In this document: positions 1 through 53,704 of the stretch, in pieces
Layout: the number at the start of each line of letters is the position of its first letter
Position numbering within the stretch: position 1 is the stretch's first letter
IMG/VR virus record: IMGVR_UViG_3300034779_000011
Coordinates: 1-53,704 of that record
Direction: 5' to 3' (one strand)
Source of the DNA: a virus
DNA length: 53,704 bases
Translations under genes and position numbers: made by a program
The notes under the pieces: generated by a model
Database searches by the model: none
What the model saw: the letters and a program-made list of their open reading frames with translations, nothing else
Told to the model about the DNA's origin: nothing

Positions 1-2706
1 GTGCCCTCGACTGACCGGACGATCGGGCGACGGCGCGGGCAGAGGCGGGCGATCGTCATCGCTCGCGCCGCAGCCCTCCACCGTCACCCCGCCGCCCACA
101 AGCCCGGCTGGATCGTGGACCTCTTCGCCGGGGGTGGCGGCTGGAGCGTCGGGGTGGAGATGGCGCTGCACCGTCCCGTGGACCTCGCCGTCAACCACGA
201 CGAGGACGCGCTGCAGATGCACGAGCTCAACCACCCGACGACGAAGCACAAGAAGGCCGACGTCTTCGAGGTGTGCCCGCACCTGGCGTGCGAGGGCCAC
301 CCGGTCGAGTACCTCCACGGGAGCCCCGACTGCACCGACCACTCCAAGGCCAAGGGCGGCAAGCCGATCCGGGCGCGCAAGCGCCGGGCGCTCGCCTGGG
401 TGTTGGTGCGCTGGGCCGGGCAGGTGCGCCCGCCCGTGATCACGATGGAGAACGTCGAGGAGATCCGGGGGTGGGGGCCGCTGCGCGCCCGGCGCGACAA
501 GGCGACAGGGCGCGTGGTCAGGCTGGACGGCACCGTCGCCGCGCCGGGCGAGGTCGTGCCGCTCAAAGAGCAGTGGCTGGAGCGCGACCCCACGCGGGCG
601 GGCCGGACGTTCCGCGCGTTCGTCCGGGCGCTGGAGGGGCTCGGCTACCGGGTCGAGTTCCAGGAGCGGCGGGCCTGCAACGCCGGCGCGCCGACCATCC
701 GCAAGCGGCTCTACATGATCGCCCGCTGCGACGGCCTGCCGATCGTCTGGCCGGAGCCGACGCACGGGGACCCCAAGAGCGAGGCGGTCCGAAGCGGGAG
801 ACTGCTGCCCTGGCGGACGGCGGCGGAGTGCATCGACTGGCGCCACCCGATGCTGTCGATCTTCGCCACCAAGGAAGAGGCGAAGGCCTGGGGCAAGGCG
901 CACGGCCAGGCGCCGCCGGTCCGGCCGCTGGCGGATGCGACAATGCGGCGCACTGCGCGCGGCGTCCGGCGCTACGTCCTTCCGCCCGCGAAGCCGTTCG
1001 TGGTCACGCTGAACCACGGCGGCGGGCGGGAGCACGCGCCGAGGGGCCTGGACGAGCCGCTCCGGACCGTCGCAGCGGCGCGCGACGCGCACGGCCTGGT
1101 GGCGCCGTTGATCGCGGGCGTCGGCGGGCGGGCGGGGCAGTTGCCGGAGCGGCCCGGCGACGTGCCGTTCGGGACGGTGACCGGGAAAGCCGACGTGGCA
1201 CTGGTGGCGCCGCTCCTCACCGAACACGCGAACGCATCCGCGCAGCGCACCTTCGCGATCGACGAGCCGCTCCGGACGCAGGTGGCGGATGTGAAGGGCG
1301 GGCACTTCTCGCTGGTGGCGCCGGTGCTGGTGGACGCGGCGCACGGGGAGGTGTCCCCGGACGGGCGGGTGAAGCGCTGGGGCAGCGGCGCGCGCTCCAG
1401 CGAGGAGCCGGCGCCCACGATCCTCGGGACCGGCAACCCGGCACTGGTCGTCGCCTCGATGCTCCCGAATCCGCCGCTGTTCCGATACCTCGGGCACGGA
1501 GAGCGGTTCAGGACGCCCCGAGACCGGCGCGACCGCGGCGTCACCATCGGCGTTCCCCGCACCGGCCGGAGGCGTCGCCCTCGGCATGTGATGTGCGCAC
1601 CCGTGGTCGTGCCCAACAACACCAACAACGCCGCCCACGCGGTGGACGAGCCGGTCCCCACCGTCACCGGCGGCGGGCGCAACATCCTGGCGGCCGCCAT
1701 CCTCGTGCCCCGCTACGGGGAGCGCGACGGCCAGGAGCCGCGCGTGCGCTCGCTGGAGGAGCCCACGCCGGTAGTGGTTCCCACCGACAACGGCGGCAGC
1801 CTCGCGGCCGTCCACCTGGCGAGCTACCACGCGGAGCGCGCAGAGGGTGACCGGGGCCATCGGGGCGGGGACGCAGGCGAGCCGGCCGACACCATCGACA
1901 CGGCCAACCGCCACGCCGTGGTTGCCGCGTTCCTGGCCCAGCACAACGACGGCTTCTATCAGGGCGACGGCCGCTCGCTGGAGAACCCCGCCGGTACCGT
2001 CTGCGCGAGCGGTTCGCCGCAGGGACTCGTCGTCGCTCACGTCTCACACTTCCGAACGGGCGCTACCGGCCAGGAGGCGGACACTCCGCTCTGCACGGTC
2101 ACCGCCAACAGCTTCGAGAAGCGCCCGGGTGGAGCCGCACCCATCGGTATCGTCGCCGCGAGCCTCACGAAGTTGCGCGGCACCAGCACGGACGCGGACC
2201 CGGCTGAGCCGCTCGACACCGTGAGCGCCGGCGGGACGCACCACGCACTCGCGGCCGTCCACCTCTCGCACGACCACGGCCACGACCCGGCCGGCGGCGA
2301 GGGCAGCCCGGAGCAGCCCGCGCGGGCGGTCCCCACGCACCCGCACGCCCGCCTGGTTGCCGCCTTCCTTCAGAAGTACTACGGCGCGGTGGCCGGCCAG
2401 GACTCCGGCTGCGACGAGCCCGTGGACACGATCTCCACCCGCGACCGCATGGGGCTCGTGACGGTCGTGATCGAAGGCGTTCTCATGGTGATCGCCGACA
2501 TCGCCATGCGGATGCTCCAGCCGCGGGAGCTCTACAACGCGCAGGGCTTCCCCCGGAGCTACATGATCGACCGCGGGGCGGACGGCGGGCGCTTCACCAA
2601 GACGGCGCAGGTCCGCATGTGCGGCAACAGCGTCCCGCCGCCCGAGGCGATGGCGATCACCGCCGCGAACCTGCCGCACCTGCGTGCGCAAGCGAGGGCC
2701 GCGTGA
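1..2706 (+). CDS. Phage DNA (cytosine-5) methyltransferase with a greatly expanded repeat-filled recognition region
   Basis: Predicted to methylate C5 of cytosine in phage DNA using S-adenosylmethionine, probably for protection from host restriction. Visible motifs: motif I FAGGGGWS near residue 42; catalytic Cys111 in GSPDC, where most families have PPC; ENV near 150; motif VIII RKRLYMIA near 234; motif IX LQPRELYNAQGFP near 840; motif X GNSVPP at 875-880. The roughly 600 residues between VIII and IX, where the target-recognition domain lies, hold about 12 degenerate copies of a unit of the form xxEPxxTVxxxxxxhaLVAxxL, spaced about 40 residues apart. One unit near residues 500-540 is scrambled into Arg-rich sequence. 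The frame is open from base 1 (GTG), so the true start could be upstream of the window. The stop overlaps the next start (GTGA). Confidence 0.9.
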   Translation: MPSTDRTIGRRRGQRRAIVIARAAALHRHPAAHKPGWIVDLFAGGGGWSVGVEMALHRPVDLAVNHDEDALQMHELNHPTTKHKKADVFEVCPHLACEGHPVEYLHGSPDCTDHSKAKGGKPIRARKRRALAWVLVRWAGQVRPPVITMENVEEIRGWGPLRARRDKATGRVVRLDGTVAAPGEVVPLKEQWLERDPTRAGRTFRAFVRALEGLGYRVEFQERRACNAGAPTIRKRLYMIARCDGLPIVWPEPTHGDPKSEAVRSGRLLPWRTAAECIDWRHPMLSIFATKEEAKAWGKAHGQAPPVRPLADATMRRTARGVRRYVLPPAKPFVVTLNHGGGREHAPRGLDEPLRTVAAARDAHGLVAPLIAGVGGRAGQLPERPGDVPFGTVTGKADVALVAPLLTEHANASAQRTFAIDEPLRTQVADVKGGHFSLVAPVLVDAAHGEVSPDGRVKRWGSGARSSEEPAPTILGTGNPALVVASMLPNPPLFRYLGHGERFRTPRDRRDRGVTIGVPRTGRRRRPRHVMCAPVVVPNNTNNAAHAVDEPVPTVTGGGRNILAAAILVPRYGERDGQEPRVRSLEEPTPVVVPTDNGGSLAAVHLASYHAERAEGDRGHRGGDAGEPADTIDTANRHAVVAAFLAQHNDGFYQGDGRSLENPAGTVCASGSPQGLVVAHVSHFRTGATGQEADTPLCTVTANSFEKRPGGAAPIGIVAASLTKLRGTSTDADPAEPLDTVSAGGTHHALAAVHLSHDHGHDPAGGEGSPEQPARAVPTHPHARLVAAFLQKYYGAVAGQDSGCDEPVDTISTRDRMGLVTVVIEGVLMVIADIAMRMLQPRELYNAQGFPRSYMIDRGADGGRFTKTAQVRMCGNSVPPPEAMAITAANLPHLRAQARAA

Positions 2707-3137
2707 TCGGCCCGCCGCGGTCTTCCCGCCCAGACGTGCGCAATCCCGTCCTGCGGCTGGTGTCGGCGCAGCGTATCGCCCGGCTCTCCCCGGTACTGCG
2801 GGCGGAGCTGCGCCTCCTCCTGCTTGAGCTTTCGCGCGACGCCAACGAGCGCGCACAAGCCTGCTGGCGGAAAGGAAAGCCGCCGATGGCGGCCTACTGG
2901 AAGGCCGTGGCCGTCTACGCGCGCCACATCGCGCGAGCTGTCGGGAGAACGCCCGTGACCTCCGGCCCGTCCGCGTCGGGGGCCCCCCGATGCCTCTTTT
3001 CCCTGAGGAACCCGCTTCCACGTGCGATCAAGCAGAGACGACGGTCACATGATGCGTCTCACCCGCCGCCGCATCCGGCTCCGCCGGGACCTGCCCCGCC
3101 TACTAGCCCGCCTGGCCGCCCGGGGCGTTCTGGCTAG
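2703..3137 (+). CDS. Hypothetical phage protein (144 aa)
   Basis: GTG start overlaps the methyltransferase stop by four bases (GTGA), which implies translational coupling. The first ~85 residues look like real protein: a helical stretch (RLVSAQRIARLSPVLRAELR) followed by a basic, aromatic segment. The last ~40 residues are Pro/Ser/Arg-rich and overlap the next gene, so this tail may only reflect the downstream reading frame. No family recognised. Confidence 0.5.
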   Translation: MIGPPRSSRPDVRNPVLRLVSAQRIARLSPVLRAELRLLLLELSRDANERAQACWRKGKPPMAAYWKAVAVYARHIARAVGRTPVTSGPSASGAPRCLFSLRNPLPRAIKQRRRSHDASHPPPHPAPPGPAPPTSPPGRPGRSG

Positions 3138-3261
3138 GGCGGCGCTCCTCAAGCGGGTGGAGCGGGCGAGGCTCCGGCTCTTCGGCAGGAAGCGGCTCTC
3201 GAAGGAGCCCTGGGCGGGCGAGAGGGCGGCGAAGAAGGCGATCCGGCGGGCGTTCCCCTGA
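3049..3261 (+). CDS. Small, strongly basic hypothetical protein (70 aa)
   Basis: Starts at tandem ATGs (3049/3052). Arg, Lys and Leu dominate, including a run of RRRIRLRR, and the protein ends in KKAIRRAFP. The charge suggests nucleic-acid binding, but no domain is recognised. It overlaps the C-terminal part of the preceding frame by about 90 bases, so one of the two ends is probably not as drawn. Its stop leads into a short tandem repeat of TGAAC (about 3258-3275) before the next gene. Confidence 0.4.
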   Translation: MMRLTRRRIRLRRDLPRLLARLAARGVLARAALLKRVERARLRLFGRKRLSKEPWAGERAAKKAIRRAFP

Positions 3262-3283
3262 ACTGAACTGAACTGGAGACGAG

Positions 3284-3868
3284 ATGGAGAAGACGTGCCC
3301 GCGTGGCGATCAGGTGGTCGGCGCCGCCACACCAGAGCGGCGACCTCTAACGGTCACCGACGTCTACCGGTTGCTCGCGAACGCGCTCGAAGGGCTTGCC
3401 CTCGCGGCGGGTGCCGCAACGCTTGGTGCTGATCCGCAGTGCATCCGACCGCACGCGGACCGCGCCGCGTCCCTGATCCTCTTCGGGACGACCCAGCCGC
3501 CCGGTGATCCTGACGCAGCGCCCTCGAAGCCGTGGTGCGACTGCGCCGGCGGCTACCTTTGTGGTCACGCGCCGGAGCGGCCGTGCCGGTGCGCGTGCCA
3601 CGCCGCCGCCGATTCCGGCTCCCCTACCCCTCTGCAGGCCGTCGGCGGTCCCCAGCCTGAGCCGACCGGCGAAGAGTACCGCCTCGCGATCAGTGATGCG
3701 CTGGCGGAGATAGAAGAGGCGGGGGGCGAGTTGAGCGCATCGGAAGAGACGACGCGGCGCCGAATTCGCCGGGCCATCCGCATTCTTCGCGGAACGGACA
3801 ACTGGAGGCTGCCCGGGTGCGAGGGCGACGACGAAGCCGAGGAGACGGAGGAGGTGCGGCATGGGTGA
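3284..3868 (+). CDS. Hypothetical cysteine-cluster phage protein (194 aa)
   Basis: ATG start preceded by GGAGACGAG. The N-terminal half has an Ala/Leu-rich helix (near residues 28-50). A compact Cys/His cluster follows at about residues 85-106 (WCDCAGGYLCGH then CRCACH), probably metal-binding. The C-terminal half is acidic and helical. The stop overlaps the DUF5131 start, so the two are probably co-translated. No family assigned. Confidence 0.6.
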   Translation: MEKTCPRGDQVVGAATPERRPLTVTDVYRLLANALEGLALAAGAATLGADPQCIRPHADRAASLILFGTTQPPGDPDAAPSKPWCDCAGGYLCGHAPERPCRCACHAAADSGSPTPLQAVGGPQPEPTGEEYRLAISDALAEIEEAGGELSASEETTRRRIRRAIRILRGTDNWRLPGCEGDDEAEETEEVRHG

Positions 3869-4667
3869 CCGCAGCGCAATTGAGTGGACCGACGCCACCT
3901 GGAACCCGGTCACCGGCTGCACAAAGGTGAGCTCCGGCTGCGACAACTGCTACGCCCACAGACTGGCACACGGGCGGCTGGCGGATGTCTACGGGAAGCG
4001 GCTGCCGGTGGTGGACACGGAGACCAATCGCGCCGACCCGTTCGCGGTCCGCCTGTGGTCCGAGCGCCTGGATCAGCCGCTCCGCTGGACGCGGCCGCGC
4101 ATGGTGTTCGTCAACTCCATGTCGGACCTCTTCCACGTGGATGTACCCGACGGCTTCGTGCGCGAGTGCTTCCGGGTCATGCTGGAGGCGCGGCGCCACA
4201 CCTTCCAGGTGCTCACCAAGCGGCCGAGCCGGATGCGCCGCTTCGTGAACCGCAACGCAGACCTTTTCGCCGGCGACGGCGGGTACGTACCGGAGCACAT
4301 CTGGTTAGGAACGAGCGTGGAGAACCAGGCGGCCGCGTTCCGCGTGGGGCACCTGCGGCTCGTGACCGCCCGTGTCCGCTTCCTTTCCTGCGAGCCACTC
4401 ATCGGATCGCTCGTGCTTCCGTCTCGGGAGGGAATCCACTGGGTGATCGGGGGCGGGGAGAGCGGGGACGGCCACAGGCCGTGCGACCCGGCGTGGGCGC
4501 GCTCGCTTCGGGATCAGTGCGTCGCCGCAGTCGTGCCGTTCTTCTGGAAGCAGTGGGGCGGACGGACGCCCAAGGCCGGCGGGAGGCTGCTGGACGGGCG
4601 CACCTGGGATGAGTTCCCAGTGCTGGACGGCCGGAGCATTTCCGCGTTCCCGGAGGTGGGGCGATGA
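3861..4667 (+). CDS. Phage Gp37/Gp68 family protein (DUF5131)
   Basis: The N-terminus reads [16 protein letters not shown] and leads into a Cx6Cx2C cysteine set (Cys20, Cys27, Cys30). Later blocks include [42 protein letters not shown] and FFWKQWGG. Together these are diagnostic of the DUF5131 (Gp37Gp68) family common in phages and mobile elements. The cysteine set suggests an iron-sulfur or radical-SAM-like enzyme, but no substrate is established. 268 aa is the usual size. Its position among DNA methyltransferases suggests a DNA-related role (inference). It overlaps the next gene by four bases. Confidence 0.85.
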
Positions 4668-5047
4668 AGCCGTATTATCAGCACCACGGCATCACGATTT
4701 ATCACGGCGACGTGTTGGAGGTGCTGTCGTCGTCGTCGATCCTTTCCCACGTCGTGGTGACGAGTCCCCCTTACAACATGGGGATCACGTCGGGAGGTAA
4801 CGGGCGCGGCCTCTACCGCACCAGCAAGACCGGCAAGGCTCTCGCCGCAGCGGGCGCCAGATCGGCGCTTGACCCGTTCTGCGGTTCGGGCACCACGCTC
4901 CTCGCCGCAAAAACCGCGGGAGTCACCGCCATCGGCATCTACGTCGACGAACGGTGGTGCGAGGTCGCGGCCCGCCGCTTGGACCAGGAGGTTCTGCCCG
5001 TCGGTACCGTCGCAGCATCTCACGCCTCCGAGGTGCCCCATGCGTGA
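4664..5047 (+). CDS. Shrunken beta-class DNA methyltransferase (N6-A/N4-C), probably missing its centre
   Basis: Motif IV TSPPYN (residues 33-38) precedes motif [16 protein letters not shown] (69-83), the order of beta-class amino-methyltransferases, and the end reads [14 protein letters not shown] as in family members. Only about 30 residues separate the two motifs, whereas the family normally has well over 100 there, including the target-recognition part. At 127 aa this is about half the usual length. The open frame is intact, so the deletion was in frame. It may be inactive, a minimal enzyme, or act with a partner. Start ATGA overlaps the DUF5131 stop; the next gene overlaps its end. Confidence 0.8.
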
Positions 5048-5768
5048 GCGCCCGATCCACTTCCCCACGGACTCCCAAGTGCGCGCGGCGCTGGAGGGGA
5101 GGAAGACCGAGCGTCGGGTGCCGGTGAAGCCGCAGCCGATCCGCGAGGAGTCATCGCTCCACGTGCCCGGAGCCAAGGTTCTCCTCCTGCCGCAGCCAGG
5201 CGGTCTGCCACGCCGTGTCTCACGAGCCGTCCTCGCCCGCGAATGCCCGCTCGGATGGGAAGGTGACCGTCTGTGGCTACGCGAGGCGGCGCGGGTGTCC
5301 GCCAAGTTCTCGGGCGGCGGGAACGACTGGTACGCGCTCGACTTCCGCGCTGGCGGTCCGTCCCCCACGCACCACGGCCGTCTCCCCGGCCGTTGGTTTC
5401 CGGATCGCACCTTCACTGCCGACGGCGTGCCGCGCTGGTGCTCGCCAATGCAAATTCCCCGCTGGGCCTCGCGCCTCACGCTGGAGATCACCGAGGTGCG
5501 GGTGGAGCGGTTGCAGGAGATCAACGAGGCGGGCGTCTTCGCGGAAGGGGTGCAGATCCCCATCAACGCGGAGACCGGCAACCCCCTGTTGCGCCTGTCG
5601 GGACCGTTCGCTCCGGCCCTCTACCTGAGCGCCGGGTACACCAGCGCCGACCTGATCCGCGCCCACTTCGCCTCTGAGTGGGACACCGCGCACGCCCGGC
5701 GCGGATTCGGCTGGGACGCCAATCCGTGGGTGTGGGTGATCGGCTTCCGCCGGGTGGAGGCGGCATGA
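5040..5768 (+). CDS. Conserved phage protein, possibly ASCH/PUA-like (242 aa)
   Basis: ATG at 5040 lies inside the end of the methyltransferase gene. Recognisable blocks are an N-terminal [20 protein letters not shown], then [12 protein letters not shown], then [20 protein letters not shown] with [15 protein letters not shown], and a C-terminal [16 protein letters not shown]. This architecture is common in phage hypothetical proteins placed beside methyltransferases and DUF5131 genes. I think it belongs to the ASCH/PUA-like fold, which binds nucleic acid, but that is from memory. An open frame extends upstream to 4869 but would overlap the methyltransferase. Confidence 0.65.
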
Positions 5769-6041
5769 GGTGGAACCTCTCCTGGCGCGCCGATCCCCGC
5801 GCGGTGCCGCTCGCCAACCGCCACTTATACCCGGCAGTCGCCCGACTCGCCGCAGTTCGTCCCGCCGGGTCGCTGCCTGGTGCTCCTCTCGCCCGCTGCC
5901 GATGCGCTGGGGGTGACGAGATGGCCGGAAGCGGAGTACGTGAAGCACGCGTGGGCGGGCGCCTGGGTGCAGCCGAACTACCCGGCGGCGGACACGTGGA
6001 CCTGCTGGAGGCGGCGGCATGCGCCTGAAGCCCTTCTTTAG
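5765..6041 (+). pseudogene. Frameshifted, truncated remnant of a conserved phage gene
   Basis: ATG at 5765 overlaps the preceding stop and gives [20 protein letters not shown], the typical start of a phage hypothetical family. After codon CAC (5822-5824) the frame becomes low quality. Removing one T at 5825 restores coherent protein: HYTRQSPDSPQFVPPGRC, LVLLSPAADALGVT, then AEYVKHAWAGAWV, which is how I recall the family continuing. The restored frame then loses similarity and runs to a TAG at 6039-6041, inside the next gene. So the gene appears to carry a +1 insertion and a lost 3' half. Confidence 0.7.
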
Positions 6042-6780
6042 CTACTACGGGTCGAAGCACCGCATCGCGGACCACTACCCCACCCCGCAGACGCGGCGGA
6101 TCGTGGAACCCTTCGCGGGAAGCGCCGCCTACGCCTGCCGTTGGTTCCGCTTGGACGTGCTGCTCATCGACGCGAACCCGAAGGTGGCCGGCGTCTGGGA
6201 CTACCTGATCCGTGCGAGATCAAGCGAGGTGTTGGCGCTGCCCCTGCTGGCGGACGGCGAGGGTGTCGAGGCGCTGGGGGCCGTGCCGCAGGAGGCGCGT
6301 TGGCTGGTGGGCTTCTGGCTCTCCAAGGGCGCGGCTCACCCGCCTCTCTCGCGCTCGGCGTGGGCGCGCGAGCCAAAGTGGCATCGGCAGTTCTGGGGCG
6401 AGCATATCCGCGCCCGGATCGCGCACCAACTCCAGTGCATCCGCCACTGGAAAGTGCGCTGCGCGAACTACTGGGATTCGCCCGATGCAAGGGCGGACTG
6501 GTTCGTCGATCCGCCGTATGAGGGGCGGGCCGGCAACCACTATCGGCGGTTCGGAAGCAAGGGCTTCGACTACGCGGCGCTCGCGTCGTGGTGCGTGGAG
6601 CGGCACGGGCAGGTGATGGTCTGCGAGAATGAGGGCGCCGCGTGGCTCCCGTTCGGCCCGTTCCGGGTGGCCGCCGGCATGAACGGTACGCGCCGCAGCG
6701 GCATCTCCCGCGAAGCACTCTGGCACCGACCGTTGATCGACGCGCGCCATCTCGCGCTCCCGCTGGAGGAGGTGGTCTGA
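6019..6780 (+). CDS. Dam-like (D12 class) N6-adenine DNA methyltransferase
   Basis: The N-terminus FFSYYGSKHRIADHYP is the usual opening of D12-class adenine methyltransferases. The SAM-binding motif EPFAGSAAYA follows (about residues 34-43), and the catalytic motif WFVDPPYEG lies near 158-166. It ends with GTRRSGISREALWHRP, typical of phage members. At 253 aa it is full length and appears intact, unlike the two neighbouring modification genes. It should methylate N6 of adenine in a short DNA site and act on phage DNA against host restriction (inference). The next gene follows its stop directly. Confidence 0.88.
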   Translation: MRLKPFFSYYGSKHRIADHYPTPQTRRIVEPFAGSAAYACRWFRLDVLLIDANPKVAGVWDYLIRARSSEVLALPLLADGEGVEALGAVPQEARWLVGFWLSKGAAHPPLSRSAWAREPKWHRQFWGEHIRARIAHQLQCIRHWKVRCANYWDSPDARADWFVDPPYEGRAGNHYRRFGSKGFDYAALASWCVERHGQVMVCENEGAAWLPFGPFRVAAGMNGTRRSGISREALWHRPLIDARHLALPLEEVV

Positions 6781-7188
6781 ATGGACGCCCGCCCCGGCCT
6801 GATCCCTTTCGACTCGCTTCCGCCGGCCGGCGGAGAGGCGCAGTTGCCCGCGCGTTGGTGGGAAACCGACGGCGTGCCGCCCGGCTTCCTGGGTCGCCGC
6901 TGCCCCGGCCCCTGCGGCGGAAGCCAGTACCTCGTGCGCAAAGGCGAGGAAGCCCGGGACCCCGGCGCCTGTGAGGTGTGCCTGGCCGGAGGGCCGGAGC
7001 TGCACGACCAGAAGCGCGCGCGAACGCGCCTGGAACGCGAGGCGACGTTCACGCACCCGGCGGAGCGGCGCATCCTGGCGGCACTGGACTCCGGCGCGAT
7101 CCGGCCGCCCCGGCGCAGATACCCCGACCCGCAGCCCCGCCGGGGCGTGCTGCCCCCGGCCCCCGACGAAGTGGAGAGCGAGCGGTGA
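6781..7188 (+). CDS. Hypothetical zinc-ribbon-like phage protein (135 aa)
   Basis: Starts directly after the Dam-like gene. Cysteines at about residues 41-45 (CPGPCGG) and 64-67 (CEVC) form a possible zinc ribbon. A basic helical segment and a Pro/Arg-rich tail follow. No family recognised. The stop overlaps the next start (GTGA). Confidence 0.55.
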   Translation: MDARPGLIPFDSLPPAGGEAQLPARWWETDGVPPGFLGRRCPGPCGGSQYLVRKGEEARDPGACEVCLAGGPELHDQKRARTRLEREATFTHPAERRILAALDSGAIRPPRRRYPDPQPRRGVLPPAPDEVESER

Positions 7189-8270
7189 GCGCCGAAGCCC
7201 AGGCCTGGGCGATCTCCCAGCGGATCGGCAACGCCACGCGCAAGCTGGTCCTGTGGGGGCTCGCCGGACATGCGCACAAGAACGGCCGCCACGCGTGGGC
7301 GGGCGTGGACACCCTGGCTGAGTACGCCGAGTGCGACAAGCGGACCGTCCGGCGGCACCTCTGCGCCCTGGAGGCAGAGGGGTGGATTCGGGAGGGGGAC
7401 CAGAGCGTCATTCCCGCCTACATCCGGGCCGACCAGCGACCAATCGCCTTCGACCTCGCCATGGACCACGCGACCCGCGAGAAGTGGAGGACACAAGCCG
7501 CCGCCGGCCGCGCTACGGACTCTCGCCGCGCGCGCGCCGCCCGTGCCGGAGCTGAGGGCGGGCGTCGCAGCGCCGCAGCGCGGTGGAGCGAGGGCCAGGC
7601 GGACGAGCAGGTGGAGGCCGGCGGGGCACCCGACATCGGACGGGGTGACGATTTGTCACCCGGTGAAGAGACGCCACGGGGTGACAACACAGGCCCCGAC
7701 GGGGTGACACCCGGGGCAGAGCGGGGTGACAGAGCTGTGTCACCCAAACCAAAGGATGAACCAACACCTGAACCAGTCGGTCAGTCGGACGGGCGCGCGA
7801 GGCGCGACGTCGAAGCGATGGACGAGCAGGAGTTCGTCGGGTACGTCGTTTCCCTCGCCAACCTCGGGATGCAGCACGGCGCGGTCGGCGAGGCGTTCAA
7901 CCGCCTGGTCCACACCAACCCGCTCCACCGGGACGCGGTGGAGCGCTGGCGGCGCGGCGAGATCTTCGGCGAAGGCGCGGAGAACGCACCGCCGCCGGAA
8001 CCGGTCCCGCGGCAAGTGATCGCGGCGGCGGTCTACCGAGCGGCCAGGGCCTACCGGCCGACGCCCGAACGCCGGCAGATCGACCGCATGTCGTACTTCA
8101 CCCCCGTCGTCCGCCAGGAAGCCGAACGCCACCGAACCCGCAACCTGGATCCGCCGCCCCATGCCGGACACGACGACAGCGCCTCAGGCCGCCGCCCATC
8201 CCCCCGCCGGACAGCACCCGCCGGCCGGCCCGGCGCGCCGGGAGCCCGCACGTACTCCGATGCGGCGTGA
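7185..8270 (+). CDS. Helix-turn-helix phage replication protein (O-like)
   Basis: The first ~100 residues read as a winged HTH: WAGVDTLAEYAECDKRTVRR followed by HLCALEAEGWIRE. This is the usual form in phage replication initiators and O-like proteins. The middle is Ala/Gly/Asp-rich with several GVTP/GDD repeats (about residues 145-190) and the C-terminus is helical. The adjoining gene downstream is a DnaC-like loader, so the pair matches a phage origin-binding protein plus helicase loader. GTG at 7185 was chosen for the GTGA overlap. A replication origin in the repetitive middle of the gene, as in lambda O, is possible but I see no clean iteron array. Confidence 0.65.
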   Translation: MSAEAQAWAISQRIGNATRKLVLWGLAGHAHKNGRHAWAGVDTLAEYAECDKRTVRRHLCALEAEGWIREGDQSVIPAYIRADQRPIAFDLAMDHATREKWRTQAAAGRATDSRRARAARAGAEGGRRSAAARWSEGQADEQVEAGGAPDIGRGDDLSPGEETPRGDNTGPDGVTPGAERGDRAVSPKPKDEPTPEPVGQSDGRARRDVEAMDEQEFVGYVVSLANLGMQHGAVGEAFNRLVHTNPLHRDAVERWRRGEIFGEGAENAPPPEPVPRQVIAAAVYRAARAYRPTPERRQIDRMSYFTPVVRQEAERHRTRNLDPPPHAGHDDSASGRRPSPRRTAPAGRPGAPGARTYSDAA

Positions 8271-9186
8271 CCAGCCGCCACAGCCCCTCGGCGAGGTGTT
8301 CGGCGGCTTCGCGGACGCCTACGCCCTCTGCACTCGCTGCTGGGAGCGGTCCGGCTCCACCGAGGGTGCGGCGGTGCGCCGGGTCTCGCCTGAACTGGCC
8401 GAGGAGGGCAGCCCGGCCCCGCCGCCATGGTGGTTCCCGGTCGGCGTCCTCTGGAGCAACGGCCGCATGATGGGCGCGGTGCCGGAACTCTGCCCCCAGT
8501 GCCACCGGCGAGAGTGCGAGCAGGCGGCGGCGGCTTCCGCAGCTCTCGACAGCGACCAGACGCCTCGCCCCACCCCCTCGCGCTTCGAGCGGTGCGAAGC
8601 GGCGGGCGGCAACCCCTGGAACTTCAAGGCCACCTTCGCCGACCTCCAGCCCCGACCCGGACAGGAGCGCGCCTACGCCGTATCGCGCGAGTTCTCGAAG
8701 GCGGATCGCAACGACCGCTACACCGCCGGAACCCGCAGCGTGCTGCTCTGGGGCGAGTTCGGACGCGGCAAGACGGTGATCGGCCACTGCGTGCTCTACG
8801 ACCTGCTGGAGAAGGGCGTGGCCCCTGGAACGGGCGTGCTGTACGACGACTGGGACACATTCCGCTACGAGGTGCGCGCCACCTACGACGCGAAGCTGCC
8901 CACGTGGCCGTTGATCCGTCGCCGTGTAGAGGCCGACGACTGGATCTGCGACGACTTCCTGGGCGGCAAGGTGAGCCCGGCGGCGTTCGAACTTGCCGCC
9001 CTCATCCTGAACCGCCGCGAAGGCCGGCGCGTCTGGCTGTCGACCAATGAAGACCCCGCGCGGTTGGAGGCGAACTATGCGGAGCACGTCTTCGGCCTGA
9101 GTGTGGGCCGCGTGGCCTCGCGGCTGGCCGCCTTCCGTGTGGTTCAGGTGGGCGGCGACGCGGACCTGCGCGGCGTGAGGTTCTGA
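8161..9186 (+). CDS. DnaC-like AAA+ helicase loader
   Basis: Walker A GEFGRGKT lies near residue 198, Walker B DDFLGG near 262, and a sensor-I-like STNEDP follows. The C-terminal Arg in SRLAAFRVV fits the family. These mark a DnaC/DnaI/IstB-type ATPase that loads the replicative helicase. The N-terminal ~140 residues include a Cys set (CTRCWERSG and CPQCHRREC) that may bind zinc. The first ~30 residues are Pro/Ala-rich, and an alternative ATG at 8254 (MRRDQP) would avoid most of the overlap with the upstream gene. Confidence 0.8.
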   Translation: MPDTTTAPQAAAHPPAGQHPPAGPARREPARTPMRRDQPPQPLGEVFGGFADAYALCTRCWERSGSTEGAAVRRVSPELAEEGSPAPPPWWFPVGVLWSNGRMMGAVPELCPQCHRRECEQAAAASAALDSDQTPRPTPSRFERCEAAGGNPWNFKATFADLQPRPGQERAYAVSREFSKADRNDRYTAGTRSVLLWGEFGRGKTVIGHCVLYDLLEKGVAPGTGVLYDDWDTFRYEVRATYDAKLPTWPLIRRRVEADDWICDDFLGGKVSPAAFELAALILNRREGRRVWLSTNEDPARLEANYAEHVFGLSVGRVASRLAAFRVVQVGGDADLRGVRF

Positions 9187-9189
9187 CCC

Positions 9190-9450
9190 ATGCCCCTTAC
9201 GCCGAACCAGAAGGCCTCCATTCGCAACGCCGTCGCGGACCTGGCCGGACACCCTTTGAACGACGACGAGGTAGAGATGGTGGACGCCGCCGCCTCCCTC
9301 GCGGACCGCCTGGCGACCACGCCGCGCGCGGACGCGGACCCGGCGCAGCTCACGCTCGCGATCCGGGCGCCGTTCCGCATCTGCCCGGAGTGCGCGGGGA
9401 CCAGGAAGCGGCCCTATGGGGCGTGCCGGACCTGCACGGAGGCGACATGA
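9190..9450 (+). CDS. Small zinc-ribbon protein (86 aa)
   Basis: Helical N-terminus, acidic middle, and a C-terminal zinc ribbon: CPECAGTRKRPYGACRTC, i.e. CxxC-x10-CxxC. It probably binds metal and may contact nucleic acid or protein; the function is unknown. Its last ~115 bp are duplicated at 10628-10745. The stop overlaps the start of the PP-loop gene. Confidence 0.65.
   Translation: MPLTPNQKASIRNAVADLAGHPLNDDEVEMVDAAASLADRLATTPRADADPAQLTLAIRAPFRICPECAGTRKRPYGACRTCTEAT
9333..9450 (+). repeat. Direct repeat copy A (3' end of the zinc-ribbon gene)
   Basis: Bases 9343-9450 are identical to 10638-10745 (offset 1295) and similarity fades just upstream, with one mismatch at 9342/10637. The repeat ends at the ATGA start of the following PP-loop gene in both places. 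Near-perfect identity implies a recent duplication. Confidence 0.9.
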
Positions 9451-10553
9451 GCGAGAGACCGATGCTTCGCATCCTCAGTCTCGGTGCCGGCGTCCAGTCG
9501 TCCACGCTGCTGCTGATGGCGGCGGCAGGCGAGTTGGAGCACGTCCCCGACGCGGCGATCTTCGCCGACACCGGCTGGGAGCCGCGCGCTGTGTATGAGT
9601 GGCTGGACTGGCTGGAGGAGCAGGTGCGCGGGGTGATCCCCATCTACCGCGTGTCGCGTGGGACGGACGCGCGCGGCAACGGCTCGATCCGCGACAGCTA
9701 CTACATCGCGCAGAACACCGGCAAGCGCTACGTGCAATTGCCGGTGTTCGTGAAGGTCCCCGTTACGCGCATGATGCTGCCTGACGGCCGAGATCTGGAA
9801 GACGCTGTCGCAGAGGTGCGTGGTTGGAGCGAGAAGACGTTCCAGAAGATCCGCGACAGCGTGAAGGCGGAGCGGCGTGGGGCGGGTGTGACGATCATAG
9901 ATCTGCACACAGGCTCGCACATCTTTACCCGAGACTTGCGCGCGCGGTTGGCTACCACTCTGTGGGAGATCCGCCGCCTCCGCCGCGCCGCCGGGCAGCG
10001 CGTGGTGGGCTACACGAAGGGGATGGCGCGCCGTCAATGCACGAAGGAGTTCAAGATAGAGCCCATCACCCGCAAGGTTCGCGAGCTGGTGGGGCTCCGG
10101 CCGGGACAGCCCGGACCGCGCCGGATCGTAGCAGAGCAGTGGATGGGTATCAGCCTGGACGAAGCCGTCCGGATGAAGGACAGCCGTATCCGCTGGCTTC
10201 AGCACCGCTACCCGTTGATCGATCTGCGCTGGACCCGCCGCGACTGCCTCCAGTGGTGGGAGTCGCGCGGACTTCCCACGCCGCCCAAGAGCGCTTGTAT
10301 CGGCTGCCCGTACACGGACGACGCCCGCTGGCGCCACATGAAGGAGACCGCGCCAGCCGAGTTCGCGGAAGCCGTGGAGTTCGACCGCATCATCCGGCAC
10401 GGCGGCGGCCGTGGCACCCTCAGGGGTGAGAACTATCTGCATTCATCTCTGCTGCCGCTTGATGAGGTGGACTTCTCCACCGCCGAGGAACGCGGCCAGG
10501 GCAGCCTCTTCGACGGCTTCGCGAACGAGTGCGAGGGGATGTGCGGCGTATGA
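9447..10553 (+). CDS. PP-loop / PAPS-reductase-family protein A (adenine nucleotide alpha hydrolase-like)
   Basis: The N-terminal ATP-pyrophosphatase loop SLGAGVQSSTLLLMA (from about residue 10) and AIFADTGWEP are typical of phage phosphoadenosine phosphosulfate reductase-like proteins. Later blocks KGMARRQCTKEFKIEP and KSACIGCPYTDDARW confirm the family. Such enzymes activate a substrate with ATP; phage members have no proven substrate, and some relatives (DndC) act in DNA sulfur modification. About 75 residues between the LPVFVKV and YTKGMARRQ blocks look like an insertion relative to shorter family members. ATG at 9447 overlaps the previous stop. Confidence 0.8.
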   Translation: MSERPMLRILSLGAGVQSSTLLLMAAAGELEHVPDAAIFADTGWEPRAVYEWLDWLEEQVRGVIPIYRVSRGTDARGNGSIRDSYYIAQNTGKRYVQLPVFVKVPVTRMMLPDGRDLEDAVAEVRGWSEKTFQKIRDSVKAERRGAGVTIIDLHTGSHIFTRDLRARLATTLWEIRRLRRAAGQRVVGYTKGMARRQCTKEFKIEPITRKVRELVGLRPGQPGPRRIVAEQWMGISLDEAVRMKDSRIRWLQHRYPLIDLRWTRRDCLQWWESRGLPTPPKSACIGCPYTDDARWRHMKETAPAEFAEAVEFDRIIRHGGGRGTLRGENYLHSSLLPLDEVDFSTAEERGQGSLFDGFANECEGMCGV

Positions 10554-10744
10554 CCCCCGACGCCTTCGCCTCGCTTTACACCCACTACCACCGCCGGGTC
10601 GTGGCCGCCTGCTTCACCTACGGACGCCGCCGACCCCGCGCAGCTCACGCTCGCGATCCGGGCGCCGTTCCGCATCTGCCCGGAGTGCGCGGGGACCAGG
10701 AAGCGGCCCTATGGGGCGTGCCGGACCTGCACGGAGGCGACATG
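10550..10744 (+). pseudogene. Recombination scar: sigma-factor 5' fragment joined to zinc-ribbon 3' fragment
   Basis: ATG at 10550 overlaps the PP-loop A stop and begins MTPDAFASLYTHYHRRVVAAC, nearly the same as the sigma factor start at 11689 (MSPDAFASLYRHYHHRVLVAC). Similarity stops near 10620. From 10628 the DNA is the duplicated 3' end of the zinc-ribbon gene, but out of frame with the sigma fragment. The open frame continues into PP-loop gene B, so a read-through fusion is possible, though B has its own ATG. Confidence 0.8.
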
Positions 10745-10745
10745 A
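10628..10745 (+). repeat. Direct repeat copy B (zinc-ribbon gene remnant)
   Basis: Second copy of the 9333-9450 sequence. Read in its original frame it still encodes the CPECAGTRKRPYGACRTC ribbon and stop, but no start codon precedes it, so it is a remnant. It carries the upstream context of PP-loop gene B. Confidence 0.9.
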
Positions 10746-11692
10746 TCCACCTCGTGAAACTCTCAGGCGGGGCGGCCAGCGCCGTCACGGCGGACCTCGT
10801 CCGCATGGAGACCGGCGCCGCGCCGGAGTGCCTGTTCACCGACACGCTCATCGAAGACAACGACCTGTACCGCTTCCTGCTGGAGTGGTGCGGCTACCTC
10901 TACGGCGTGGACGTGTCGGACCTGGTGCCGCTCGCGCTCACGTTGCCGCAGGTGTGGGAGGACGAGCCAGGTCGCAAGGCGGCGCTCGCTCACCTGCGCA
11001 TGCGGGCCAGCGCCCGACTGCCGCAACTGCACTGGCTGGCCGACGGGCGCCACCCCTTCGAAGTGTTCTTCGAGGAAGGCCGGATGGGTGGCGGAGCCCG
11101 GCAGGCGGGCCCGTGCAGCCGCATCCTGAAGCGGGCGCTCTCGGATGACTACGTCGCGGCGCGGTGGAGCCCGGAGGCGGTTCGGTTGTACGTCGGGCTG
11201 GCTCACTCCGAGGGCCACCGCTTCCACGGCGGGCGCGGGCGAGGTGGAATCCGCAGGCTCTTCCTGCCGTGGCTGGTCTATTCCCCACTAGTGGACCGTC
11301 CCGACCTCGACAGACCCGCGCTTCGGACCTGGATACGCGGTGTTGGCATCGCCACCCCGCGCCTCTACGCGCAGGGCTTCCCCACCAACAACTGTGGCGG
11401 CGCCTGCGTGAAGGCCGGACACGCCTGGTGGATTCACCTGCTGAACACCAACCGTCCGTACTTCCTCTGGTGGGCAGCGCTGGAGGACGCTTTCCGGCGG
11501 GCCACCGGCAAGGACGTGTCGATCCTGCGTGACCGGCGCGGTGGCCGCACCCGCCCGCTCACCCTCTATCGCCTGCTGCAGCTGGTCGAGGCGCAGACCG
11601 ACCTAACGGAACTGCTCATCGCGTCTGACACCGGCTGCGGCGGCTCCTGCATGCTGCCAGCGACGTGGGGCCGAAGGAGGAAGGCCGCATGA
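10742..11692 (+). CDS. PP-loop / PAPS-reductase-like protein B
   Basis: Starts with KLSGGAASAVTADLV, an SGGxxS-type ATP-pyrophosphatase loop, followed by CLFTDTLIEDNDLYRFL. Downstream are GPCSRILKRAL and LYAQGFPTNNCGGACVKAG, whose paired cysteines resemble those of phage PAPS-reductase/QueC-like proteins. It is a distant relative of protein A rather than a duplicate. The ATG at 10742 sits at the end of repeat copy B and replaces the start context of protein A. It ends in an ATGA overlap with the sigma factor. Substrate unknown. Confidence 0.72.
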   Translation: MIHLVKLSGGAASAVTADLVRMETGAAPECLFTDTLIEDNDLYRFLLEWCGYLYGVDVSDLVPLALTLPQVWEDEPGRKAALAHLRMRASARLPQLHWLADGRHPFEVFFEEGRMGGGARQAGPCSRILKRALSDDYVAARWSPEAVRLYVGLAHSEGHRFHGGRGRGGIRRLFLPWLVYSPLVDRPDLDRPALRTWIRGVGIATPRLYAQGFPTNNCGGACVKAGHAWWIHLLNTNRPYFLWWAALEDAFRRATGKDVSILRDRRGGRTRPLTLYRLLQLVEAQTDLTELLIASDTGCGGSCMLPATWGRRRKAA

Positions 11693-12381
11693 GCCCCGAC
11701 GCCTTCGCCTCGCTCTACCGCCACTACCACCACCGCGTGCTGGTGGCCTGCCGCTACTACCTGCGCGACCGCACCGAAGCCGAAGACCTCGCGCAGCAGG
11801 TGTTCATCTGCTGGTGGCGGACCCTCACGACCACCGAGGTCAAGCATCCCGAAGCCCTGCTCTTCGGCATCGTCCGCCAGCGCGCCCGTAACTGGAAGCG
11901 CGACCGGATCCGCCGCTGCCAGTTGCAGGACGCCTACGCGCTCGCGCTCACCTGGGAGAGTGACCCTCGCGAAGCCACGGCCGAAGCGGACGCGGACCTG
12001 CGCGAGCGGGTGGAAGCGAGCCTCCCGCACCTCACCGCGCCGCAACAGCAGGTCGTCCGTCTGAGCCTCGACGGCGTCGGCAGCAAGGAAATCGGCCGCC
12101 GGATGCATCTGCGCGACAAGCAAATGATCGGGCACCGCGACCGGGCCTGCGTGAAGCTCGCCGCGCTCCTGGCCGGGCCGGCGAAACCGATCCGCGGGAG
12201 TCCGCGACAGCGGGCCCCCATCCTCCAGCACCACGCTTCCGCAGTGCGCCACCGGCACCCCGAATGGACGTACGCGCAGGTAGCGTGCGAGGTCGTGCGC
12301 GCCACGGGCTACTCCCCGAGCCGGCAGACGTTCGCGGCCTGCGGGCCCAGCCAGAACGATCCTCAGGGAAAGACCCCATGA
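11689..12381 (+). CDS. Phage-encoded RNA polymerase sigma factor (sigma-70/ECF-like)
   Basis: Region 2 appears as FASLYRHYHHRV then LRDRTEAEDLAQQVFICWWR (about residues 5-45), with the DRIRR segment behind it. Region 4 follows as LTAPQQQVVRLSLDGVGSKE and IGRRMHLRDKQMIGHRDRA (about 116-155). No region 1 or 3 is visible, as in ECF-type factors. The C-terminal ~65 residues, rich in His/Arg/Pro, have no recognised role. It lies at the end of the modification block just upstream of the late genes, so it could direct host polymerase to phage late promoters (inference). Start and stop both overlap neighbours (ATGA). Confidence 0.82.
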   Translation: MSPDAFASLYRHYHHRVLVACRYYLRDRTEAEDLAQQVFICWWRTLTTTEVKHPEALLFGIVRQRARNWKRDRIRRCQLQDAYALALTWESDPREATAEADADLRERVEASLPHLTAPQQQVVRLSLDGVGSKEIGRRMHLRDKQMIGHRDRACVKLAALLAGPAKPIRGSPRQRAPILQHHASAVRHRHPEWTYAQVACEVVRATGYSPSRQTFAACGPSQNDPQGKTP

Positions 12382-12980
12382 GCCGAGTCGCAACTCTTGA
12401 GGACGTCCGCACCGACGTGCCCTGCCCGACGTGCGGGTGGGAGTGGAACGTCACGGCGGCGCCTGGCATGCTCGGCCACTGGGCCGTGCGCCACACCTGT
12501 GAGCGCGACGGGACTAGCAACAGCACAAAACAACGCTGCCGGTGGAGGCACTGGGTTGCGGTTTACTACGCGCGGCTGTCGACAGGTGGGATCGAAGTGT
12601 TACTCAGGGGCTATACCTACGACCGCGGCAAGACCCTGAGCGCGTTCGCGGAAGCGCTAAGGTCGATCCAAGGTTTTTGCGAACGCGACGACAATAGCAT
12701 CGGCCTTCCCCCAATCAACGAGGACGAGGTCACCACGATGATCGCCATTGCGGAAGCGCAACAACGCGCAGCGGCAGGCACGAAAGGAGGCGCGAGTCGG
12801 CTGGTGCCCGACGCCGCGAAGCGTCTCTTCCCACCGCTCCAACCGAACCCAGCAGTTGTAACGGGACGATGCAGCGCGGGTCCTTCCGGCGTCGGAGGCT
12901 CGCGGGTAACGCGCGACCGCTCCACATCTCTAGATACAGGCGGGGGGAGTCACTCCCCCCTGCGCCGCTCCGGAGGCTGA
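12378..12980 (+). CDS. Hypothetical protein with N-terminal zinc finger (200 aa)
   Basis: ATGA overlap with the sigma factor. The N-terminus has CPTCGWEWN and later HTCERDG, a possible metal site; a CRWRHW segment follows. The middle is helical and acidic (INEDEVTTMIAIAEAQQRAA). The last ~45 residues are Ser/Gly/Arg-rich and look disordered. The central part is less GC-rich than its neighbours. The neighbouring small-terminase gene starts three bases after its stop. No family assigned. Confidence 0.55.
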   Translation: MSRVATLEDVRTDVPCPTCGWEWNVTAAPGMLGHWAVRHTCERDGTSNSTKQRCRWRHWVAVYYARLSTGGIEVLLRGYTYDRGKTLSAFAEALRSIQGFCERDDNSIGLPPINEDEVTTMIAIAEAQQRAAAGTKGGASRLVPDAAKRLFPPLQPNPAVVTGRCSAGPSGVGGSRVTRDRSTSLDTGGGSHSPLRRSGG

Positions 12981-12983
12981 GAG

Positions 12984-13727
12984 ATGCCGTCCGGTTTCGG
13001 GCTGATGAAGGTCAAGCCCTACGCAATGCGGCGGGAAGAACTTGGCCTCGTAGGCTTCACCCCGAAGGCCGTCCGAGACGCATTGAAACGCTTTGATGTG
13101 GGCCGGGATAGCGACGGTTGCTTTGATGCGGATTTGCTGCACCGATTGTGGCAGGAAGAAATTGCCGAGCGGGGGGCGGACGTGAGTCGCTCCCGCCGAC
13201 CAGAGCAGGGGGGAGTGGAGGGGGGGGAGTGGGGGGAGCGAGAGGGCGCACCCGCGGCCAACGCCGAACCGCTCGACACCTCTCCCGGCGAGCTGCCCGC
13301 TGACTGGCGCGAAATCAAGGCGAAGGACAAAGGGCGCTTCCAGGCACTCAAGGAGTGGTTCCTCGCCGGGAAGCACAGGCTGGACTTCGAGGAGCGGTTG
13401 GGACAGCTGGTCGCGCTCGACTTCCACGTGGAGAAACTAGAGGCGCTCGCCTACGCCGTGCGCGAGGTCTTGAACCAGGTGCCGGGCAAGTACGCCCCCC
13501 GCATGGCCGGCGTCCAGCAGGATTTCCGCGCGAGCATCGAGGATCTACGCAACCGCCTCGCCGACGACCCGTCGCGCATGGGAGTGCTGGAGCAGGTGGT
13601 CGCCCTGGACAGCGACGCGACCACCCGCGCGCAGGCGATTCTGGATGATGCGATCGACGAAGTGCTCTCCGCTCTTGCCAACGTAGCCGAAAGCGCCGAA
13701 TCGGATGCCGAGCACGACGCACCCTAG
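12984..13727 (+). CDS. Terminase small subunit-like protein (Nu1-type position)
   Basis: ATG preceded by GGAGGCTGAG. The N-terminal ~60 residues (ELGLVGFTPKAVRDALKRFD then DADLLHRLWQEE) look like a DNA-binding HTH. A Gly/Glu-rich linker follows, then a long helical C-terminal half that could mediate oligomerisation. It lies directly before, and overlaps, the GpA-type large terminase, exactly where phages of this type place the DNA-recognition subunit. The family call rests on this position plus the HTH, not on a recognised motif. Confidence 0.65.
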   Translation: MPSGFGLMKVKPYAMRREELGLVGFTPKAVRDALKRFDVGRDSDGCFDADLLHRLWQEEIAERGADVSRSRRPEQGGVEGGEWGEREGAPAANAEPLDTSPGELPADWREIKAKDKGRFQALKEWFLAGKHRLDFEERLGQLVALDFHVEKLEALAYAVREVLNQVPGKYAPRMAGVQQDFRASIEDLRNRLADDPSRMGVLEQVVALDSDATTRAQAILDDAIDEVLSALANVAESAESDAEHDAP

Positions 13728-15690
13728 CGCGATCCTCAACTGGCGGCGCCGCTTCACCGCCACGGTGCGCGAGGCGTTCCGGCCCAAGCCGCGCTTCAGC
13801 GCCACCGAGTGGGCGGAGAAGAACAGGAAGCTCTCCGTGCTGAATAGCTCGGAGCCCGGGCGGTACCGCATGCGGCGCACACCGTACTTTCGCGAAGTGC
13901 TGGACGCGGTGTCCGACCCCACCGTGCAGCGCGTCGTGGTGATGAAGTCGGCCCGTGTCGGGTATACTCAAGGGGTGCTGGAGAACGCCATCGGGTACCA
14001 CATCGACCAGGACCCGTGCTCGGTCTTGATGGTGCAGCCGACCCTGGAGGATGCCGAGAAGTGGTCGAAGGAAAACCTGGCGCCGCTGATCGACGAGACG
14101 CCGGCGGTCCGCGCGAAGATCGGTGAAACGAAGTGGAAGGACCCCGACCAGACCATCCTCTCGAAGCGCTACCCGGGCGGCATCCTTCGGATCGTAGGTG
14201 CCACCAGCCCGCGCGGCTTCCGGCGCTTCGACTGCCGCGAGGTCTACTTCGATGAGGTGGACGGCTACCCGCTCTCCGCCGAGAACGAAGGCGACCCGAT
14301 CACCTTGGGCGAGAAGCGCGCGCGCAACCACTGGAACAAGAAGTTCTTCTATGGCTCGACGCCCAAGGAGAAGGCTACCAGCCGTATCCTGAAGCTATGG
14401 AACCTCTCGGACCAGCGCCGGTGGTACGTGCGCTGTCCTCATTGCGGGCACGAACAGGTGCTCCGCTTCGGGGGGCGGGAGCAGCCGTTCGGGCTCAAGT
14501 GGGAGACGGATGACTTTGACGGGGTGAAGAGGGTGGTGCCCGGTTCCGTTATCTACCTGTGCGCAGGCGGCGCGTGCGTGATCGACGAGCGCTACAAGGT
14601 GTCGATGGTTGAGGGCGGGCGCTGGATCGCGGAGAAGCCCGGCCGCAGCGGCGTGCGTGGGTACCACATCAGCGCGCTTTATTCACTCGTTGATCCAGGC
14701 GGCTGGGAGGGGATCGCGCAGGAGTGGCTCGACGCGCAGGGAGATTGGGAAGCGCTCAAGGGCTTCATCAACACGGTGCTGGGTGAGTGTTGGGAGCAGC
14801 CGGGGACGTCGATCACCGCGGAGGGGCTGGAGGCCCGGGCCGAGCGGTGGCTGACTCCATCGGGCGGGCGCATCGAGGTCCCGCACGGCGTGGGGCTTCT
14901 GACGGCCGGCGTGGACGTGCAGCCCGACCGCATCGAGCTTCTGGTGAAGGGGTGGGGGGCGAGGGAGGAGAGCTGGAACATTCTGCACGATCGCATCTAC
15001 GGCGATCCCACCCAGCCGGCGGTGTGGGAGGCACTGGAGGCGTTCCGGATGCGCATCTGGCGCCACGCCTCTGGCGCGCCCCTGCGCGTCGCGCTGATGT
15101 GCGTGGACTCCGGGTACCTGAAGAACGAGGTATACCGGTACGTGGCGTCCCGACAGGACGGGCCGGTGCCGGTGCGGGCCACCAAGGGGGGGAAGACGGA
15201 GCAGGCGGAACCCTACAAGATGTCGAAGGGCAAGAACGAGCAGGGCGTGCAGCTGGTGCTGGTCGGGACGGTGCCCATGAAGGATACCTTGTTCCAGCGC
15301 CTTCGGACCGAGCCGCGTGGCGACCAGGCCGCGGCCGGGTTCTTCCCCGACGGCTACATTCACTTCCGTGCCGCGGACCCCGAGTGGCACAATGGCGCCG
15401 ACAGCGAGTACTTCGCCCAGTTCGGCCGCGAGCGGCGGGTCTGGAGGGAGGGCCGGTTCATGTACGTGAACGAGTCCCGGCGGCCGAATGAAGCGATCGA
15501 CCTCGAAGTGGGAAACCTGGTCGCACTGCACCTGCGGCTCCCCAAGGCGACACGCAGGACGCAGCTCGCGCAGTTCGCGGAGGCGCTGTCCCGGTGGACG
15601 CCTCCAGGCGCCGCCGCTGCGCTCGCTGGAGGCGGGACCCACCGTCCACGCGGCGGCGTGAGGGTGATCGCGCCGGGCAAACGACTGTGA
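13705..15690 (+). CDS. Phage terminase large subunit, GpA family
   Basis: ATP-driven DNA packaging motor and nuclease. Early blocks FSATEWAEKNRKL and PYFREVLDAVSDPTVQRVVV lead into the GpA-type P-loop MKSARVGYTQG (about residues 82-92). Walker B is YFDEVDGYP. The zinc-like CPHCGHEQ and the C-terminal nuclease half (GVDVQPDRIELLVKGWG; MCVDSGYLKNEVYRYV) complete the family pattern. 661 aa is the expected length. It begins inside the end of the small terminase gene and opens the lambda-like head operon. Confidence 0.95.
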   Translation: MPSTTHPSAILNWRRRFTATVREAFRPKPRFSATEWAEKNRKLSVLNSSEPGRYRMRRTPYFREVLDAVSDPTVQRVVVMKSARVGYTQGVLENAIGYHIDQDPCSVLMVQPTLEDAEKWSKENLAPLIDETPAVRAKIGETKWKDPDQTILSKRYPGGILRIVGATSPRGFRRFDCREVYFDEVDGYPLSAENEGDPITLGEKRARNHWNKKFFYGSTPKEKATSRILKLWNLSDQRRWYVRCPHCGHEQVLRFGGREQPFGLKWETDDFDGVKRVVPGSVIYLCAGGACVIDERYKVSMVEGGRWIAEKPGRSGVRGYHISALYSLVDPGGWEGIAQEWLDAQGDWEALKGFINTVLGECWEQPGTSITAEGLEARAERWLTPSGGRIEVPHGVGLLTAGVDVQPDRIELLVKGWGAREESWNILHDRIYGDPTQPAVWEALEAFRMRIWRHASGAPLRVALMCVDSGYLKNEVYRYVASRQDGPVPVRATKGGKTEQAEPYKMSKGKNEQGVQLVLVGTVPMKDTLFQRLRTEPRGDQAAAGFFPDGYIHFRAADPEWHNGADSEYFAQFGRERRVWREGRFMYVNESRRPNEAIDLEVGNLVALHLRLPKATRRTQLAQFAEALSRWTPPGAAAALAGGGTHRPRGGVRVIAPGKRL

Positions 15691-15696
15691 TCACTC

Positions 15697-15816
15697 TTGC
15701 GGAGGTGGACGCGACCCTGTAGTTTCTTTGCCCATGCAGTAGGCGCGCCCTGAGCGCACCCGACCCGGTGGGGGTCCGAGCCGATGTTTCGGCTTGGGCC
15801 CCCGCTTCGTTTTGCC
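15697..15816 (+). promoter_or_regulatory. Late control element copy 1: promoter-like boxes plus leader hairpin
   Basis: Fills the gap between the terminase and the W-like gene. TTGCGG (15697-15702) and TAGTTT (15720-15725) are 17 bases apart inside the 9-mer TGTAGTTTC. A leader with GTAGG follows. Bases 15752-15816 then match 34343-34407 at all but two positions. That block contains a 13-bp stem GGGTCCGAGCCGA / TCGGCTTGGGCCC (two G-U-type pairs, loop TGTT) and a CGTTTTG run, as in an intrinsic terminator. A promoter followed at once by a terminator-like hairpin fits antitermination or attenuation control (inference). Confidence 0.65.
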
Positions 15817-15833
15817 CCCCTGCATCCTTCAAA

Positions 15834-16064
15834 GTGGCAACTCGCGAGGAAGCCCTGGCCGTCGCGGAAACTCAGCTCGCAGAAGTGCGGGCTGCGATCA
15901 GCCGCGTTCTCCACGGCGGACAGTCGCGCACGGTGAACGACCGCCAGCGGGTAGAGACCGAACTGCGCGACCTCCGCGCGTACGAGCGGGACCTGAAGGC
16001 GGAGATCGCGCGGCTGTCCGGCGGGAGTTCGGGGCTGCGGTTCTTCAAGGTGGTGCCGCAGTGA
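15834..16064 (+). CDS. gpW-like head-tail joining protein (76 aa)
   Basis: GTG start at 15834 gives a short helical protein: REEALAVAETQLAEVRAAIS, a Gly-rich turn with SRVLHGGQSRTVNDRQR, then a second helix and GLRFFKVVPQ. Length, two-helix plan and place between the GpA terminase and the portal match lambda W, which plugs the portal before tail joining. The open frame continues upstream to 15768, but that part is the control element. The stop overlaps the portal start (GTGA). Confidence 0.78.
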   Translation: MATREEALAVAETQLAEVRAAISRVLHGGQSRTVNDRQRVETELRDLRAYERDLKAEIARLSGGSSGLRFFKVVPQ

Positions 16065-17623
16065 ACCGCGCCGCGCCCACGCGCCGCACACTCGCGATCG
16101 CCGCACTGTCCGGCTACGCGGAGTCGCTGGGTCACCGGGGCGCGAGTCTCTCCGAGCGCGCGCTGCGCTCCTGGGAGACGGCGTCGGGTAGCGCCGACAG
16201 CCTCGCGCTGCGCGACCTGCCGACGCTGCGGGACCGCTCGGCGGACCTGGTCCGCAACGAGCCGCTGGCCGCGGGGGCGGTGCAGACGCAGGTCGACAGC
16301 GTCGTGGGGACCGGGCTGCGGCTTCGCGCCACCCCGCGCCGGGGGCCGCTGGGGCTCTCTCGCGTCGAGGCGGAGGCGTGGGCGGACGAGGTAGAGACGC
16401 TTTGGGACGCGGTGAAGAACCATCTCGACATCGAGCGCGTCTCCTCCTGGCGGCAGCTTCTGGAGATGACCTTCATCGGCACCGTGGTGCGCGGCGATCT
16501 CCTGACCATCCGGCGGTACCGCAAGCGCGCGGGCGACGCACTGGGACTCAAGCTGCAGCAGGTGGAGCCGGGCCGGATCTCGAACCCGCGAGGGGCGTGG
16601 GATACGGACTCGCTGCGCGCGGGTGTGGAGAAGGACGCCGACGGTGCGGCGGTGGCCTACCACGTGGCGGACCGCCACCCGAACGACTGCCTGGCACGGC
16701 GCGCCGGCCCGACGACGTGGACGCGCGTGCCGGCGTTCGGACCCCAGAGCGGCGAGCCGCTGGCGCTCCTTCACCTGCGCCGGCGCGACCTGGGGCAGAC
16801 CCGGGGGACGCCCCTCTTCGCCCCGGTGATCGCGCTGTTCCGCCGCTTCGGGATCTTCAACGACGCGTACGTGGAGGCCTGCATCGTCAACACCATGCTG
16901 GCCGTCCTCATCACCACGCCGGACGACGGCTTCACCGACCCGATGTCGCTCACGGCCGAGAGCGCGGACGCGGCGGCAGCGGGTGAGATCGCCGAAGACG
17001 AAGTGAAGCTGGGCTCCGGCACCATCGCCACGCTTCCCCACGGAAGCTCCGCCACCATCGTAGACCCCAAGCGCCCGAACGACGCGTACGGCGCGTTCGT
17101 AGACACGATCCTGATGCAGGTGGGGGCGGCGCTGGGGCTGCCGTTCGAGGTGCTCACGCGGCGGTTCCAGTCGAGCTACTCCGCCGCGCGCGCGGCGCTC
17201 CTGGAGGCGTGGCGGACCTTCTATGGCTGGCGCGAGTGGCTGTCCGAATCGCTCTGCGCGCCGGTCTACGGATGGGTGGTCGCGGAAGCGGTCTCGACGG
17301 GACTGCTGGAAGCCCCGGGGTTCTTCGACTCCCCGCTCACCCGCGCGGCGTGGCTCGCTCACGAGTGGATCGGCGACGCGCCGGGCCAGCTGGACGAGCT
17401 CAAGGAGGCCCGCGCGGCCGAGATACGGCTTTCGCTGGGGATCACCACGCTGCAGGAGGAGACGGCGTCGATGACCGGTGGCGACTGGAGCCGCAACCAC
17501 GAGCAGCGCGCGGAGGAAGTGCGCCGCCGCCGTGAGGACGGCCTGGAGGGGCCGTCCGCAGAGAGCCTCGCCGAGGCCGACGCCATGATCGAGCGCGCGA
17601 ATGCACAGGAGGCTGGGACATGA
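16061..17623 (+). CDS. Phage portal protein, lambda gpB-like
   Basis: Forms the dodecameric DNA channel at one capsid vertex. Family blocks: LRDRSADLVRNEPLAAGAVQ, VVGTGLRLRATP, then QVEPGRISNP, a RRRDLGQTRGTPLFAPVI segment and GLPFEVLTRRFQSSYSAARA, which is highly typical of lambda-type portals. 520 aa from the GTG at 16061 agrees with the family. It lies between W and the protease, as in lambda. Confidence 0.94.
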   Translation: MNRAAPTRRTLAIAALSGYAESLGHRGASLSERALRSWETASGSADSLALRDLPTLRDRSADLVRNEPLAAGAVQTQVDSVVGTGLRLRATPRRGPLGLSRVEAEAWADEVETLWDAVKNHLDIERVSSWRQLLEMTFIGTVVRGDLLTIRRYRKRAGDALGLKLQQVEPGRISNPRGAWDTDSLRAGVEKDADGAAVAYHVADRHPNDCLARRAGPTTWTRVPAFGPQSGEPLALLHLRRRDLGQTRGTPLFAPVIALFRRFGIFNDAYVEACIVNTMLAVLITTPDDGFTDPMSLTAESADAAAAGEIAEDEVKLGSGTIATLPHGSSATIVDPKRPNDAYGAFVDTILMQVGAALGLPFEVLTRRFQSSYSAARAALLEAWRTFYGWREWLSESLCAPVYGWVVAEAVSTGLLEAPGFFDSPLTRAAWLAHEWIGDAPGQLDELKEARAAEIRLSLGITTLQEETASMTGGDWSRNHEQRAEEVRRRREDGLEGPSAESLAEADAMIERANAQEAGT

Positions 17624-19008
17624 GCGGCCGCACGGTCCCGCGCCGCCTGGCCGCCGCCTTCATGGTGGCGCAGTGGGCGATGCAGCGCGAATGGCTGGAG
17701 GCGATGCGGCCCGTGGCCGAGCAGATCGGCGGGCGGGACCTGAGCGCGGCGCAGCTGCGCGAGGAGCTCCGCGCCGCGCTGGAGCCGTTCCGCAAGGACG
17801 CGGTGGCGGTCGAGTGGGGCCAGCCCGTCGACGGGGCGCCGCGCGCGAGCGTGCGGGGCGGCGTCGCGGTGCTCCGGATCGTCGGCCCGATGTTCCACTA
17901 CGCGGACGAGTTCACCGACGTTTGCGGCTGCACGGCGTACGACGCGCTTGCTCGCGATGTGGCGGCGGTGCGGGCCGCGTACCGCGCAGGTGTGGTGGGC
18001 GCGGCCGTGGGCTACTTCGACACGCCCGGCGGCGAGTTCGGCGGCTGCGGGGAGGCGGCGGACCTGGTCCGGTCCCTCGCGGCCGAGATGCCTACCGTGG
18101 CGTACGCGTCCGACCTGTGCTGCTCCGCCGGGTTCTGGCTCGCGAGCGCGTTCGGTGAGCGCGTGGGGGCGGACGCTTCCATGTGGGGCTCGCTGGGCGT
18201 GGTGAGCTCCTACGTCGACAGTTCCGAGCGAGACGCGAAGGCCGGGGTTCGCAGGTTCGAGATCGTCTCCTCGCAGAGCCCCGACAAGCGCGCCAACCCC
18301 GCAGAGGATGAAGGGCGCGCGCGGCACCAGGCGCTGGTGGACTCGCTGGCCGACGTCTTCATCGACCACGTCGCCCGCAACATGAACGTGCCGCGCGCCC
18401 GGGTGCTCTCGGACTTCGGCCGTGGGGGCGTCCTGGTCGGACAGCAGGCGGTCGCCGCGGGAATGATCGACCGGCTCGGCTCCTTCGAGGGGCTGATCGC
18501 GGAGCTTTCGGACAAGTACGGCCCCGGTTCCCGGGGCACGCCCGCCGCCGGCGGGTTCACCCTCTCCCAGGAGCGCACGATGCGCCAGGAGCCCATGTCC
18601 GGCAGCGAAGAGCAGCCGGGGCCCATCACCGCCGACTCGCTGCGCCAGGCCCACCCGCAGGCGGTGGCGGAGCTCGAGACGGCCGCCGCCGCGCGGGAGC
18701 GCGAGCGGATCCGCGCGGTTCTCGCCGAAGCGACCACCGAGGACGAGCGCGCCGCGGTGGCGCCGCTCATCGAGGACCCGCAGGCCACCGCCGGGGACGC
18801 GGCGCGCGCCATCCTCGCCGCCGCCCGCAAGGCAGGCTCGACGGCCGGTGCCAGGGCGAAGGCCTTCCACGACGCCGTGCGGGCGGACGAGGTCGCGCTG
18901 GACGCGCCCGCTCCCAACGCCGCCACCGCGGGGGCGTCCGCCACCGACGCCGCGCAGGTGCTGCAGATCCTGAACGCCGGCAAGCTGCCGGCGCCCTCGC
19001 CGAACTGA
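17620..19008 (+). CDS. S49 family capsid maturation protease (gpC-like) with C-terminal scaffold region
   Basis: Cleaves the scaffold and portal during head maturation. The SppA-like core runs from about residue 80 to 290: GVAVLRIVGPMFHYAD, YFDTPGGEFGG, then catalytic Ser169 in LCCSAGFWLAS and GSLGVVSSY. Lys223 in SPDKRAN is well placed as the general base, comparable to the Ser/Lys dyad of lambda gpC. Residues 320-462 are Ala/Glu-rich and helical, like an assembly scaffold, with an internal start at 18580. The ATGA overlap couples it to the portal. Confidence 0.92.
   Translation: MSGRTVPRRLAAAFMVAQWAMQREWLEAMRPVAEQIGGRDLSAAQLREELRAALEPFRKDAVAVEWGQPVDGAPRASVRGGVAVLRIVGPMFHYADEFTDVCGCTAYDALARDVAAVRAAYRAGVVGAAVGYFDTPGGEFGGCGEAADLVRSLAAEMPTVAYASDLCCSAGFWLASAFGERVGADASMWGSLGVVSSYVDSSERDAKAGVRRFEIVSSQSPDKRANPAEDEGRARHQALVDSLADVFIDHVARNMNVPRARVLSDFGRGGVLVGQQAVAAGMIDRLGSFEGLIAELSDKYGPGSRGTPAAGGFTLSQERTMRQEPMSGSEEQPGPITADSLRQAHPQAVAELETAAAARERERIRAVLAEATTEDERAAVAPLIEDPQATAGDAARAILAAARKAGSTAGARAKAFHDAVRADEVALDAPAPNAATAGASATDAAQVLQILNAGKLPAPSPN
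18580..19008 (+). CDS. Nested in-frame scaffold protein (Nu3-like)
   Basis: An internal ATG at codon 321 of the protease frame is preceded by AGGAG six bases upstream (18569-18573). Starting there gives a 142-aa, Ala/Glu/Arg-rich helical protein with no enzymatic part. In lambda the scaffold Nu3 is made in this way from the 3' end of C. The start is inferred from the ribosome-binding site and the lambda parallel. Confidence 0.6.
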   Translation: MRQEPMSGSEEQPGPITADSLRQAHPQAVAELETAAAARERERIRAVLAEATTEDERAAVAPLIEDPQATAGDAARAILAAARKAGSTAGARAKAFHDAVRADEVALDAPAPNAATAGASATDAAQVLQILNAGKLPAPSPN

Positions 19009-19010
19009 CG

Positions 19011-19027
19011 GGCGCGCAGCGCGCGCC
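19011..19027 (+). terminator. GC hairpin between protease and decoration genes
   Basis: GGCGCGC-AGC-GCGCGCC forms a perfect 7-bp stem directly after the protease stop, followed by GCTTCTTCCC without a long T-run. It may stabilise or partly terminate mRNA before the strongly expressed decoration and capsid genes. Confidence 0.4.
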
Positions 19028-19057
19028 GCTTCTTCCCACTTCGCGGAGAGACCAGCC

Positions 19058-19720
19058 GTGAGCTTCGACCTGAACCCCAAGTTCGCGACGGAGGGCACCT
19101 ACACGCCCGACAACCTGATCGCGGACGGCTGCCCCCACGCGGACACGGTGACCGTGAAGAGCGGTCAGAACGTCGTCCGCGGCACGGTGATGGGCAAGTG
19201 CACCAAGGACACCGTGGGTGTCGCAACCGCGGGCGCGAACACCGGCAACGGCACCGCGTCGGCCGTGACGCTGGGCGCCAAGGCGCAGGCGGGCACCTAC
19301 ACGCTGCGCTGCGTGACGGCGGCGAGCAACGCCGGCACCTTCGCGGTGTTCGCCCCCAACGGCGAGCGCCTGGCGGACCTGACGGTGGGCGTCGCCTACA
19401 CCGGCGGCCACATCAACCTCACGATCTCCGACGGCGCCACCGACTTCGTGGTGGGCGACACCTTCACGGTCGCCGTCTCCGGCTCCGGCAAGTGGATCAA
19501 GTCTCTGGCAGCGGCGGTGGACGGCTCCCAGGACGGGACTGGCATCCTGGCGCACGACTGCGACGCCTCGGCCGGCGACAAGCTCGCGCCGATCTACACC
19601 GGCGGGCCGGCCGAGATCAACCAGCGCGCGCTCACCTTCGGGACCGGCCACACGGCCGGGACGGTTAAGGACACGCTGGCGGCGCGCGGACTCTACCTGC
19701 GCAGCAGCGTCAAGGCCTGA
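19058..19720 (+). CDS. Head decoration protein (gpD-like) with inserted beta domain
   Basis: Capsid-stabilising surface protein. The N-terminus (TPDNLIADGCPHADTVTVKS, then RGTVMGKCT) and C-terminus (GILAHDCDASAGDKLAPIYT with a final FGTGHTAGTVKDTLAARGLY block) match phage decoration proteins. Between them (about residues 70-150) sits an extra beta-sandwich-like module, AGTYTLRCVTAASNAGTF to FVVGDTFTVAVSG, seen in many decoration proteins and making this one longer than lambda D. It is placed between protease and capsid genes as expected. The GTG start at 19058 follows GGAGAGACC. Confidence 0.85.
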   Translation: MSFDLNPKFATEGTYTPDNLIADGCPHADTVTVKSGQNVVRGTVMGKCTKDTVGVATAGANTGNGTASAVTLGAKAQAGTYTLRCVTAASNAGTFAVFAPNGERLADLTVGVAYTGGHINLTISDGATDFVVGDTFTVAVSGSGKWIKSLAAAVDGSQDGTGILAHDCDASAGDKLAPIYTGGPAEINQRALTFGTGHTAGTVKDTLAARGLYLRSSVKA

Positions 19721-19766
19721 CGCCCGCCTCCACTCACGACGACCACCAACAGGAAAGGTCCGACCC

Positions 19767-20825
19767 ATGGCCGACACGTACACCACCCGGGTGCTGATCG
19801 GGGTGGTCGAGAGCCGCGAAGGCGGCAAGCTCCAGACGTTCTTCCGCAATTTCTTCCCCTTCCGCGTGCAGAGCGACCGGGAGGAGATCCTCTTCGACGT
19901 GGTGGACAAGAAGAAGCGCCTGGCGCCCTTCGTCTCGCCGCTGGTCAAGGGCAAGATCATGGAGGCGTGGGGCTACGTGACCCGCGTCTTCAAGCCCGCG
20001 TACCTGAAGCCGAAGGGGGTCGTGCGGCCCACCGACGCGATCAAGCGCCTCGCGGGCGAGAAGCTGAACGGCGAGATGAGCATGGCGGAGCGCCGGAACA
20101 TCCACATCCGGAACCACCTGTTCGAGCAGGACGACGCCTGCGACAACCGCGAGGAGGTGATGTGCGCGGAGGCGCTGCGGCTCGGGCAAGTCACCGTTTC
20201 GGGAGACGGCTACCCCACCCAAGTGATCAGCTTCGGGCGCAACTCCGCGCACCGGATCGTCCTCTCCGGCGCCGACTTGTGGAGCGCGTCGACCGCCACG
20301 CCCAACGACGACCTGGAGGAGTGGGCGGAGCTGGTGCGCGACAACGGCGACGGCGCGGTGGTCACCGACTGGATCATGGGGACGCGCGCCTTCAAGGCGT
20401 ACAAGAACTGGCTCAAGGACAACGAGCCGGACCTGCTCAAGATCCTGCTCAACGCCCAGAACCGGGGCCAGACCACCTCGCTGCAGATGGGCCCGCAGGC
20501 GGCGCGCAAGATCGTCAACCAGGGAACGGTCGGTGAGTTCCAGTTCTGGACGTACAGCGACACCTACCAGGACGAGGACGGCGTCACGCAGCAGGTGTTC
20601 CCGAAGGAGGAGGTGCTGGGCGTCTCCATGGACGTGGAGGGCACCATCTGCTACGGCGCCATCATGGACGCCGACGCCGGGGAGAGCGGGCTCGCGGTGA
20701 TGGAGCGCTTCCCGAAGAACTGGAAGGAGGCTGACCCGTCGGCAGAGTACGTCATGACGCAGTCGGCCCCGCTCGCGGTGCCGCTGCGTCCCAACGCCAC
20801 CGTGAGCGCCGTGGTGCTGGCGTAA
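19767..20825 (+). CDS. Major capsid protein, lambda gpE family
   Basis: Shell-forming HK97-fold protein. Characteristic blocks: FFRNFFPFRVQSDREEILFD, VSPLVKGKIMEAWGYVTR, the YLKPKGVVRPTDA segment, DGYPTQVISFGR, and VMERFPKNWKEADPSAEYVM with TQSAPLAVPLRPNA at the end. 352 aa fits the family. ATG preceded by AGGAAAGG. Confidence 0.95.
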   Translation: MADTYTTRVLIGVVESREGGKLQTFFRNFFPFRVQSDREEILFDVVDKKKRLAPFVSPLVKGKIMEAWGYVTRVFKPAYLKPKGVVRPTDAIKRLAGEKLNGEMSMAERRNIHIRNHLFEQDDACDNREEVMCAEALRLGQVTVSGDGYPTQVISFGRNSAHRIVLSGADLWSASTATPNDDLEEWAELVRDNGDGAVVTDWIMGTRAFKAYKNWLKDNEPDLLKILLNAQNRGQTTSLQMGPQAARKIVNQGTVGEFQFWTYSDTYQDEDGVTQQVFPKEEVLGVSMDVEGTICYGAIMDADAGESGLAVMERFPKNWKEADPSAEYVMTQSAPLAVPLRPNATVSAVVLA

Positions 20826-20860
20826 CCCCCCCGGCCTCGCGCGGAGGAGTCGAAGAACCC

Positions 20861-20881
20861 GGGCGGGGCCGTACCCCGCCC
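20861..20881 (+). terminator. Strong GC hairpin after the capsid gene
   Basis: GGGCGGGG-CCGTA-CCCCGCCC is a perfect 8-bp stem 35 bases after the capsid stop, followed by CTCTCC. Without a T-run it may act as a partial terminator or as an mRNA 3' stabiliser that raises capsid expression over downstream genes. Confidence 0.5.
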
Positions 20882-20922
20882 CTCTCCAAACGATCAACCT
20901 CTCACCACTACAGGTGATCCCG

Positions 20923-21348
20923 ATGGCGGACGACGTGAAGATGGTGAACGTGATCCCGCTCGTGCAGGTGCGCTACACGCCGCCCGGCGGCAGCCGCGGC
21001 ACCTACCTGCCGGGCACGAAGGAGAAGCCCGCCGAGGCCTTCCCGATGGAGGAGGGCGAGGCGCTCAGGCTGGCCCGGATGAAGCCGCCCGCCGTGGAGA
21101 TCGTGCCGTCGGCCACGTCGGCGGACCAGCCGCAGCACCCGGCGGCGACCGTCCCGCCGACGCGCGCGGAGCTGGAGCAGGGGGCGAAGGCGCTCGGGAT
21201 CGACCTCGGCTCCATCGTCGGCACGGGCAGGAACGGCGCGCTGAAGAACGCCGACATCGCCGCCGCCATCGCCGCGCGGCGCCACGAGCTGGAGGCGGAC
21301 GTGGACGACGATCCGGGCGGGCGCATCCCCGGCCTGGTGACCGAGTAG
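20923..21348 (+). CDS. Head protein with C-terminal E3-binding-like motif (lambda FI position)
   Basis: ATG at 20923 follows ACAGGTG; an in-frame GTG at 20914 is possible. The N-terminal part is beta-rich (VNVIPLVQVRYTPPGGSRG). The C-terminal ~40 residues (LGIDLGSIVGTGRNGALKNA then DIAAAIAARR) look like the small peripheral-subunit-binding/SAP-like helical fold. It occupies the position of lambda FI, a DNA-packaging accessory. Function inferred from position. Confidence 0.55.
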   Translation: MADDVKMVNVIPLVQVRYTPPGGSRGTYLPGTKEKPAEAFPMEEGEALRLARMKPPAVEIVPSATSADQPQHPAATVPPTRAELEQGAKALGIDLGSIVGTGRNGALKNADIAAAIAARRHELEADVDDDPGGRIPGLVTE

Positions 21349-21370
21349 TCCGCTCACCGCCGCCGCCCCC

Positions 21371-21898
21371 GTGTTCACCCCTCAGGAGGTGGAGACAGAT
21401 CTCCGGCTGACCGGAGGCAAGCCCGTGCTCTATGGGCACCGGCCGTTCACGGTGGACGGCGCCACCGACCGGGTACTCACCGCCGGCCACGGCTTCCCGG
21501 CGGGGCTGCGGCTGGAGTTCGTGGGCGGGGCGCCGGGCGGGCTGGCGACGGGCACCGGCTACTACGTGCTCGCCCCCAACCCGCAGGGGTTCCAGGTGGC
21601 CGCAACGGCGGGCGGCGCGGCCGTGGACCTCGTCGGCGCGGCCCCCGCCGGCAGCCAGGTGGCGCTCTCCACCTGGGGCCACTGGGACGTCGACCGGCAG
21701 GAAGACACCTTCGAAGGCGAGCGCGCGGTTCACGGGGAGCCGGCCGGGCTGGTGCGGGTGGCGACCGGGATGGTGTCACGGGTCCACCTGCGGGCGCGCG
21801 CCGCGCTCTTCTTCAACGGCGTGCGGTACGTCATCCTCGCCGCGACGCCGGTGGGAGACGGGGAGGAGACGGAGATCGTGGTGGGCAAGGGCAGCTAG
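21371..21898 (+). CDS. Head-tail connector-like protein (FII position) carrying an inserted beta module
   Basis: GTG start. The ends resemble FII-type joining proteins: a short N-terminus and a C-terminal ARAALFFNGVRYVILAATPV. Residues ~35-90 contain a separate module (GHGFPAGLRLEFVGGAPGGL, YYVLAPNPQGFQVAATAGG) that recurs in the tail-fibre gene at 36898-37500. The module probably decorates the virion; the connector assignment rests on gene order. Confidence 0.6.
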   Translation: MFTPQEVETDLRLTGGKPVLYGHRPFTVDGATDRVLTAGHGFPAGLRLEFVGGAPGGLATGTGYYVLAPNPQGFQVAATAGGAAVDLVGAAPAGSQVALSTWGHWDVDRQEDTFEGERAVHGEPAGLVRVATGMVSRVHLRARAALFFNGVRYVILAATPVGDGEETEIVVGKGS

Positions 21899-21922
21899 TT
21901 TCCCTGCGGAAACAACGACCCC

Positions 21923-22447
21923 GTGCAGATTCCAGCGAGCATCCTCGAACGCGTGCTGCAGGCGGCGGAGGGCCGCCTCGGCGAATCCTCCGCCACGACC
22001 CCGGCCGGGGTGACGTACGAGCGGCCGGCGGCGCTGGTGTGCCGCTCCCCGCTGGCGCCGGGGGAGCCGGGAGAGCTGCCCCGCATGGCGGTGGTCCTGG
22101 CGCAGCCGCCGGAGAAGCTCGGGGAGACAGGGGAGCTCAGGGCGCCGGGGTCGGTGACAAGCGAGGTGTTCGCCGCCGTGGTCTGCCAGGTCGAGGGCAG
22201 CAACGAGAGCGGGGCGCCTGGGCTCGACACGTTGCTGGACCCTCTCCGCTCATGGGCGATCATCGCCTTGCTCTACGACTGGACCGAGCCCCGGCCGTTC
22301 GGGGGGCTGGTGGAGCGGGCGGAGTACGTCGGTGCCCGGTGGGACCGCGACCAGGCGGGCGTGCCCTTCGGCGAGGTGATGCTTTTCTTCCGCTTCCAGC
22401 TCGCGACCGATGCGGCGGACCCGACGACACTCTCACCCGTGGCATGA
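21923..22447 (+). CDS. Tail-terminator-like protein (gpU/Z position)
   Basis: GTG start. 174 aa with a helical N-terminus (PASILERVLQAAEGRLG) and alternating beta strands (RMAVVLAQPPEK, FAAVVCQVEG), ending in VMLFFRFQLATDAADPTTL. It lies between the connector and tail-tube genes, where lambda-type phages encode Z and U, and the C-terminal strand resembles tail-terminator relatives. Position is the main evidence. Confidence 0.55.
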   Translation: MQIPASILERVLQAAEGRLGESSATTPAGVTYERPAALVCRSPLAPGEPGELPRMAVVLAQPPEKLGETGELRAPGSVTSEVFAAVVCQVEGSNESGAPGLDTLLDPLRSWAIIALLYDWTEPRPFGGLVERAEYVGARWDRDQAGVPFGEVMLFFRFQLATDAADPTTLSPVA

Positions 22448-22457
22448 GGGCCCACTG

Positions 22458-22628
22458 ATGCTGATCGAGCTCCTGTCGGAAGTCATGAACCGCTTCGGAC
22501 GCTTCCCGGTGACAAACCCTCCCACGCGCGTAGACTGGCCGGCTGACGTCGCCCAGCCTCTGCTGGACGTCAAGGCTGCGCGGCCGGTCGAGCCACCGCG
22601 CCGCCGGGCGAAAGGGGCTCAGCCGTGA
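22458..22628 (+). CDS. Small hypothetical tail-region protein (56 aa)
   Basis: ATG at 22458 is taken as the start; the longer open frame upstream overlaps the previous gene. Helical N-terminus MLIELLSEVMNRFGRFPV, then a basic Pro-rich end. It couples to the next gene by GTGA. No family recognised. Confidence 0.45.
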   Translation: MLIELLSEVMNRFGRFPVTNPPTRVDWPADVAQPLLDVKAARPVEPPRRRAKGAQP

Positions 22629-22975
22629 AGACGACGCCCATTCGCCACGTCGTTGTCGGCGGACGCGACGTCTCGCAGCACATGAGCGCGGGTTTCCTGC
22701 GCAGGTGGACGAAGCCGAACGGCTTCGTGTACTCCGAGCTTCACCTGCGGTGGCGCCGCGACGCAGAATCGGCAGCGCTTGCGGGCGACCTTTGGTGGTC
22801 CATCAGGGAGAGCGGCGCGCCCTGCGAGGCTGAGATCCGCGAGCGGTGCGGGCCCGTGGGTCCCACCAACTGCGGCTGGCGAGCGGCGTTCGTCCTGCGC
22901 GACGACCCGCCCACTGAGCCACAGGACGTGCTGGTGCTCGTCCAGGCCACCGCACTGGAGGAGATCCGCGCATGA
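22625..22975 (+). CDS. Hypothetical protein in tail module (116 aa)
   Basis: GTG start in a GTGA overlap. Mixed alpha/beta with a Trp- and Arg-rich middle (LRRWTKPNGFVYSELHLRWR) and two central cysteines. It ends in ATGA overlap with the tail-tube gene. No family recognised; possibly accessory. Confidence 0.5.
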   Translation: MKTTPIRHVVVGGRDVSQHMSAGFLRRWTKPNGFVYSELHLRWRRDAESAALAGDLWWSIRESGAPCEAEIRERCGPVGPTNCGWRAAFVLRDDPPTEPQDVLVLVQATALEEIRA

Positions 22976-23700
22976 TCTTCAAGACCGGTCGCCTGTTCGT
23001 GGGCGGCTACGACCTGACCAACGGCCTGCAGCGGATCTCGCTGGGTGCCACACTGGACGAGAAGGAGACCAGCCACGCCGGCAGCGCCGGAATGCGGCAG
23101 TCCGATGCGGGGATCGAGCAGGCGGAGTTCTCCTGCGGGCTCCTCTATTCCGACAACAACGTCGACGCCCCAGGCGATGCGCTGTTCGCGCTTCAGGGCG
23201 ACGCTGGCGTGCCGCTCGCCTTCGCGCTCGGCTCCGCCGCCGCCGGAGACCTCGCGTGGCTGTTCCTGTCCACTGCGTTCCGCGCTCCGAAAGACCTGCG
23301 CGTAGGTGAGCCGGCGACGATCACGGCGGAAGGACGGAGCAGCTCGGGGCCGCTGGTGCGGGGGCGGGTGATGCTGAACCTCACGCGGAGCGTGACCGGC
23401 GCAACCAACAACGGAACGGCCGTGAACCTGGGGGCCGCGCTCTCCAGTCAGCGGGTCTACCTGGTCGTCCATGTCGGCGCCGCCTCGGCCGCGCTCGCCA
23501 CCACGTTCAAGCTCCAGAGCGCGCCGGCGTCCAACTTCGCCTCGCCCACCGACCGCGTCACCCTCACTCCGGCCGGCCCGAACGGCGCCGCCTGGGGCTC
23601 GCTCGCTGGGCCGGTGACCGACACCTGGTGGCGCGTGGTGGACACCGTCACCGGCAGCGCGCCCACGGTGCCCCTCTTCGTCGCGGCAGGCATCCGCTGA
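22972..23700 (+). CDS. Tail tube-like protein 1 (242 aa)
   Basis: Beta-rich protein of lambda gpV size located just before the tail chaperone genes. The N-terminus FKTGRLFVGGYDLTNGLQRI with SLGATLDEKETSHAGSAG resembles phage tail-tube and tail-fold proteins. The second half reads as an added Ig-like or beta domain (LVVHVGAASAALATTFKLQS; WWRVVDTVTGS). Confidence 0.6.
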   Translation: MIFKTGRLFVGGYDLTNGLQRISLGATLDEKETSHAGSAGMRQSDAGIEQAEFSCGLLYSDNNVDAPGDALFALQGDAGVPLAFALGSAAAGDLAWLFLSTAFRAPKDLRVGEPATITAEGRSSSGPLVRGRVMLNLTRSVTGATNNGTAVNLGAALSSQRVYLVVHVGAASAALATTFKLQSAPASNFASPTDRVTLTPAGPNGAAWGSLAGPVTDTWWRVVDTVTGSAPTVPLFVAAGIR

Positions 23701-23736
23701 CACACCCCTCCCTCCCTCAGCACCGGATGGCAACCG

Positions 23737-24168
23737 ATGATCCTCAAGAACCCGTACGTAAGCGTGACGACCTCCGGCCCCACGACGGTCGACCTCTCCG
23801 CGTACGTCCAGCAGATCTCCGGCGGTCCGGAGTTCGACGAGGTGGACACCACCGTGGGCAACGCGGCCGGCACGAAGTCGAGCGAGGCGGGCATGGAGTC
23901 CGGCTCGCTGGAGGTCACCTGCCTCCAGGCCTTCGGCACGGGCACCCCGGACGCGGTGAACGCCGCGGCATACGAGGACGCCCGCAACGGTCTCAACGTG
24001 ACCGTGGAGTTCCGGGCGGTGAACGCCAGCCGGTCGGCCACCAACCCCGGCTGGAGCGCGGCCTACAAGTGCTTCGTCTACAAGCCGGTGGACACGCAGG
24101 TGGGCCAGGCGATCACCACCGTGCTCCGCTTCGTGAAGCAGGGTGCGCTGAGCAAGCTCACGTCGTAA
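23737..24168 (+). CDS. Tail tube-like protein 2 (143 aa)
   Basis: Beta-rich 143-aa protein: MILKNPYVSVTTSGPTTVDL, YVQQISGGPEFDEVDTTVGN and LEVTCLQAFG fit the tube-fold family used for the siphovirus tail shaft. Two tube-like genes in tandem are uncommon; one may be the tube and the other a minor tail or decoration subunit. It lies directly before the frameshifted chaperone gene. Confidence 0.6.
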   Translation: MILKNPYVSVTTSGPTTVDLSAYVQQISGGPEFDEVDTTVGNAAGTKSSEAGMESGSLEVTCLQAFGTGTPDAVNAAAYEDARNGLNVTVEFRAVNASRSATNPGWSAAYKCFVYKPVDTQVGQAITTVLRFVKQGALSKLTS

Positions 24169-24183
24169 ACGGAGGGACGAACG

Positions 24184-24615
24184 ATGCCCAGGAAGGAGGT
24201 CGCCCCGGCCGCGCCCGTGCCGTCGCTGGCGGAGCGGGCCCGGGCGCGGGTCGCGGCCAAGCGGGCCGAAGCACGGCCGGTCGGGGCCACCAGCGAGTGG
24301 CACTACGTGCCGGAGCTGGAAGGCGAGGTGGAGGTGCGCGGCGGTTCGGGGGTCACCCGCTCGGCCGTACTGATCGACGTCGCCGCGTCGGAGCCGGAAC
24401 ACGAGCAAACCGTCGCTCTCCTTTCCGCGATCAAGCACACTACTCGCGACCCTGAGACCGGGGCGCTCGTGTTCGCGGGGATGAGCATGGACGACCTCGC
24501 CGCGCTCGACTTCGAGACGCAGTGCATCCTCGGACCGCCGGCACTGCGGGCGGCGGGACTGGGCGCGCGCGAGGGAAAAGGCGAGGCCCCGACCACTGGC
24601 TCTACTTCCGCATAG
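24184..24615 (+). CDS. Tail assembly chaperone, short form (gpG-like)
   Basis: The acidic, helical 143-aa protein made without frameshifting. It reads LAERARARVAAKRAEARPVG, then ATSEWHYVPELEGEVEV and MSMDDLAALDFETQCILGPP. It precedes the tape measure, whose folding these chaperones assist. A slippery site near its 3' end yields a longer fusion. Confidence 0.75.
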   Translation: MPRKEVAPAAPVPSLAERARARVAAKRAEARPVGATSEWHYVPELEGEVEVRGGSGVTRSAVLIDVAASEPEHEQTVALLSAIKHTTRDPETGALVFAGMSMDDLAALDFETQCILGPPALRAAGLGAREGKGEAPTTGSTSA

Positions 24616-24902
24616 CCACCGAGCTCGGCGGGATGACCGTGGCGGAGCTCAAGCGGCGCATCACCGCAGAGGAAGCCGCCGACTGGGAGGAATGGTTCCT
24701 GGAGGAGCGGCGGCGGGTGGAGGAGGCGGCGGGGGGCGGGGCTGGCGGAGCCGGGGCGCCGTCGCTCGCGGACGTGGAGGATGGTTACGCCGAGCTGGAC
24801 GCGCTGCTCAAGGCGGGCGGCCTCACCGAGGAGCAGCACCGCGAGGCGTGTGAGAACCTGAAGCGCAAGCGGGAGGTCTGGGCGGCAGCCGGCGTTAGCT
24901 GA
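24184..24902 (+). CDS. Tail assembly chaperone, -1 frameshift fusion (gpGT-like)
   Basis: Slipping back one base at GGGAAAA (24573-24579) joins the first 132 codons to a second frame ending at 24902, giving about 239 aa. The added part (PDHWLYFRIATELGGMTVAE, LKRRITAEEAADWEEWFLEE) resembles gpT extensions. The second frame lacks a good start of its own at this point, which supports frameshift expression. Confidence 0.75.
24573..24579 (+). promoter_or_regulatory. Programmed -1 ribosomal frameshift site GGGAAAA
   Basis: Heptamer in phase G GGA AAA with the G frame, next to lambda's known GGGAAAG site in type. It sits about 35 bases before the zero-frame stop at 24613-24615, at the correct place for a G/GT ratio switch. 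Confidence 0.8.
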
Positions 24903-25068
24903 AGAGCACCAGCAGAACCAGAACTGCCAGCACGACCCCAGCGGCAATCGTTCCCGCCGTGACCGGCTTTGCTGGGGGCGGGCCCTGGGTGCAACCGCAG
25001 GTCGGGCAGGTTGGCGCCGCAGAGTCGATCAGGGAGCGGCACTCGCGACACGGAACATCGTGAGTCAT
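24895..25068 (-). CDS. Minus-strand zinc-ribbon plus membrane-anchor miniprotein (57 aa)
   Basis: Antisense to the late operon. The N-terminus has two CxxC-type pairs (CRECRSLIDSAAPTCPTC), a zinc ribbon. The C-terminus is one transmembrane helix (IAAGVVLAVLVLLVLFS) ending in the membrane. The start lacks a clear ribosome-binding site, so it may depend on translation of the upstream 33-aa gene. It overlaps the end of the tail chaperone gene by 8 bases on the opposite strand. Probably a lysogenic-conversion gene (inference). Confidence 0.6.
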   Translation of the reverse strand: MTHDVPCRECRSLIDSAAPTCPTCGCTQGPPPAKPVTAGTIAAGVVLAVLVLLVLFS

Positions 25069-25105
25069 CGGGAGGTGGATACGGCGGGGGCGGAAGGGGT
25101 GGATT

Positions 25106-25207
25106 TCACGTACCTCGTCTTCGTGAAACTAATAGCAGGCCAATTCCGACCCCAAGCCCGATCAGAAGTCCTACGGCGAGCGCGAGTAGGAGTAGGGCGG
25201 TGATCAT
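25106..25207 (-). CDS. Minus-strand single-helix membrane miniprotein (33 aa)
   Basis: ATG preceded by CGGAGGA at good spacing (25216-25222, read on the minus strand). The product is almost all one hydrophobic helix (TALLLLALAVGLLIGLGVG) followed by a basic tail SRRRGT. Together with the 57-aa gene 37 bases downstream it forms a two-gene antisense unit between tail chaperone and tape measure genes. Too small for family assignment. Confidence 0.55.
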   Translation of the reverse strand: MITALLLLALAVGLLIGLGVGIGLLLVSRRRGT

Positions 25208-25244
25208 CTGCACTATCCTCCGGGCTTTTGAGTGTGCGGTTCTT

Positions 25245-25274
25245 ACGGTAACGAGCGGGTCCGGCGTTCGTCAA
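25245..25274 (-). promoter_or_regulatory. Candidate promoter of the minus-strand mini-operon
   Basis: On the minus strand, TTGACG (25269-25274) and TACCGT (25245-25250) are 18 bases apart, about 40 bases before the 33-aa start. The -35 is good and the -10 weak. The surrounding bases are less GC-rich than the flanking genes. Confidence 0.5.
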
Positions 25275-25296
25275 ACCCTTCGGCTGATCTCCGCTG

Positions 25297-27420
25297 ATGG
25301 CATTGAAGTCCGAGCTGGCGACGCTGGCTGTCCGCATCGTCGGGGACAACGACGAGCTCCGTCGCGCGCTCAAGCGCAGCGAGGGCGACGTCCGCACGTT
25401 CGCCAAAGCCACGTCGGGTTTGCGGGATTCGTTCCTCGGCAACCTAGCCTCCGATGCGTTCCAGCGAGGCGCGCGCGAAATCATTGCCTTCGGCCAGAGC
25501 GCGGCTCGCGAGTTCCTGGAGGCGGAGCGGTTGGGGAAGATGCTCGGCAACGCAGTTGAAGGCGTTGGTCAGAACTTCGCGCGCTTGGAGCCCCATATCG
25601 ACGGCGTCGTCTCGCAACTGGACCGCATGTCCGCTTTCGATGATGAGCAGATCACCGAGGCGCTCACCCGCATCATCGAGGTAACCGGAAACACGGAGAC
25701 TGGACTTAGGCTTATCGGGCTCGCCGTAGACATTGCCGCCCGGCGTGGGGACGACCTGGCGCAAACCGGGGAGAAGCTCGCCCGCGCATGGAACGGTCAG
25801 ACGCGGCCGTTGCGCGAGTACGGCGTCACCACGAAGGACGTCAACCAGGCATTCACTGAGCTGCGTGCCAACTTCGCCGGGGCGGCGGAGGCCGAGCTGC
25901 AGACCACGCCGGGCCGCATCAAGGAATTCGGAAACATCGTCAGTGATTTGAAAGAAGCACTTGCGGAGGTCGTCGCCACGTCGCCCGATGTGCGCCGCCT
26001 ATTCACCGATGTTTACGACGGAGCTACCGGGGCTGCCAGCGGCGTGGGTGGTCTGACGGAGTCCCTTGGCGCTCTGCTCGACACCATCTTCGACCTGCCG
26101 CAGGTGTTCCGCAACGCTGGGTGGACGACGAACAACTGGGGATGGCTGGGGCTTCTGACTGACCCACATGCAGAGGACCGCCTCGACAAGGCCTTCAAGG
26201 ACCGGCGCGCGCTCAACATGCGGCAGCGCGAGGCGCTCTCCGCAATCTCCCGGCAGACCAGCGTTGAGTCTCTGCGTGCGACCATGGAGGCGCTACGTCG
26301 AGAACAGGCGGCGGTGAGTTCCGTGGCAGAGCGCTACGGGGAGATCACAGATCTTCTCGGCGCTGCGAATCAGCGCATTCTTGCGCTTCAACGTCCTGCG
26401 CGGCCGGGAGGACGTCCGAACCAGCCGGGCGGCGGTGGGGGCGGCGGCGGTGGGCGCCAGCGCCCGGAGGAGCCCTTCGCCGACCTCCTCAAATCCGTCA
26501 GGGCCGAGCTTGAACACCTGAAGCTCCTCGAAGAGGCGGGCCACGCCAACCGCGACGCGCTGCGGCTGATGTGGGAGCAGGCGGCTCGCGTGAACGACCA
26601 GGTCCGAAAGCTTGGCGGTGAAGCTCCCGCCAACCTTCTGCGGGCAGCCGTGGATCTCCGCCGGTTCGTGGAGGAAGAGGCCCCGCGGCCGCTCGCCGAA
26701 ATCTCACTTACCCGCGGGCTGGCCGATGACAAGGCGCTCCATGCGCGCGGCGGCGCCCTCATCGGACATCAGCAGGGGGCGCGCGACGCAGCCAAGATGC
26801 GCGCCCAAGCGGAGGAGTTCCGTCGCATGCGCGAAGAGGTGGAAGAGCAGATGGAGCGGCTCGGACCGATCATCGACATGGCCGGGTCTCACTTCAGCGA
26901 TTGGGCGAGCGACGTCATCGAGAACAACCGCAAGGTCCTGAAGTCGTTCCGTGAGATGCTGACCGCCCTCACCGCGGACCTTGCCCGCTTCTTCATGAAC
27001 CAGGCGGTCCAGCAGTTCGGGCAGATGATCCTGGGTGCGGTGGTCGGGGGTGCATCGCCCTCCTCCACGTCCTCCCGGCTACCCGCGATCCTTGCCCCCA
27101 TTGATGGTGCGCGTGCGACGGGGGGCCCAGTCTCCGCCGGTGGCGCGTACCTGGTGGGCGAGCGCGGCCCGGAGCTCTTCCTGCCGGGTTCCTCAGGGAA
27201 CATCATCCCAAACCACCGACTCTCTCGGGGTGGCGGTGGCCGTCCGGCGGCGGGCGGCGGCGTGGTCAACGTTCACGTCACCGTCAACCAGAACGTCCAG
27301 GCCTGGGACGCCAGGAGCGTGTCTCAGATGCTGGAAGGCTCGCGCGACGAGATCGCCATGCAGGTGGCCCGGGCGATCAACGGAAGCGGCGCGGTGCGCA
27401 AGGCCATCCGGGGAAACTGA
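25297..27420 (+). CDS. Tail tape measure protein (707 aa)
   Basis: Sets tail length and is threaded inside the tube. The N-terminus is long and helical (TLAVRIVGDNDELRRALKRS). The middle carries TTKDVNQAFTELRANFAGAA-type blocks common in phage tape measures. A Gly/Pro-rich hinge (about residues 365-390) separates it from coiled-coil-like sequence. The C-terminus has GGAYLVGERGPELFLPGSSG and VNVHVTVNQNV. Using the general ~0.15 nm per residue rule, the tail would be about 100 nm. Confidence 0.92.
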   Translation: MALKSELATLAVRIVGDNDELRRALKRSEGDVRTFAKATSGLRDSFLGNLASDAFQRGAREIIAFGQSAAREFLEAERLGKMLGNAVEGVGQNFARLEPHIDGVVSQLDRMSAFDDEQITEALTRIIEVTGNTETGLRLIGLAVDIAARRGDDLAQTGEKLARAWNGQTRPLREYGVTTKDVNQAFTELRANFAGAAEAELQTTPGRIKEFGNIVSDLKEALAEVVATSPDVRRLFTDVYDGATGAASGVGGLTESLGALLDTIFDLPQVFRNAGWTTNNWGWLGLLTDPHAEDRLDKAFKDRRALNMRQREALSAISRQTSVESLRATMEALRREQAAVSSVAERYGEITDLLGAANQRILALQRPARPGGRPNQPGGGGGGGGGRQRPEEPFADLLKSVRAELEHLKLLEEAGHANRDALRLMWEQAARVNDQVRKLGGEAPANLLRAAVDLRRFVEEEAPRPLAEISLTRGLADDKALHARGGALIGHQQGARDAAKMRAQAEEFRRMREEVEEQMERLGPIIDMAGSHFSDWASDVIENNRKVLKSFREMLTALTADLARFFMNQAVQQFGQMILGAVVGGASPSSTSSRLPAILAPIDGARATGGPVSAGGAYLVGERGPELFLPGSSGNIIPNHRLSRGGGGRPAAGGGVVNVHVTVNQNVQAWDARSVSQMLEGSRDEIAMQVARAINGSGAVRKAIRGN

Positions 27421-27440
27421 AGCACAAGGAGGAGCCAGCG

Positions 27441-27650
27441 ATGCTTCGCGATTTACTGAGGCGGCTGTTTCGCCGCCGCCCCGCCCCGCCGCCGCCGCAG
27501 GCGACAGCGACCGTGCGATTCGACGATGTGCCGTGGGACGCTGACCGCGTGGCCCGGTTCCTTGAGGAACACCGGGACGCGGTGGCGGCGGCGGTCGCGA
27601 AGTGTGCCCGCGCCGGCGGGCCCGAGCGCCCGCAACCCCCCACGTCCTGA
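27441..27650 (+). CDS. Small basic hypothetical protein (69 aa)
   Basis: ATG preceded by AAGGAGGAG. Begins with a very basic helix (LRDLLRRLFRRRP), then Pro-rich sequence and an amphipathic segment (VARFLEEHRDAVAAAVAK). It lies between tape measure and minor tail genes. Function unknown. Confidence 0.6.
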   Translation: MLRDLLRRLFRRRPAPPPPQATATVRFDDVPWDADRVARFLEEHRDAVAAAVAKCARAGGPERPQPPTS

Positions 27651-27656
27651 ACTGCC

Positions 27657-28295
27657 GTGCCCTCCTTCCCCCGCACCCTGCTCTCGCGCGAACAGTCGGC
27701 GCTGATCGACATGCCCGCCGGCTTTCTGTCGGTGGGGCACACCGGGGGCATCCAGGCCAGGACCGGCAACGCCGTGGGGCGCACCTGGAGCGAGGAGTGG
27801 GGGCCGCTCAAGCGGGGCCGGCCTGAGGTGGAGGCGCTGCTGGTCTTCATCGAGGAGGCCGCCGCGCGCCTCGTGGTCTTCGACATCGCACACCTGCTGA
27901 CGCCGGGGTCGGGCCTGGCGAAGAACGGCGCGGCGGCGGTCGCTTCGGCCACGATCCTGGACGCGGGCCCCGGGAGCAATCAGGGCGCCACGATCACGCT
28001 TTCCGGACTGGGCCCCGCCGTCACGAACGCAATCCGCGCCGGCGATGCGCTGCGGATCGCGGGGCTCAACCCACTCTTCCGCTTCACCTCGGACCAGAGC
28101 AGCAACGGCGGCGGCGGCGCTACGGCCACGATCTCGCCGGCCCTGCCGGTCGGCTACACGGTGCCCAACGGCACCGTGGTCACGCTCTCCAACTGCACCC
28201 TGCGGGCGATGATCGCGGGCAAGCCGGAGATTCCCGCCGCGGGGCCGGACGGCTGGTACATGGGGCTGCGGGTCGCGTTCCGGGAGGCGCCGTGA
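27657..28295 (+). CDS. Minor tail protein (gpM-like position)
   Basis: GTG start. 212 aa, beta-rich: RTWSEEWGPLKRGRPEVEAL, an inserted beta module (SATILDAGPGSNQGATITLS to LPVGYTVPNG), then MIAGKPEIPAAGPDGWYMGL at the end. The order tape measure, M, L, K, J in lambda supports M. The frame overlaps the next gene (GTGA). Confidence 0.65.
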   Translation: MPSFPRTLLSREQSALIDMPAGFLSVGHTGGIQARTGNAVGRTWSEEWGPLKRGRPEVEALLVFIEEAAARLVVFDIAHLLTPGSGLAKNGAAAVASATILDAGPGSNQGATITLSGLGPAVTNAIRAGDALRIAGLNPLFRFTSDQSSNGGGGATATISPALPVGYTVPNGTVVTLSNCTLRAMIAGKPEIPAAGPDGWYMGLRVAFREAP

Positions 28296-28966
28296 CGCGG
28301 GCACTCACCTCCGGCATGGTGGCGGCCGTCTCCGCGGAGCGCAGCACGGCCGTCCACCTGATCCAGGTCTCGCACTCCGGCGGCACGCTCCGGCTCGCGA
28401 CCGCGCCGCAGGACCTGCCGTGGAACGGTTTCACGTGGGACGCCGTGGGCGGGCTGCTGGAGCTCGGCGCGGCGGAGGAGAGCCCTGATGGGGAGAGCCA
28501 GAGCATGGAGCTCACCCTCTCCGGCGTGGACACGGCGGTCATGTCGGCGCTGCTGGCGAACCAGGTGCGTGGCTTCGCGGCGTCGGTGTGGCTCGCGCAC
28601 GTGACCGAGGCCACCGGCGCGATCGTGGCCGACCCGCTCCTCCTTTGGACAGGCTACCAGAACGAGGCGTGGGAGATCGGTGAGGAGCCGGGCGGGGACG
28701 GGGCGCCCGGCACCTGCACGGTGCGCACGCGCGTCGTCTCGCGCTCCGCGCGGCTCGCGCATCCGCAGCCGGTGCGCGCCAACGTCACCAGCCACAACGA
28801 GCTTCTGGCCCGGGCCGGGCAGGCGGCCGGGGACACCTTCTTCCAGAACGTGCCGACCATCGAGGGGAAGCCGATCTACTGGGGCACCAACGCGCCGAGC
28901 GGACCCTCGCGCGGCGGGCAGACGCCGGGGACGCCGTCGGACACCGGACTGAGGCCATCGACATGA
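28292..28966 (+). CDS. Minor tail protein (gpL-like, DUF2163-type)
   Basis: Starts TRALTSGMVAAVSAERSTAV, HLIQVSHSGGTLRLATAPQD, then WDAVGGLLELGAAEESPDGE, the usual form of phage proteins that sit between the tape measure and the NlpC-like protein. It lacks the iron-sulfur cysteines of lambda gpL. The C-terminus is Gly/Pro/Ser-rich (PSGPSRGGQTPGTPS). Probably at the tail tip. Confidence 0.68.
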   Translation: MTRALTSGMVAAVSAERSTAVHLIQVSHSGGTLRLATAPQDLPWNGFTWDAVGGLLELGAAEESPDGESQSMELTLSGVDTAVMSALLANQVRGFAASVWLAHVTEATGAIVADPLLLWTGYQNEAWEIGEEPGGDGAPGTCTVRTRVVSRSARLAHPQPVRANVTSHNELLARAGQAAGDTFFQNVPTIEGKPIYWGTNAPSGPSRGGQTPGTPSDTGLRPST

Positions 28967-29331
28967 GCATCGACAACGCCGTTCAACCCGCACTCAATCA
29001 CGACCTGTGGATTCGGGTCTTGGCTGGCGAGCCACATGAGGTCATCCTGGCGGATGCGGTGTTCGACTCTGCCGACGAGTCGTTTCATGCCAGGGCTGCG
29101 CTTCTGCTGTACGATCATCCGAAGGGTTTCACCTGGGATCACGTAACGGCGCTTCTCCAGTCGTCGGTTATCTACCGCGTTGGCGATGCTATGGAGGTGG
29201 ACGAAGTGGCGACGGCGCGAGTCCGCCAATGCGCGGGCCTGATCGCAGCCATGCTTCCGCCCCGCGACCTCCTGGATTGGTTCCCGGCGCCGACGCGCGA
29301 CCGCGCTCCCACACGGGAGCCCGGCCAGTGA
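28963..29331 (+). CDS. Hypothetical protein between L- and K-like genes (122 aa)
   Basis: ATGA overlap with the upstream gene. Mixed alpha/beta with IRVLAGEPHEVILADAVFDS and a KGFTWDHVTALL segment, then a Pro/Arg-rich tail. Codon use is less GC-biased than neighbouring tail genes, which may mean separate origin. It resembles the 33792 gene in style (small, helical). No family. Confidence 0.5.
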   Translation: MSIDNAVQPALNHDLWIRVLAGEPHEVILADAVFDSADESFHARAALLLYDHPKGFTWDHVTALLQSSVIYRVGDAMEVDEVATARVRQCAGLIAAMLPPRDLLDWFPAPTRDRAPTREPGQ

Positions 29332-29753
29332 AGCGCGCCGAGAACTGGGACGTGCGCCTGCACCACTGGGCCGCCGGCCGCGTGGGCCGGCGCTTCGCAT
29401 GGGGCCGCACCGACTGCGCCTCGCTGGTGCGCCAGGCGGCACGGGTGATGTACGGCCAGGAGGTGTTCGCCTCGGTGCCGCGCTGGGCGAGCGCCCGGCA
29501 GGCCGTGGAGGCCATGCGCGTGAGCGGCGGAGTCCGCCCGAGCCTCCAGCGCCTCCAGGCCTGGTGCCTGCCGCTCGGGTTCGCGCAGAGCGGGGACGTC
29601 GCCGTAGGCCCGGAGCAGGGCGGCGAGGCGCAGACGGCCGTGGTCGTGGACGGCCGGGCGCTGGTCTCGACGCGGGCCGAGGGGGTGCGTCTGGTTCCCC
29701 TGTCGGAGCTGAGCGCGGGGGTGCTGCTCTGGAGGCTGCCGAGCCATGAGTAG
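29328..29753 (+). CDS. NlpC/P60-like tail tip protein (gpK-like)
   Basis: GTG start in a GTGA overlap. RRFAWGRTDCASLVRQAARV contains the catalytic-type Cys of NlpC/P60 or the related DUF6950 family, and EAQTAVVVDGRAL could hold the later acidic/His part, although a clear catalytic His is not obvious. In lambda K this domain aids cell-wall passage of the tail. 141 aa is short, so it is a single-domain version. Confidence 0.7.
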   Translation: MKRAENWDVRLHHWAAGRVGRRFAWGRTDCASLVRQAARVMYGQEVFASVPRWASARQAVEAMRVSGGVRPSLQRLQAWCLPLGFAQSGDVAVGPEQGGEAQTAVVVDGRALVSTRAEGVRLVPLSELSAGVLLWRLPSHE

Positions 29754-32580
29754 CCCGCTCGGGAAGATCGTCGCCGGGGCGGCATTGATCGGGGTGCAGT
29801 TCATCCCCGGGGTGGGGCAGATGGTGTCGGCGGCGGCGTTCTCGCTGGGCGCGAGCTTCGTCGCCTCCGGGGTCGGCGGGCTCCTCGCGGGACGCCTTCG
29901 CGGCGGGCAGGAAGGCTTCCAGACCAGCGCCACCAGCGCCCAGGCGGACGTGCCGGTCATCTACGGCACCGTGAAGATGGCCCCCAACATCGTGGATATC
30001 CGGGTCGATCCCAACAACAACAAGATCCTCGCGATCGTCGGCGTGCTAGGGGTGGGCTCGGATGACGGCAACGGCATCCAGGCCATCGACGAGATCTACC
30101 TGGACGACAAGCTGGCCGTCTCGGCCTCCGGCGTGGTGCAGAGCGCCTTCGTCGGCAACAGCACGATCGACGGGGCGACCGCGCGGGTGCGGGTCGCGAA
30201 GTACATGGGCACGTTCGGCCAGAGCGTGGACGCAGAAATGTCGGCCCGCTTCTCCTCCACCGGCTGGCCCTCGTCCTCCCGCGGGCGAGGCATGGCATAC
30301 GTGCGGCTGCTCCTTACCTACGACAACGAGAAGTTTCCCGGGGGAATCCCGCGCATCGCCTGCGTGGTCCGGGGGCGGCGCGTCTTCGACCCGCGCGACT
30401 CCACGTGGAAGCACGCGGAGAACCCCGCGCTCTGCGTGCGTGACTACCTGCTGTCCACGCAGGTGGGGCTCGGGGCATCGACGGCCGAGATCGACGAAGC
30501 GTCCTTCGCCGCCGCCGCCAACTACTGCGACGAGACCCTCTCCGTGCCCGGCGGGGTGCAGAAGCGCTTCACCTGCAACGCGATCCTCGCCACCGAGCGC
30601 GCGCGCGGCCAGAACCTGAACGACCTGCTCTCCTCCTGCCGGGGGCAGCTGGTCTATCAGGGCGGCGTCTACCGGCTCTTCATCCGGCGGCCCACCACGC
30701 CCACGGCGTTCGCGCTCACCGAGGACAACATCGTCGGCAACTGGAGCTTCCGCCGGGCGGGGCTCAAGGAGACGGCGAACACGGTGCGCGTGGCGTACGT
30801 CGACTCCGGCAAGAACTACGTGGTGGAGACGGCCACGTGGCCCGAACCGGGCGCGGCGAATCCCTATCGCACCGCCGATAACGGCTTCGCCAACGAGGTG
30901 GACGTCGACCTGCCCTGCACCACCAACCGCTACGCCGCGCTGCAGATCGCCGAGGTGCTGCTCAAGGAGAGCCGGAACGATCTCTTCGTGAGCCTGACGG
31001 CCAAGGAGGCGGCGCTGCAGCTGCAGGTGGGCGACGTGGTGCCGGTCACCCACTCCACCCCCGGCTGGACCGCCAAGCCGTTCTGGGTGCTGGGGCTCTC
31101 CATCCGGCCGGACCACCTGGTGGAAGTGGTGCTCCAGGCCTACAGCGCCGACACGTACACGCTCTCGACTCCCACCACGACGGCAACGCTGCCGGGCGGG
31201 AGCCTGCCGGATCCGCAGAGCGTGGCGGCGCCGTCGGGCCTGGTGCTGACGGCCGACGCCACAACGGCGCTCGAGGTGCAGGACGGCATCCGCGTGCCGC
31301 GGATCCGGGTGCAGTGGACCGCCTCGCCGGAGCCGCACCTGCTGCGCTACGAGATTGAGATCAAGCCGACGGCTGGAGGGGTGTTCAACCTCTGCAACTA
31401 CGCGGGGCCGCAGGACACCGAGGCGTTCGTCCTCTCCGAGGTGAGCGCGGGAGTGGGCTACGATGTACGCGTGCGGGCCGTCTCGATGGTGTACGTCGCC
31501 TCCAACTGGATCAGCGGCTCCGTCACGCCCAGCACGACGGTCAGCAACTACGGCGGCAACATCAACAACGTCCCGGCGCCTACGGTGCAGGGGGAGGCGC
31601 GGACGGGCCGTCGGGGCGTGGGCAACGGGGCGCGTAACGTCCTGGTCAACGGCAGCGCGCAGCGCGACGCGGAGGGCCTCACCGAACTCACCGCCGTCAA
31701 TTCACTCACCATCGACACGGCAACGTTCTACCGTGGGGACCGCAGCTTCAAACTCTCGCATGCGTCCGCGGCGGACGAAGCGTGGGCCTTCCCGCAGTAC
31801 GCGGTGGCGGACGGCGATTACGTGACGGTGCGCGGCAGGATCAAGACCACGGCCCTACCGCCCGGCGAGGCTGGCGAGGGCGCGGCGCTCAACACGGATA
31901 TCGTCTCGGGCGTGTCCTCCCTCACGGTGCTGGAGACACGCAGCGCCGGGGTGTTCTCGTTCGTCGCGGACGTAGGCTTGCCTGCCGATGGCGTTGCCCG
32001 AGACTTCACCGAGGTTTGGGCGTACTTCCAGGTGAACGGCGCCGGTGTGCTGCGGCTCGCCATTCACCTGGGCTACAACGGCGCCCAGTCGGGGAGTGCC
32101 TGGTTCGATGATATCGAGGTGATCGTCGAGAGCCGGTACGCGACCGAGGGGGCCACCCGCTCCAAGGCGGGTCTCGCCGCGGGGACGGGACAGCTCGCGA
32201 GCCCGGCCAAGGGGCTGCCGTACTTCCAGGGCAACCGCGGCAGCGCGATCAAGGGCTACAGCGGGAACCTGATCTCGACCACCAACAACGGCGACGGCAC
32301 CGCCACCGTCTCGCTCGCCGCGCACACGCACCAGTTCGGCCAGATGGACGTCAACTATAACTCCGGAACCGTGACGCTCTCCGGCGTCGCGGCGCTGCAG
32401 GAGTGGTTCGTCTACACCGACGACCTGAACCTGGCCGGAGGCGCCGCCACCTACCTCGCCACGCAGTCGGAAGAGACGGCGAAGGCGGGCAACGGGCGGG
32501 TGTTCGTGGGCATCGCCGGGGTTCCCGCGTCCGGGGCGACGACTCCCGGCACCCCCGGCGGCGGAACCACGCTTCGCTGA
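29746..32580 (+). CDS. Tail hub / host-specificity protein (gpJ-like, 944 aa)
   Basis: Receptor-side tail tip. The N-terminal ~60 residues are hydrophobic and Gly-rich (VAGAALIGVQFIPGVGQMVS), as in gpI-like segments fused to J. Residues ~65-480 are the hub (VPVIYGTVKMAPNIVDIRVD; FNAILATERARG-type repeats of the family; DVVPVTHSTPGW). A fibronectin-III-like segment lies near 505-605. A jelly-roll or carbohydrate-binding-like segment spans about 640-790 (RNVLVNGSAQRDAEGLTEL). The C-terminus is a beta-rich fibre end. Shorter than lambda J (1132 aa). Confidence 0.9.
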   Translation: MSSPLGKIVAGAALIGVQFIPGVGQMVSAAAFSLGASFVASGVGGLLAGRLRGGQEGFQTSATSAQADVPVIYGTVKMAPNIVDIRVDPNNNKILAIVGVLGVGSDDGNGIQAIDEIYLDDKLAVSASGVVQSAFVGNSTIDGATARVRVAKYMGTFGQSVDAEMSARFSSTGWPSSSRGRGMAYVRLLLTYDNEKFPGGIPRIACVVRGRRVFDPRDSTWKHAENPALCVRDYLLSTQVGLGASTAEIDEASFAAAANYCDETLSVPGGVQKRFTCNAILATERARGQNLNDLLSSCRGQLVYQGGVYRLFIRRPTTPTAFALTEDNIVGNWSFRRAGLKETANTVRVAYVDSGKNYVVETATWPEPGAANPYRTADNGFANEVDVDLPCTTNRYAALQIAEVLLKESRNDLFVSLTAKEAALQLQVGDVVPVTHSTPGWTAKPFWVLGLSIRPDHLVEVVLQAYSADTYTLSTPTTTATLPGGSLPDPQSVAAPSGLVLTADATTALEVQDGIRVPRIRVQWTASPEPHLLRYEIEIKPTAGGVFNLCNYAGPQDTEAFVLSEVSAGVGYDVRVRAVSMVYVASNWISGSVTPSTTVSNYGGNINNVPAPTVQGEARTGRRGVGNGARNVLVNGSAQRDAEGLTELTAVNSLTIDTATFYRGDRSFKLSHASAADEAWAFPQYAVADGDYVTVRGRIKTTALPPGEAGEGAALNTDIVSGVSSLTVLETRSAGVFSFVADVGLPADGVARDFTEVWAYFQVNGAGVLRLAIHLGYNGAQSGSAWFDDIEVIVESRYATEGATRSKAGLAAGTGQLASPAKGLPYFQGNRGSAIKGYSGNLISTTNNGDGTATVSLAAHTHQFGQMDVNYNSGTVTLSGVAALQEWFVYTDDLNLAGGAATYLATQSEETAKAGNGRVFVGIAGVPASGATTPGTPGGGTTLR

Positions 32581-32600
32581 CCCTTCTACCTCATCCACCG

Positions 32601-33020
32601 ATGCCCGCACCCACCCGGCTCCCGCGCGCGCAGGGACAGCACGCCGACGACCACCGCTTCCGGCTGAGCAGCGGGGAAGAGTGCGTCGTGAAACTCTTCC
32701 TCGCCGGCGAGCCCACCGACACGGCGTGGCCGATCCTCGTGGTGGCGGAGGTGGCGGAGTCGGACGGGAGCCTGGTGCAGCTCCCCGGCAACACGCACAC
32801 GTTGCCCGTGGAAATGGTCCACCCGGACCGGATCGCGCACGGGCAGGTGAGTCTCAGCCAGGAGAAGGAGCGGCTGGCCGCGGCGGCGGCCGAGCGGATG
32901 GAGCGCTACCTCCCGGCCGCGCGCCAGGCGCGCCAGATGCGCCGGCTGGCCGCGCCCGCGCCCGTCGTCCGTCCATCTCCGCAGTCGTGGCGTCTTCCCC
33001 GACTGGAGGAGGCACGGTGA
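32601..33020 (+). CDS. Hypothetical tail-region protein (139 aa)
   Basis: ATG at 32601 after the J stop; an open frame extends upstream but overlaps J. Beta-rich first half (FRLSSGEECVVKLFLAGEPT; ILVVAEVAESDG) and a helical, basic C-terminal half that may form a coiled coil (ERLAAAAAERMERYLPAARQ). Function unknown. Confidence 0.55.
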   Translation: MPAPTRLPRAQGQHADDHRFRLSSGEECVVKLFLAGEPTDTAWPILVVAEVAESDGSLVQLPGNTHTLPVEMVHPDRIAHGQVSLSQEKERLAAAAAERMERYLPAARQARQMRRLAAPAPVVRPSPQSWRLPRLEEAR

Positions 33021-33730
33021 GGATCGACGTCACAGCCGACGCCCGCCAGGTCGAGCGGGCGTTCGGCTCCCTGGCCCGCGATCAGATGCCCTTCGCCACC
33101 AGCCGGGCGATCAACGCGACGGCGTTCGACGTGGACGAGGCCGCCACCCGGCAGCTGGCGGGCAGCTTCACCGTGCGGCGGCGCGACTTCGCGTCCCGCG
33201 CGTTCAAGCCCGGCCCCGCGGCCACGAAGACCCGGCTCCATCGCGACGTGAAGCTGGAGCCGCCGGGCGGCGCGCAGCGCGCGGACATCTTCGCCAAGTT
33301 CGAGCACGGCGGCGTCAAGAAGCCGCAGGGCACTCGCCTGGCGATCCCGGAGTCTGGGGTCCGGAGGACCAGGGCCGGCATTGTGGCGCCCTCGCTTCGG
33401 CCCCGGGCGCTGGACTTCAAGGCGCAGTCGCCCAACGTGCTGATCGGCAAGAACCGCACGGTGATGATCCGGACCGCGGGCGGCAAGGGGATCATCCTCC
33501 AGCGCACCGGCCGGGGGCGGAAGGGCAGGCGGGGCAGGCGGGTGCTGGTTTCGGACCTGCGCACGCGCAAGGTGAGGGACGTGAGCCTGAAGGTGCTCTA
33601 CGGACTCGCGCCGCGCGCGCGGATCGACGGCCGCCTGGAGTTCTTCCCGACCGCGGAGAAGACCGTGCAGACGGTGTTTCCGGAGCACCTGAAGCGAGAG
33701 CTGATGAAGGCGGTTGTGACCAGGCGGTGA
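33017..33730 (+). CDS. Phage tail-associated protein, basic (237 aa; possibly gpZ-like)
   Basis: GTG start in GTGA overlap. N-terminus VRIDVTADARQVERAFGSLA, then ATSRAINATAFDVDEAATRQ and RRRDFASRAFKPGPAATKTR, resembling phage proteins annotated as minor tail or gpZ-like. A very basic Arg/Lys stretch (RTGRGRKGRRGRRV) follows the middle. The assignment rests on this weak similarity and position. Confidence 0.45.
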   Translation: MRIDVTADARQVERAFGSLARDQMPFATSRAINATAFDVDEAATRQLAGSFTVRRRDFASRAFKPGPAATKTRLHRDVKLEPPGGAQRADIFAKFEHGGVKKPQGTRLAIPESGVRRTRAGIVAPSLRPRALDFKAQSPNVLIGKNRTVMIRTAGGKGIILQRTGRGRKGRRGRRVLVSDLRTRKVRDVSLKVLYGLAPRARIDGRLEFFPTAEKTVQTVFPEHLKRELMKAVVTRR

Positions 33731-33791
33731 GATGGTTAGCTTTCGGGCGAAGAGGCGTGGGTGTGTCGGGCCGCGGCGGAGAAGCTTCCAC

Positions 33792-34199
33792 ATGCGAATC
33801 CTTCTGAGATCCCTCGAAGACTTCCGCGAAGCCTGCCGGACGCACCAGGCGATGCATGGCGTCGCCCAAGGCGTCCTTCGACGCCAACACAAACGCTGGG
33901 ACCGGGCTGAAGGCATTGCACGGTCGCTCTCACTGAGTCCGGAAGAGGTGTACGCCGGACTTGAGGCGGCGCGCGACGATGAGGCGCTCGTTCGGCGCGC
34001 GTCGAACCTGACGATGCGCCTGCCGATCCCCGGCGGCGTTCCGGCTGCGGTCTCTCTCTGCCTTCTGGACGCCGATGACTCGCGTATCTGCGAAGCCGCA
34101 GCGACCTGGTTCGCGTTAGGCGGGCACCAGAAGCAGTGCATAGGTCTGACGCCGTTCGTACGCGCCACCAGGGGGGGCTCGGCAAAAAAGGGGGGGTGA
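33792..34199 (+). CDS. Hypothetical helical protein (135 aa)
   Basis: ATG at 33792 is preceded by GGAGAAGC; a longer frame begins at 33732. The product is helical (ILLRSLEDFREACRTHQAMH; GIARSLSLSPEEVYAGLEAA), with DADDSRICEAAATWF near the end and a basic Lys/Gly tail. Less GC-biased than the tail genes. It closes the tail block just before late control element 2. Confidence 0.5.
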   Translation: MRILLRSLEDFREACRTHQAMHGVAQGVLRRQHKRWDRAEGIARSLSLSPEEVYAGLEAARDDEALVRRASNLTMRLPIPGGVPAAVSLCLLDADDSRICEAAATWFALGGHQKQCIGLTPFVRATRGGSAKKGG

Positions 34200-34285
34200 C
34201 GGGCGCGCAGAGAGAGATTGTGCTGACCGGGTCGCCGGACGCCGCCGCCCCGGGAAGCGGTTGGCGCCCGCCCCCACGATTTCTC

Positions 34286-34407
34286 TTGCCAGCCGCGACG
34301 AACACGTGTAGTTTCCACCACATTCGTGTAGACGGGCGCCCAGAGCGCACCCGACCCGGTGGGGGTCCGAGCCGATGTTTCGGCTTGGGCCCCTGTTTCG
34401 TTTTGCC
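34286..34407 (+). promoter_or_regulatory. Late control element copy 2: promoter-like boxes plus leader hairpin
   Basis: TTGCCA (34286-34291) and TAGTTT (34309-34314) are 17 bases apart inside TGTAGTTTC, just as in copy 1. Bases 34343-34407 match 15752-15816 at 63 of 65 positions. They contain the same 13-bp stem with loop TGTT and the trailing CGTTTTG. The element occupies most of the 254-base gap between 34199 and 34454 and faces the membrane, zinc-ribbon and tail-fibre genes. Confidence 0.65.
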
Positions 34408-34453
34408 AGTGCCCCCTTACCACACAAAACCTCCCGCGCAGGAAGCGCCGAAG

Positions 34454-34819
34454 ATGACGCCTGCCCGCCGGACCGCTTCGACATGGTTCAGCCGACTGCG
34501 CGAAAGCACGCTCACCATGGCCGCGGTGGTGGGCGCCGCCTCCGCGCTACTCACCATGGGTCTTAACAGCGCCGTGCGCGTGAAGGCGGTGGGCGCGCTG
34601 CCGGCGCGGGTGGACTCGATCAGCCTGAGCTACGTCAACAGGCAGGCGTACGACTCCCTGGCCGCTCGCGTGGGGGGGCTGGAGGAGGGGCAGAGGAAGA
34701 TCCTCACGCGCCTGGACGCGATCCACCGCCAGCAGCTCTACGGCGACTGCAAGGCCGGCGGCGACACCCTGCCCGATATCTGCGCCCGGCGTCACCTGGC
34801 GCCGGACCTCACCCGCTAA
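34454..34819 (+). CDS. Membrane protein, lysis-cassette candidate (121 aa)
   Basis: First gene after control element 2. A transmembrane helix lies at about residues 20-40 (LTMAAVVGAASALLTMGLNS). A heptad-like stretch follows (LAARVGGLEEGQRKILTRLD), and the polar C-terminus holds two cysteines (YGDCKAGGDTLPDICARRH). One N-terminal helix with a coiled coil fits a pinholin, a spanin-like protein or a phage membrane effector. No holin family signature is certain. Confidence 0.55.
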   Translation: MTPARRTASTWFSRLRESTLTMAAVVGAASALLTMGLNSAVRVKAVGALPARVDSISLSYVNRQAYDSLAARVGGLEEGQRKILTRLDAIHRQQLYGDCKAGGDTLPDICARRHLAPDLTR

Positions 34820-34832
34820 CGGCAGACGCGCC

Positions 34833-34994
34833 ATGCAGTGGTGCGAGAAGACGGGGAAGCAGTGCCACGACAGGGCCGGGGCCAACCGGCACCGCGGCGC
34901 CATGCGGCGGCGGGGGAGGCGCCGCGCTCCGCTGGACGTCTACCGCTGCAAGCACTGCCGGGCCTACCACGTCGGGAGGAACAACCGCGCATGA
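34833..34994 (+). CDS. Cys/His-rich miniprotein (53 aa)
   Basis: ATG at 34833; ends in ATGA overlap. Contains QWCEKTGKQCH near the N-terminus and CKHCRAYHVG near the C-terminus, linked by a very basic stretch, a likely zinc-ribbon fold with one metal. First of three adjacent small metal-binding proteins. Possibly nucleic-acid-binding (inference). Confidence 0.6.
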   Translation: MQWCEKTGKQCHDRAGANRHRGAMRRRGRRRAPLDVYRCKHCRAYHVGRNNRA

Positions 34995-35716
34995 GCCTGT
35001 CTCGCCGTTCCTCAGGGAACCCCGTCGCTATGCGCGCGACGCTGCCGCTCCCGGGCGCCGCACGCAGCGTCGTTCCGCGGAGCCTCTGCCCGTTCCGTGA
35101 CGAGCTCTGCGGCGAATGTCGCTGCCCGACCTGCTGCACGGGGAAGAGCGACCTGACGCCGGAGGAGAAGGTGCGCCGGCTGGACAACCTGGCGAGCGAC
35201 CAGCGTTGGCCGCCGGAGGACCAGGCGAGGTTCCGCGCGGCCGCGGACGCGCTGAGGCGGGAGTTGACGGGCGATGCAAGGCGGCGTCCGCGGCGTATGG
35301 CCGCGCCGCAGACGGATGGAGGACTCGCCGTGACGGCCGCGCTGGCGTGCGGGGCGCTGGGGCTCCTGATCGCGGGCGCCATGCTCTGGCTGCTGGCGAG
35401 CGAGGACGGGCAGGACCAGCAGGCGCTCCGCCGGTCGCGCGAGATCCTGGGAGGCCTCCCCGACGCGAGGCAGCAGGGGAGCGGCAGTGACCTGCCGTGG
35501 ATCGGGGCACCGGAAGCGGTCAAGGCCATGGGCCCCGCAGGTGGCCACCTGTACCCGGCGAGCCCCGCGCCGCTGCCCGGCTGCCCGCGGGTCAACTGCG
35601 GTGGTACCCTGCTCACGAGGGTCCGCGACGACGTCCGGTACTGCACCCGGTGTGGCGGCGTGTTCCGCCCCGCGGAGAGCATTTTCGCGCTGGCAGGTAT
35701 CGAGGAGCCGCAGTGA
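34991..35716 (+). CDS. Membrane-anchored double zinc-ribbon protein (241 aa)
   Basis: A cysteine cluster near residues 33-49 (CPFRDELCGECRCPTCC) and a C-terminal ribbon (CPRVNCGGTLLTRV then YCTRCGGVFR) flank a central transmembrane helix (TAALACGALGLLIAGAMLWL, about 115-135). The layout suggests that one end is inside and one outside the membrane. No family known. It is coupled to its neighbours by ATGA and GTGA overlaps. Confidence 0.55.
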   Translation: MSLSRRSSGNPVAMRATLPLPGAARSVVPRSLCPFRDELCGECRCPTCCTGKSDLTPEEKVRRLDNLASDQRWPPEDQARFRAAADALRRELTGDARRRPRRMAAPQTDGGLAVTAALACGALGLLIAGAMLWLLASEDGQDQQALRRSREILGGLPDARQQGSGSDLPWIGAPEAVKAMGPAGGHLYPASPAPLPGCPRVNCGGTLLTRVRDDVRYCTRCGGVFRPAESIFALAGIEEPQ

Positions 35717-35817
35717 GCGACGGCTGGTGCTGTCACCCGAGAAACGGGGCCGGTCCGCACGAGGGCAGCACGTGGCGCTGCCCGGAGTGTCACCGGCTGA
35801 TCCCGATTCTGCGCTGA
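35713..35817 (+). CDS. Zinc-ribbon miniprotein (34 aa)
   Basis: GTG start overlapping the previous stop. Sequence pattern WCCHPRNGAG to WRCPECHRL provides four Cys/His ligands. Shorter than most annotated genes but in a clear translational overlap, and consistent with neighbouring metal-binding genes. Confidence 0.5.
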   Translation: MSDGWCCHPRNGAGPHEGSTWRCPECHRLIPILR

Positions 35818-35884
35818 GAGGCGCACCGCGCTGCGCGGCCGCGGGAGACTGCCGCGTAACCGAACAGGAAGGAGGCCTCCGCAG

Positions 35885-36541
35885 ATGCGATCCGTCTTCA
35901 CCCGCCGCACCGCCGTGCTGGCCTGCGCCCTCGCGCTGCTGCCGGCCACCCTCCACGCCAGGGCGCACGACCCGGTGGGGGAGATCCTCAACGCCGTGTC
36001 GATCATGAACGAGACCGTGCCGCCCGGCGCCGCCGAGAGCGCCGTGATGATGGTGCCCGCGCCCACCGTGCTGGTCCTCTCGCGCCGCGAGGTCGAACGT
36101 TACCGGCCGCGGGACTGCAACGAGACCTGCATCTCCATCCTGTCGCCCCCGATGGTCGCAGGGGAAGAGCCGCAGATGGCAACGCTCTCGCCCGAATTCG
36201 CCGCAGTGCTGCGCCTCTGGTTCGTGGACGCCGACCTGCGCCACGTGGACGAGAACTGGCCGCACGGGTGGCTCACTCCCGAGATGGCGCGCGAGAGCGG
36301 GCTGATCGCCTTCGACGAAAACCACGCCGCCCTGGTCGTCGACTTCATGGCGCGCCACCCGGGGGCGGCGCGCGTGGTGGTCCACTGCGAGATGGGCGGG
36401 TCGCGGTCACCGGGCGTCGCGCTCGGTCTGGCAGACGCGGCGCTCGTGCGCGACGCATCGGCGGACCGATGGCCCGGCTACAACCGACACGTACGCGAGA
36501 CCCTCGCCACGACGGCGCGGCGGCGGATGCTCGCCGGCTGA
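35885..36541 (+). CDS. Protein tyrosine phosphatase-like protein with a signal peptide
   Basis: Signal-peptide-like start (RRTAVLACALALLPATLHA), so the protein may be exported. The catalytic signature HCEMGGSRSPG carries Cys168 and Arg174 (CX5R), and upstream LVLSRREVERYR, CISILSPP and LWFVDADLRH match bacterial and phage tyrosine/dual-specificity phosphatase-like proteins. Relatives that I recall are cytoplasmic; an exported form is unusual. An internal ATG (about codon 55) would give the cytoplasmic form. ATG preceded by GAAGGAGG. Role unknown; perhaps lysogenic conversion. Confidence 0.7.
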   Translation: MRSVFTRRTAVLACALALLPATLHARAHDPVGEILNAVSIMNETVPPGAAESAVMMVPAPTVLVLSRREVERYRPRDCNETCISILSPPMVAGEEPQMATLSPEFAAVLRLWFVDADLRHVDENWPHGWLTPEMARESGLIAFDENHAALVVDFMARHPGAARVVVHCEMGGSRSPGVALGLADAALVRDASADRWPGYNRHVRETLATTARRRMLAG

Positions 36542-36542
36542 C

Positions 36543-36851
36543 GTGCGCCGCTTCCTCGCCGGGCTGCTGGTGGGCGCGCTCGCGCTCGCGGGCGGGGTCC
36601 GCCTCTACGTGGACCACAGCCCGGTGTGCGAGCGCGCCGCACGCCGTGCGTGGCGGCGCGTGCGCGTGCTGCTGGCCGGGGCGGCGCTCAGCTGCACGGC
36701 TGCGCCGGAGCGGCTCGAACCGCTGCCCGCCCGGAGCGTCCCGGCGGCCTGGGTGGCGCCGCGGCCGGCTCCCGACACCGCGTCGCTGCCGCGCTGCAAC
36801 GGCGGGCGGCGCTTCCGCCCCTACCTCTGCGGGTACCGCAGCGCGGACTGA
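36543..36851 (+). CDS. Small exported or membrane protein (102 aa)
   Basis: GTG start one base after the phosphatase-like stop. N-terminal hydrophobic helix FLAGLLVGALALAGGVRLYV, a basic stretch, another short hydrophobic patch (VLLAGAALSC), and a Pro-rich C-terminus with a terminal Cys pair. Could be an inner-membrane or spanin-like partner; no lipobox is convincing. Confidence 0.5.
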   Translation: MRRFLAGLLVGALALAGGVRLYVDHSPVCERAARRAWRRVRVLLAGAALSCTAAPERLEPLPARSVPAAWVAPRPAPDTASLPRCNGGRRFRPYLCGYRSAD

Positions 36852-36897
36852 CCAGTTCTCCCAACCCGCTTCCGATCACAAGGAACACGGCCCTCTG

Positions 36898-37500
36898 ATG
36901 CTCGCCCCCGCTGCCTGGAACCTGATGCTGGACGCGCTGGCCGCCGTCGCGCAGTACGTCTCCCTCCACAGCGCCTACAGCGCCACCGGCGCCAACGAGA
37001 TCTCCGGAGGCTCGCCCGCGTACGCTCGCAAGGCGAAGACGTGGAACGCGGCTTCCGAGTCCGCCTTGGACGACAGCAACACGGCCACCTTCGACGTGCC
37101 GGGCGGCGGGACGCAGGTCGCCTTCCTGGGCCTCTGGAGCGCCGCGAGCGCCGGCACCTTCTACGGGATGATCCCGCTCGGCAGCACCGGCGGCTACAAG
37201 CCGTTTACCGTCACGACGGCGAGCGACACGGTCAACTGCCCGTCCCACGGATTCTCGGACGGGGAGCGGGTCGTGTTCCTGGGCGGGGCGCCGGCCGGTC
37301 TCAGCGAAGGCGTCATCTACTTCGTCCGCGACTCCGCCACGGACTCCTTCAAGGTGGCCGCCACGTCGGGAGGCGTCGCGATCGACCTCACCGGCCAGGC
37401 GTCGGCCGGCATGGCGGTGACCCGGATCGTACCCGAGACCTTCAACGGCCAGGGCACGCACCAGGTCACCGACACCGACATCGCCCGGGTGTTCGGATGA
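36898..37500 (+). CDS. Tail fibre protein with a duplicated beta module (200 aa)
   Basis: Phage tail-fibre-like start (LAPAAWNLMLDALAAVAQYV, SLHSAYSATGANEISGGSPA). Central TFDVPGGGTQVAFLGLWS fits the same family. Residues ~115-170 carry the same module as the connector at 21371: HGFSDGERVVFLGGAPAGLS, then YFVRDSATDSFKVAATSGGV. ATG at 36898 was chosen because the upstream frame lies over another gene. Confidence 0.68.
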   Translation: MLAPAAWNLMLDALAAVAQYVSLHSAYSATGANEISGGSPAYARKAKTWNAASESALDDSNTATFDVPGGGTQVAFLGLWSAASAGTFYGMIPLGSTGGYKPFTVTTASDTVNCPSHGFSDGERVVFLGGAPAGLSEGVIYFVRDSATDSFKVAATSGGVAIDLTGQASAGMAVTRIVPETFNGQGTHQVTDTDIARVFG

Positions 37501-38309
37501 TCGAGGTCTTCCGCAACAACGCCGCCGGCACCCTGGCGTCGGGGATCACCTCCGGGGCGACGTCGCTCACGCTGCAGGCCGGGAACGGCGCGAAGTTCCC
37601 AAGCCCTGGCGCCAGCGAGTTCTTCTTCGCGACCCTGGAGGAGGGCTCGACCGTGGAGGTGGTCAAGGTGACCGCGCGCTCCTCCGACACCTTCACCGTC
37701 ACACGTGCCCAACAGGGATCGAGCGGAAGCGCGTTCGGGAGCGGGGCGAAGTTCGAACAGCGCCTCACCCGCAGCTCCGTGGAGGGGGCGATCTACGGAG
37801 CGCTCCACCAGCGCTTCGCGAGCGGTGAGTACTACCACTCCTACTCGCCGGGACTCAGCAGCGCGAACGTGTCGGCGAACACGCTGCGGGCGGCGCCGTT
37901 CTACGTCCCGGTCCGCACGGCGTTCGACCGGATCGCCTGCGAGGTTGCGACCTTCGCCGCGAGCTCGGTGGTGCGCCTGGGCGTGTACGCGGACGGGGGC
38001 GACGGCAAGCCCGGCGCCCTCCTCTTCGAGGCCGGCACGGTGGACAGCACCAGCAACGGTGTCAAGGCGATCACCATTAGCCAGACGCTGGACCCCGGCG
38101 TCTACTGGCTGGCCGCGCAGCCGGAGGGCGCGACGGTGGGTCTCAGGAACTTCACCGCCCTCGGCGCCTTCCTGGCCCGGAACGCCACCTTCGGGACCAC
38201 GACGCACAACGGGTACAGCGTCGCGAGCGCGGCCGGATCCCTGCCGTCCTCGTTCGGCGCGGGCTCGCTTACCAACGCCACCCCCGTGGTGGCCCTCCGG
38301 GCCGCGTGA
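37497..38309 (+). CDS. Tail fibre / receptor-binding-like protein (270 aa)
   Basis: ATGA overlap. N-terminal module ASGITSGATSLTLQAGNGAK with EGSTVEVVKVTARSSDTFTV is a common phage fibre head. The C-terminal half is a galactose-binding/jelly-roll-like domain (TAFDRIACEVATFAASSVVR; VYADGGDGKPGALLFEAGTV), suited to a receptor-binding tip. Appears complete. Confidence 0.68.
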   Translation: MIEVFRNNAAGTLASGITSGATSLTLQAGNGAKFPSPGASEFFFATLEEGSTVEVVKVTARSSDTFTVTRAQQGSSGSAFGSGAKFEQRLTRSSVEGAIYGALHQRFASGEYYHSYSPGLSSANVSANTLRAAPFYVPVRTAFDRIACEVATFAASSVVRLGVYADGGDGKPGALLFEAGTVDSTSNGVKAITISQTLDPGVYWLAAQPEGATVGLRNFTALGAFLARNATFGTTTHNGYSVASAAGSLPSSFGAGSLTNATPVVALRAA

Positions 38310-38310
38310 G

Positions 38311-38571
38311 ATGCCAGGATCGAAACCGCTCCACACGTACAACCAGCAGGGGCAGCTGGTCGAGTCCGGCACCCTCTCCGTCCCTGACGAGGAGGTCAAC
38401 CGCGACGCGATCGAGGCGGGTCTCCGGGCCATGGCCATCACCCTGCGCGGCTACAGGAACAACACCGGCGGGTTCACCAACGTCCAGCGGGATCAGGCGA
38501 TCCGGGACCTGTCCGCGGTCGTTCTGCGGCTGCTGCGTCTCCAGCTGGCCGAGCTGAGCGGGACGGACTGA
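38311..38571 (+). CDS. Tail fibre-region hypothetical protein (86 aa)
   Basis: ATG immediately after the fibre stop. An acidic, helical protein (EEVNRDAIEAGLRAMAITLR) with a leucine-rich C-terminus (DLSAVVLRLLRLQLAELSG). Such proteins often accompany fibre genes as chaperones or fibre-associated subunits; no family named. Confidence 0.55.
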   Translation: MPGSKPLHTYNQQGQLVESGTLSVPDEEVNRDAIEAGLRAMAITLRGYRNNTGGFTNVQRDQAIRDLSAVVLRLLRLQLAELSGTD

Positions 38572-38572
38572 C

Positions 38573-39307
38573 GTGCAGCTGAACCGCCACCCGCTGGGCG
38601 TCGCTCCCCTGAACGGGGCCGCCGGCGCCGCGGCGCTCGCGACGAACGGCGTCGCGGCGGGCTCGGTGGCGGCGGCCGGCGTGGTCTCCGGAGCGAAAAA
38701 GGGGGGCGGCGTCGCGGGCGCGTCCCTCGCCTTCAGCTTCGCGGTGGCCGCCCAGAAGCGGGGTGAGGCGTCCGGCTGCGCCGGCGTCGGCGCGGGAGGG
38801 GCGGTCGAGGCGGTGGTCCAGCACACGGCTACCGCCGCCGGCGGCGTGGCCGCGGCGGGGCTGGCTTCCGGAACGCGTCACTGCACGGCGCCGGCGGCGG
38901 GGGCGGGGCTCGCGCTGGGCGGCGCCTGCTGGGCGGCTAAGGGCGCCGCCTCGGCCGCCGTGGGCGGCGCGGGAGTCACGTGCGCCGCGGCGACGTTGAA
39001 GGGATCGTCCGCACAGGCGCGGGCAGAGCTGGCGGTGAGCGCCGCGGCTGGCGTCGGCAAGCAGTCGGCCGGCCCGGCGGCGCTGGGGCTGGCGGTGGCG
39101 ACGGCCTTCGCCGGGCGGAAGGTGAGCGCCGGCACCGTGTACGTCACGCTGGGCATCGGCGGAACGGTTGCGGCGGGCGCTCTCGTCGTCGCGGTCCGCT
39201 ACCGCGTCAGCTTCACGGTCTCCGCGCTCGCGCCGATGCTGTCTGCGTCGGGCCTCCGGCCCGAGGTGGCCGCGTCGGCGCTCGCCCCCAACCTTTCCGC
39301 GGAGTAG
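38573..39307 (+). CDS. Ala/Gly-rich repetitive protein (244 aa)
   Basis: GTG start. Dominated by Ala, Gly and Val with imperfect repeats such as GVAAAGLASG and AAGVVSGAK, and four scattered Cys. The end is more normal (VRYRVSFTVSALAPMLSASG). It resembles fibre-tip or low-complexity structural proteins of temperate phages; a self-assembling shaft is possible. The composition is unlike all neighbours. Confidence 0.5.
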   Translation: MQLNRHPLGVAPLNGAAGAAALATNGVAAGSVAAAGVVSGAKKGGGVAGASLAFSFAVAAQKRGEASGCAGVGAGGAVEAVVQHTATAAGGVAAAGLASGTRHCTAPAAGAGLALGGACWAAKGAASAAVGGAGVTCAAATLKGSSAQARAELAVSAAAGVGKQSAGPAALGLAVATAFAGRKVSAGTVYVTLGIGGTVAAGALVVAVRYRVSFTVSALAPMLSASGLRPEVAASALAPNLSAE

Positions 39308-39312
39308 CGGCC

Positions 39313-39621
39313 GTGTCCCAGAAGTTCACGGTGGGCCAGGAGATCACCGTCACCGCTTGCTTCACGCACCCCGAGACCGGCGAGCCGGCCAACAGCCAGG
39401 ACCCGGTGACGTTCACGTTCCTTGGGGAAAGAGGACAGGAGCTCGCGGTCGTCACGAAGGGGCCGGAGGAGGCGAGCCCGACCGGGACCTACGAGGGTGC
39501 GCGGATCGTGGACGGGAGCGAAGGGGCGTGGGTGGACTGCAGGGTGATCGGCTACCCGGGTGGCAGGCGCGCGTCGGACCAGAAGCGGGCGTACATCGCC
39601 GACTCAAGCGGGGTGTTCTGA
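39313..39621 (+). CDS. Beta-rich hypothetical fibre-cluster protein (102 aa)
   Basis: GTG start. Reads as a small beta domain: KFTVGQEITVTACFTHPETG, VTFTFLGERGQELAVV, and GARIVDGSEGAWVDCRVI. It may be an Ig-like domain that binds the virion surface. Its stop overlaps the next start (TGATG). Confidence 0.55.
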   Translation: MSQKFTVGQEITVTACFTHPETGEPANSQDPVTFTFLGERGQELAVVTKGPEEASPTGTYEGARIVDGSEGAWVDCRVIGYPGGRRASDQKRAYIADSSGVF

Positions 39622-39851
39622 TGGGCCTCTTCCGCCGCCGGCGGCGCGCCCACTGGCGCCAGGTCCGCCGCCGCACGCCCGCGCCGATCCGCGCCCCGCA
39701 GATGGCCGCGCTGCGCCGCAGCCTGGCCCGGATGCTCGGGGTCTCCGTCACCTCGCTCACCTCCAGCCAGGTGGAGTGCTTCTCCTACGGGCTGGAGCTG
39801 GGCAGGCGGGTGGAGATGCAGGGGATCGGGAAGGTGCTCAAGGGCGCGTGA
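39621..39851 (+). CDS. Small basic hypothetical protein, last gene of the late operon (76 aa)
   Basis: Basic N-terminus (LFRRRRRAHWRQVRRRTP), then a helix-turn-helix-like segment (AALRRSLARMLGVSVTSLTS, QVECFSYGLELGRRV). May bind nucleic acid. TGATG overlap with the upstream gene. Followed by 190 bases without genes that contain two hairpins. Confidence 0.5.
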   Translation: MGLFRRRRRAHWRQVRRRTPAPIRAPQMAALRRSLARMLGVSVTSLTSSQVECFSYGLELGRRVEMQGIGKVLKGA

Positions 39852-39906
39852 CCAGCAGCCGACCGTAGGATGCGGCGCGACAATCGCGCGCAGTCAGTTA
39901 GGACAG

Positions 39907-39936
39907 CACGGCCGCCGGCACCTCCCGGCGGCTGTG
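39907..39936 (+). terminator. Hairpin at the end of the late operon
   Basis: CACGGCCGCCGG and CCGGCGGCTGTG pair over 12 positions (one G-T) with loop CACCTC, about 55 bases after the last late gene. No T-run follows, so if it terminates it may need Rho. Confidence 0.55.
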
Positions 39937-40002
39937 CGATTGAGCAGGGGGGCAGAAGGCGGCGAGCCCCCGGCCTGAACGGAACCGCGGGTTCGTAATC
40001 CC

Positions 40003-40018
40003 GGGGGCACGAGCCCCC
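40003..40018 (+). terminator. Second hairpin and 14-base C tract
   Basis: GGGGGC-ACGA-GCCCCC forms a 6-bp stem, and the 3' arm merges into 14 consecutive C residues (40014-40027), upstream of the regulator promoter. The tract is prone to length changes by slippage. Confidence 0.4.
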
Positions 40019-40042
40019 CCCCCCCCCTCCCCGCCCCCCTCG

Positions 40043-40116
40043 GAGATGAAAATTCATCTCTTGACAATGTGATGAGCCTTCACCATACTAACAACCGCGA
40101 GGCCGATCGCGGTTGT
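40043..40116 (+). promoter_or_regulatory. Sigma-70-type promoter with two operator-like dyads
   Basis: TTGACA (40061-40066) and CATACT (40084-40089) are 17 bases apart, the best consensus promoter in the window. A perfect dyad GAGATGAA-AA-TTCATCTC (40043-40060) abuts the -35. A second, ACAACCGCGA-GGCCGA-TCGCGGTTGT (40091-40116), begins just after the -10. Dyads around a promoter of a DNA-binding gene point to autoregulation. The second could also form an mRNA leader hairpin. Confidence 0.72.
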
Positions 40117-40144
40117 GTGTCGCCTACGGAGGGGGATTGTTGTC

Positions 40145-40720
40145 ATGGAAGCGGAAGCGAACGCGCGGCGGCGGGGCCAGAGGTCCAGGGTGAGAGCGCC
40201 CGCACCTGTGCGGGCCGCGCCTGCGGGCGGCGCCATGACGGCCGGCGAGTTGAAGATGCGGCTCTCTCTGGTGGTCAAGGCGCGTGTGGGCAACCCCGAG
40301 TCGCAGGAGGAGCGCGCCGCGGCGGTGGGGCTCGGCCGGTCGACGCTTCGCAACTACGAGAGCGCAACGCTGCCCGTGCCGCCCATGCTGGCTCGCCTGG
40401 CCCGCGCCCTGGACCGAGTGGAAGACCTGGAGGCGGAGAACCGGAACCTGAAGGTCCGGCTGGCCATCGCAGAACAGGCGGGCGGGGTCCGCACCCAGGC
40501 GCGGCAGGCGCGTCCGGCACGCCTCGAAGCCAGGTATCCGCTGCGCAAGGTCGTCTCCGCCCAGGTGTGGAAGGAGTCGTGGACGCTGCTCCTCGATTGC
40601 GACCACGTGGAATATTCCGACCTCGCGCCGAGTCAGCTCCGGGCGGTCGCGCGGGGGGAGGTGCCTCGCGCGCCCAAAACATGCCGGTGCCGCTCCTGCC
40701 ACCATGCGGCGCAGAGTTGA
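40145..40720 (+). CDS. Putative DNA-binding regulator (191 aa)
   Basis: ATG preceded by GGAGGGGG at nine bases. An XRE-like helix-turn-helix is seen as ERAAAVGLGRSTLRNYESAT (about residues 57-76). A leucine-rich coiled coil follows (LARALDRVEDLEAENRNLKV). The C-terminus has a WTLLLDCDHVEYSD strand and paired cysteines (CRCRSCHH). The gene stands alone behind its own promoter, between late genes and immunity region. It could be a second repressor or a late regulator. Confidence 0.65.
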   Translation: MEAEANARRRGQRSRVRAPAPVRAAPAGGAMTAGELKMRLSLVVKARVGNPESQEERAAAVGLGRSTLRNYESATLPVPPMLARLARALDRVEDLEAENRNLKVRLAIAEQAGGVRTQARQARPARLEARYPLRKVVSAQVWKESWTLLLDCDHVEYSDLAPSQLRAVARGEVPRAPKTCRCRSCHHAAQS

Positions 40721-40757
40721 TGTTTTGCTGGGGGGGCTTCGGAACCCGGGCTCTTCC

Positions 40758-41003
40758 TCAGAGGTGGAGCAGGACGTAGAGGACGCCCGGCCTCACCTGC
40801 AGCCTGCGCGCGAGGTGGACCAGGCGGCGTCGCTCCGTCCAGCGGACGGCGAGCCAGTGGGGATCGGCGTACGGGCGGCCCGGCCGGGCCTGCGGGTCTT
40901 GGGACGGGTGGCGAGGTGCGGGTTCGGGGGAGGCCAGCGGATGAGGTGTGTGCGCCCGCATGGTGAGGAGCCCGGCCGGCTTAATTCTCTTGGGACCGCT
41001 CAT
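40758..41003 (-). CDS. Hypothetical basic protein on the minus strand (81 aa)
   Basis: ATG preceded (minus strand) by GAGGGG. The C-terminal half is plausible (PYADPHWLAVRWTERRRLVH then LARRLQVRPGVL), the first half Pro/His-rich. A longer open frame extends upstream through other features and is unlikely to be translated. Convergent with the regulator at 40145-40720. Confidence 0.35.
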   Translation of the reverse strand: MSGPKRIKPAGLLTMRAHTPHPLASPEPAPRHPSQDPQARPGRPYADPHWLAVRWTERRRLVHLARRLQVRPGVLYVLLHL

Positions 41004-41030
41004 GCCGCCCCTCGGGTTGCCGAGGCCCTG

Positions 41031-41056
41031 CTGTGCGGGTGAAGAGCCCCACACAG
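41031..41056 (-). terminator. Hairpin downstream of the minus-strand lipoprotein
   Basis: CTGTGCGGG and CCCCACACAG pair with one mismatch around TGAAGAG, about 20 bases past the lipoprotein stop on the minus strand. Probable terminator or stabiliser for that transcript. Confidence 0.4.
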
Positions 41057-41076
41057 CGGGGAACAGCCCCCGGTTC

Positions 41077-41487
41077 TTACGGAGGCGGCGTAATATTCCG
41101 CGTTCGAGGGTGGGAAAAGCGTTCGCGTGCCTCCGCTTCTGTGATCCTTCCCAGGGAGGGCGGCGGCGCGAATGCTCCAGGTGATACGTGGATGGTAAAG
41201 TAGTAACTGACCCCCGGCCTGAAATCCAAGGTGATGCTCGCCGGCCCCGCCGTTCCGATGGCATGTGTGCCAGGGGGTACGCTAAAAGTAAAGTACGTTC
41301 CCGATCTGAGAAAGCCGATCCGAAACCCGTCGAGAAGCACGGGACTGACAGCACCGTCGAGCTTTTGAAATACGGTGATGGTCGCGGAGGACTCTGGGGC
41401 GAGAGGCCGCGGGAACTTTTCAGTCACCCCGGCAGCCGGTGTGCACGAGGTGCAGAACAGTAGGATTACCACGTAACGCATCATCAT
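41077..41487 (-). CDS. Lipoprotein-like protein, possibly DUF2846-related (136 aa)
   Basis: Three consecutive ATGs (41487/41484/41481) start a hydrophobic leader MRYVVILLFCTSC, likely a lipoprotein signal with an imperfect lipobox (CTSC). The rest is beta-rich: ATITVFQKLDGA, GFRIGFLRSGTYFTFSVPPG and ITLDFRPGVSYYFTIHV, a layout I associate with DUF2846-type envelope lipoproteins. It sits next to the repressor operon, a common place for superinfection-exclusion or lysogenic-conversion genes (inference). Convergent with nothing close; possible terminator downstream. Confidence 0.6.
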   Translation of the reverse strand: MMMRYVVILLFCTSCTPAAGVTEKFPRPLAPESSATITVFQKLDGAVSPVLLDGFRIGFLRSGTYFTFSVPPGTHAIGTAGPASITLDFRPGVSYYFTIHVSPGAFAPPPSLGRITEAEARERFSHPRTRNITPPP

Positions 41488-41547
41488 TTGAGGGCCTTTC
41501 CTTTCAACCGCGGGGAGGGCAAGAACTTCCCTCGTAACCTCTGTACT

Positions 41548-41555
41548 TATATACT
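41548..41555. promoter_or_regulatory. AT-rich core between divergent lipoprotein genes
   Basis: TATATACT within a 147-base gap between a minus-strand gene (41077-41487) and a plus-strand gene (41635-41859). It is the only AT-rich -10-like sequence there and reads as TATATA on both strands. Matching -35 boxes are weak. Confidence 0.35.
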
Positions 41556-41634
41556 TCCGGCCGGCGGCACACCCGATCCGCCGCATTTCTCTCGTTTCCC
41601 GCCCACCTTCACCGACAACCTGGAGAGTACCCCG

Positions 41635-41859
41635 ATGCGGACCCATCTCCGCCTGATGCTCGCGTGCATCGGGCTCAGCCTCAGTGCAGCCGTCTTCGCG
41701 GCCTGTTCCGATCAGGGGCCCGTTGAGCCCCAGCTCGCGCCGCCCGCGCCCGCCGCGGAGAAGCGCGACACCACGCCGACGTTCACGCCGCTCTCGGAAC
41801 CGATCCAGACGGACTCGACGTGCCGCAACGGCACGCTCGGCGGCGGGGGGCGCTGCTAG
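41635..41859 (+). CDS. Small lipoprotein (74 aa)
   Basis: ATG preceded by GGAGAG. The signal peptide RLMLACIGLSLSAAVFAAC ends in a plausible lipobox (FAAC). The mature part is short, Pro- and Ala-rich, and ends STCRNGTLGGGGRC with a terminal Cys. Its stop overlaps the stop of the convergent TPR gene (CTAG). The resemblance to host-type tiny lipoproteins is by style only. Confidence 0.6.
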   Translation: MRTHLRLMLACIGLSLSAAVFAACSDQGPVEPQLAPPAPAAEKRDTTPTFTPLSEPIQTDSTCRNGTLGGGGRC

Positions 41860-43223
41860 TCCGTCGCTAGAACCCCCTCCACTTCGCGCGCAAATAGTTC
41901 GTCGGGTACAGCCTCTTTCCGCACTGCACCTATGGCCGCGTGTGTCGAGATTGCGTTCATGACGCGCTCGGCGTACGCGGCCACACGCGTCTCGCCGTGT
42001 AGAGAAGCCAAGCCCCCGGCAAGTCCGGCAGCGAGTGTCGCCCGCTTCCATTGCCCGGTCGAGTGCGCGGCGTAGGCCAGATGCAAGAACGAGCGGGCGC
42101 GCTGGGGGCTGTCCGCTGATTCATGCGCCGCCCTCCACGCCGCAGACCACCAAGCCTCGTAAGACGCCCGGTCTCCCGCCCCAGCAGCCGCCCGGACGAA
42201 GTTAGCAAGCACCAGCATGCGCAGGCCAGGCTCGGCATCGGCCACGGCCGAGAGTACGGCACCGAAAAGACGTTGCGCGGCGACGAACCGCCCTTCCTCC
42301 ACCCAAAGGTAGCCGAGATCGTGGAGAAGGTGCAGGCGGTGCGGGTCGCCAGCAGGGTAGAGCCGTAGCGCGAGCCTTACCAAACGGCGCGCGCGCCGCC
42401 CGCTTGGTGCTTCGATTGCGAGCGACGCTAAGCCGTGAACTGCGTATGCTGCTTCGGCTCGAAATCCACACCGGAGCGCGACATGCGCCGCCCTCGCGAA
42501 GCACCGGCCGGCCTTAGGGAACGCACCGCGGAGCTTGTGAACCTTTCCCAATCCCGTCCACCCAAGCGATACCGCCGAAAAGTCCCCGAGGTGCCGCCCG
42601 GATCTGATCGCGAGCGCAAACCAGATTGAGGCGGCGCGGTAACGTTCGCTCTCCCGGGCGTCGCGCCCTGCCGACCAAGCACTCCTGGCGGGCGAATGCA
42701 ACCAGGTGCGGAACTGCGGCGGCGGGCACGAGGCGAGCGCGTGGTGGACCGCCGTGCGCAATCGCAGGAGGGCCGGAAGGTCTCGTACAACCCAGCGTGC
42801 ACGCGGATCAAACTCCGAGAGAAGGTCGACCACGGACCTATCAGTTGGATTGACGGTCGCCGGGAAGACAACGGCGAGAGAGAATAGGTCACACGCAGCA
42901 CGCTTGAAGCGGTGGTCGCGGAACAGTTCCCGGCCGACGCAGTTCGCGACCGTGAATCGAAGCAGTTCGCCCCCCAATCCGCTGCGAACCCTCCAGCGCG
43001 CGGCCTCGCCGCGGCGCGGACGGACGGGCTCCAGCACATTCCCGCCGGTTGCGCCGTGCTCCAGCCCGACACGGAAGAGCAGCCGCAAGGCGCGAAGGTC
43101 GCTCAACGCCGCCGGACCTGCGCCGAGGCCGGAGTCGACGTCGCGCAGGAACAGGATGGTGCGGGCGACGTCATAGACGAGGGCGCGCTGCCTATCCGTC
43201 AGTTCCTCTTGTGGGCCTGTCAT
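41856..43223 (-). CDS. TPR-repeat protein of the immunity region (455 aa)
   Basis: The C-terminal 250 residues are tandem helical pairs typical of tetratricopeptide repeats (WTGLGKVHKLRGAFPKAGRC; HGLASLAIEAPSGRRARRLV; HDLGYLWVEEGRFVAAQRLF; LAYAAHSTGQWKRATLAAGL). The first ~200 residues are helical without an HTH. The start overlaps the end of the XRE gene by about 30 bases, so the two are co-translated. A TPR partner for a repressor suggests a sensor or anti-repressor (inference). Less GC-biased than phage structural genes. Confidence 0.75.
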   Translation of the reverse strand: MTGPQEELTDRQRALVYDVARTILFLRDVDSGLGAGPAALSDLRALRLLFRVGLEHGATGGNVLEPVRPRRGEAARWRVRSGLGGELLRFTVANCVGRELFRDHRFKRAACDLFSLAVVFPATVNPTDRSVVDLLSEFDPRARWVVRDLPALLRLRTAVHHALASCPPPQFRTWLHSPARSAWSAGRDARESERYRAASIWFALAIRSGRHLGDFSAVSLGWTGLGKVHKLRGAFPKAGRCFARAAHVALRCGFRAEAAYAVHGLASLAIEAPSGRRARRLVRLALRLYPAGDPHRLHLLHDLGYLWVEEGRFVAAQRLFGAVLSAVADAEPGLRMLVLANFVRAAAGAGDRASYEAWWSAAWRAAHESADSPQRARSFLHLAYAAHSTGQWKRATLAAGLAGGLASLHGETRVAAYAERVMNAISTHAAIGAVRKEAVPDELFAREVEGVLATD

Positions 43224-43629
43224 TGTTCAAAACTGTCCTGCGTCTGTTGTCAATGGGGTGGAACTCCACCTCACGCAAGCCGCGCCGAAGCGCGATCCGG
43301 TAGGCTTCCGCGAGCTGTCGGCGCTCGCTCCACCCATGCTCACGTGCAAGTCGTGCAACCTCTTCGAGGACCTTGAATCCACGGGAGTCCTGAAGCGCTT
43401 CGGGGTCCCACGCATCCAAGCTGTCCAATGCGTCCGCGGGTAGCCCGAACGCCTGCGCTATCAGTTGCCGCGTGCGCGGGCCAGGCACCTTTGCACCCGC
43501 CTCGATCTTACTGACGTAGGATTGGCCTCCCGACAGCCGGACGCGCCGCGCGAGTTCGGATTGGCTCAACCCTGCCCGCTCCCGCAACTCCCGAATCCGC
43601 TCACCCAGCCCCTTCGGCGCCTCAGTCAT
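43192..43629 (-). CDS. XRE-family repressor (CI-like, 145 aa)
   Basis: ATG at 43629 preceded by GGGGGAG on the minus strand. An N-terminal XRE domain is clear: LGERIRELRERAGLSQSELA, RRVRLSGGQSYVSKIEAGAK, then TRQLIAQAFGLPADAL. Residues ~75-145 form a short helical and basic C-terminus with no peptidase or LexA-like domain, so it is probably not RecA-cleaved. It is divergent from the early operon and faces the dyad over its promoter, hence the lysogeny repressor. Confidence 0.82.
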   Translation of the reverse strand: MTEAPKGLGERIRELRERAGLSQSELARRVRLSGGQSYVSKIEAGAKVPGPRTRQLIAQAFGLPADALDSLDAWDPEALQDSRGFKVLEEVARLAREHGWSERRQLAEAYRIALRRGLREVEFHPIDNRRRTVLNNDRPTRGTDG

Positions 43630-43645
43630 TGGGCTCCCCCATAGA

Positions 43646-43686
43646 TGCACTAGGTACTTGACTTCATGTACCCAGTGCATTAGTAT
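43646..43686 (+). promoter_or_regulatory. Early rightward promoter with overlapping operator dyad
   Basis: TTGACT (43658-43663) and TAGTAT (43681-43686) are 17 bases apart, reading toward the early operon. The arms TGCACTAGGTAC (43646-43657) and GTACCCAGTGCA (43668-43679) match at 11 of 12 positions and flank a 10-base centre holding the -35 box. A bound dimer would block this promoter. A leftward promoter for the repressor could use TTGACC (minus strand, about 43705-43710), with a weak -10. Confidence 0.75.
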
Positions 43687-43763
43687 GGTAGTCACCGGTC
43701 GGGCAGCGGTCAAGAACCGGGCGCGAACCGGGCAAACTAGGGGCGCAAGATAGGACTCAGGCG

Positions 43764-44033
43764 ATGGCGAGCAAGCTTCCTGACGTGGAGAAGGTAACAG
43801 AGTTCGAGCGGCAGGCCGGCGGCTTCCGCACTGATCGGACTCTGGAGCTGCTGGGCCTCAAGGACGACAGCAGCCTGCGCAGGCTCCGCCGCGCGGGCGA
43901 GCTCAAGCGACGGGGCCGCCTCTACACGTTCGCGAGCGTGCGCAAGCTCAACGAGCAGCGCGTGAAGGACGGGCTCCTCGAACCGGAGTACCTGGCGCTG
44001 TTCTCGGGTGATCCCGCGGAGGTGGTCGTATGA
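43764..44033 (+). CDS. Small winged-HTH-like early protein (89 aa)
   Basis: First gene of the rightward early operon; no clear ribosome-binding site precedes its ATG. The segment RTLELLGLKDDSSLRRLRRA, GELKRRGRLYTFASVRKLNE resembles MerR/Xis-type winged helices that read a helix-turn-wing. Position fits a Cro-like or transcription factor. It ends in an ATGA overlap. Confidence 0.6.
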   Translation: MASKLPDVEKVTEFERQAGGFRTDRTLELLGLKDDSSLRRLRRAGELKRRGRLYTFASVRKLNEQRVKDGLLEPEYLALFSGDPAEVVV

Positions 44034-44353
44034 CCACGCGCGAGCCTTCGAGCGGGACCCTGACGGTAACGCCCCCCTCGCCGCCTGTCCAGCCCCGTCC
44101 CGAAGTCGCCGCGACGTTGGACAAGGTTGGGACAAACTGCGGCCCGGCGCTCCGCGCGCTCGCGGCCGTAACGCCGCCCTGCTTCTTCGGCGATCCCGCC
44201 CAGGACGCCGCCTGCGTGGACGGCGGCAAGGCTGCCTCGGCGGGTCTCCCGCGCGACTGCAACCGCTACGACTACTCCACGGCCCCGCTCCTCTGGCACG
44301 CGTGGGATGAGGGCTGGTGCGGCTGGCACGCGGACACTGGGGGTGAGTCGTGA
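44030..44353 (+). CDS. Hypothetical early protein (107 aa)
   Basis: ATGA overlap. Pro-rich N-terminus, then Cys-containing sequence (NCGPALRALAAVTPPCFFGD, CNRYDYSTAPLLWHAWDEGW). No family. It overlaps the next gene by four bases. Confidence 0.5.
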   Translation: MTTREPSSGTLTVTPPSPPVQPRPEVAATLDKVGTNCGPALRALAAVTPPCFFGDPAQDAACVDGGKAASAGLPRDCNRYDYSTAPLLWHAWDEGWCGWHADTGGES

Positions 44354-44613
44354 CCAGGCGTGGCAAGAAACCGGAGTCGCCCCCCCCGCTAACGGAGGTG
44401 GCCGAGTTACTCGCGTTCGAATTCGCGCTCAAGCTCGACCGCGAGTACGAAACCCGGGACGCAGCCCTCGCCGCGCTGGACCGCTGGCTCGTGGAGCGGG
44501 AGCGGACCGCCTTCAACCCTTCCCGCCGTGAAGCAGTACGTGAAGCGGCCCGGTTGGCCCGTGCGGAGATCGAGGGAATCTGGGAGCGTCGAAAGCACCG
44601 AGGTGAGACGTGA
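44350..44613 (+). CDS. Hypothetical helical early protein (87 aa)
   Basis: GTG start in a GTGA overlap. Largely one long charged helix (ELLAFEFALKLDREYETRDA, REAARLARAEIEGIWERR). Might be a coiled-coil or inhibitor protein. Function unknown. Confidence 0.55.
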   Translation: MTRRGKKPESPPPLTEVAELLAFEFALKLDREYETRDAALAALDRWLVERERTAFNPSRREAVREAARLARAEIEGIWERRKHRGET

Positions 44614-44897
44614 ACGCCCCCACCCCGGCCGTCCCCTGGCAGATGGAGCGCCTGGCGGGCCTCTGCCCGTGCGACCACGGCGCCCACGCCGGCCCCTTCG
44701 CCCCCGCCGCTGAGCCGGAGTGGATCGGCGCGGCGCCCACCGCGGCGGCGGACGTGTTCCTGGCCGGCCTCGCCTGGTTCACCTGCATGGCGCCCAACTG
44801 CGGCTCCACGATCAGCGAGGGCTCGCTCTCCGCCCGCGGCGTGCGCGACATGCTGGCCGCGTCCGGACTGCTGCTCCCCGTCCGCGAGGTGCAGTGA
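44610..44897 (+). CDS. Hypothetical early protein with cysteines (95 aa)
   Basis: GTGA overlap with the preceding gene. RLAGLCPCDHGAHAGPF and FTCMAPNCGSTISEG give a four-ligand Cys pattern, possibly zinc. It ends with LLPVREVQ and a TGA. The reading frame continues open after this stop for about 65 codons (next entry). Confidence 0.5.
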   Translation: MNAPTPAVPWQMERLAGLCPCDHGAHAGPFAPAAEPEWIGAAPTAAADVFLAGLAWFTCMAPNCGSTISEGSLSARGVRDMLAASGLLLPVREVQ

Positions 44898-44924
44898 TGG
44901 ACGGCGGCACAGCTGGCGGCGGCC

Positions 44925-45098
44925 GTGGACTGGGCGTGGTGCTGGCGCCCGCAGCAGTTGGACGGCGGACCTGTCCTCCCGCCTTCGGCCTACTGGCGTG
45001 CGACGTTGCCGCCCCATCTCGCCGCGTACGTGTGGGACGACACCGGCATGGGCGTCTACATGGCGCGCACGCCGCGCGAGGAGTCCCCCCATGCCTGA
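44925..45098 (+). CDS. Trp-rich small protein in frame after the previous stop (57 aa)
   Basis: In the same frame as 44610-44897 after its TGA, protein-like sequence continues: WTAAQLAAAVDWAWCWRPQQ, then AYWRATLPPHLAAYVWDDTG and MGVYMARTPREE. A GTG at 44925 can start it. Alternatives are UGA read-through, a CTG start at 44913, or a split ancestral gene. The amino-acid pattern is better than that of the competing frame 44897 onward, which is Gly/Arg-rich. Confidence 0.4.
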   Translation: MDWAWCWRPQQLDGGPVLPPSAYWRATLPPHLAAYVWDDTGMGVYMARTPREESPHA

Positions 45099-45130
45099 CG
45101 CCTGCATATACTGCTCCTGGAGGCGAGCGC

Positions 45131-45718
45131 ATGAAGCCCGTTGATACCAGCCTTCGCGAGCGTCTCGACGCGTGGTTCGAGCAGAGCCTACCATACATCG
45201 GATCCACAGTTTTCCCCGCAGCGTCCAGGCCCGAGAACCCTTCGTTGGTGATCGGGGGATCGGTCGTGCTGGTGGAAGCGTGGGGCGCTTGCGGGGAGCC
45301 GCTCGCGGAGCAGGAGGTCTCGAAGTTCCTGCGGCTCGCCGACCACCAGTGGATCTGGTCGCATGTGGGGACGGCGGACCGGAAGCGTCTCAGGCGCTGG
45401 CTCGCCGCGATCGGCCCCATCACCGCATCAGGCCGCGAGCCGGGGCGCGTCGGCGGTCTGGTCGTGAACCGACAGTTGGTTCGTCATCTCGTTAAGCACC
45501 TCAAGCCCAGTCAGCTCGCCATAGCCGAGGAGCGCGAGCGCCACATCATACGCTTCGACGCAGGGCGCGGCGCCGGGTGGCGCGCTTTCGTGGCGGGAAT
45601 GGCGGAGTACCCCGACCGACCGTACGCAGACGCGCCCGCGCTGGAGGTGGAGTCGGGGGGCGATCCGCCTCTTTACCCGTGCATGCCCCGCCCTGATAAC
45701 GCGCGGGTGGCGGCATGA
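45131..45718 (+). CDS. Hypothetical early protein (195 aa)
   Basis: ATG preceded by GGAGGCGAGCGC. Helical, with RERLDAWFEQSLPYIGSTVF, LVIGGSVVLVEAWGACGEPL, and KRLRRWLAAIGPITASGREP. No catalytic motif is seen. The longer open frame upstream is probably not used. ATGA overlap with the next gene. Confidence 0.55.
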   Translation: MKPVDTSLRERLDAWFEQSLPYIGSTVFPAASRPENPSLVIGGSVVLVEAWGACGEPLAEQEVSKFLRLADHQWIWSHVGTADRKRLRRWLAAIGPITASGREPGRVGGLVVNRQLVRHLVKHLKPSQLAIAEERERHIIRFDAGRGAGWRAFVAGMAEYPDRPYADAPALEVESGGDPPLYPCMPRPDNARVAA

Positions 45719-46107
45719 AGCGCATGTACGAGGACCTTCCCGGCGCTAAGCCCGCGCGCCCGCCCCGCGGCGGCATCGACTGGGACCAGCTCGCCCAGCC
45801 GAAGGACGAGGCCGGCCAACGCCGCGCGGCGGAAGCGTTCGGCCTCTCGTCGTCGGGCGTCTTCGCGGCGATCCGGCGTGCCAACCAGCGCGACGCTACG
45901 CCGACGCCCGTTCCGGACGACCCGCCGGGCGAGCCCCCGGCCGTCCCGCTCCGCGTGTGGCCCGCGCCGCCTCCCCCGCCGCCCGTCGATCTCCAGGCGG
46001 AGCTCCGCGATTCGCTCCGGCGCCGCCAGCTGGACCTGGGTGTCAAGGTTCCGCGCGCGCGGCGGGGGCACAAGCGCAAGCCTCCCGCGCGGGAGTTGGT
46101 CCCGTGA
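45715..46107 (+). CDS. Hypothetical Pro-rich early protein (130 aa)
   Basis: ATGA overlap. N-terminal KRMYEDLPGAKPARPPRGGI, a short helix-turn-helix-like segment (AAEAFGLSSSGVFAAIRRAN), a poly-Pro stretch, and a basic tail (PRARRGHKRKPPA). Possibly DNA-binding. GTGA overlap with the next gene. Confidence 0.5.
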   Translation: MKRMYEDLPGAKPARPPRGGIDWDQLAQPKDEAGQRRAAEAFGLSSSGVFAAIRRANQRDATPTPVPDDPPGEPPAVPLRVWPAPPPPPPVDLQAELRDSLRRRQLDLGVKVPRARRGHKRKPPARELVP

Positions 46108-46274
46108 CGCCGCTCCGCCGGTGCAGCGACGTCGTCCCGGTGGATGTGCGCTTCGCCGCCTTCCTGGTCGGCCTGTTCGTGGCGCTGATGCTGGTGCTCT
46201 ACTTCGGCGGTGTCGCCGTGGACTGGCTGGAGCGCAGGCAGCTCGCCGGCCTCGCGCGACGCCCCAGGGGTTGA
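46104..46274 (+). CDS. Single-pass membrane miniprotein (56 aa)
   Basis: GTG start. One transmembrane helix (FAAFLVGLFVALMLVLYFGG) followed by a short basic tail (ERRQLAGLARRPRG). An early-operon small membrane protein; might interfere with host membrane processes or other phages. No family. Confidence 0.55.
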   Translation: MTPLRRCSDVVPVDVRFAAFLVGLFVALMLVLYFGGVAVDWLERRQLAGLARRPRG

Positions 46275-46557
46275 GCGGACGTGTCCTGGGTCTTCGTCCT
46301 GCTCCCCCTCTACGCGGCCCTCGTGGGCTGCGTCCGGAGCCCCGGTCCTGCGCCGTGCCCATGGCCGCGCAGACTCCCGGCCCGGCGGCTCCGCCGATTC
46401 GAAGCACCGCGCTTCCTGCCCATCGGGGCATCGGCACCAGGCCGACAGCGCGCAGCGGGGGGAGCCCGCACCGGCGATGGGAGCGCCGGCAAACGAGACG
46501 GCGGTCCGCGTGTGACACCGCGCGCGGGCCGACCGTTCGATTCGAATCGCACCGATC
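46275..46557 (+). other. Region with no clear single gene
   Basis: A GTG at 46281 opens a frame beginning with a hydrophobic segment (SWVFVLLPLYAALVGC), but the continuation is Pro/Arg-rich and overlaps other frames. A frame ending at 46515 is also open. Either a ~80-aa membrane protein is made here or the stretch is decayed. I cannot decide from sequence alone. Confidence 0.3.
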
Positions 46558-46701
46558 GTGAAGGCGCTGAACGATGCAGGAGTCTTGACCACGCAGTCTT
46601 GCTGCGGCCACGGCCACCGACCGGGAAGCATCGACCTCGCCGACGGGCGCGTGCTCTGGATCCAGCCCGCCGGCGGCGAGGCAACGTCACCGAGGAAGTG
46701 A
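46558..46701 (+). CDS. Small conserved phage protein with CCGHGH motif (47 aa)
   Basis: GTG start: KALNDAGVLTTQSCCGHGHR, then PGSIDLADGRVLWIQPAGGE. I recall phage proteins with this pattern, having Cys-Cys-Gly-His ligands probably for metal. Sensible protein-like sequence continues upstream of the GTG to a stop at 46515 (RSIRIAPIV), so the natural start may be lost or non-standard. TGATG overlap with the next gene. Confidence 0.55.
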   Translation: MKALNDAGVLTTQSCCGHGHRPGSIDLADGRVLWIQPAGGEATSPRK

Positions 46702-47000
46702 TGTTCGGAACGCCCATGTGCCGGGTGGACATTCCGGAGGTGGAGGGCCACCCGGCGCAGACGGTTTACCACGGCGGGCAGTCGATCTACGCCGTCCACC
46801 CGTGCACGGAGGAGGTCGCGCGCAAGGCGGTGGCTAGGCTGCGCGACTACGGCGGCGACCCCTTCCCGGTCCACGTGCCCGAGTTGGCCGCGGCGCGCCG
46901 CATCATTGAACGCGCCCGCCAGGTTCAGGAGGAGGAGCGCCAGCCCGCCGCCCTCCCGGCTGGTGCCGGATGGGACGAAGACGACGACCCCACGCTCTGA
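46701..47000 (+). CDS. Hypothetical early protein (99 aa)
   Basis: ATG in TGATG overlap. Contains MCRVDIPEVEGHPAQTVYHG, VHPCTEEVARKAVARLRDYG and a charged C-terminal helix (AARRIIERARQVQEEERQP). No family. Followed after three bases by the next ATG. Confidence 0.5.
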   Translation: MFGTPMCRVDIPEVEGHPAQTVYHGGQSIYAVHPCTEEVARKAVARLRDYGGDPFPVHVPELAAARRIIERARQVQEEERQPAALPAGAGWDEDDDPTL

Positions 47001-47003
47001 CCG

Positions 47004-47186
47004 ATGCGCCACCCTCACCACGGCAACCAGTCCCGCCGGGCCCGCAAGCGGCACGGCCACCGCCGGAGCGGCTACGGACGCTGGATTCCTAAGCCGCCGT
47101 ACGCTTCGCCGTGGCGTAACCTCCGGTGGCTCACCGAGGCGCCCGTACTCTCGTTCCCCAAGGAAAGCCGATGGCAGCCAAGGTAG
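47004..47186 (+). CDS. Small basic protein overlapping the ParB-like start (60 aa)
   Basis: ATG at 47004. Very Arg/His-rich (RHPHHGNQSRRARKRHGHRR, then SGYGRWIPKPPYASPWRNLR). It could be nucleic-acid-binding. Its end overlaps the ParB-like start by 16 bases in another frame. The call rests only on spacing and composition. Confidence 0.4.
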   Translation: MRHPHHGNQSRRARKRHGHRRSGYGRWIPKPPYASPWRNLRWLTEAPVLSFPKESRWQPR

Positions 47187-49264
47187 GCGTCCACCTGACC
47201 GATAAAGAGAACGCCGCGTTCCGCGCGAGCGGTCTCTCGCTCAAGGCGTGGCTCCGGTCTCAGGCGCCGGAGGGCGCCTCTCTCGGGGTCGCCGAGATCC
47301 CCCTCCACTGGATCAGCGGCCCGTACCGCTTCCAGGAGGGCCCTTTCGCCGGCCAGCGGATGAATCCCCGCCAGCGCTTCCCCGAGCTGGAGCAGGCGAG
47401 GCTCAGGAACTCCTTGCGTGCGAACGGCCAGCAGGAGCCGCTCCTGGTCCACGTCTCGGCGGCCGACCTGGCGGAGTACGGCCCGCCATTCCGGTGGTCG
47501 GAAGAGTCCCGCCCGCACGTCGAGATCGTGGACGGCGAGCGCCGCTGGCGCGAGGCTCGAGCGGCCGGGCTCGCGACGCTCCGCTGCGAGGTCCGCACCT
47601 GGACGGACGAGGAGGCGCTCCGCTACGCGCGCGTCACCGGCACCGAAAAACTCCTGCTCTCCGACGTGGAGCAGCTCCGCGCGCACGCCGTCGAGGTGGC
47701 GCTCGGCGAGGCGGCCGGCAAGACCCGCGAGGAGATCGCCGCGGCCCTCGGCTACGACTCCCCGTCCACGCTCTCCAACGACCTGGGGCTGCTCAAGCTC
47801 CCCGACTACTGGCTGGCGGGCGTCGAGGCCGGCGACTGGAGCCGAACGGCGCTCAAGAACTACGTGAAGCCGTTCCTCTCCAAGCTCAAGAACGATGCAG
47901 CGAGGGCGCGCCTGTTCGGGCGCGCGGCGGCGGCGTGCGAGGAAGCGGCGATCACCGAGCCCAAGGGCCTCTCGGACCGACAGGTGAAGGAGATCGTTCT
48001 CGGGGTGGCGCTCGAGGTCTCCTGGCCGCTCGACTGCGCCGCGGACCTGCCGGCGGACTCCCCTATGCTGCCCGCGGGCGAGCACGACGCGGAGTGCGGC
48101 TGCGGCGCCCCGGACACGCTGGTCGGGCACCGGCGCTGTTACAACCCGACGTGGTACGAGACCAAGCTCGAGGAGATGCGCCGGCGGGGCCTCGCTGTCG
48201 ACACCCACGCGGATCTGGCGGCGGTCTTCCCCGAGGAGCGAGAGCGACAGGCAGCACTCGACCTGATCGGGCGTACGTCGCTGCCAGTCAGTGGAAGCGA
48301 GGAGGTGCAAGCCGACGAGTCCGGCATGGGCCCGCGCCCGCCAGGCGAGCCACGGGGCGCCGAGGGCCGTTGGTCACCCGAGCCGTGCACGACACCCTGT
48401 CGGTCCTGCGGCTCGACTTTGTGGGGGCTGGCGGACCTCACCGTCGGCGTCTGCGAAGACTGCACGCCAGAACACTTCCGGACGCCGCCGGCGGGGTCGG
48501 GTGGTTCCGTCGGGGACCGCGACGGCCAGGAGTGGGGCGGCACCGATCCGACCGAGGCCCACGGGCCGCTCCTCGTCGCCGACCCCAGCCCGATGCCGGA
48601 GGAGCCGTCCACCGAAGGTTCCACGACGTCCACCGTGTCGTCCGGTTCCACCGCGGACCCTTCGATGGCGTCTGGTGCGACCTCCGCCACGTCGTCACCT
48701 CCGCAAGCGGGTGGGTCGTCTTCGGCCCCCGCTTCGCGAAGCGCCCCCGGCCCGGCTGAGGCCGCAGTCGCACCGTCCGGCATCGCCCGCGCCATCGTGC
48801 GCGGCACGGCCACCCTGGGGGAGATTCGCGCCTGGTTCCATCCCGAAGCGCCTGCGACCCCCGCGCACGTGGTCGTCCTGAACGAGGCGCTTCGGACGAC
48901 GCTTCGGCTGCTGCAGGAGGTCGGGGCGCCTGCGTCGGCGGTCCCGGGGAGCGGGTGGGAAGGGCGGCACGGCGCACAGGACCCACCCGCGCAACCGGCC
49001 AAGAATCCGCCGGCGCGCCGGGACGCCGCCGCGGCCGAGGTCGACCGGCTTCCGGCGAACATCCGCGATGCGTTTGCGCACGCGCAGCAGCCGGACATGA
49101 GCGCGGAGGACAAGGCGCACGCCCTCCGGGTACTCTCGCGGCATTGCGAACTCGGCTGGGCGTTCCTAAACGCGAACCAGGAGGGCGGGGCGGACCTGTC
49201 GGCGCTGGCGGACGCACTGGACCAGGCCGATGTGCTGCTGCGCGGCGAGGTGGCCGGTGCCTGA
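47171..49264 (+). CDS. ParB/sulfiredoxin-fold protein with long disordered C-terminus (697 aa)
   Basis: The N-terminal third is ParB-like: RFPELEQARLRNSLRANGQQ, a GERRWREARAAGLATLRCEV box (partial ParB/Srx signature), and the helix-turn-helix TREEIAAALGYDSPSTLSND. A zinc-like set CRSCGSTLWGL with CEDCTPEHF lies near residues 410-435. Residues ~440-560 are Ser/Thr/Pro-rich and look disordered, and the last 140 residues are helical. No ParA neighbour is present, so partition is doubtful; DNA-binding regulator or nuclease is as likely. ATG at 47171. Confidence 0.72.
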   Translation: MAAKVGVHLTDKENAAFRASGLSLKAWLRSQAPEGASLGVAEIPLHWISGPYRFQEGPFAGQRMNPRQRFPELEQARLRNSLRANGQQEPLLVHVSAADLAEYGPPFRWSEESRPHVEIVDGERRWREARAAGLATLRCEVRTWTDEEALRYARVTGTEKLLLSDVEQLRAHAVEVALGEAAGKTREEIAAALGYDSPSTLSNDLGLLKLPDYWLAGVEAGDWSRTALKNYVKPFLSKLKNDAARARLFGRAAAACEEAAITEPKGLSDRQVKEIVLGVALEVSWPLDCAADLPADSPMLPAGEHDAECGCGAPDTLVGHRRCYNPTWYETKLEEMRRRGLAVDTHADLAAVFPEERERQAALDLIGRTSLPVSGSEEVQADESGMGPRPPGEPRGAEGRWSPEPCTTPCRSCGSTLWGLADLTVGVCEDCTPEHFRTPPAGSGGSVGDRDGQEWGGTDPTEAHGPLLVADPSPMPEEPSTEGSTTSTVSSGSTADPSMASGATSATSSPPQAGGSSSAPASRSAPGPAEAAVAPSGIARAIVRGTATLGEIRAWFHPEAPATPAHVVVLNEALRTTLRLLQEVGAPASAVPGSGWEGRHGAQDPPAQPAKNPPARRDAAAAEVDRLPANIRDAFAHAQQPDMSAEDKAHALRVLSRHCELGWAFLNANQEGGADLSALADALDQADVLLRGEVAGA

Positions 49265-49394
49265 GCCCCCGAAAGACGCTCTCGACGCCGTATGGTACGC
49301 CGCCAAGCTCGATTACCACCACGGGGTCGAGTCGAATCCCTGGCCGGAAGGCACGCGCCAGCACGCGGTGTGGGCGCTTGGGTGGGGAGGCTGA
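49257..49394 (+). CDS. RMF/CrpP-like miniprotein (45 aa)
   Basis: GTG start overlapping the ParB-like stop. The pattern AWYAAKLDYHHG-like start is only partly canonical here (VWYAAKLDYHHGVE), followed by NPWPEGTRQHAVWALGWGG, close to the form AYxxGxxxxxNPYPxGTxxHxxWxxGW of ribosome modulation factor and CrpP-like proteins. These small proteins bind ribosomes or are otherwise host-modulating. Phages and plasmids carry many such genes. The similarity is by motif only. Confidence 0.5.
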   Translation: MPEPPKDALDAVWYAAKLDYHHGVESNPWPEGTRQHAVWALGWGG

Positions 49395-49710
49395 GCGTGA
49401 AGCGGAAGCCTGGGAGCACAGTGACGCCTTCCGTGTCGAAGAGGCACTGGAGGAGCAGCGCTACTTTGAGCGGCGCCGGGCGGAAGCGCGCGAGTCGGGC
49501 GGGCCGGACCCGGACCGCGTTGCCCTCTTCCTGCGCAACAGCGTCGACCGCGTTCTGAGGTATCTGGGGATGAACGGCCCGTCGGTGATCGTCAACCAGG
49601 AACGCCGCAACCTGCTGCGGCTCGCCGACGAGCTCGCGCGCATCCCTACCCCGACGGAGCAGCGCCTGGGGTGGGTCCCGCTGGCGGAGACGGATGGGGG
49701 CGCGACGTGA
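49378..49710 (+). CDS. Hypothetical early protein with uncertain start (about 110 aa)
   Basis: The open frame has good protein-like sequence: EEALEEQRYFERRRAEARES, VALFLRNSVDRVLRYLGMNG and NQERRNLLRLADELARIPTP. No ATG or GTG precedes it at the right place, and TTG at 49378 is the best candidate, overlapping the RMF-like gene. The stop overlaps the Xis-like start. Confidence 0.5.
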   Translation: MGGEAEREAEAWEHSDAFRVEEALEEQRYFERRRAEARESGGPDPDRVALFLRNSVDRVLRYLGMNGPSVIVNQERRNLLRLADELARIPTPTEQRLGWVPLAETDGGAT

Positions 49711-50096
49711 GCCCGTCCGAGCTGCTCCAGCGCTGGCGCGAGGACGCGGCCCGCTTCCGTGAGTACGGCAGCGGTGGCGAGGCGCTTGCCTCCGTCCTGG
49801 ACTCGGTCGCGGACCAGATGGAGGTCTCTCTGCGCGACGATGCGCTGCGGCCGCTCAGTCTCGCGCAAGCCTCCGTCCTGGGCGGATACAGCGTCGAGCG
49901 CCTGGGCGCGCTTCTACGCGAACGCCCGGAGCTGAACGTCGGACGCAAGGGTGCGCCGCGAATCATGCGCTCGCAGGTCCCCTTCAAGGCCGGGCACGCG
50001 CCCGCGGATTCGGATGATCTCCGGAAGGCTCGCGCGGGACGCGGCGGGAGTGCATCATCTACCGCGGGGGCGGCGGCCCGGCGGGCCGCGCTGTGA
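49707..50096 (+). CDS. Excisionase-like small HTH protein (129 aa)
   Basis: GTG start in a GTGA overlap. The segment LSLAQASVLGGYSVERLGAL, LRERPELNVGRKGAPRIMRS resembles the MerR/Xis-type winged helix that recognises attachment DNA. A helical N-terminus precedes it and a low-complexity basic tail follows. It sits directly upstream of the integrase, the usual place of the recombination directionality factor. Confidence 0.6.
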   Translation: MSPSELLQRWREDAARFREYGSGGEALASVLDSVADQMEVSLRDDALRPLSLAQASVLGGYSVERLGALLRERPELNVGRKGAPRIMRSQVPFKAGHAPADSDDLRKARAGRGGSASSTAGAAARRAAL

Positions 50097-50120
50097 ATCC
50101 ACGCGGGCGGGAGGTGAGCC

Positions 50121-51311
50121 GTGCCGAAGAAGAAACAGCCGAAGCTCTGGAGCTACGAAGCGGGGTCGCGCGGGTCGCGCGTCTGGGTGGGGGAGCGCGT
50201 GCCGGGCGGCGTCCTCACCTGCCGCTGGTGGGACCCCGTGCGGGGGCAGAACCACTTTCAAAGCTTGGGACACCGGGACAAGGCGAAGGCCATGGAGCAC
50301 GCCGACGCCCTCTCGCGGCTTCATCGCACGAACAAGGAGGCGGGGGCGCGGGGCCTCCTCACCCTGGCCGCGCTGTTCGGCCTCTACGAGGGCGCCGGCG
50401 AGCCGGCCCGCAAGAAGAGGCGCGGCGCCCAGGACGACGCGCGGCGGATGGATATCTGGCAGGCGTACCTAGGGGACGCATTCGTCGTCCAGGACCTGAC
50501 GCCCGGCATCCTCAAGCGGTTCGTCGCGGACCGCAAGGCGGGGCGGGTTGCGGTGCAGGGGCACGCCCTCGGCGCCGCTAGCGACACGACCGCCGGCAAG
50601 GACGTGGGCTTCTTACAGGCGGTGCTGCGGTGGGCCGGGCCCGAAGGCCATTTAGACGACGCGCCAGTTCGGCCGTCGGTCATGCAGTTCGCCCTGCCGC
50701 GTAACGTGAACCCGCGGCGGCCGGTGGCCACGTACGACCGCTTCCTCGCCCTCCGGCCGCACTGCAGCCGCCACGGCAGCGGCCGGTTCGGGGAGTTCGT
50801 GGACCTGGTGGAGGCGCTTGGCTGGCGGGCGGGGGCGATCTGCGCTCTGGACTACGCCGACCTGGATTTGCAGGCGCTGCCGCAGGCACCGCTCGGACGG
50901 GTCCTGAAGCGGGCGGAGACCGACAAGCGCGGCGTGGAGATGTGGATACCACTGCCTGCGGATGCGAGGTCCGCCATCGACCGGCTGCTGCGCAAACGCG
51001 GCGCGGTGGGGCGCGGACCCCTCTTCCCGCGGCCGAAGGACCCCACCCGCTGTTGGACGGTCGAGTACGCGATCAAGCAGCTGCGCCACGCGGAGAGGGA
51101 CGCTGGCCTGCAGCCGCAGGCGCGGGGCGCCTTCCACCCGTACCGGCGCGCATGGGTGAGGGCACGGAAGGACTGGCCGCGCTCGGACGTGGCGGCCGCG
51201 GGCGGGTGGCAGTCGGTGCGGACGCTGGAGATCTACGACGGGGCGGACGAGCACACGCTGCTCGCGGTGGTGAACGAGCCGCGCAAGCTGCGCGACGCGG
51301 GGGCGGCGTGA
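50121..51311 (+). CDS. int: Tyrosine site-specific recombinase (phage integrase)
   Basis: Catalyses integration and, with Xis, excision. GTG start. The N-terminus is basic. The first catalytic Arg lies in GWRAGAICALDYADLD; the C-terminal box reads FHPYRRAWVRARKDWP and GGWQSVRTLEIYDGAD, giving His/Arg, the GGW element and nucleophilic Tyr in EIYDGAD. It lies beside the tRNA-Cys target. 396 aa is normal. Confidence 0.92.
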   Translation: MPKKKQPKLWSYEAGSRGSRVWVGERVPGGVLTCRWWDPVRGQNHFQSLGHRDKAKAMEHADALSRLHRTNKEAGARGLLTLAALFGLYEGAGEPARKKRRGAQDDARRMDIWQAYLGDAFVVQDLTPGILKRFVADRKAGRVAVQGHALGAASDTTAGKDVGFLQAVLRWAGPEGHLDDAPVRPSVMQFALPRNVNPRRPVATYDRFLALRPHCSRHGSGRFGEFVDLVEALGWRAGAICALDYADLDLQALPQAPLGRVLKRAETDKRGVEMWIPLPADARSAIDRLLRKRGAVGRGPLFPRPKDPTRCWTVEYAIKQLRHAERDAGLQPQARGAFHPYRRAWVRARKDWPRSDVAAAGGWQSVRTLEIYDGADEHTLLAVVNEPRKLRDAGAA

Positions 51312-51331
51312 GAGAGGAGGAGAACGGAGCG

Positions 51332-51577
51332 ATGGACGCTATGACACATCACGCCTACAAGGCGTTCTTGCAAGCAGTCTCCGAGGAACACGGGAGCGAC
51401 CCTCCGCCCATGGACGGTTCCTCGGTGATCGAACGCCTCGCATGGTGGATGGACCGGGCGCCGTCGCACGCCGGTACGCCCATGGCGTGGCTCCGCGAAT
51501 TCGCGGCGGACCTACGCAAGTGGGCGGACCTGATTGAGGCGGACGTCGGAAGCATCGCCGGCGGGCAAGAAACGTAG
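51332..51577 (+). CDS. Small hypothetical protein after the integrase (81 aa)
   Basis: ATG preceded by GAGGAGGAGAACGGAGCG (good ribosome site); an in-frame GTG at 51308 also exists. Helical: HHAYKAFLQAVSEEHGSDPP, ERLAWWMDRAPSHAGTPMAW, then LREFAADLRKWADLIEADVG. An ACGTAG-CAAA-CTACGT dyad (51572-51587) overlaps its stop. Last phage gene before the attachment site. Function unknown. Confidence 0.55.
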   Translation: MDAMTHHAYKAFLQAVSEEHGSDPPPMDGSSVIERLAWWMDRAPSHAGTPMAWLREFAADLRKWADLIEADVGSIAGGQET

Positions 51578-51660
51578 CAAACTACGTAGCACGGCAGGAG
51601 CGGAGACGGGAACGCCCCACGGCGCGCAAGCACATGCGGGGCGAGGGGATAGGGAGGGAG

Positions 51661-51690
51661 AGGCGCCGCCCGGATTCGAACCGGGGGTCG
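51661..51690. other. Probable attR, within the 3' end of tRNA-Cys
   Basis: The integrase end of the prophage meets the 3' end of tRNA-Cys at this point. Phages that use tRNA genes carry the 3' part of the tRNA as the att core, so the gene stays intact. The matching left-end copy is not in the window, so the exact core is unknown. Confidence 0.55.
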
Positions 51691-51731
51691 AGGATTTGCA
51701 GTCCTCTGCCTTACCACTTGGCCACGGCGCC
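51661..51731 (-). tRNA. tRNA-Cys (GCA)
   Basis: Read on the minus strand, a 71-base cloverleaf: GGCGCCG acceptor start, D-arm region GTGGCCAAGTGGT, anticodon loop CTGCAAA (GCA), T-loop GGTTCGAATCC, and a matching CGGCGCC acceptor end. Anticodon GCA reads cysteine codons. Its 3' end faces the prophage. Confidence 0.93.
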
Positions 51732-51762
51732 GTACCTGCTTCGACCCCGCGGCGGGCACGAG

Positions 51763-51835
51763 AGCGGGCAACCGGGCTCGAACCGGCGACCTCAACCTTG
51801 GCAAGGTTGCGCTCTACCAACTGAGCTATGCCCGC
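51763..51835 (-). tRNA. tRNA-Gly (GCC)
   Basis: Read on the minus strand: GCGGGCA acceptor start, D-arm TAGCTCAGTTGGTAGAGC, anticodon loop TTGCCAA (GCC), T-loop GGTTCGAGCCC, closing TGCCCGC. 73 bases. The tandem position with tRNA-Cys suggests a host tRNA operon on the minus strand. Confidence 0.93.
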
Positions 51836-51955
51836 GTTTGGGAACGGCAAATGTACCGGTTCGGGCCGGTCGGGTCAACCCCCGCCGGCTCCCGCCCGGG
51901 CGCCGTCCTAACCCGATCCTAAGCCGTTTTCGCCGCGTTCGCGCCCCTCTGCGCG

Positions 51956-51985
51956 TTGACAAGGGCGGGGGCCGCGCGCTAGCGT
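51956..51985 (+). promoter_or_regulatory. Candidate host promoter for the envelope gene
   Basis: TTGACA (51956-51961) and TAGCGT (51980-51985) are 18 bases apart, about 60 bases upstream of the start at 52046. The -35 is perfect and the -10 keeps only T, A and final T, as is common in GC-rich hosts. Confidence 0.5.
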
Positions 51986-52045
51986 CTCCTGCCCCGCGTC
52001 CGGCCCGGCCGGACCCGCGTCCCCGCTGCTTCCAGGGCGTACCCG

Positions 52046-53704
52046 ATGAAGCGCTTCCTGCCGGCCGCCGGCGCGTCGCTCCTGCTCGCCCTGGCCTCCC
52101 CCGCCCTGCACGCGCAGGGCGAGGACGCGCGCGTGCTGCCGCGGGGATGGGTGGAGCTGAAGGGGACGGGGGCGTTCACCCACTACGAGTCGCGCTTCGC
52201 GGACGGGGGCTCGGAGCCGCTGGGGGCCGCGTTCCAGGAGCAGCTGCAGGCGCTCGCCGCGCGCATCTCGGAGCCGGTGGTGCCGCCGCTGCGCTCGCGG
52301 CTGGCCGAGTTCTTCACCGGGACGGCGGCGCGCGTCACGAGCCCGGTGCTCCCGGCGGAGGTGGCGGTGGGGAGCGCGGCCGTGCGGCTCTCGGCCGACC
52401 GCCGCGACGTGCCGCTCACCTTCTCGTACGGGCTCACCGGCCGCGTCACGCTGGAGGCGACGGTCCCGATCCACCGCCGGCAGACGGAGGTGCCGTTCCT
52501 CTTCCTCTCCGGCGCCACGGTGGGCGAGAACCCCAACGCAGGGGTCAACGCGGCTGTGCTGGCGGAGGTCGACTCGGCGTTCGCGGCGCTGGGGCGCTCG
52601 CCGTACCTCCCCACGGCGGGGTCGGAGGCCGGGATCGAGCTGCAGCGGCGGGTGCGCGAGCTCACCGGCGACACCCTGCAGCTGCCGCGGCAGGGGCTCT
52701 CCTTCGCCGACCTGCTGGGCGACACGGCGGCGGCGCGGCTGGCGGGGGCCGACAGCTTCGCGCTGGCGGCCGGGACGCGGCGCACCCCCTACCGGCTGGG
52801 CGACGTGCGGGTGGGGGCGCGGCTCCAGCTCGTGAACTCGGCGCCGGGGTGGCCCTTCCCCGACAGCGCGCGGGGGGGCGGGGTGCGCAGCACGCTGGCG
52901 GTGAGCGCGCGGCTCCCCACGGGCGCCCGGACGCCGCTCACGCTCCTGGAGGTGCCGCCCGAGGGCGGGCACCTCGGGGTGGGGGTGGAGCTGCTGAACG
53001 ACGTCTTCCTCTCGAGCCGGTTCTGGCTGACGGCGGCGGCGTCGTTCGACGTGGCGTTCGCGGCCGACGTGGGGCGGCGGCCGTTCCTGGCCGACACGCT
53101 GTTCCCCAGCGACAGCGCGCCGGCGCGCACGCTGCGCCGCGAGCCGGGGGCGCGGATCACGGCCTCGCTCACGCCGCGCTACCGGCTCACGCGCGAGTTC
53201 GGCTTCGCGGCGCACTACGCCTTCGAGCGCCGGGGGGCGACGACGTTCACCGCCGGCGACGCGCTGGGCGAGGTGCTGCTGGGGCCGGTGGAGACGGCGG
53301 AGGCGTGGACGGCGCACCGCGTGGGGCTGGGGATGAGCTACAGCACCATCGAGGCGGCCCGGCGCGGGCGCACGCCGCTGGCCATCGAGCTGTGGGTGCT
53401 GTACCGCAACACGGTGGCGGGGAGCGGCGGGGCGCCGCACGCGGGGGTGATCGAGGCGGGCGGGCGCCTCCCCTACCAGCTCTTCGGCCGGCCGCCGCGC
53501 GCGCGGGCGGACACGGCGGGGGCGGACTCGGCGGCGCGCGTGCCGCCGCCGCCCGGGGCGGAACCGCCGGTGCGCCGCCCGCCGCTGCCGCTGCCGCTGC
53601 CCCAGCCGGCGCCCGCTCCCGCTCCCCCGCCGGCCCCGCCACCCGCGCCGGCCCGGCCGAGCCCGCCGCCACCGCCTCCTCCTCCGTCGGGGTCGGGCGA
53701 GTGA
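52046..53704 (+). CDS. Host exported envelope protein, beta-rich with Pro-rich C-terminus (552 aa)
   Basis: Signal peptide PAAGASLLLALASPALHAQG. The mature part has alternating strands (GWVELKGTGAFTHYES; GVRSTLAVSARLPTGART; LGVGVELLNDVFLSSRFWLT) like an outer-membrane beta-barrel or similar transport-linked protein. The last ~70 residues are low-complexity Pro/Ala. It lies outside the phage, past the tRNA genes, so it is host chromosome. No specific family assigned. The final codon is the last base of the window, TGA at 53702-53704. Confidence 0.7.
   Translation: MKRFLPAAGASLLLALASPALHAQGEDARVLPRGWVELKGTGAFTHYESRFADGGSEPLGAAFQEQLQALAARISEPVVPPLRSRLAEFFTGTAARVTSPVLPAEVAVGSAAVRLSADRRDVPLTFSYGLTGRVTLEATVPIHRRQTEVPFLFLSGATVGENPNAGVNAAVLAEVDSAFAALGRSPYLPTAGSEAGIELQRRVRELTGDTLQLPRQGLSFADLLGDTAAARLAGADSFALAAGTRRTPYRLGDVRVGARLQLVNSAPGWPFPDSARGGGVRSTLAVSARLPTGARTPLTLLEVPPEGGHLGVGVELLNDVFLSSRFWLTAAASFDVAFAADVGRRPFLADTLFPSDSAPARTLRREPGARITASLTPRYRLTREFGFAAHYAFERRGATTFTAGDALGEVLLGPVETAEAWTAHRVGLGMSYSTIEAARRGRTPLAIELWVLYRNTVAGSGGAPHAGVIEAGGRLPYQLFGRPPRARADTAGADSAARVPPPPGAEPPVRRPPLPLPLPQPAPAPAPPPAPPPAPARPSPPPPPPPPSGSGE

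Follow-up and report, generated by a model that had tools for sequence, protein, structure and literature searches.

Why does a prophage carry two copies of a promoter-like sequence followed at once by a strong hairpin, one copy ahead of each of two late gene blocks, and could each copy be a late promoter that is closed by an early terminator until a phage factor opens it? The two copies, elements A and B, lie 18,589 nt apart in a 53,704-nt stretch of DNA, analysed over its full length and called the window here, which belongs to a prophage of a GC-rich bacterium and has a lambda-like layout. Genes for an O-like replication protein, a DnaC-like protein, an ECF-like sigma factor, the small terminase subunit (terS) and the large one (terL) are followed by element A. 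Past this element come the genes for a gpW-like adaptor, which begins 20 nt after the tail of hairpin A, the portal, an S49 protease, a decoration protein, the major capsid protein and the tail. The tail genes end at a J-like gene, after which element B, an ORF with an apparent membrane segment and the fibre genes follow (Table 1). An initial annotation of this DNA had placed copy A ahead of the W/portal genes and copy B ahead of membrane and fibre genes, and both placements agree with the profile match of the first gene past A and, by eye, with the apparent membrane segment of the first ORF past B and the fibre genes later on. Its description of the two sites as the main gaps of the late operon is roughly right (143 and 254 nt), but the intervals 35717-35884 and, if really empty, 24616-25296 are equally large. 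Elsewhere, 47126-49264 encodes a 712-aa early-region protein with a ParB-like N-terminal domain.

Table 1 Coordinates of the two elements and of the genes and predicted sites around them (positions in the window)
Feature	Position	Strand	Remarks
ECF-like phage sigma gene	11689..12381	+	region 2 and region 4; Sigma70_r2 E 2e-10; TIGR02937 above cut-off
terL	13705-15690
-35 box, copy A (TTGCGG)	15697..15702	+	window rank 1, score 12.0, host-trained promoter model
-10 box, copy A (TAGTTT, within TGTAGTTTC)	15720..15725	+	host-trained model
GTAG, copy A	15739-15742	+	possible -10-like pause signal (weak); offset from -10 box as in B
72-nt conserved block, copy A	15745..15816	+	65-nt block plus 7 nt upstream; 69/72, 96% identity with B
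Small leader-RNA hairpin A (GCGC-CCTGA-GCGC)	15745..15757	+	from folding
65-nt block, copy A	15752-15816	+	63/65 identical with B
Terminator-like hairpin A	15767..15806	+	18 pairs, loop TGTT; then TCGTTTT at 15807-15813
gpW-like head-tail adaptor gene, first gene past A	15834..16064	+	GTG start; phrog_118, E 1.2e-10
J-like gene	29746-32580
Third predicted host-type promoter (TTGTGA-N17-TAGCTT)	33714..33742	+	score 10.4; precedes ORF without relatives
-35 box, copy B (TTGCCA)	34286..34291	+	window rank 2, score 11.1, host-trained promoter model
-10 box, copy B (TAGTTT, within TGTAGTTTC)	34309..34314	+	host-trained model
GTAG, copy B	34328-34331	+	possible -10-like pause signal (weak); offset from -10 box as in A
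72-nt conserved block, copy B	34336..34407	+	65-nt block plus 7 nt upstream; 69/72, 96% identity with A
Small leader-RNA hairpin B (GCGC-CCAGA-GCGC)	34336..34348	+	from folding
65-nt block, copy B	34343-34407	+	63/65 identical with A
Terminator-like hairpin B	34358..34397	+	18 pairs, loop TGTT; then TCGTTTT at 34398-34404
First ORF past B	34454..34819	+	ATG start; hydrophobic N-terminal segment by eye; no family
Repressor-like gene	43192-43713	-
Integrase gene	50121-51311		two tRNA genes adjoin

Comparison of the two copies revealed that the -35 and -10 boxes are separated by 17 nt in both and are followed by a leader of 26 nt (A) or 28 nt (B) and then by the conserved block; boxes, spacing, leaders and the 65-nt block had all been annotated correctly to the base. 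A search of the window for CTCTTGC-N17-TGTAGTTTC with up to three mismatches returned elements A and B as the sole matches (0.13 expected), and CTTGC-N17-TGTAGTTTC with zero mismatches found the same two sites as the sole matches in their own 7.5-Mb genome. The boxes are identical between the copies at 16/16 positions. The promoter spacers agree at 5/17 positions, which is chance level (longest common run GACG, P 0.09), and most of the leader likewise differs at chance level. Because the spacer identity is only at chance, the boxes form one conserved unit and the block another, and the pair is not, judged from this pattern, one young duplication alike in every part. The GTAG found at a common offset in both leaders has a run-length P of about 0.08 and lacks the T at the sixth position.

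To characterize the boxes we trained a two-box promoter model on 522 host regions that precede predicted genes rather than mapped starts; these were drawn from 1.05 Mb of non-prophage host sequence, and the window was left out of training. The host regions contain TTGAC and, exactly 17 nt on, a T, A and T-T signal, and the trained model, TTG[A/C]nn-N17-TAnnTT, gives as a by-product a housekeeping promoter consensus that was derived for this host from sequence. When the model was run on both strands of the window, A and B were the best two sites, and only 0.4% and 1.0% of the host upstream regions, counted by the best site per region, reached the scores of A and B, respectively. The boxes look like strong host vegetative/housekeeping promoters and so have, by sequence, the host-type promoter expected of a Q-dependent pR'/tR' region. 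The model also predicted a divergent pair of promoters at 43658(+) and 43713(-), in the region 43658-43774 beside the repressor-like HTH gene on the minus strand and an early operon on the plus strand, which is a probable lysis-lysogeny switch; since the pair sits where a temperate phage should have one, we counted it in favour of reading the boxes as host promoters. The third predicted promoter stands between the tail genes and element B with an ORF that has no relatives (33714-34199), a moron-like arrangement, and no hairpin was found within 110 nt after it. As this ORF with its own predicted promoter adjoins element B, hairpin B might also end the transcript of the ORF.

Folding of the blocks revealed in each a small leader-RNA hairpin and a large terminator-like one, the latter starting about 35 nt past the estimated transcription start. 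The TGTT loop of the initial annotation was right and its 13-bp stem was too short, since the stem reaches 18 pairs when G-U pairs are included, hairpin B being richer in these than hairpin A; its T-run does form a terminator-like tail, but a short and split one, TCGTTTT. The minimum free energies of A and B were -46.2 and -39.3 kcal/mol on the plus strand (z against shuffles, -5.8 and -4.3) and -33.8 and -29.2 kcal/mol on the opposite strand (z, -1.5 and -0.8). The weaker folding of the opposite strand is due to the G-U pairs in the stem, and the plus-strand RNA is thus likely to be the functional form. The 72-nt blocks differ at three positions: two of the changes turn a G-C pair of the stem into G-U, and the third affects the small hairpin's loop. 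A pair of sequences does not suffice for an analysis of covariation. A conserved peptide encoded in the block was rejected, because the stem differences are not jointly silent in the frames read. Hairpins A and B were the top terminator-like sites of the 15.5-35.4 kb region and, in a separate scan, of the whole window. Host gene ends carry similar hairpins with short, interrupted T-tracts, and the two hairpins resemble these host intrinsic terminators; the T-tract being short and interrupted, termination may nevertheless be weak. By sequence and folding, each copy places an apparent intrinsic terminator soon after the start and ahead of late genes.

Searches for relatives of the block were made at several levels. 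An Rfam scan of the window gave nothing at the elements and found only two tRNAs. A host repeat occurring outside prophages, which the initial annotation had named as an outcome that would speak against its reading, was tested and did not occur: only two copies were found in the 7.5-Mb genome, both in the prophage, and an interspersed repeat of the host was rejected. Among 60 relatives and a 198-genome sample of the class the block was absent, and only short, partial matches turned up, in two genomes; the one of these that was inspected lacks the hairpin. A 19-mer match was likewise rejected as a homologue, the hairpin being absent. The exact block core was absent from IMG/VR and genome_contigs, and blastn with the block against phage and plasmid records gave no match. 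When 150 genomes of the order were scanned with a covariance model built from the block, all matches were terminator-like or weak; several of the best off-target ones look like ordinary terminators and other weak ones do not. Of 40 IMG/VR contigs with related terminases, none had a predicted promoter followed by a terminator after terL. No strong promoter-hairpin module was seen either in those prophage contigs of the order that carry a related terminase, and searches of viral or genome contigs with single proteins (sigma, terminase, capsid) found no relatives. Within the order, contig L009 (from genome G100, minus strand) carries the closest terminase relative, and a box-like match behind its terL was rejected as being at chance level and having no comparable hairpin. 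Downstream of terL this contig has small unknown ORFs and a kinase-like ORF (by eye) in place of portal genes, possibly a cargo or defence module. As the block was found nowhere else, comparison offers no support beyond A and B, and the element may be restricted to a group of phages with poor sampling.

The combination of promoter and hairpin was then compared with the host background. In the 1.05 Mb of host DNA a terminator-like hairpin lay within 110 nt behind 6 of 235 promoters scoring at least 8, and none of the 11 promoters scoring at least 11 was among the six. In the window this applied to 2 of 7 promoters, namely A and B. No promoter was predicted between the hairpin and the first gene in either copy (a distance of 20 nt in A and of about 50 nt in B), and therefore RNA for the late blocks, whether it starts at the boxes or upstream, should have to cross the hairpin. 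This apparently obligatory crossing is our main argument for regulated read-through, and it depends on the hairpin being an effective terminator despite its short T-tract.

We propose that each copy is a late promoter with an early terminator that is opened by a phage factor or by a change in the leader RNA, a reading to which we give about an even chance of being right. Host polymerase with the housekeeping sigma factor would start just past TAGTTT, transcribe a leader of some 75-80 nt and in most cases halt at the hairpin, so that the head/tail block behind A and the lysis/fibre block behind B would be poised yet silent in the lysogen. Upon induction, a phage product or an altered leader RNA would permit passage of the hairpin, and both blocks would come on together. 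Termination at the hairpin in vivo and regulated read-through are what we infer from the order of predicted signals; a point against is that a leaky hairpin could let transcription from upstream supply the block as well.

How the opening might occur is suggested by what the copies have in common. About 22 nt ahead of the hairpin differ between A and B by one loop base, and since it is this stretch and the rest of the transcribed block that the copies share, we think recognition of the block likelier than a Q-type site in the spacer; the conservation speaks for a factor that recognises the RNA, or a paused complex, on the block. In a more specific and tentative form, which we consider possible but doubtful, the 72-nt RNA module is common to both late promoters, and a single phage factor (perhaps the ECF-like sigma) recognises this RNA or the complex paused on it and antiterminates both blocks. 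No Q- or N-like protein was recognised among the genes scanned, Q proteins being diverse. Processive antitermination of phage late genes is known mainly from a few enterobacterial and Pseudomonas systems. If true, the proposal would describe an RNA-addressed, two-site counterpart of lambda Q beyond the hosts studied, and the two near-identical modules in a distant GC-rich lineage would serve as a natural internal replicate whose shared parts point to the target of the regulator.

The same hairpin could also be read as a structured 5' leader of plain constitutive or derepressed late promoters, acting on mRNA stability or RNase processing with no control of termination. An mRNA can indeed be stabilised or marked by a long stem close to its 5' end, and the T-tract is weak; however, the strong stem with its T-rich tail is terminator-like and agrees with the host terminators, and an unregulated strong late promoter would be costly for a prophage. 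We regard this explanation as unlikely.

Two small-RNA genes would have a similar outline: in each a strong promoter would drive a terminated RNA, about 80 nt long and active through its conserved 5' part, and the late genes would be fed otherwise or by leakage. A promoter and a terminator about 80 nt apart fit such a gene as well, the host has a locus of this kind (L055 18990), and the conserved stretch before the hairpin could act as a seed. Nevertheless, both copies aim at late genes 20-50 nt past the tail where no other promoter is predicted, and the 19-nt candidate seed has no further near match on either strand of the window, and this reading seems rather improbable to us. The host locus itself consists of a promoter, about 70 nt, a hairpin and a TTTCGTTTTT tail, and is possibly a small RNA or an attenuator.

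In the alternative offered by the initial annotation, the boxes are targets of the phage sigma factor; on such a reading the hairpins would serve only to stop stray transcripts arriving from upstream. The gene of this factor is placed directly before the terminase genes, at about the position of Q in lambda, and boxes identical at every position exceed what the host consensus demands. Boxes of an ECF sigma regulon should differ from the host housekeeping promoter, whereas these, with their 17-nt spacing, fit the host consensus best of all window sites; a phage sigma factor is therefore unnecessary to explain them, although it may use them too, and the alternative was not supported, the factor being ECF-like. 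A blocker downstream of a promoter would, moreover, block that promoter too, and we place little belief in this account, about as little as in small-RNA genes. In the region around the sigma gene (9333-11771), tandem PAPS-reductase-like genes (9390-10553 and 10529-11692) have a common 118-nt repeat of 98% identity, and the start of the second resembles that of the sigma gene (10547-10632 against 11686-11771; 86 nt, 77%); these similarities are, from sequence comparison, a rearrangement next to the sigma gene.

The proposed late promoter with an early terminator can be set beside several known systems. Gram-positive late regulators of the RinA/ArpU/Ltr type have their gene near terS and act at a promoter ahead of terS. 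The prophage likewise has a candidate regulator gene near terS at the entrance to the late genes, but its elements lie downstream of terL and carry hairpins. Two similar put RNAs, both about 70 nt long and with two stem-loops, occur in phage HK022, where putL directly follows its promoter (PMC9378689). Elements A and B are similar in number, length and possession of two stem-loops, but put sites precede early genes and the elements precede late genes, the stems differ, the two hairpins differ in size from the put stem-loops, and a T-tract follows the large hairpin here. That the 72-nt block is itself a put-like RNA, which binds its own polymerase and confers resistance to later terminators, is very improbable in our view despite the HK022 parallel of two similar blocks with a small and a large hairpin right behind promoters (PMC9378689), as stem I has only 4 bp, stem II is near-perfect with T's after it where put stems are bulged, and no other strong plus-strand terminator was seen within the late blocks as a target.

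Closer to a late promoter with an early terminator is PalpB-tB of P. aeruginosa, in which a promoter, an intrinsic terminator and lysis genes follow one another (PMC9371919), the same order as that of the signals predicted here. As described, PalpB-tB has one such promoter and the prophage has two; no AlpA homologue was recognised here, and the copies have nothing in common in the spacer that would correspond to the AlpA site. In both the AlpA (PMC9371919) and the 21Q (PMC6606751) systems, the factor binds between the -35 and -10 boxes, and sigma-dependent pausing is induced by a -10-like sequence. A binding element of the Q type between the boxes was expected to be common to both copies, but the spacers agree only at chance level, and this weakens the Q-type route. 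No Q homologue was found, and the conserved part is the transcribed block rather than the spacer. Unlike lambdoid pR'-tR', the prophage has two modules, sited past the terminase genes and before the lysis/fibre genes. The statement that this is a Q system is unsupported, as the one testable defining DNA site is not common to the copies. The analogy with lambda pR'/tR' drawn in the initial annotation does stand for the architecture, which as in lambda, 21 and 82 comprises a strong host-sigma promoter, an early terminator-like hairpin, late genes with no other predicted promoter before them, and a candidate regulator gene upstream; by this analogy, that the two elements work like pR'/tR' is the best reading.
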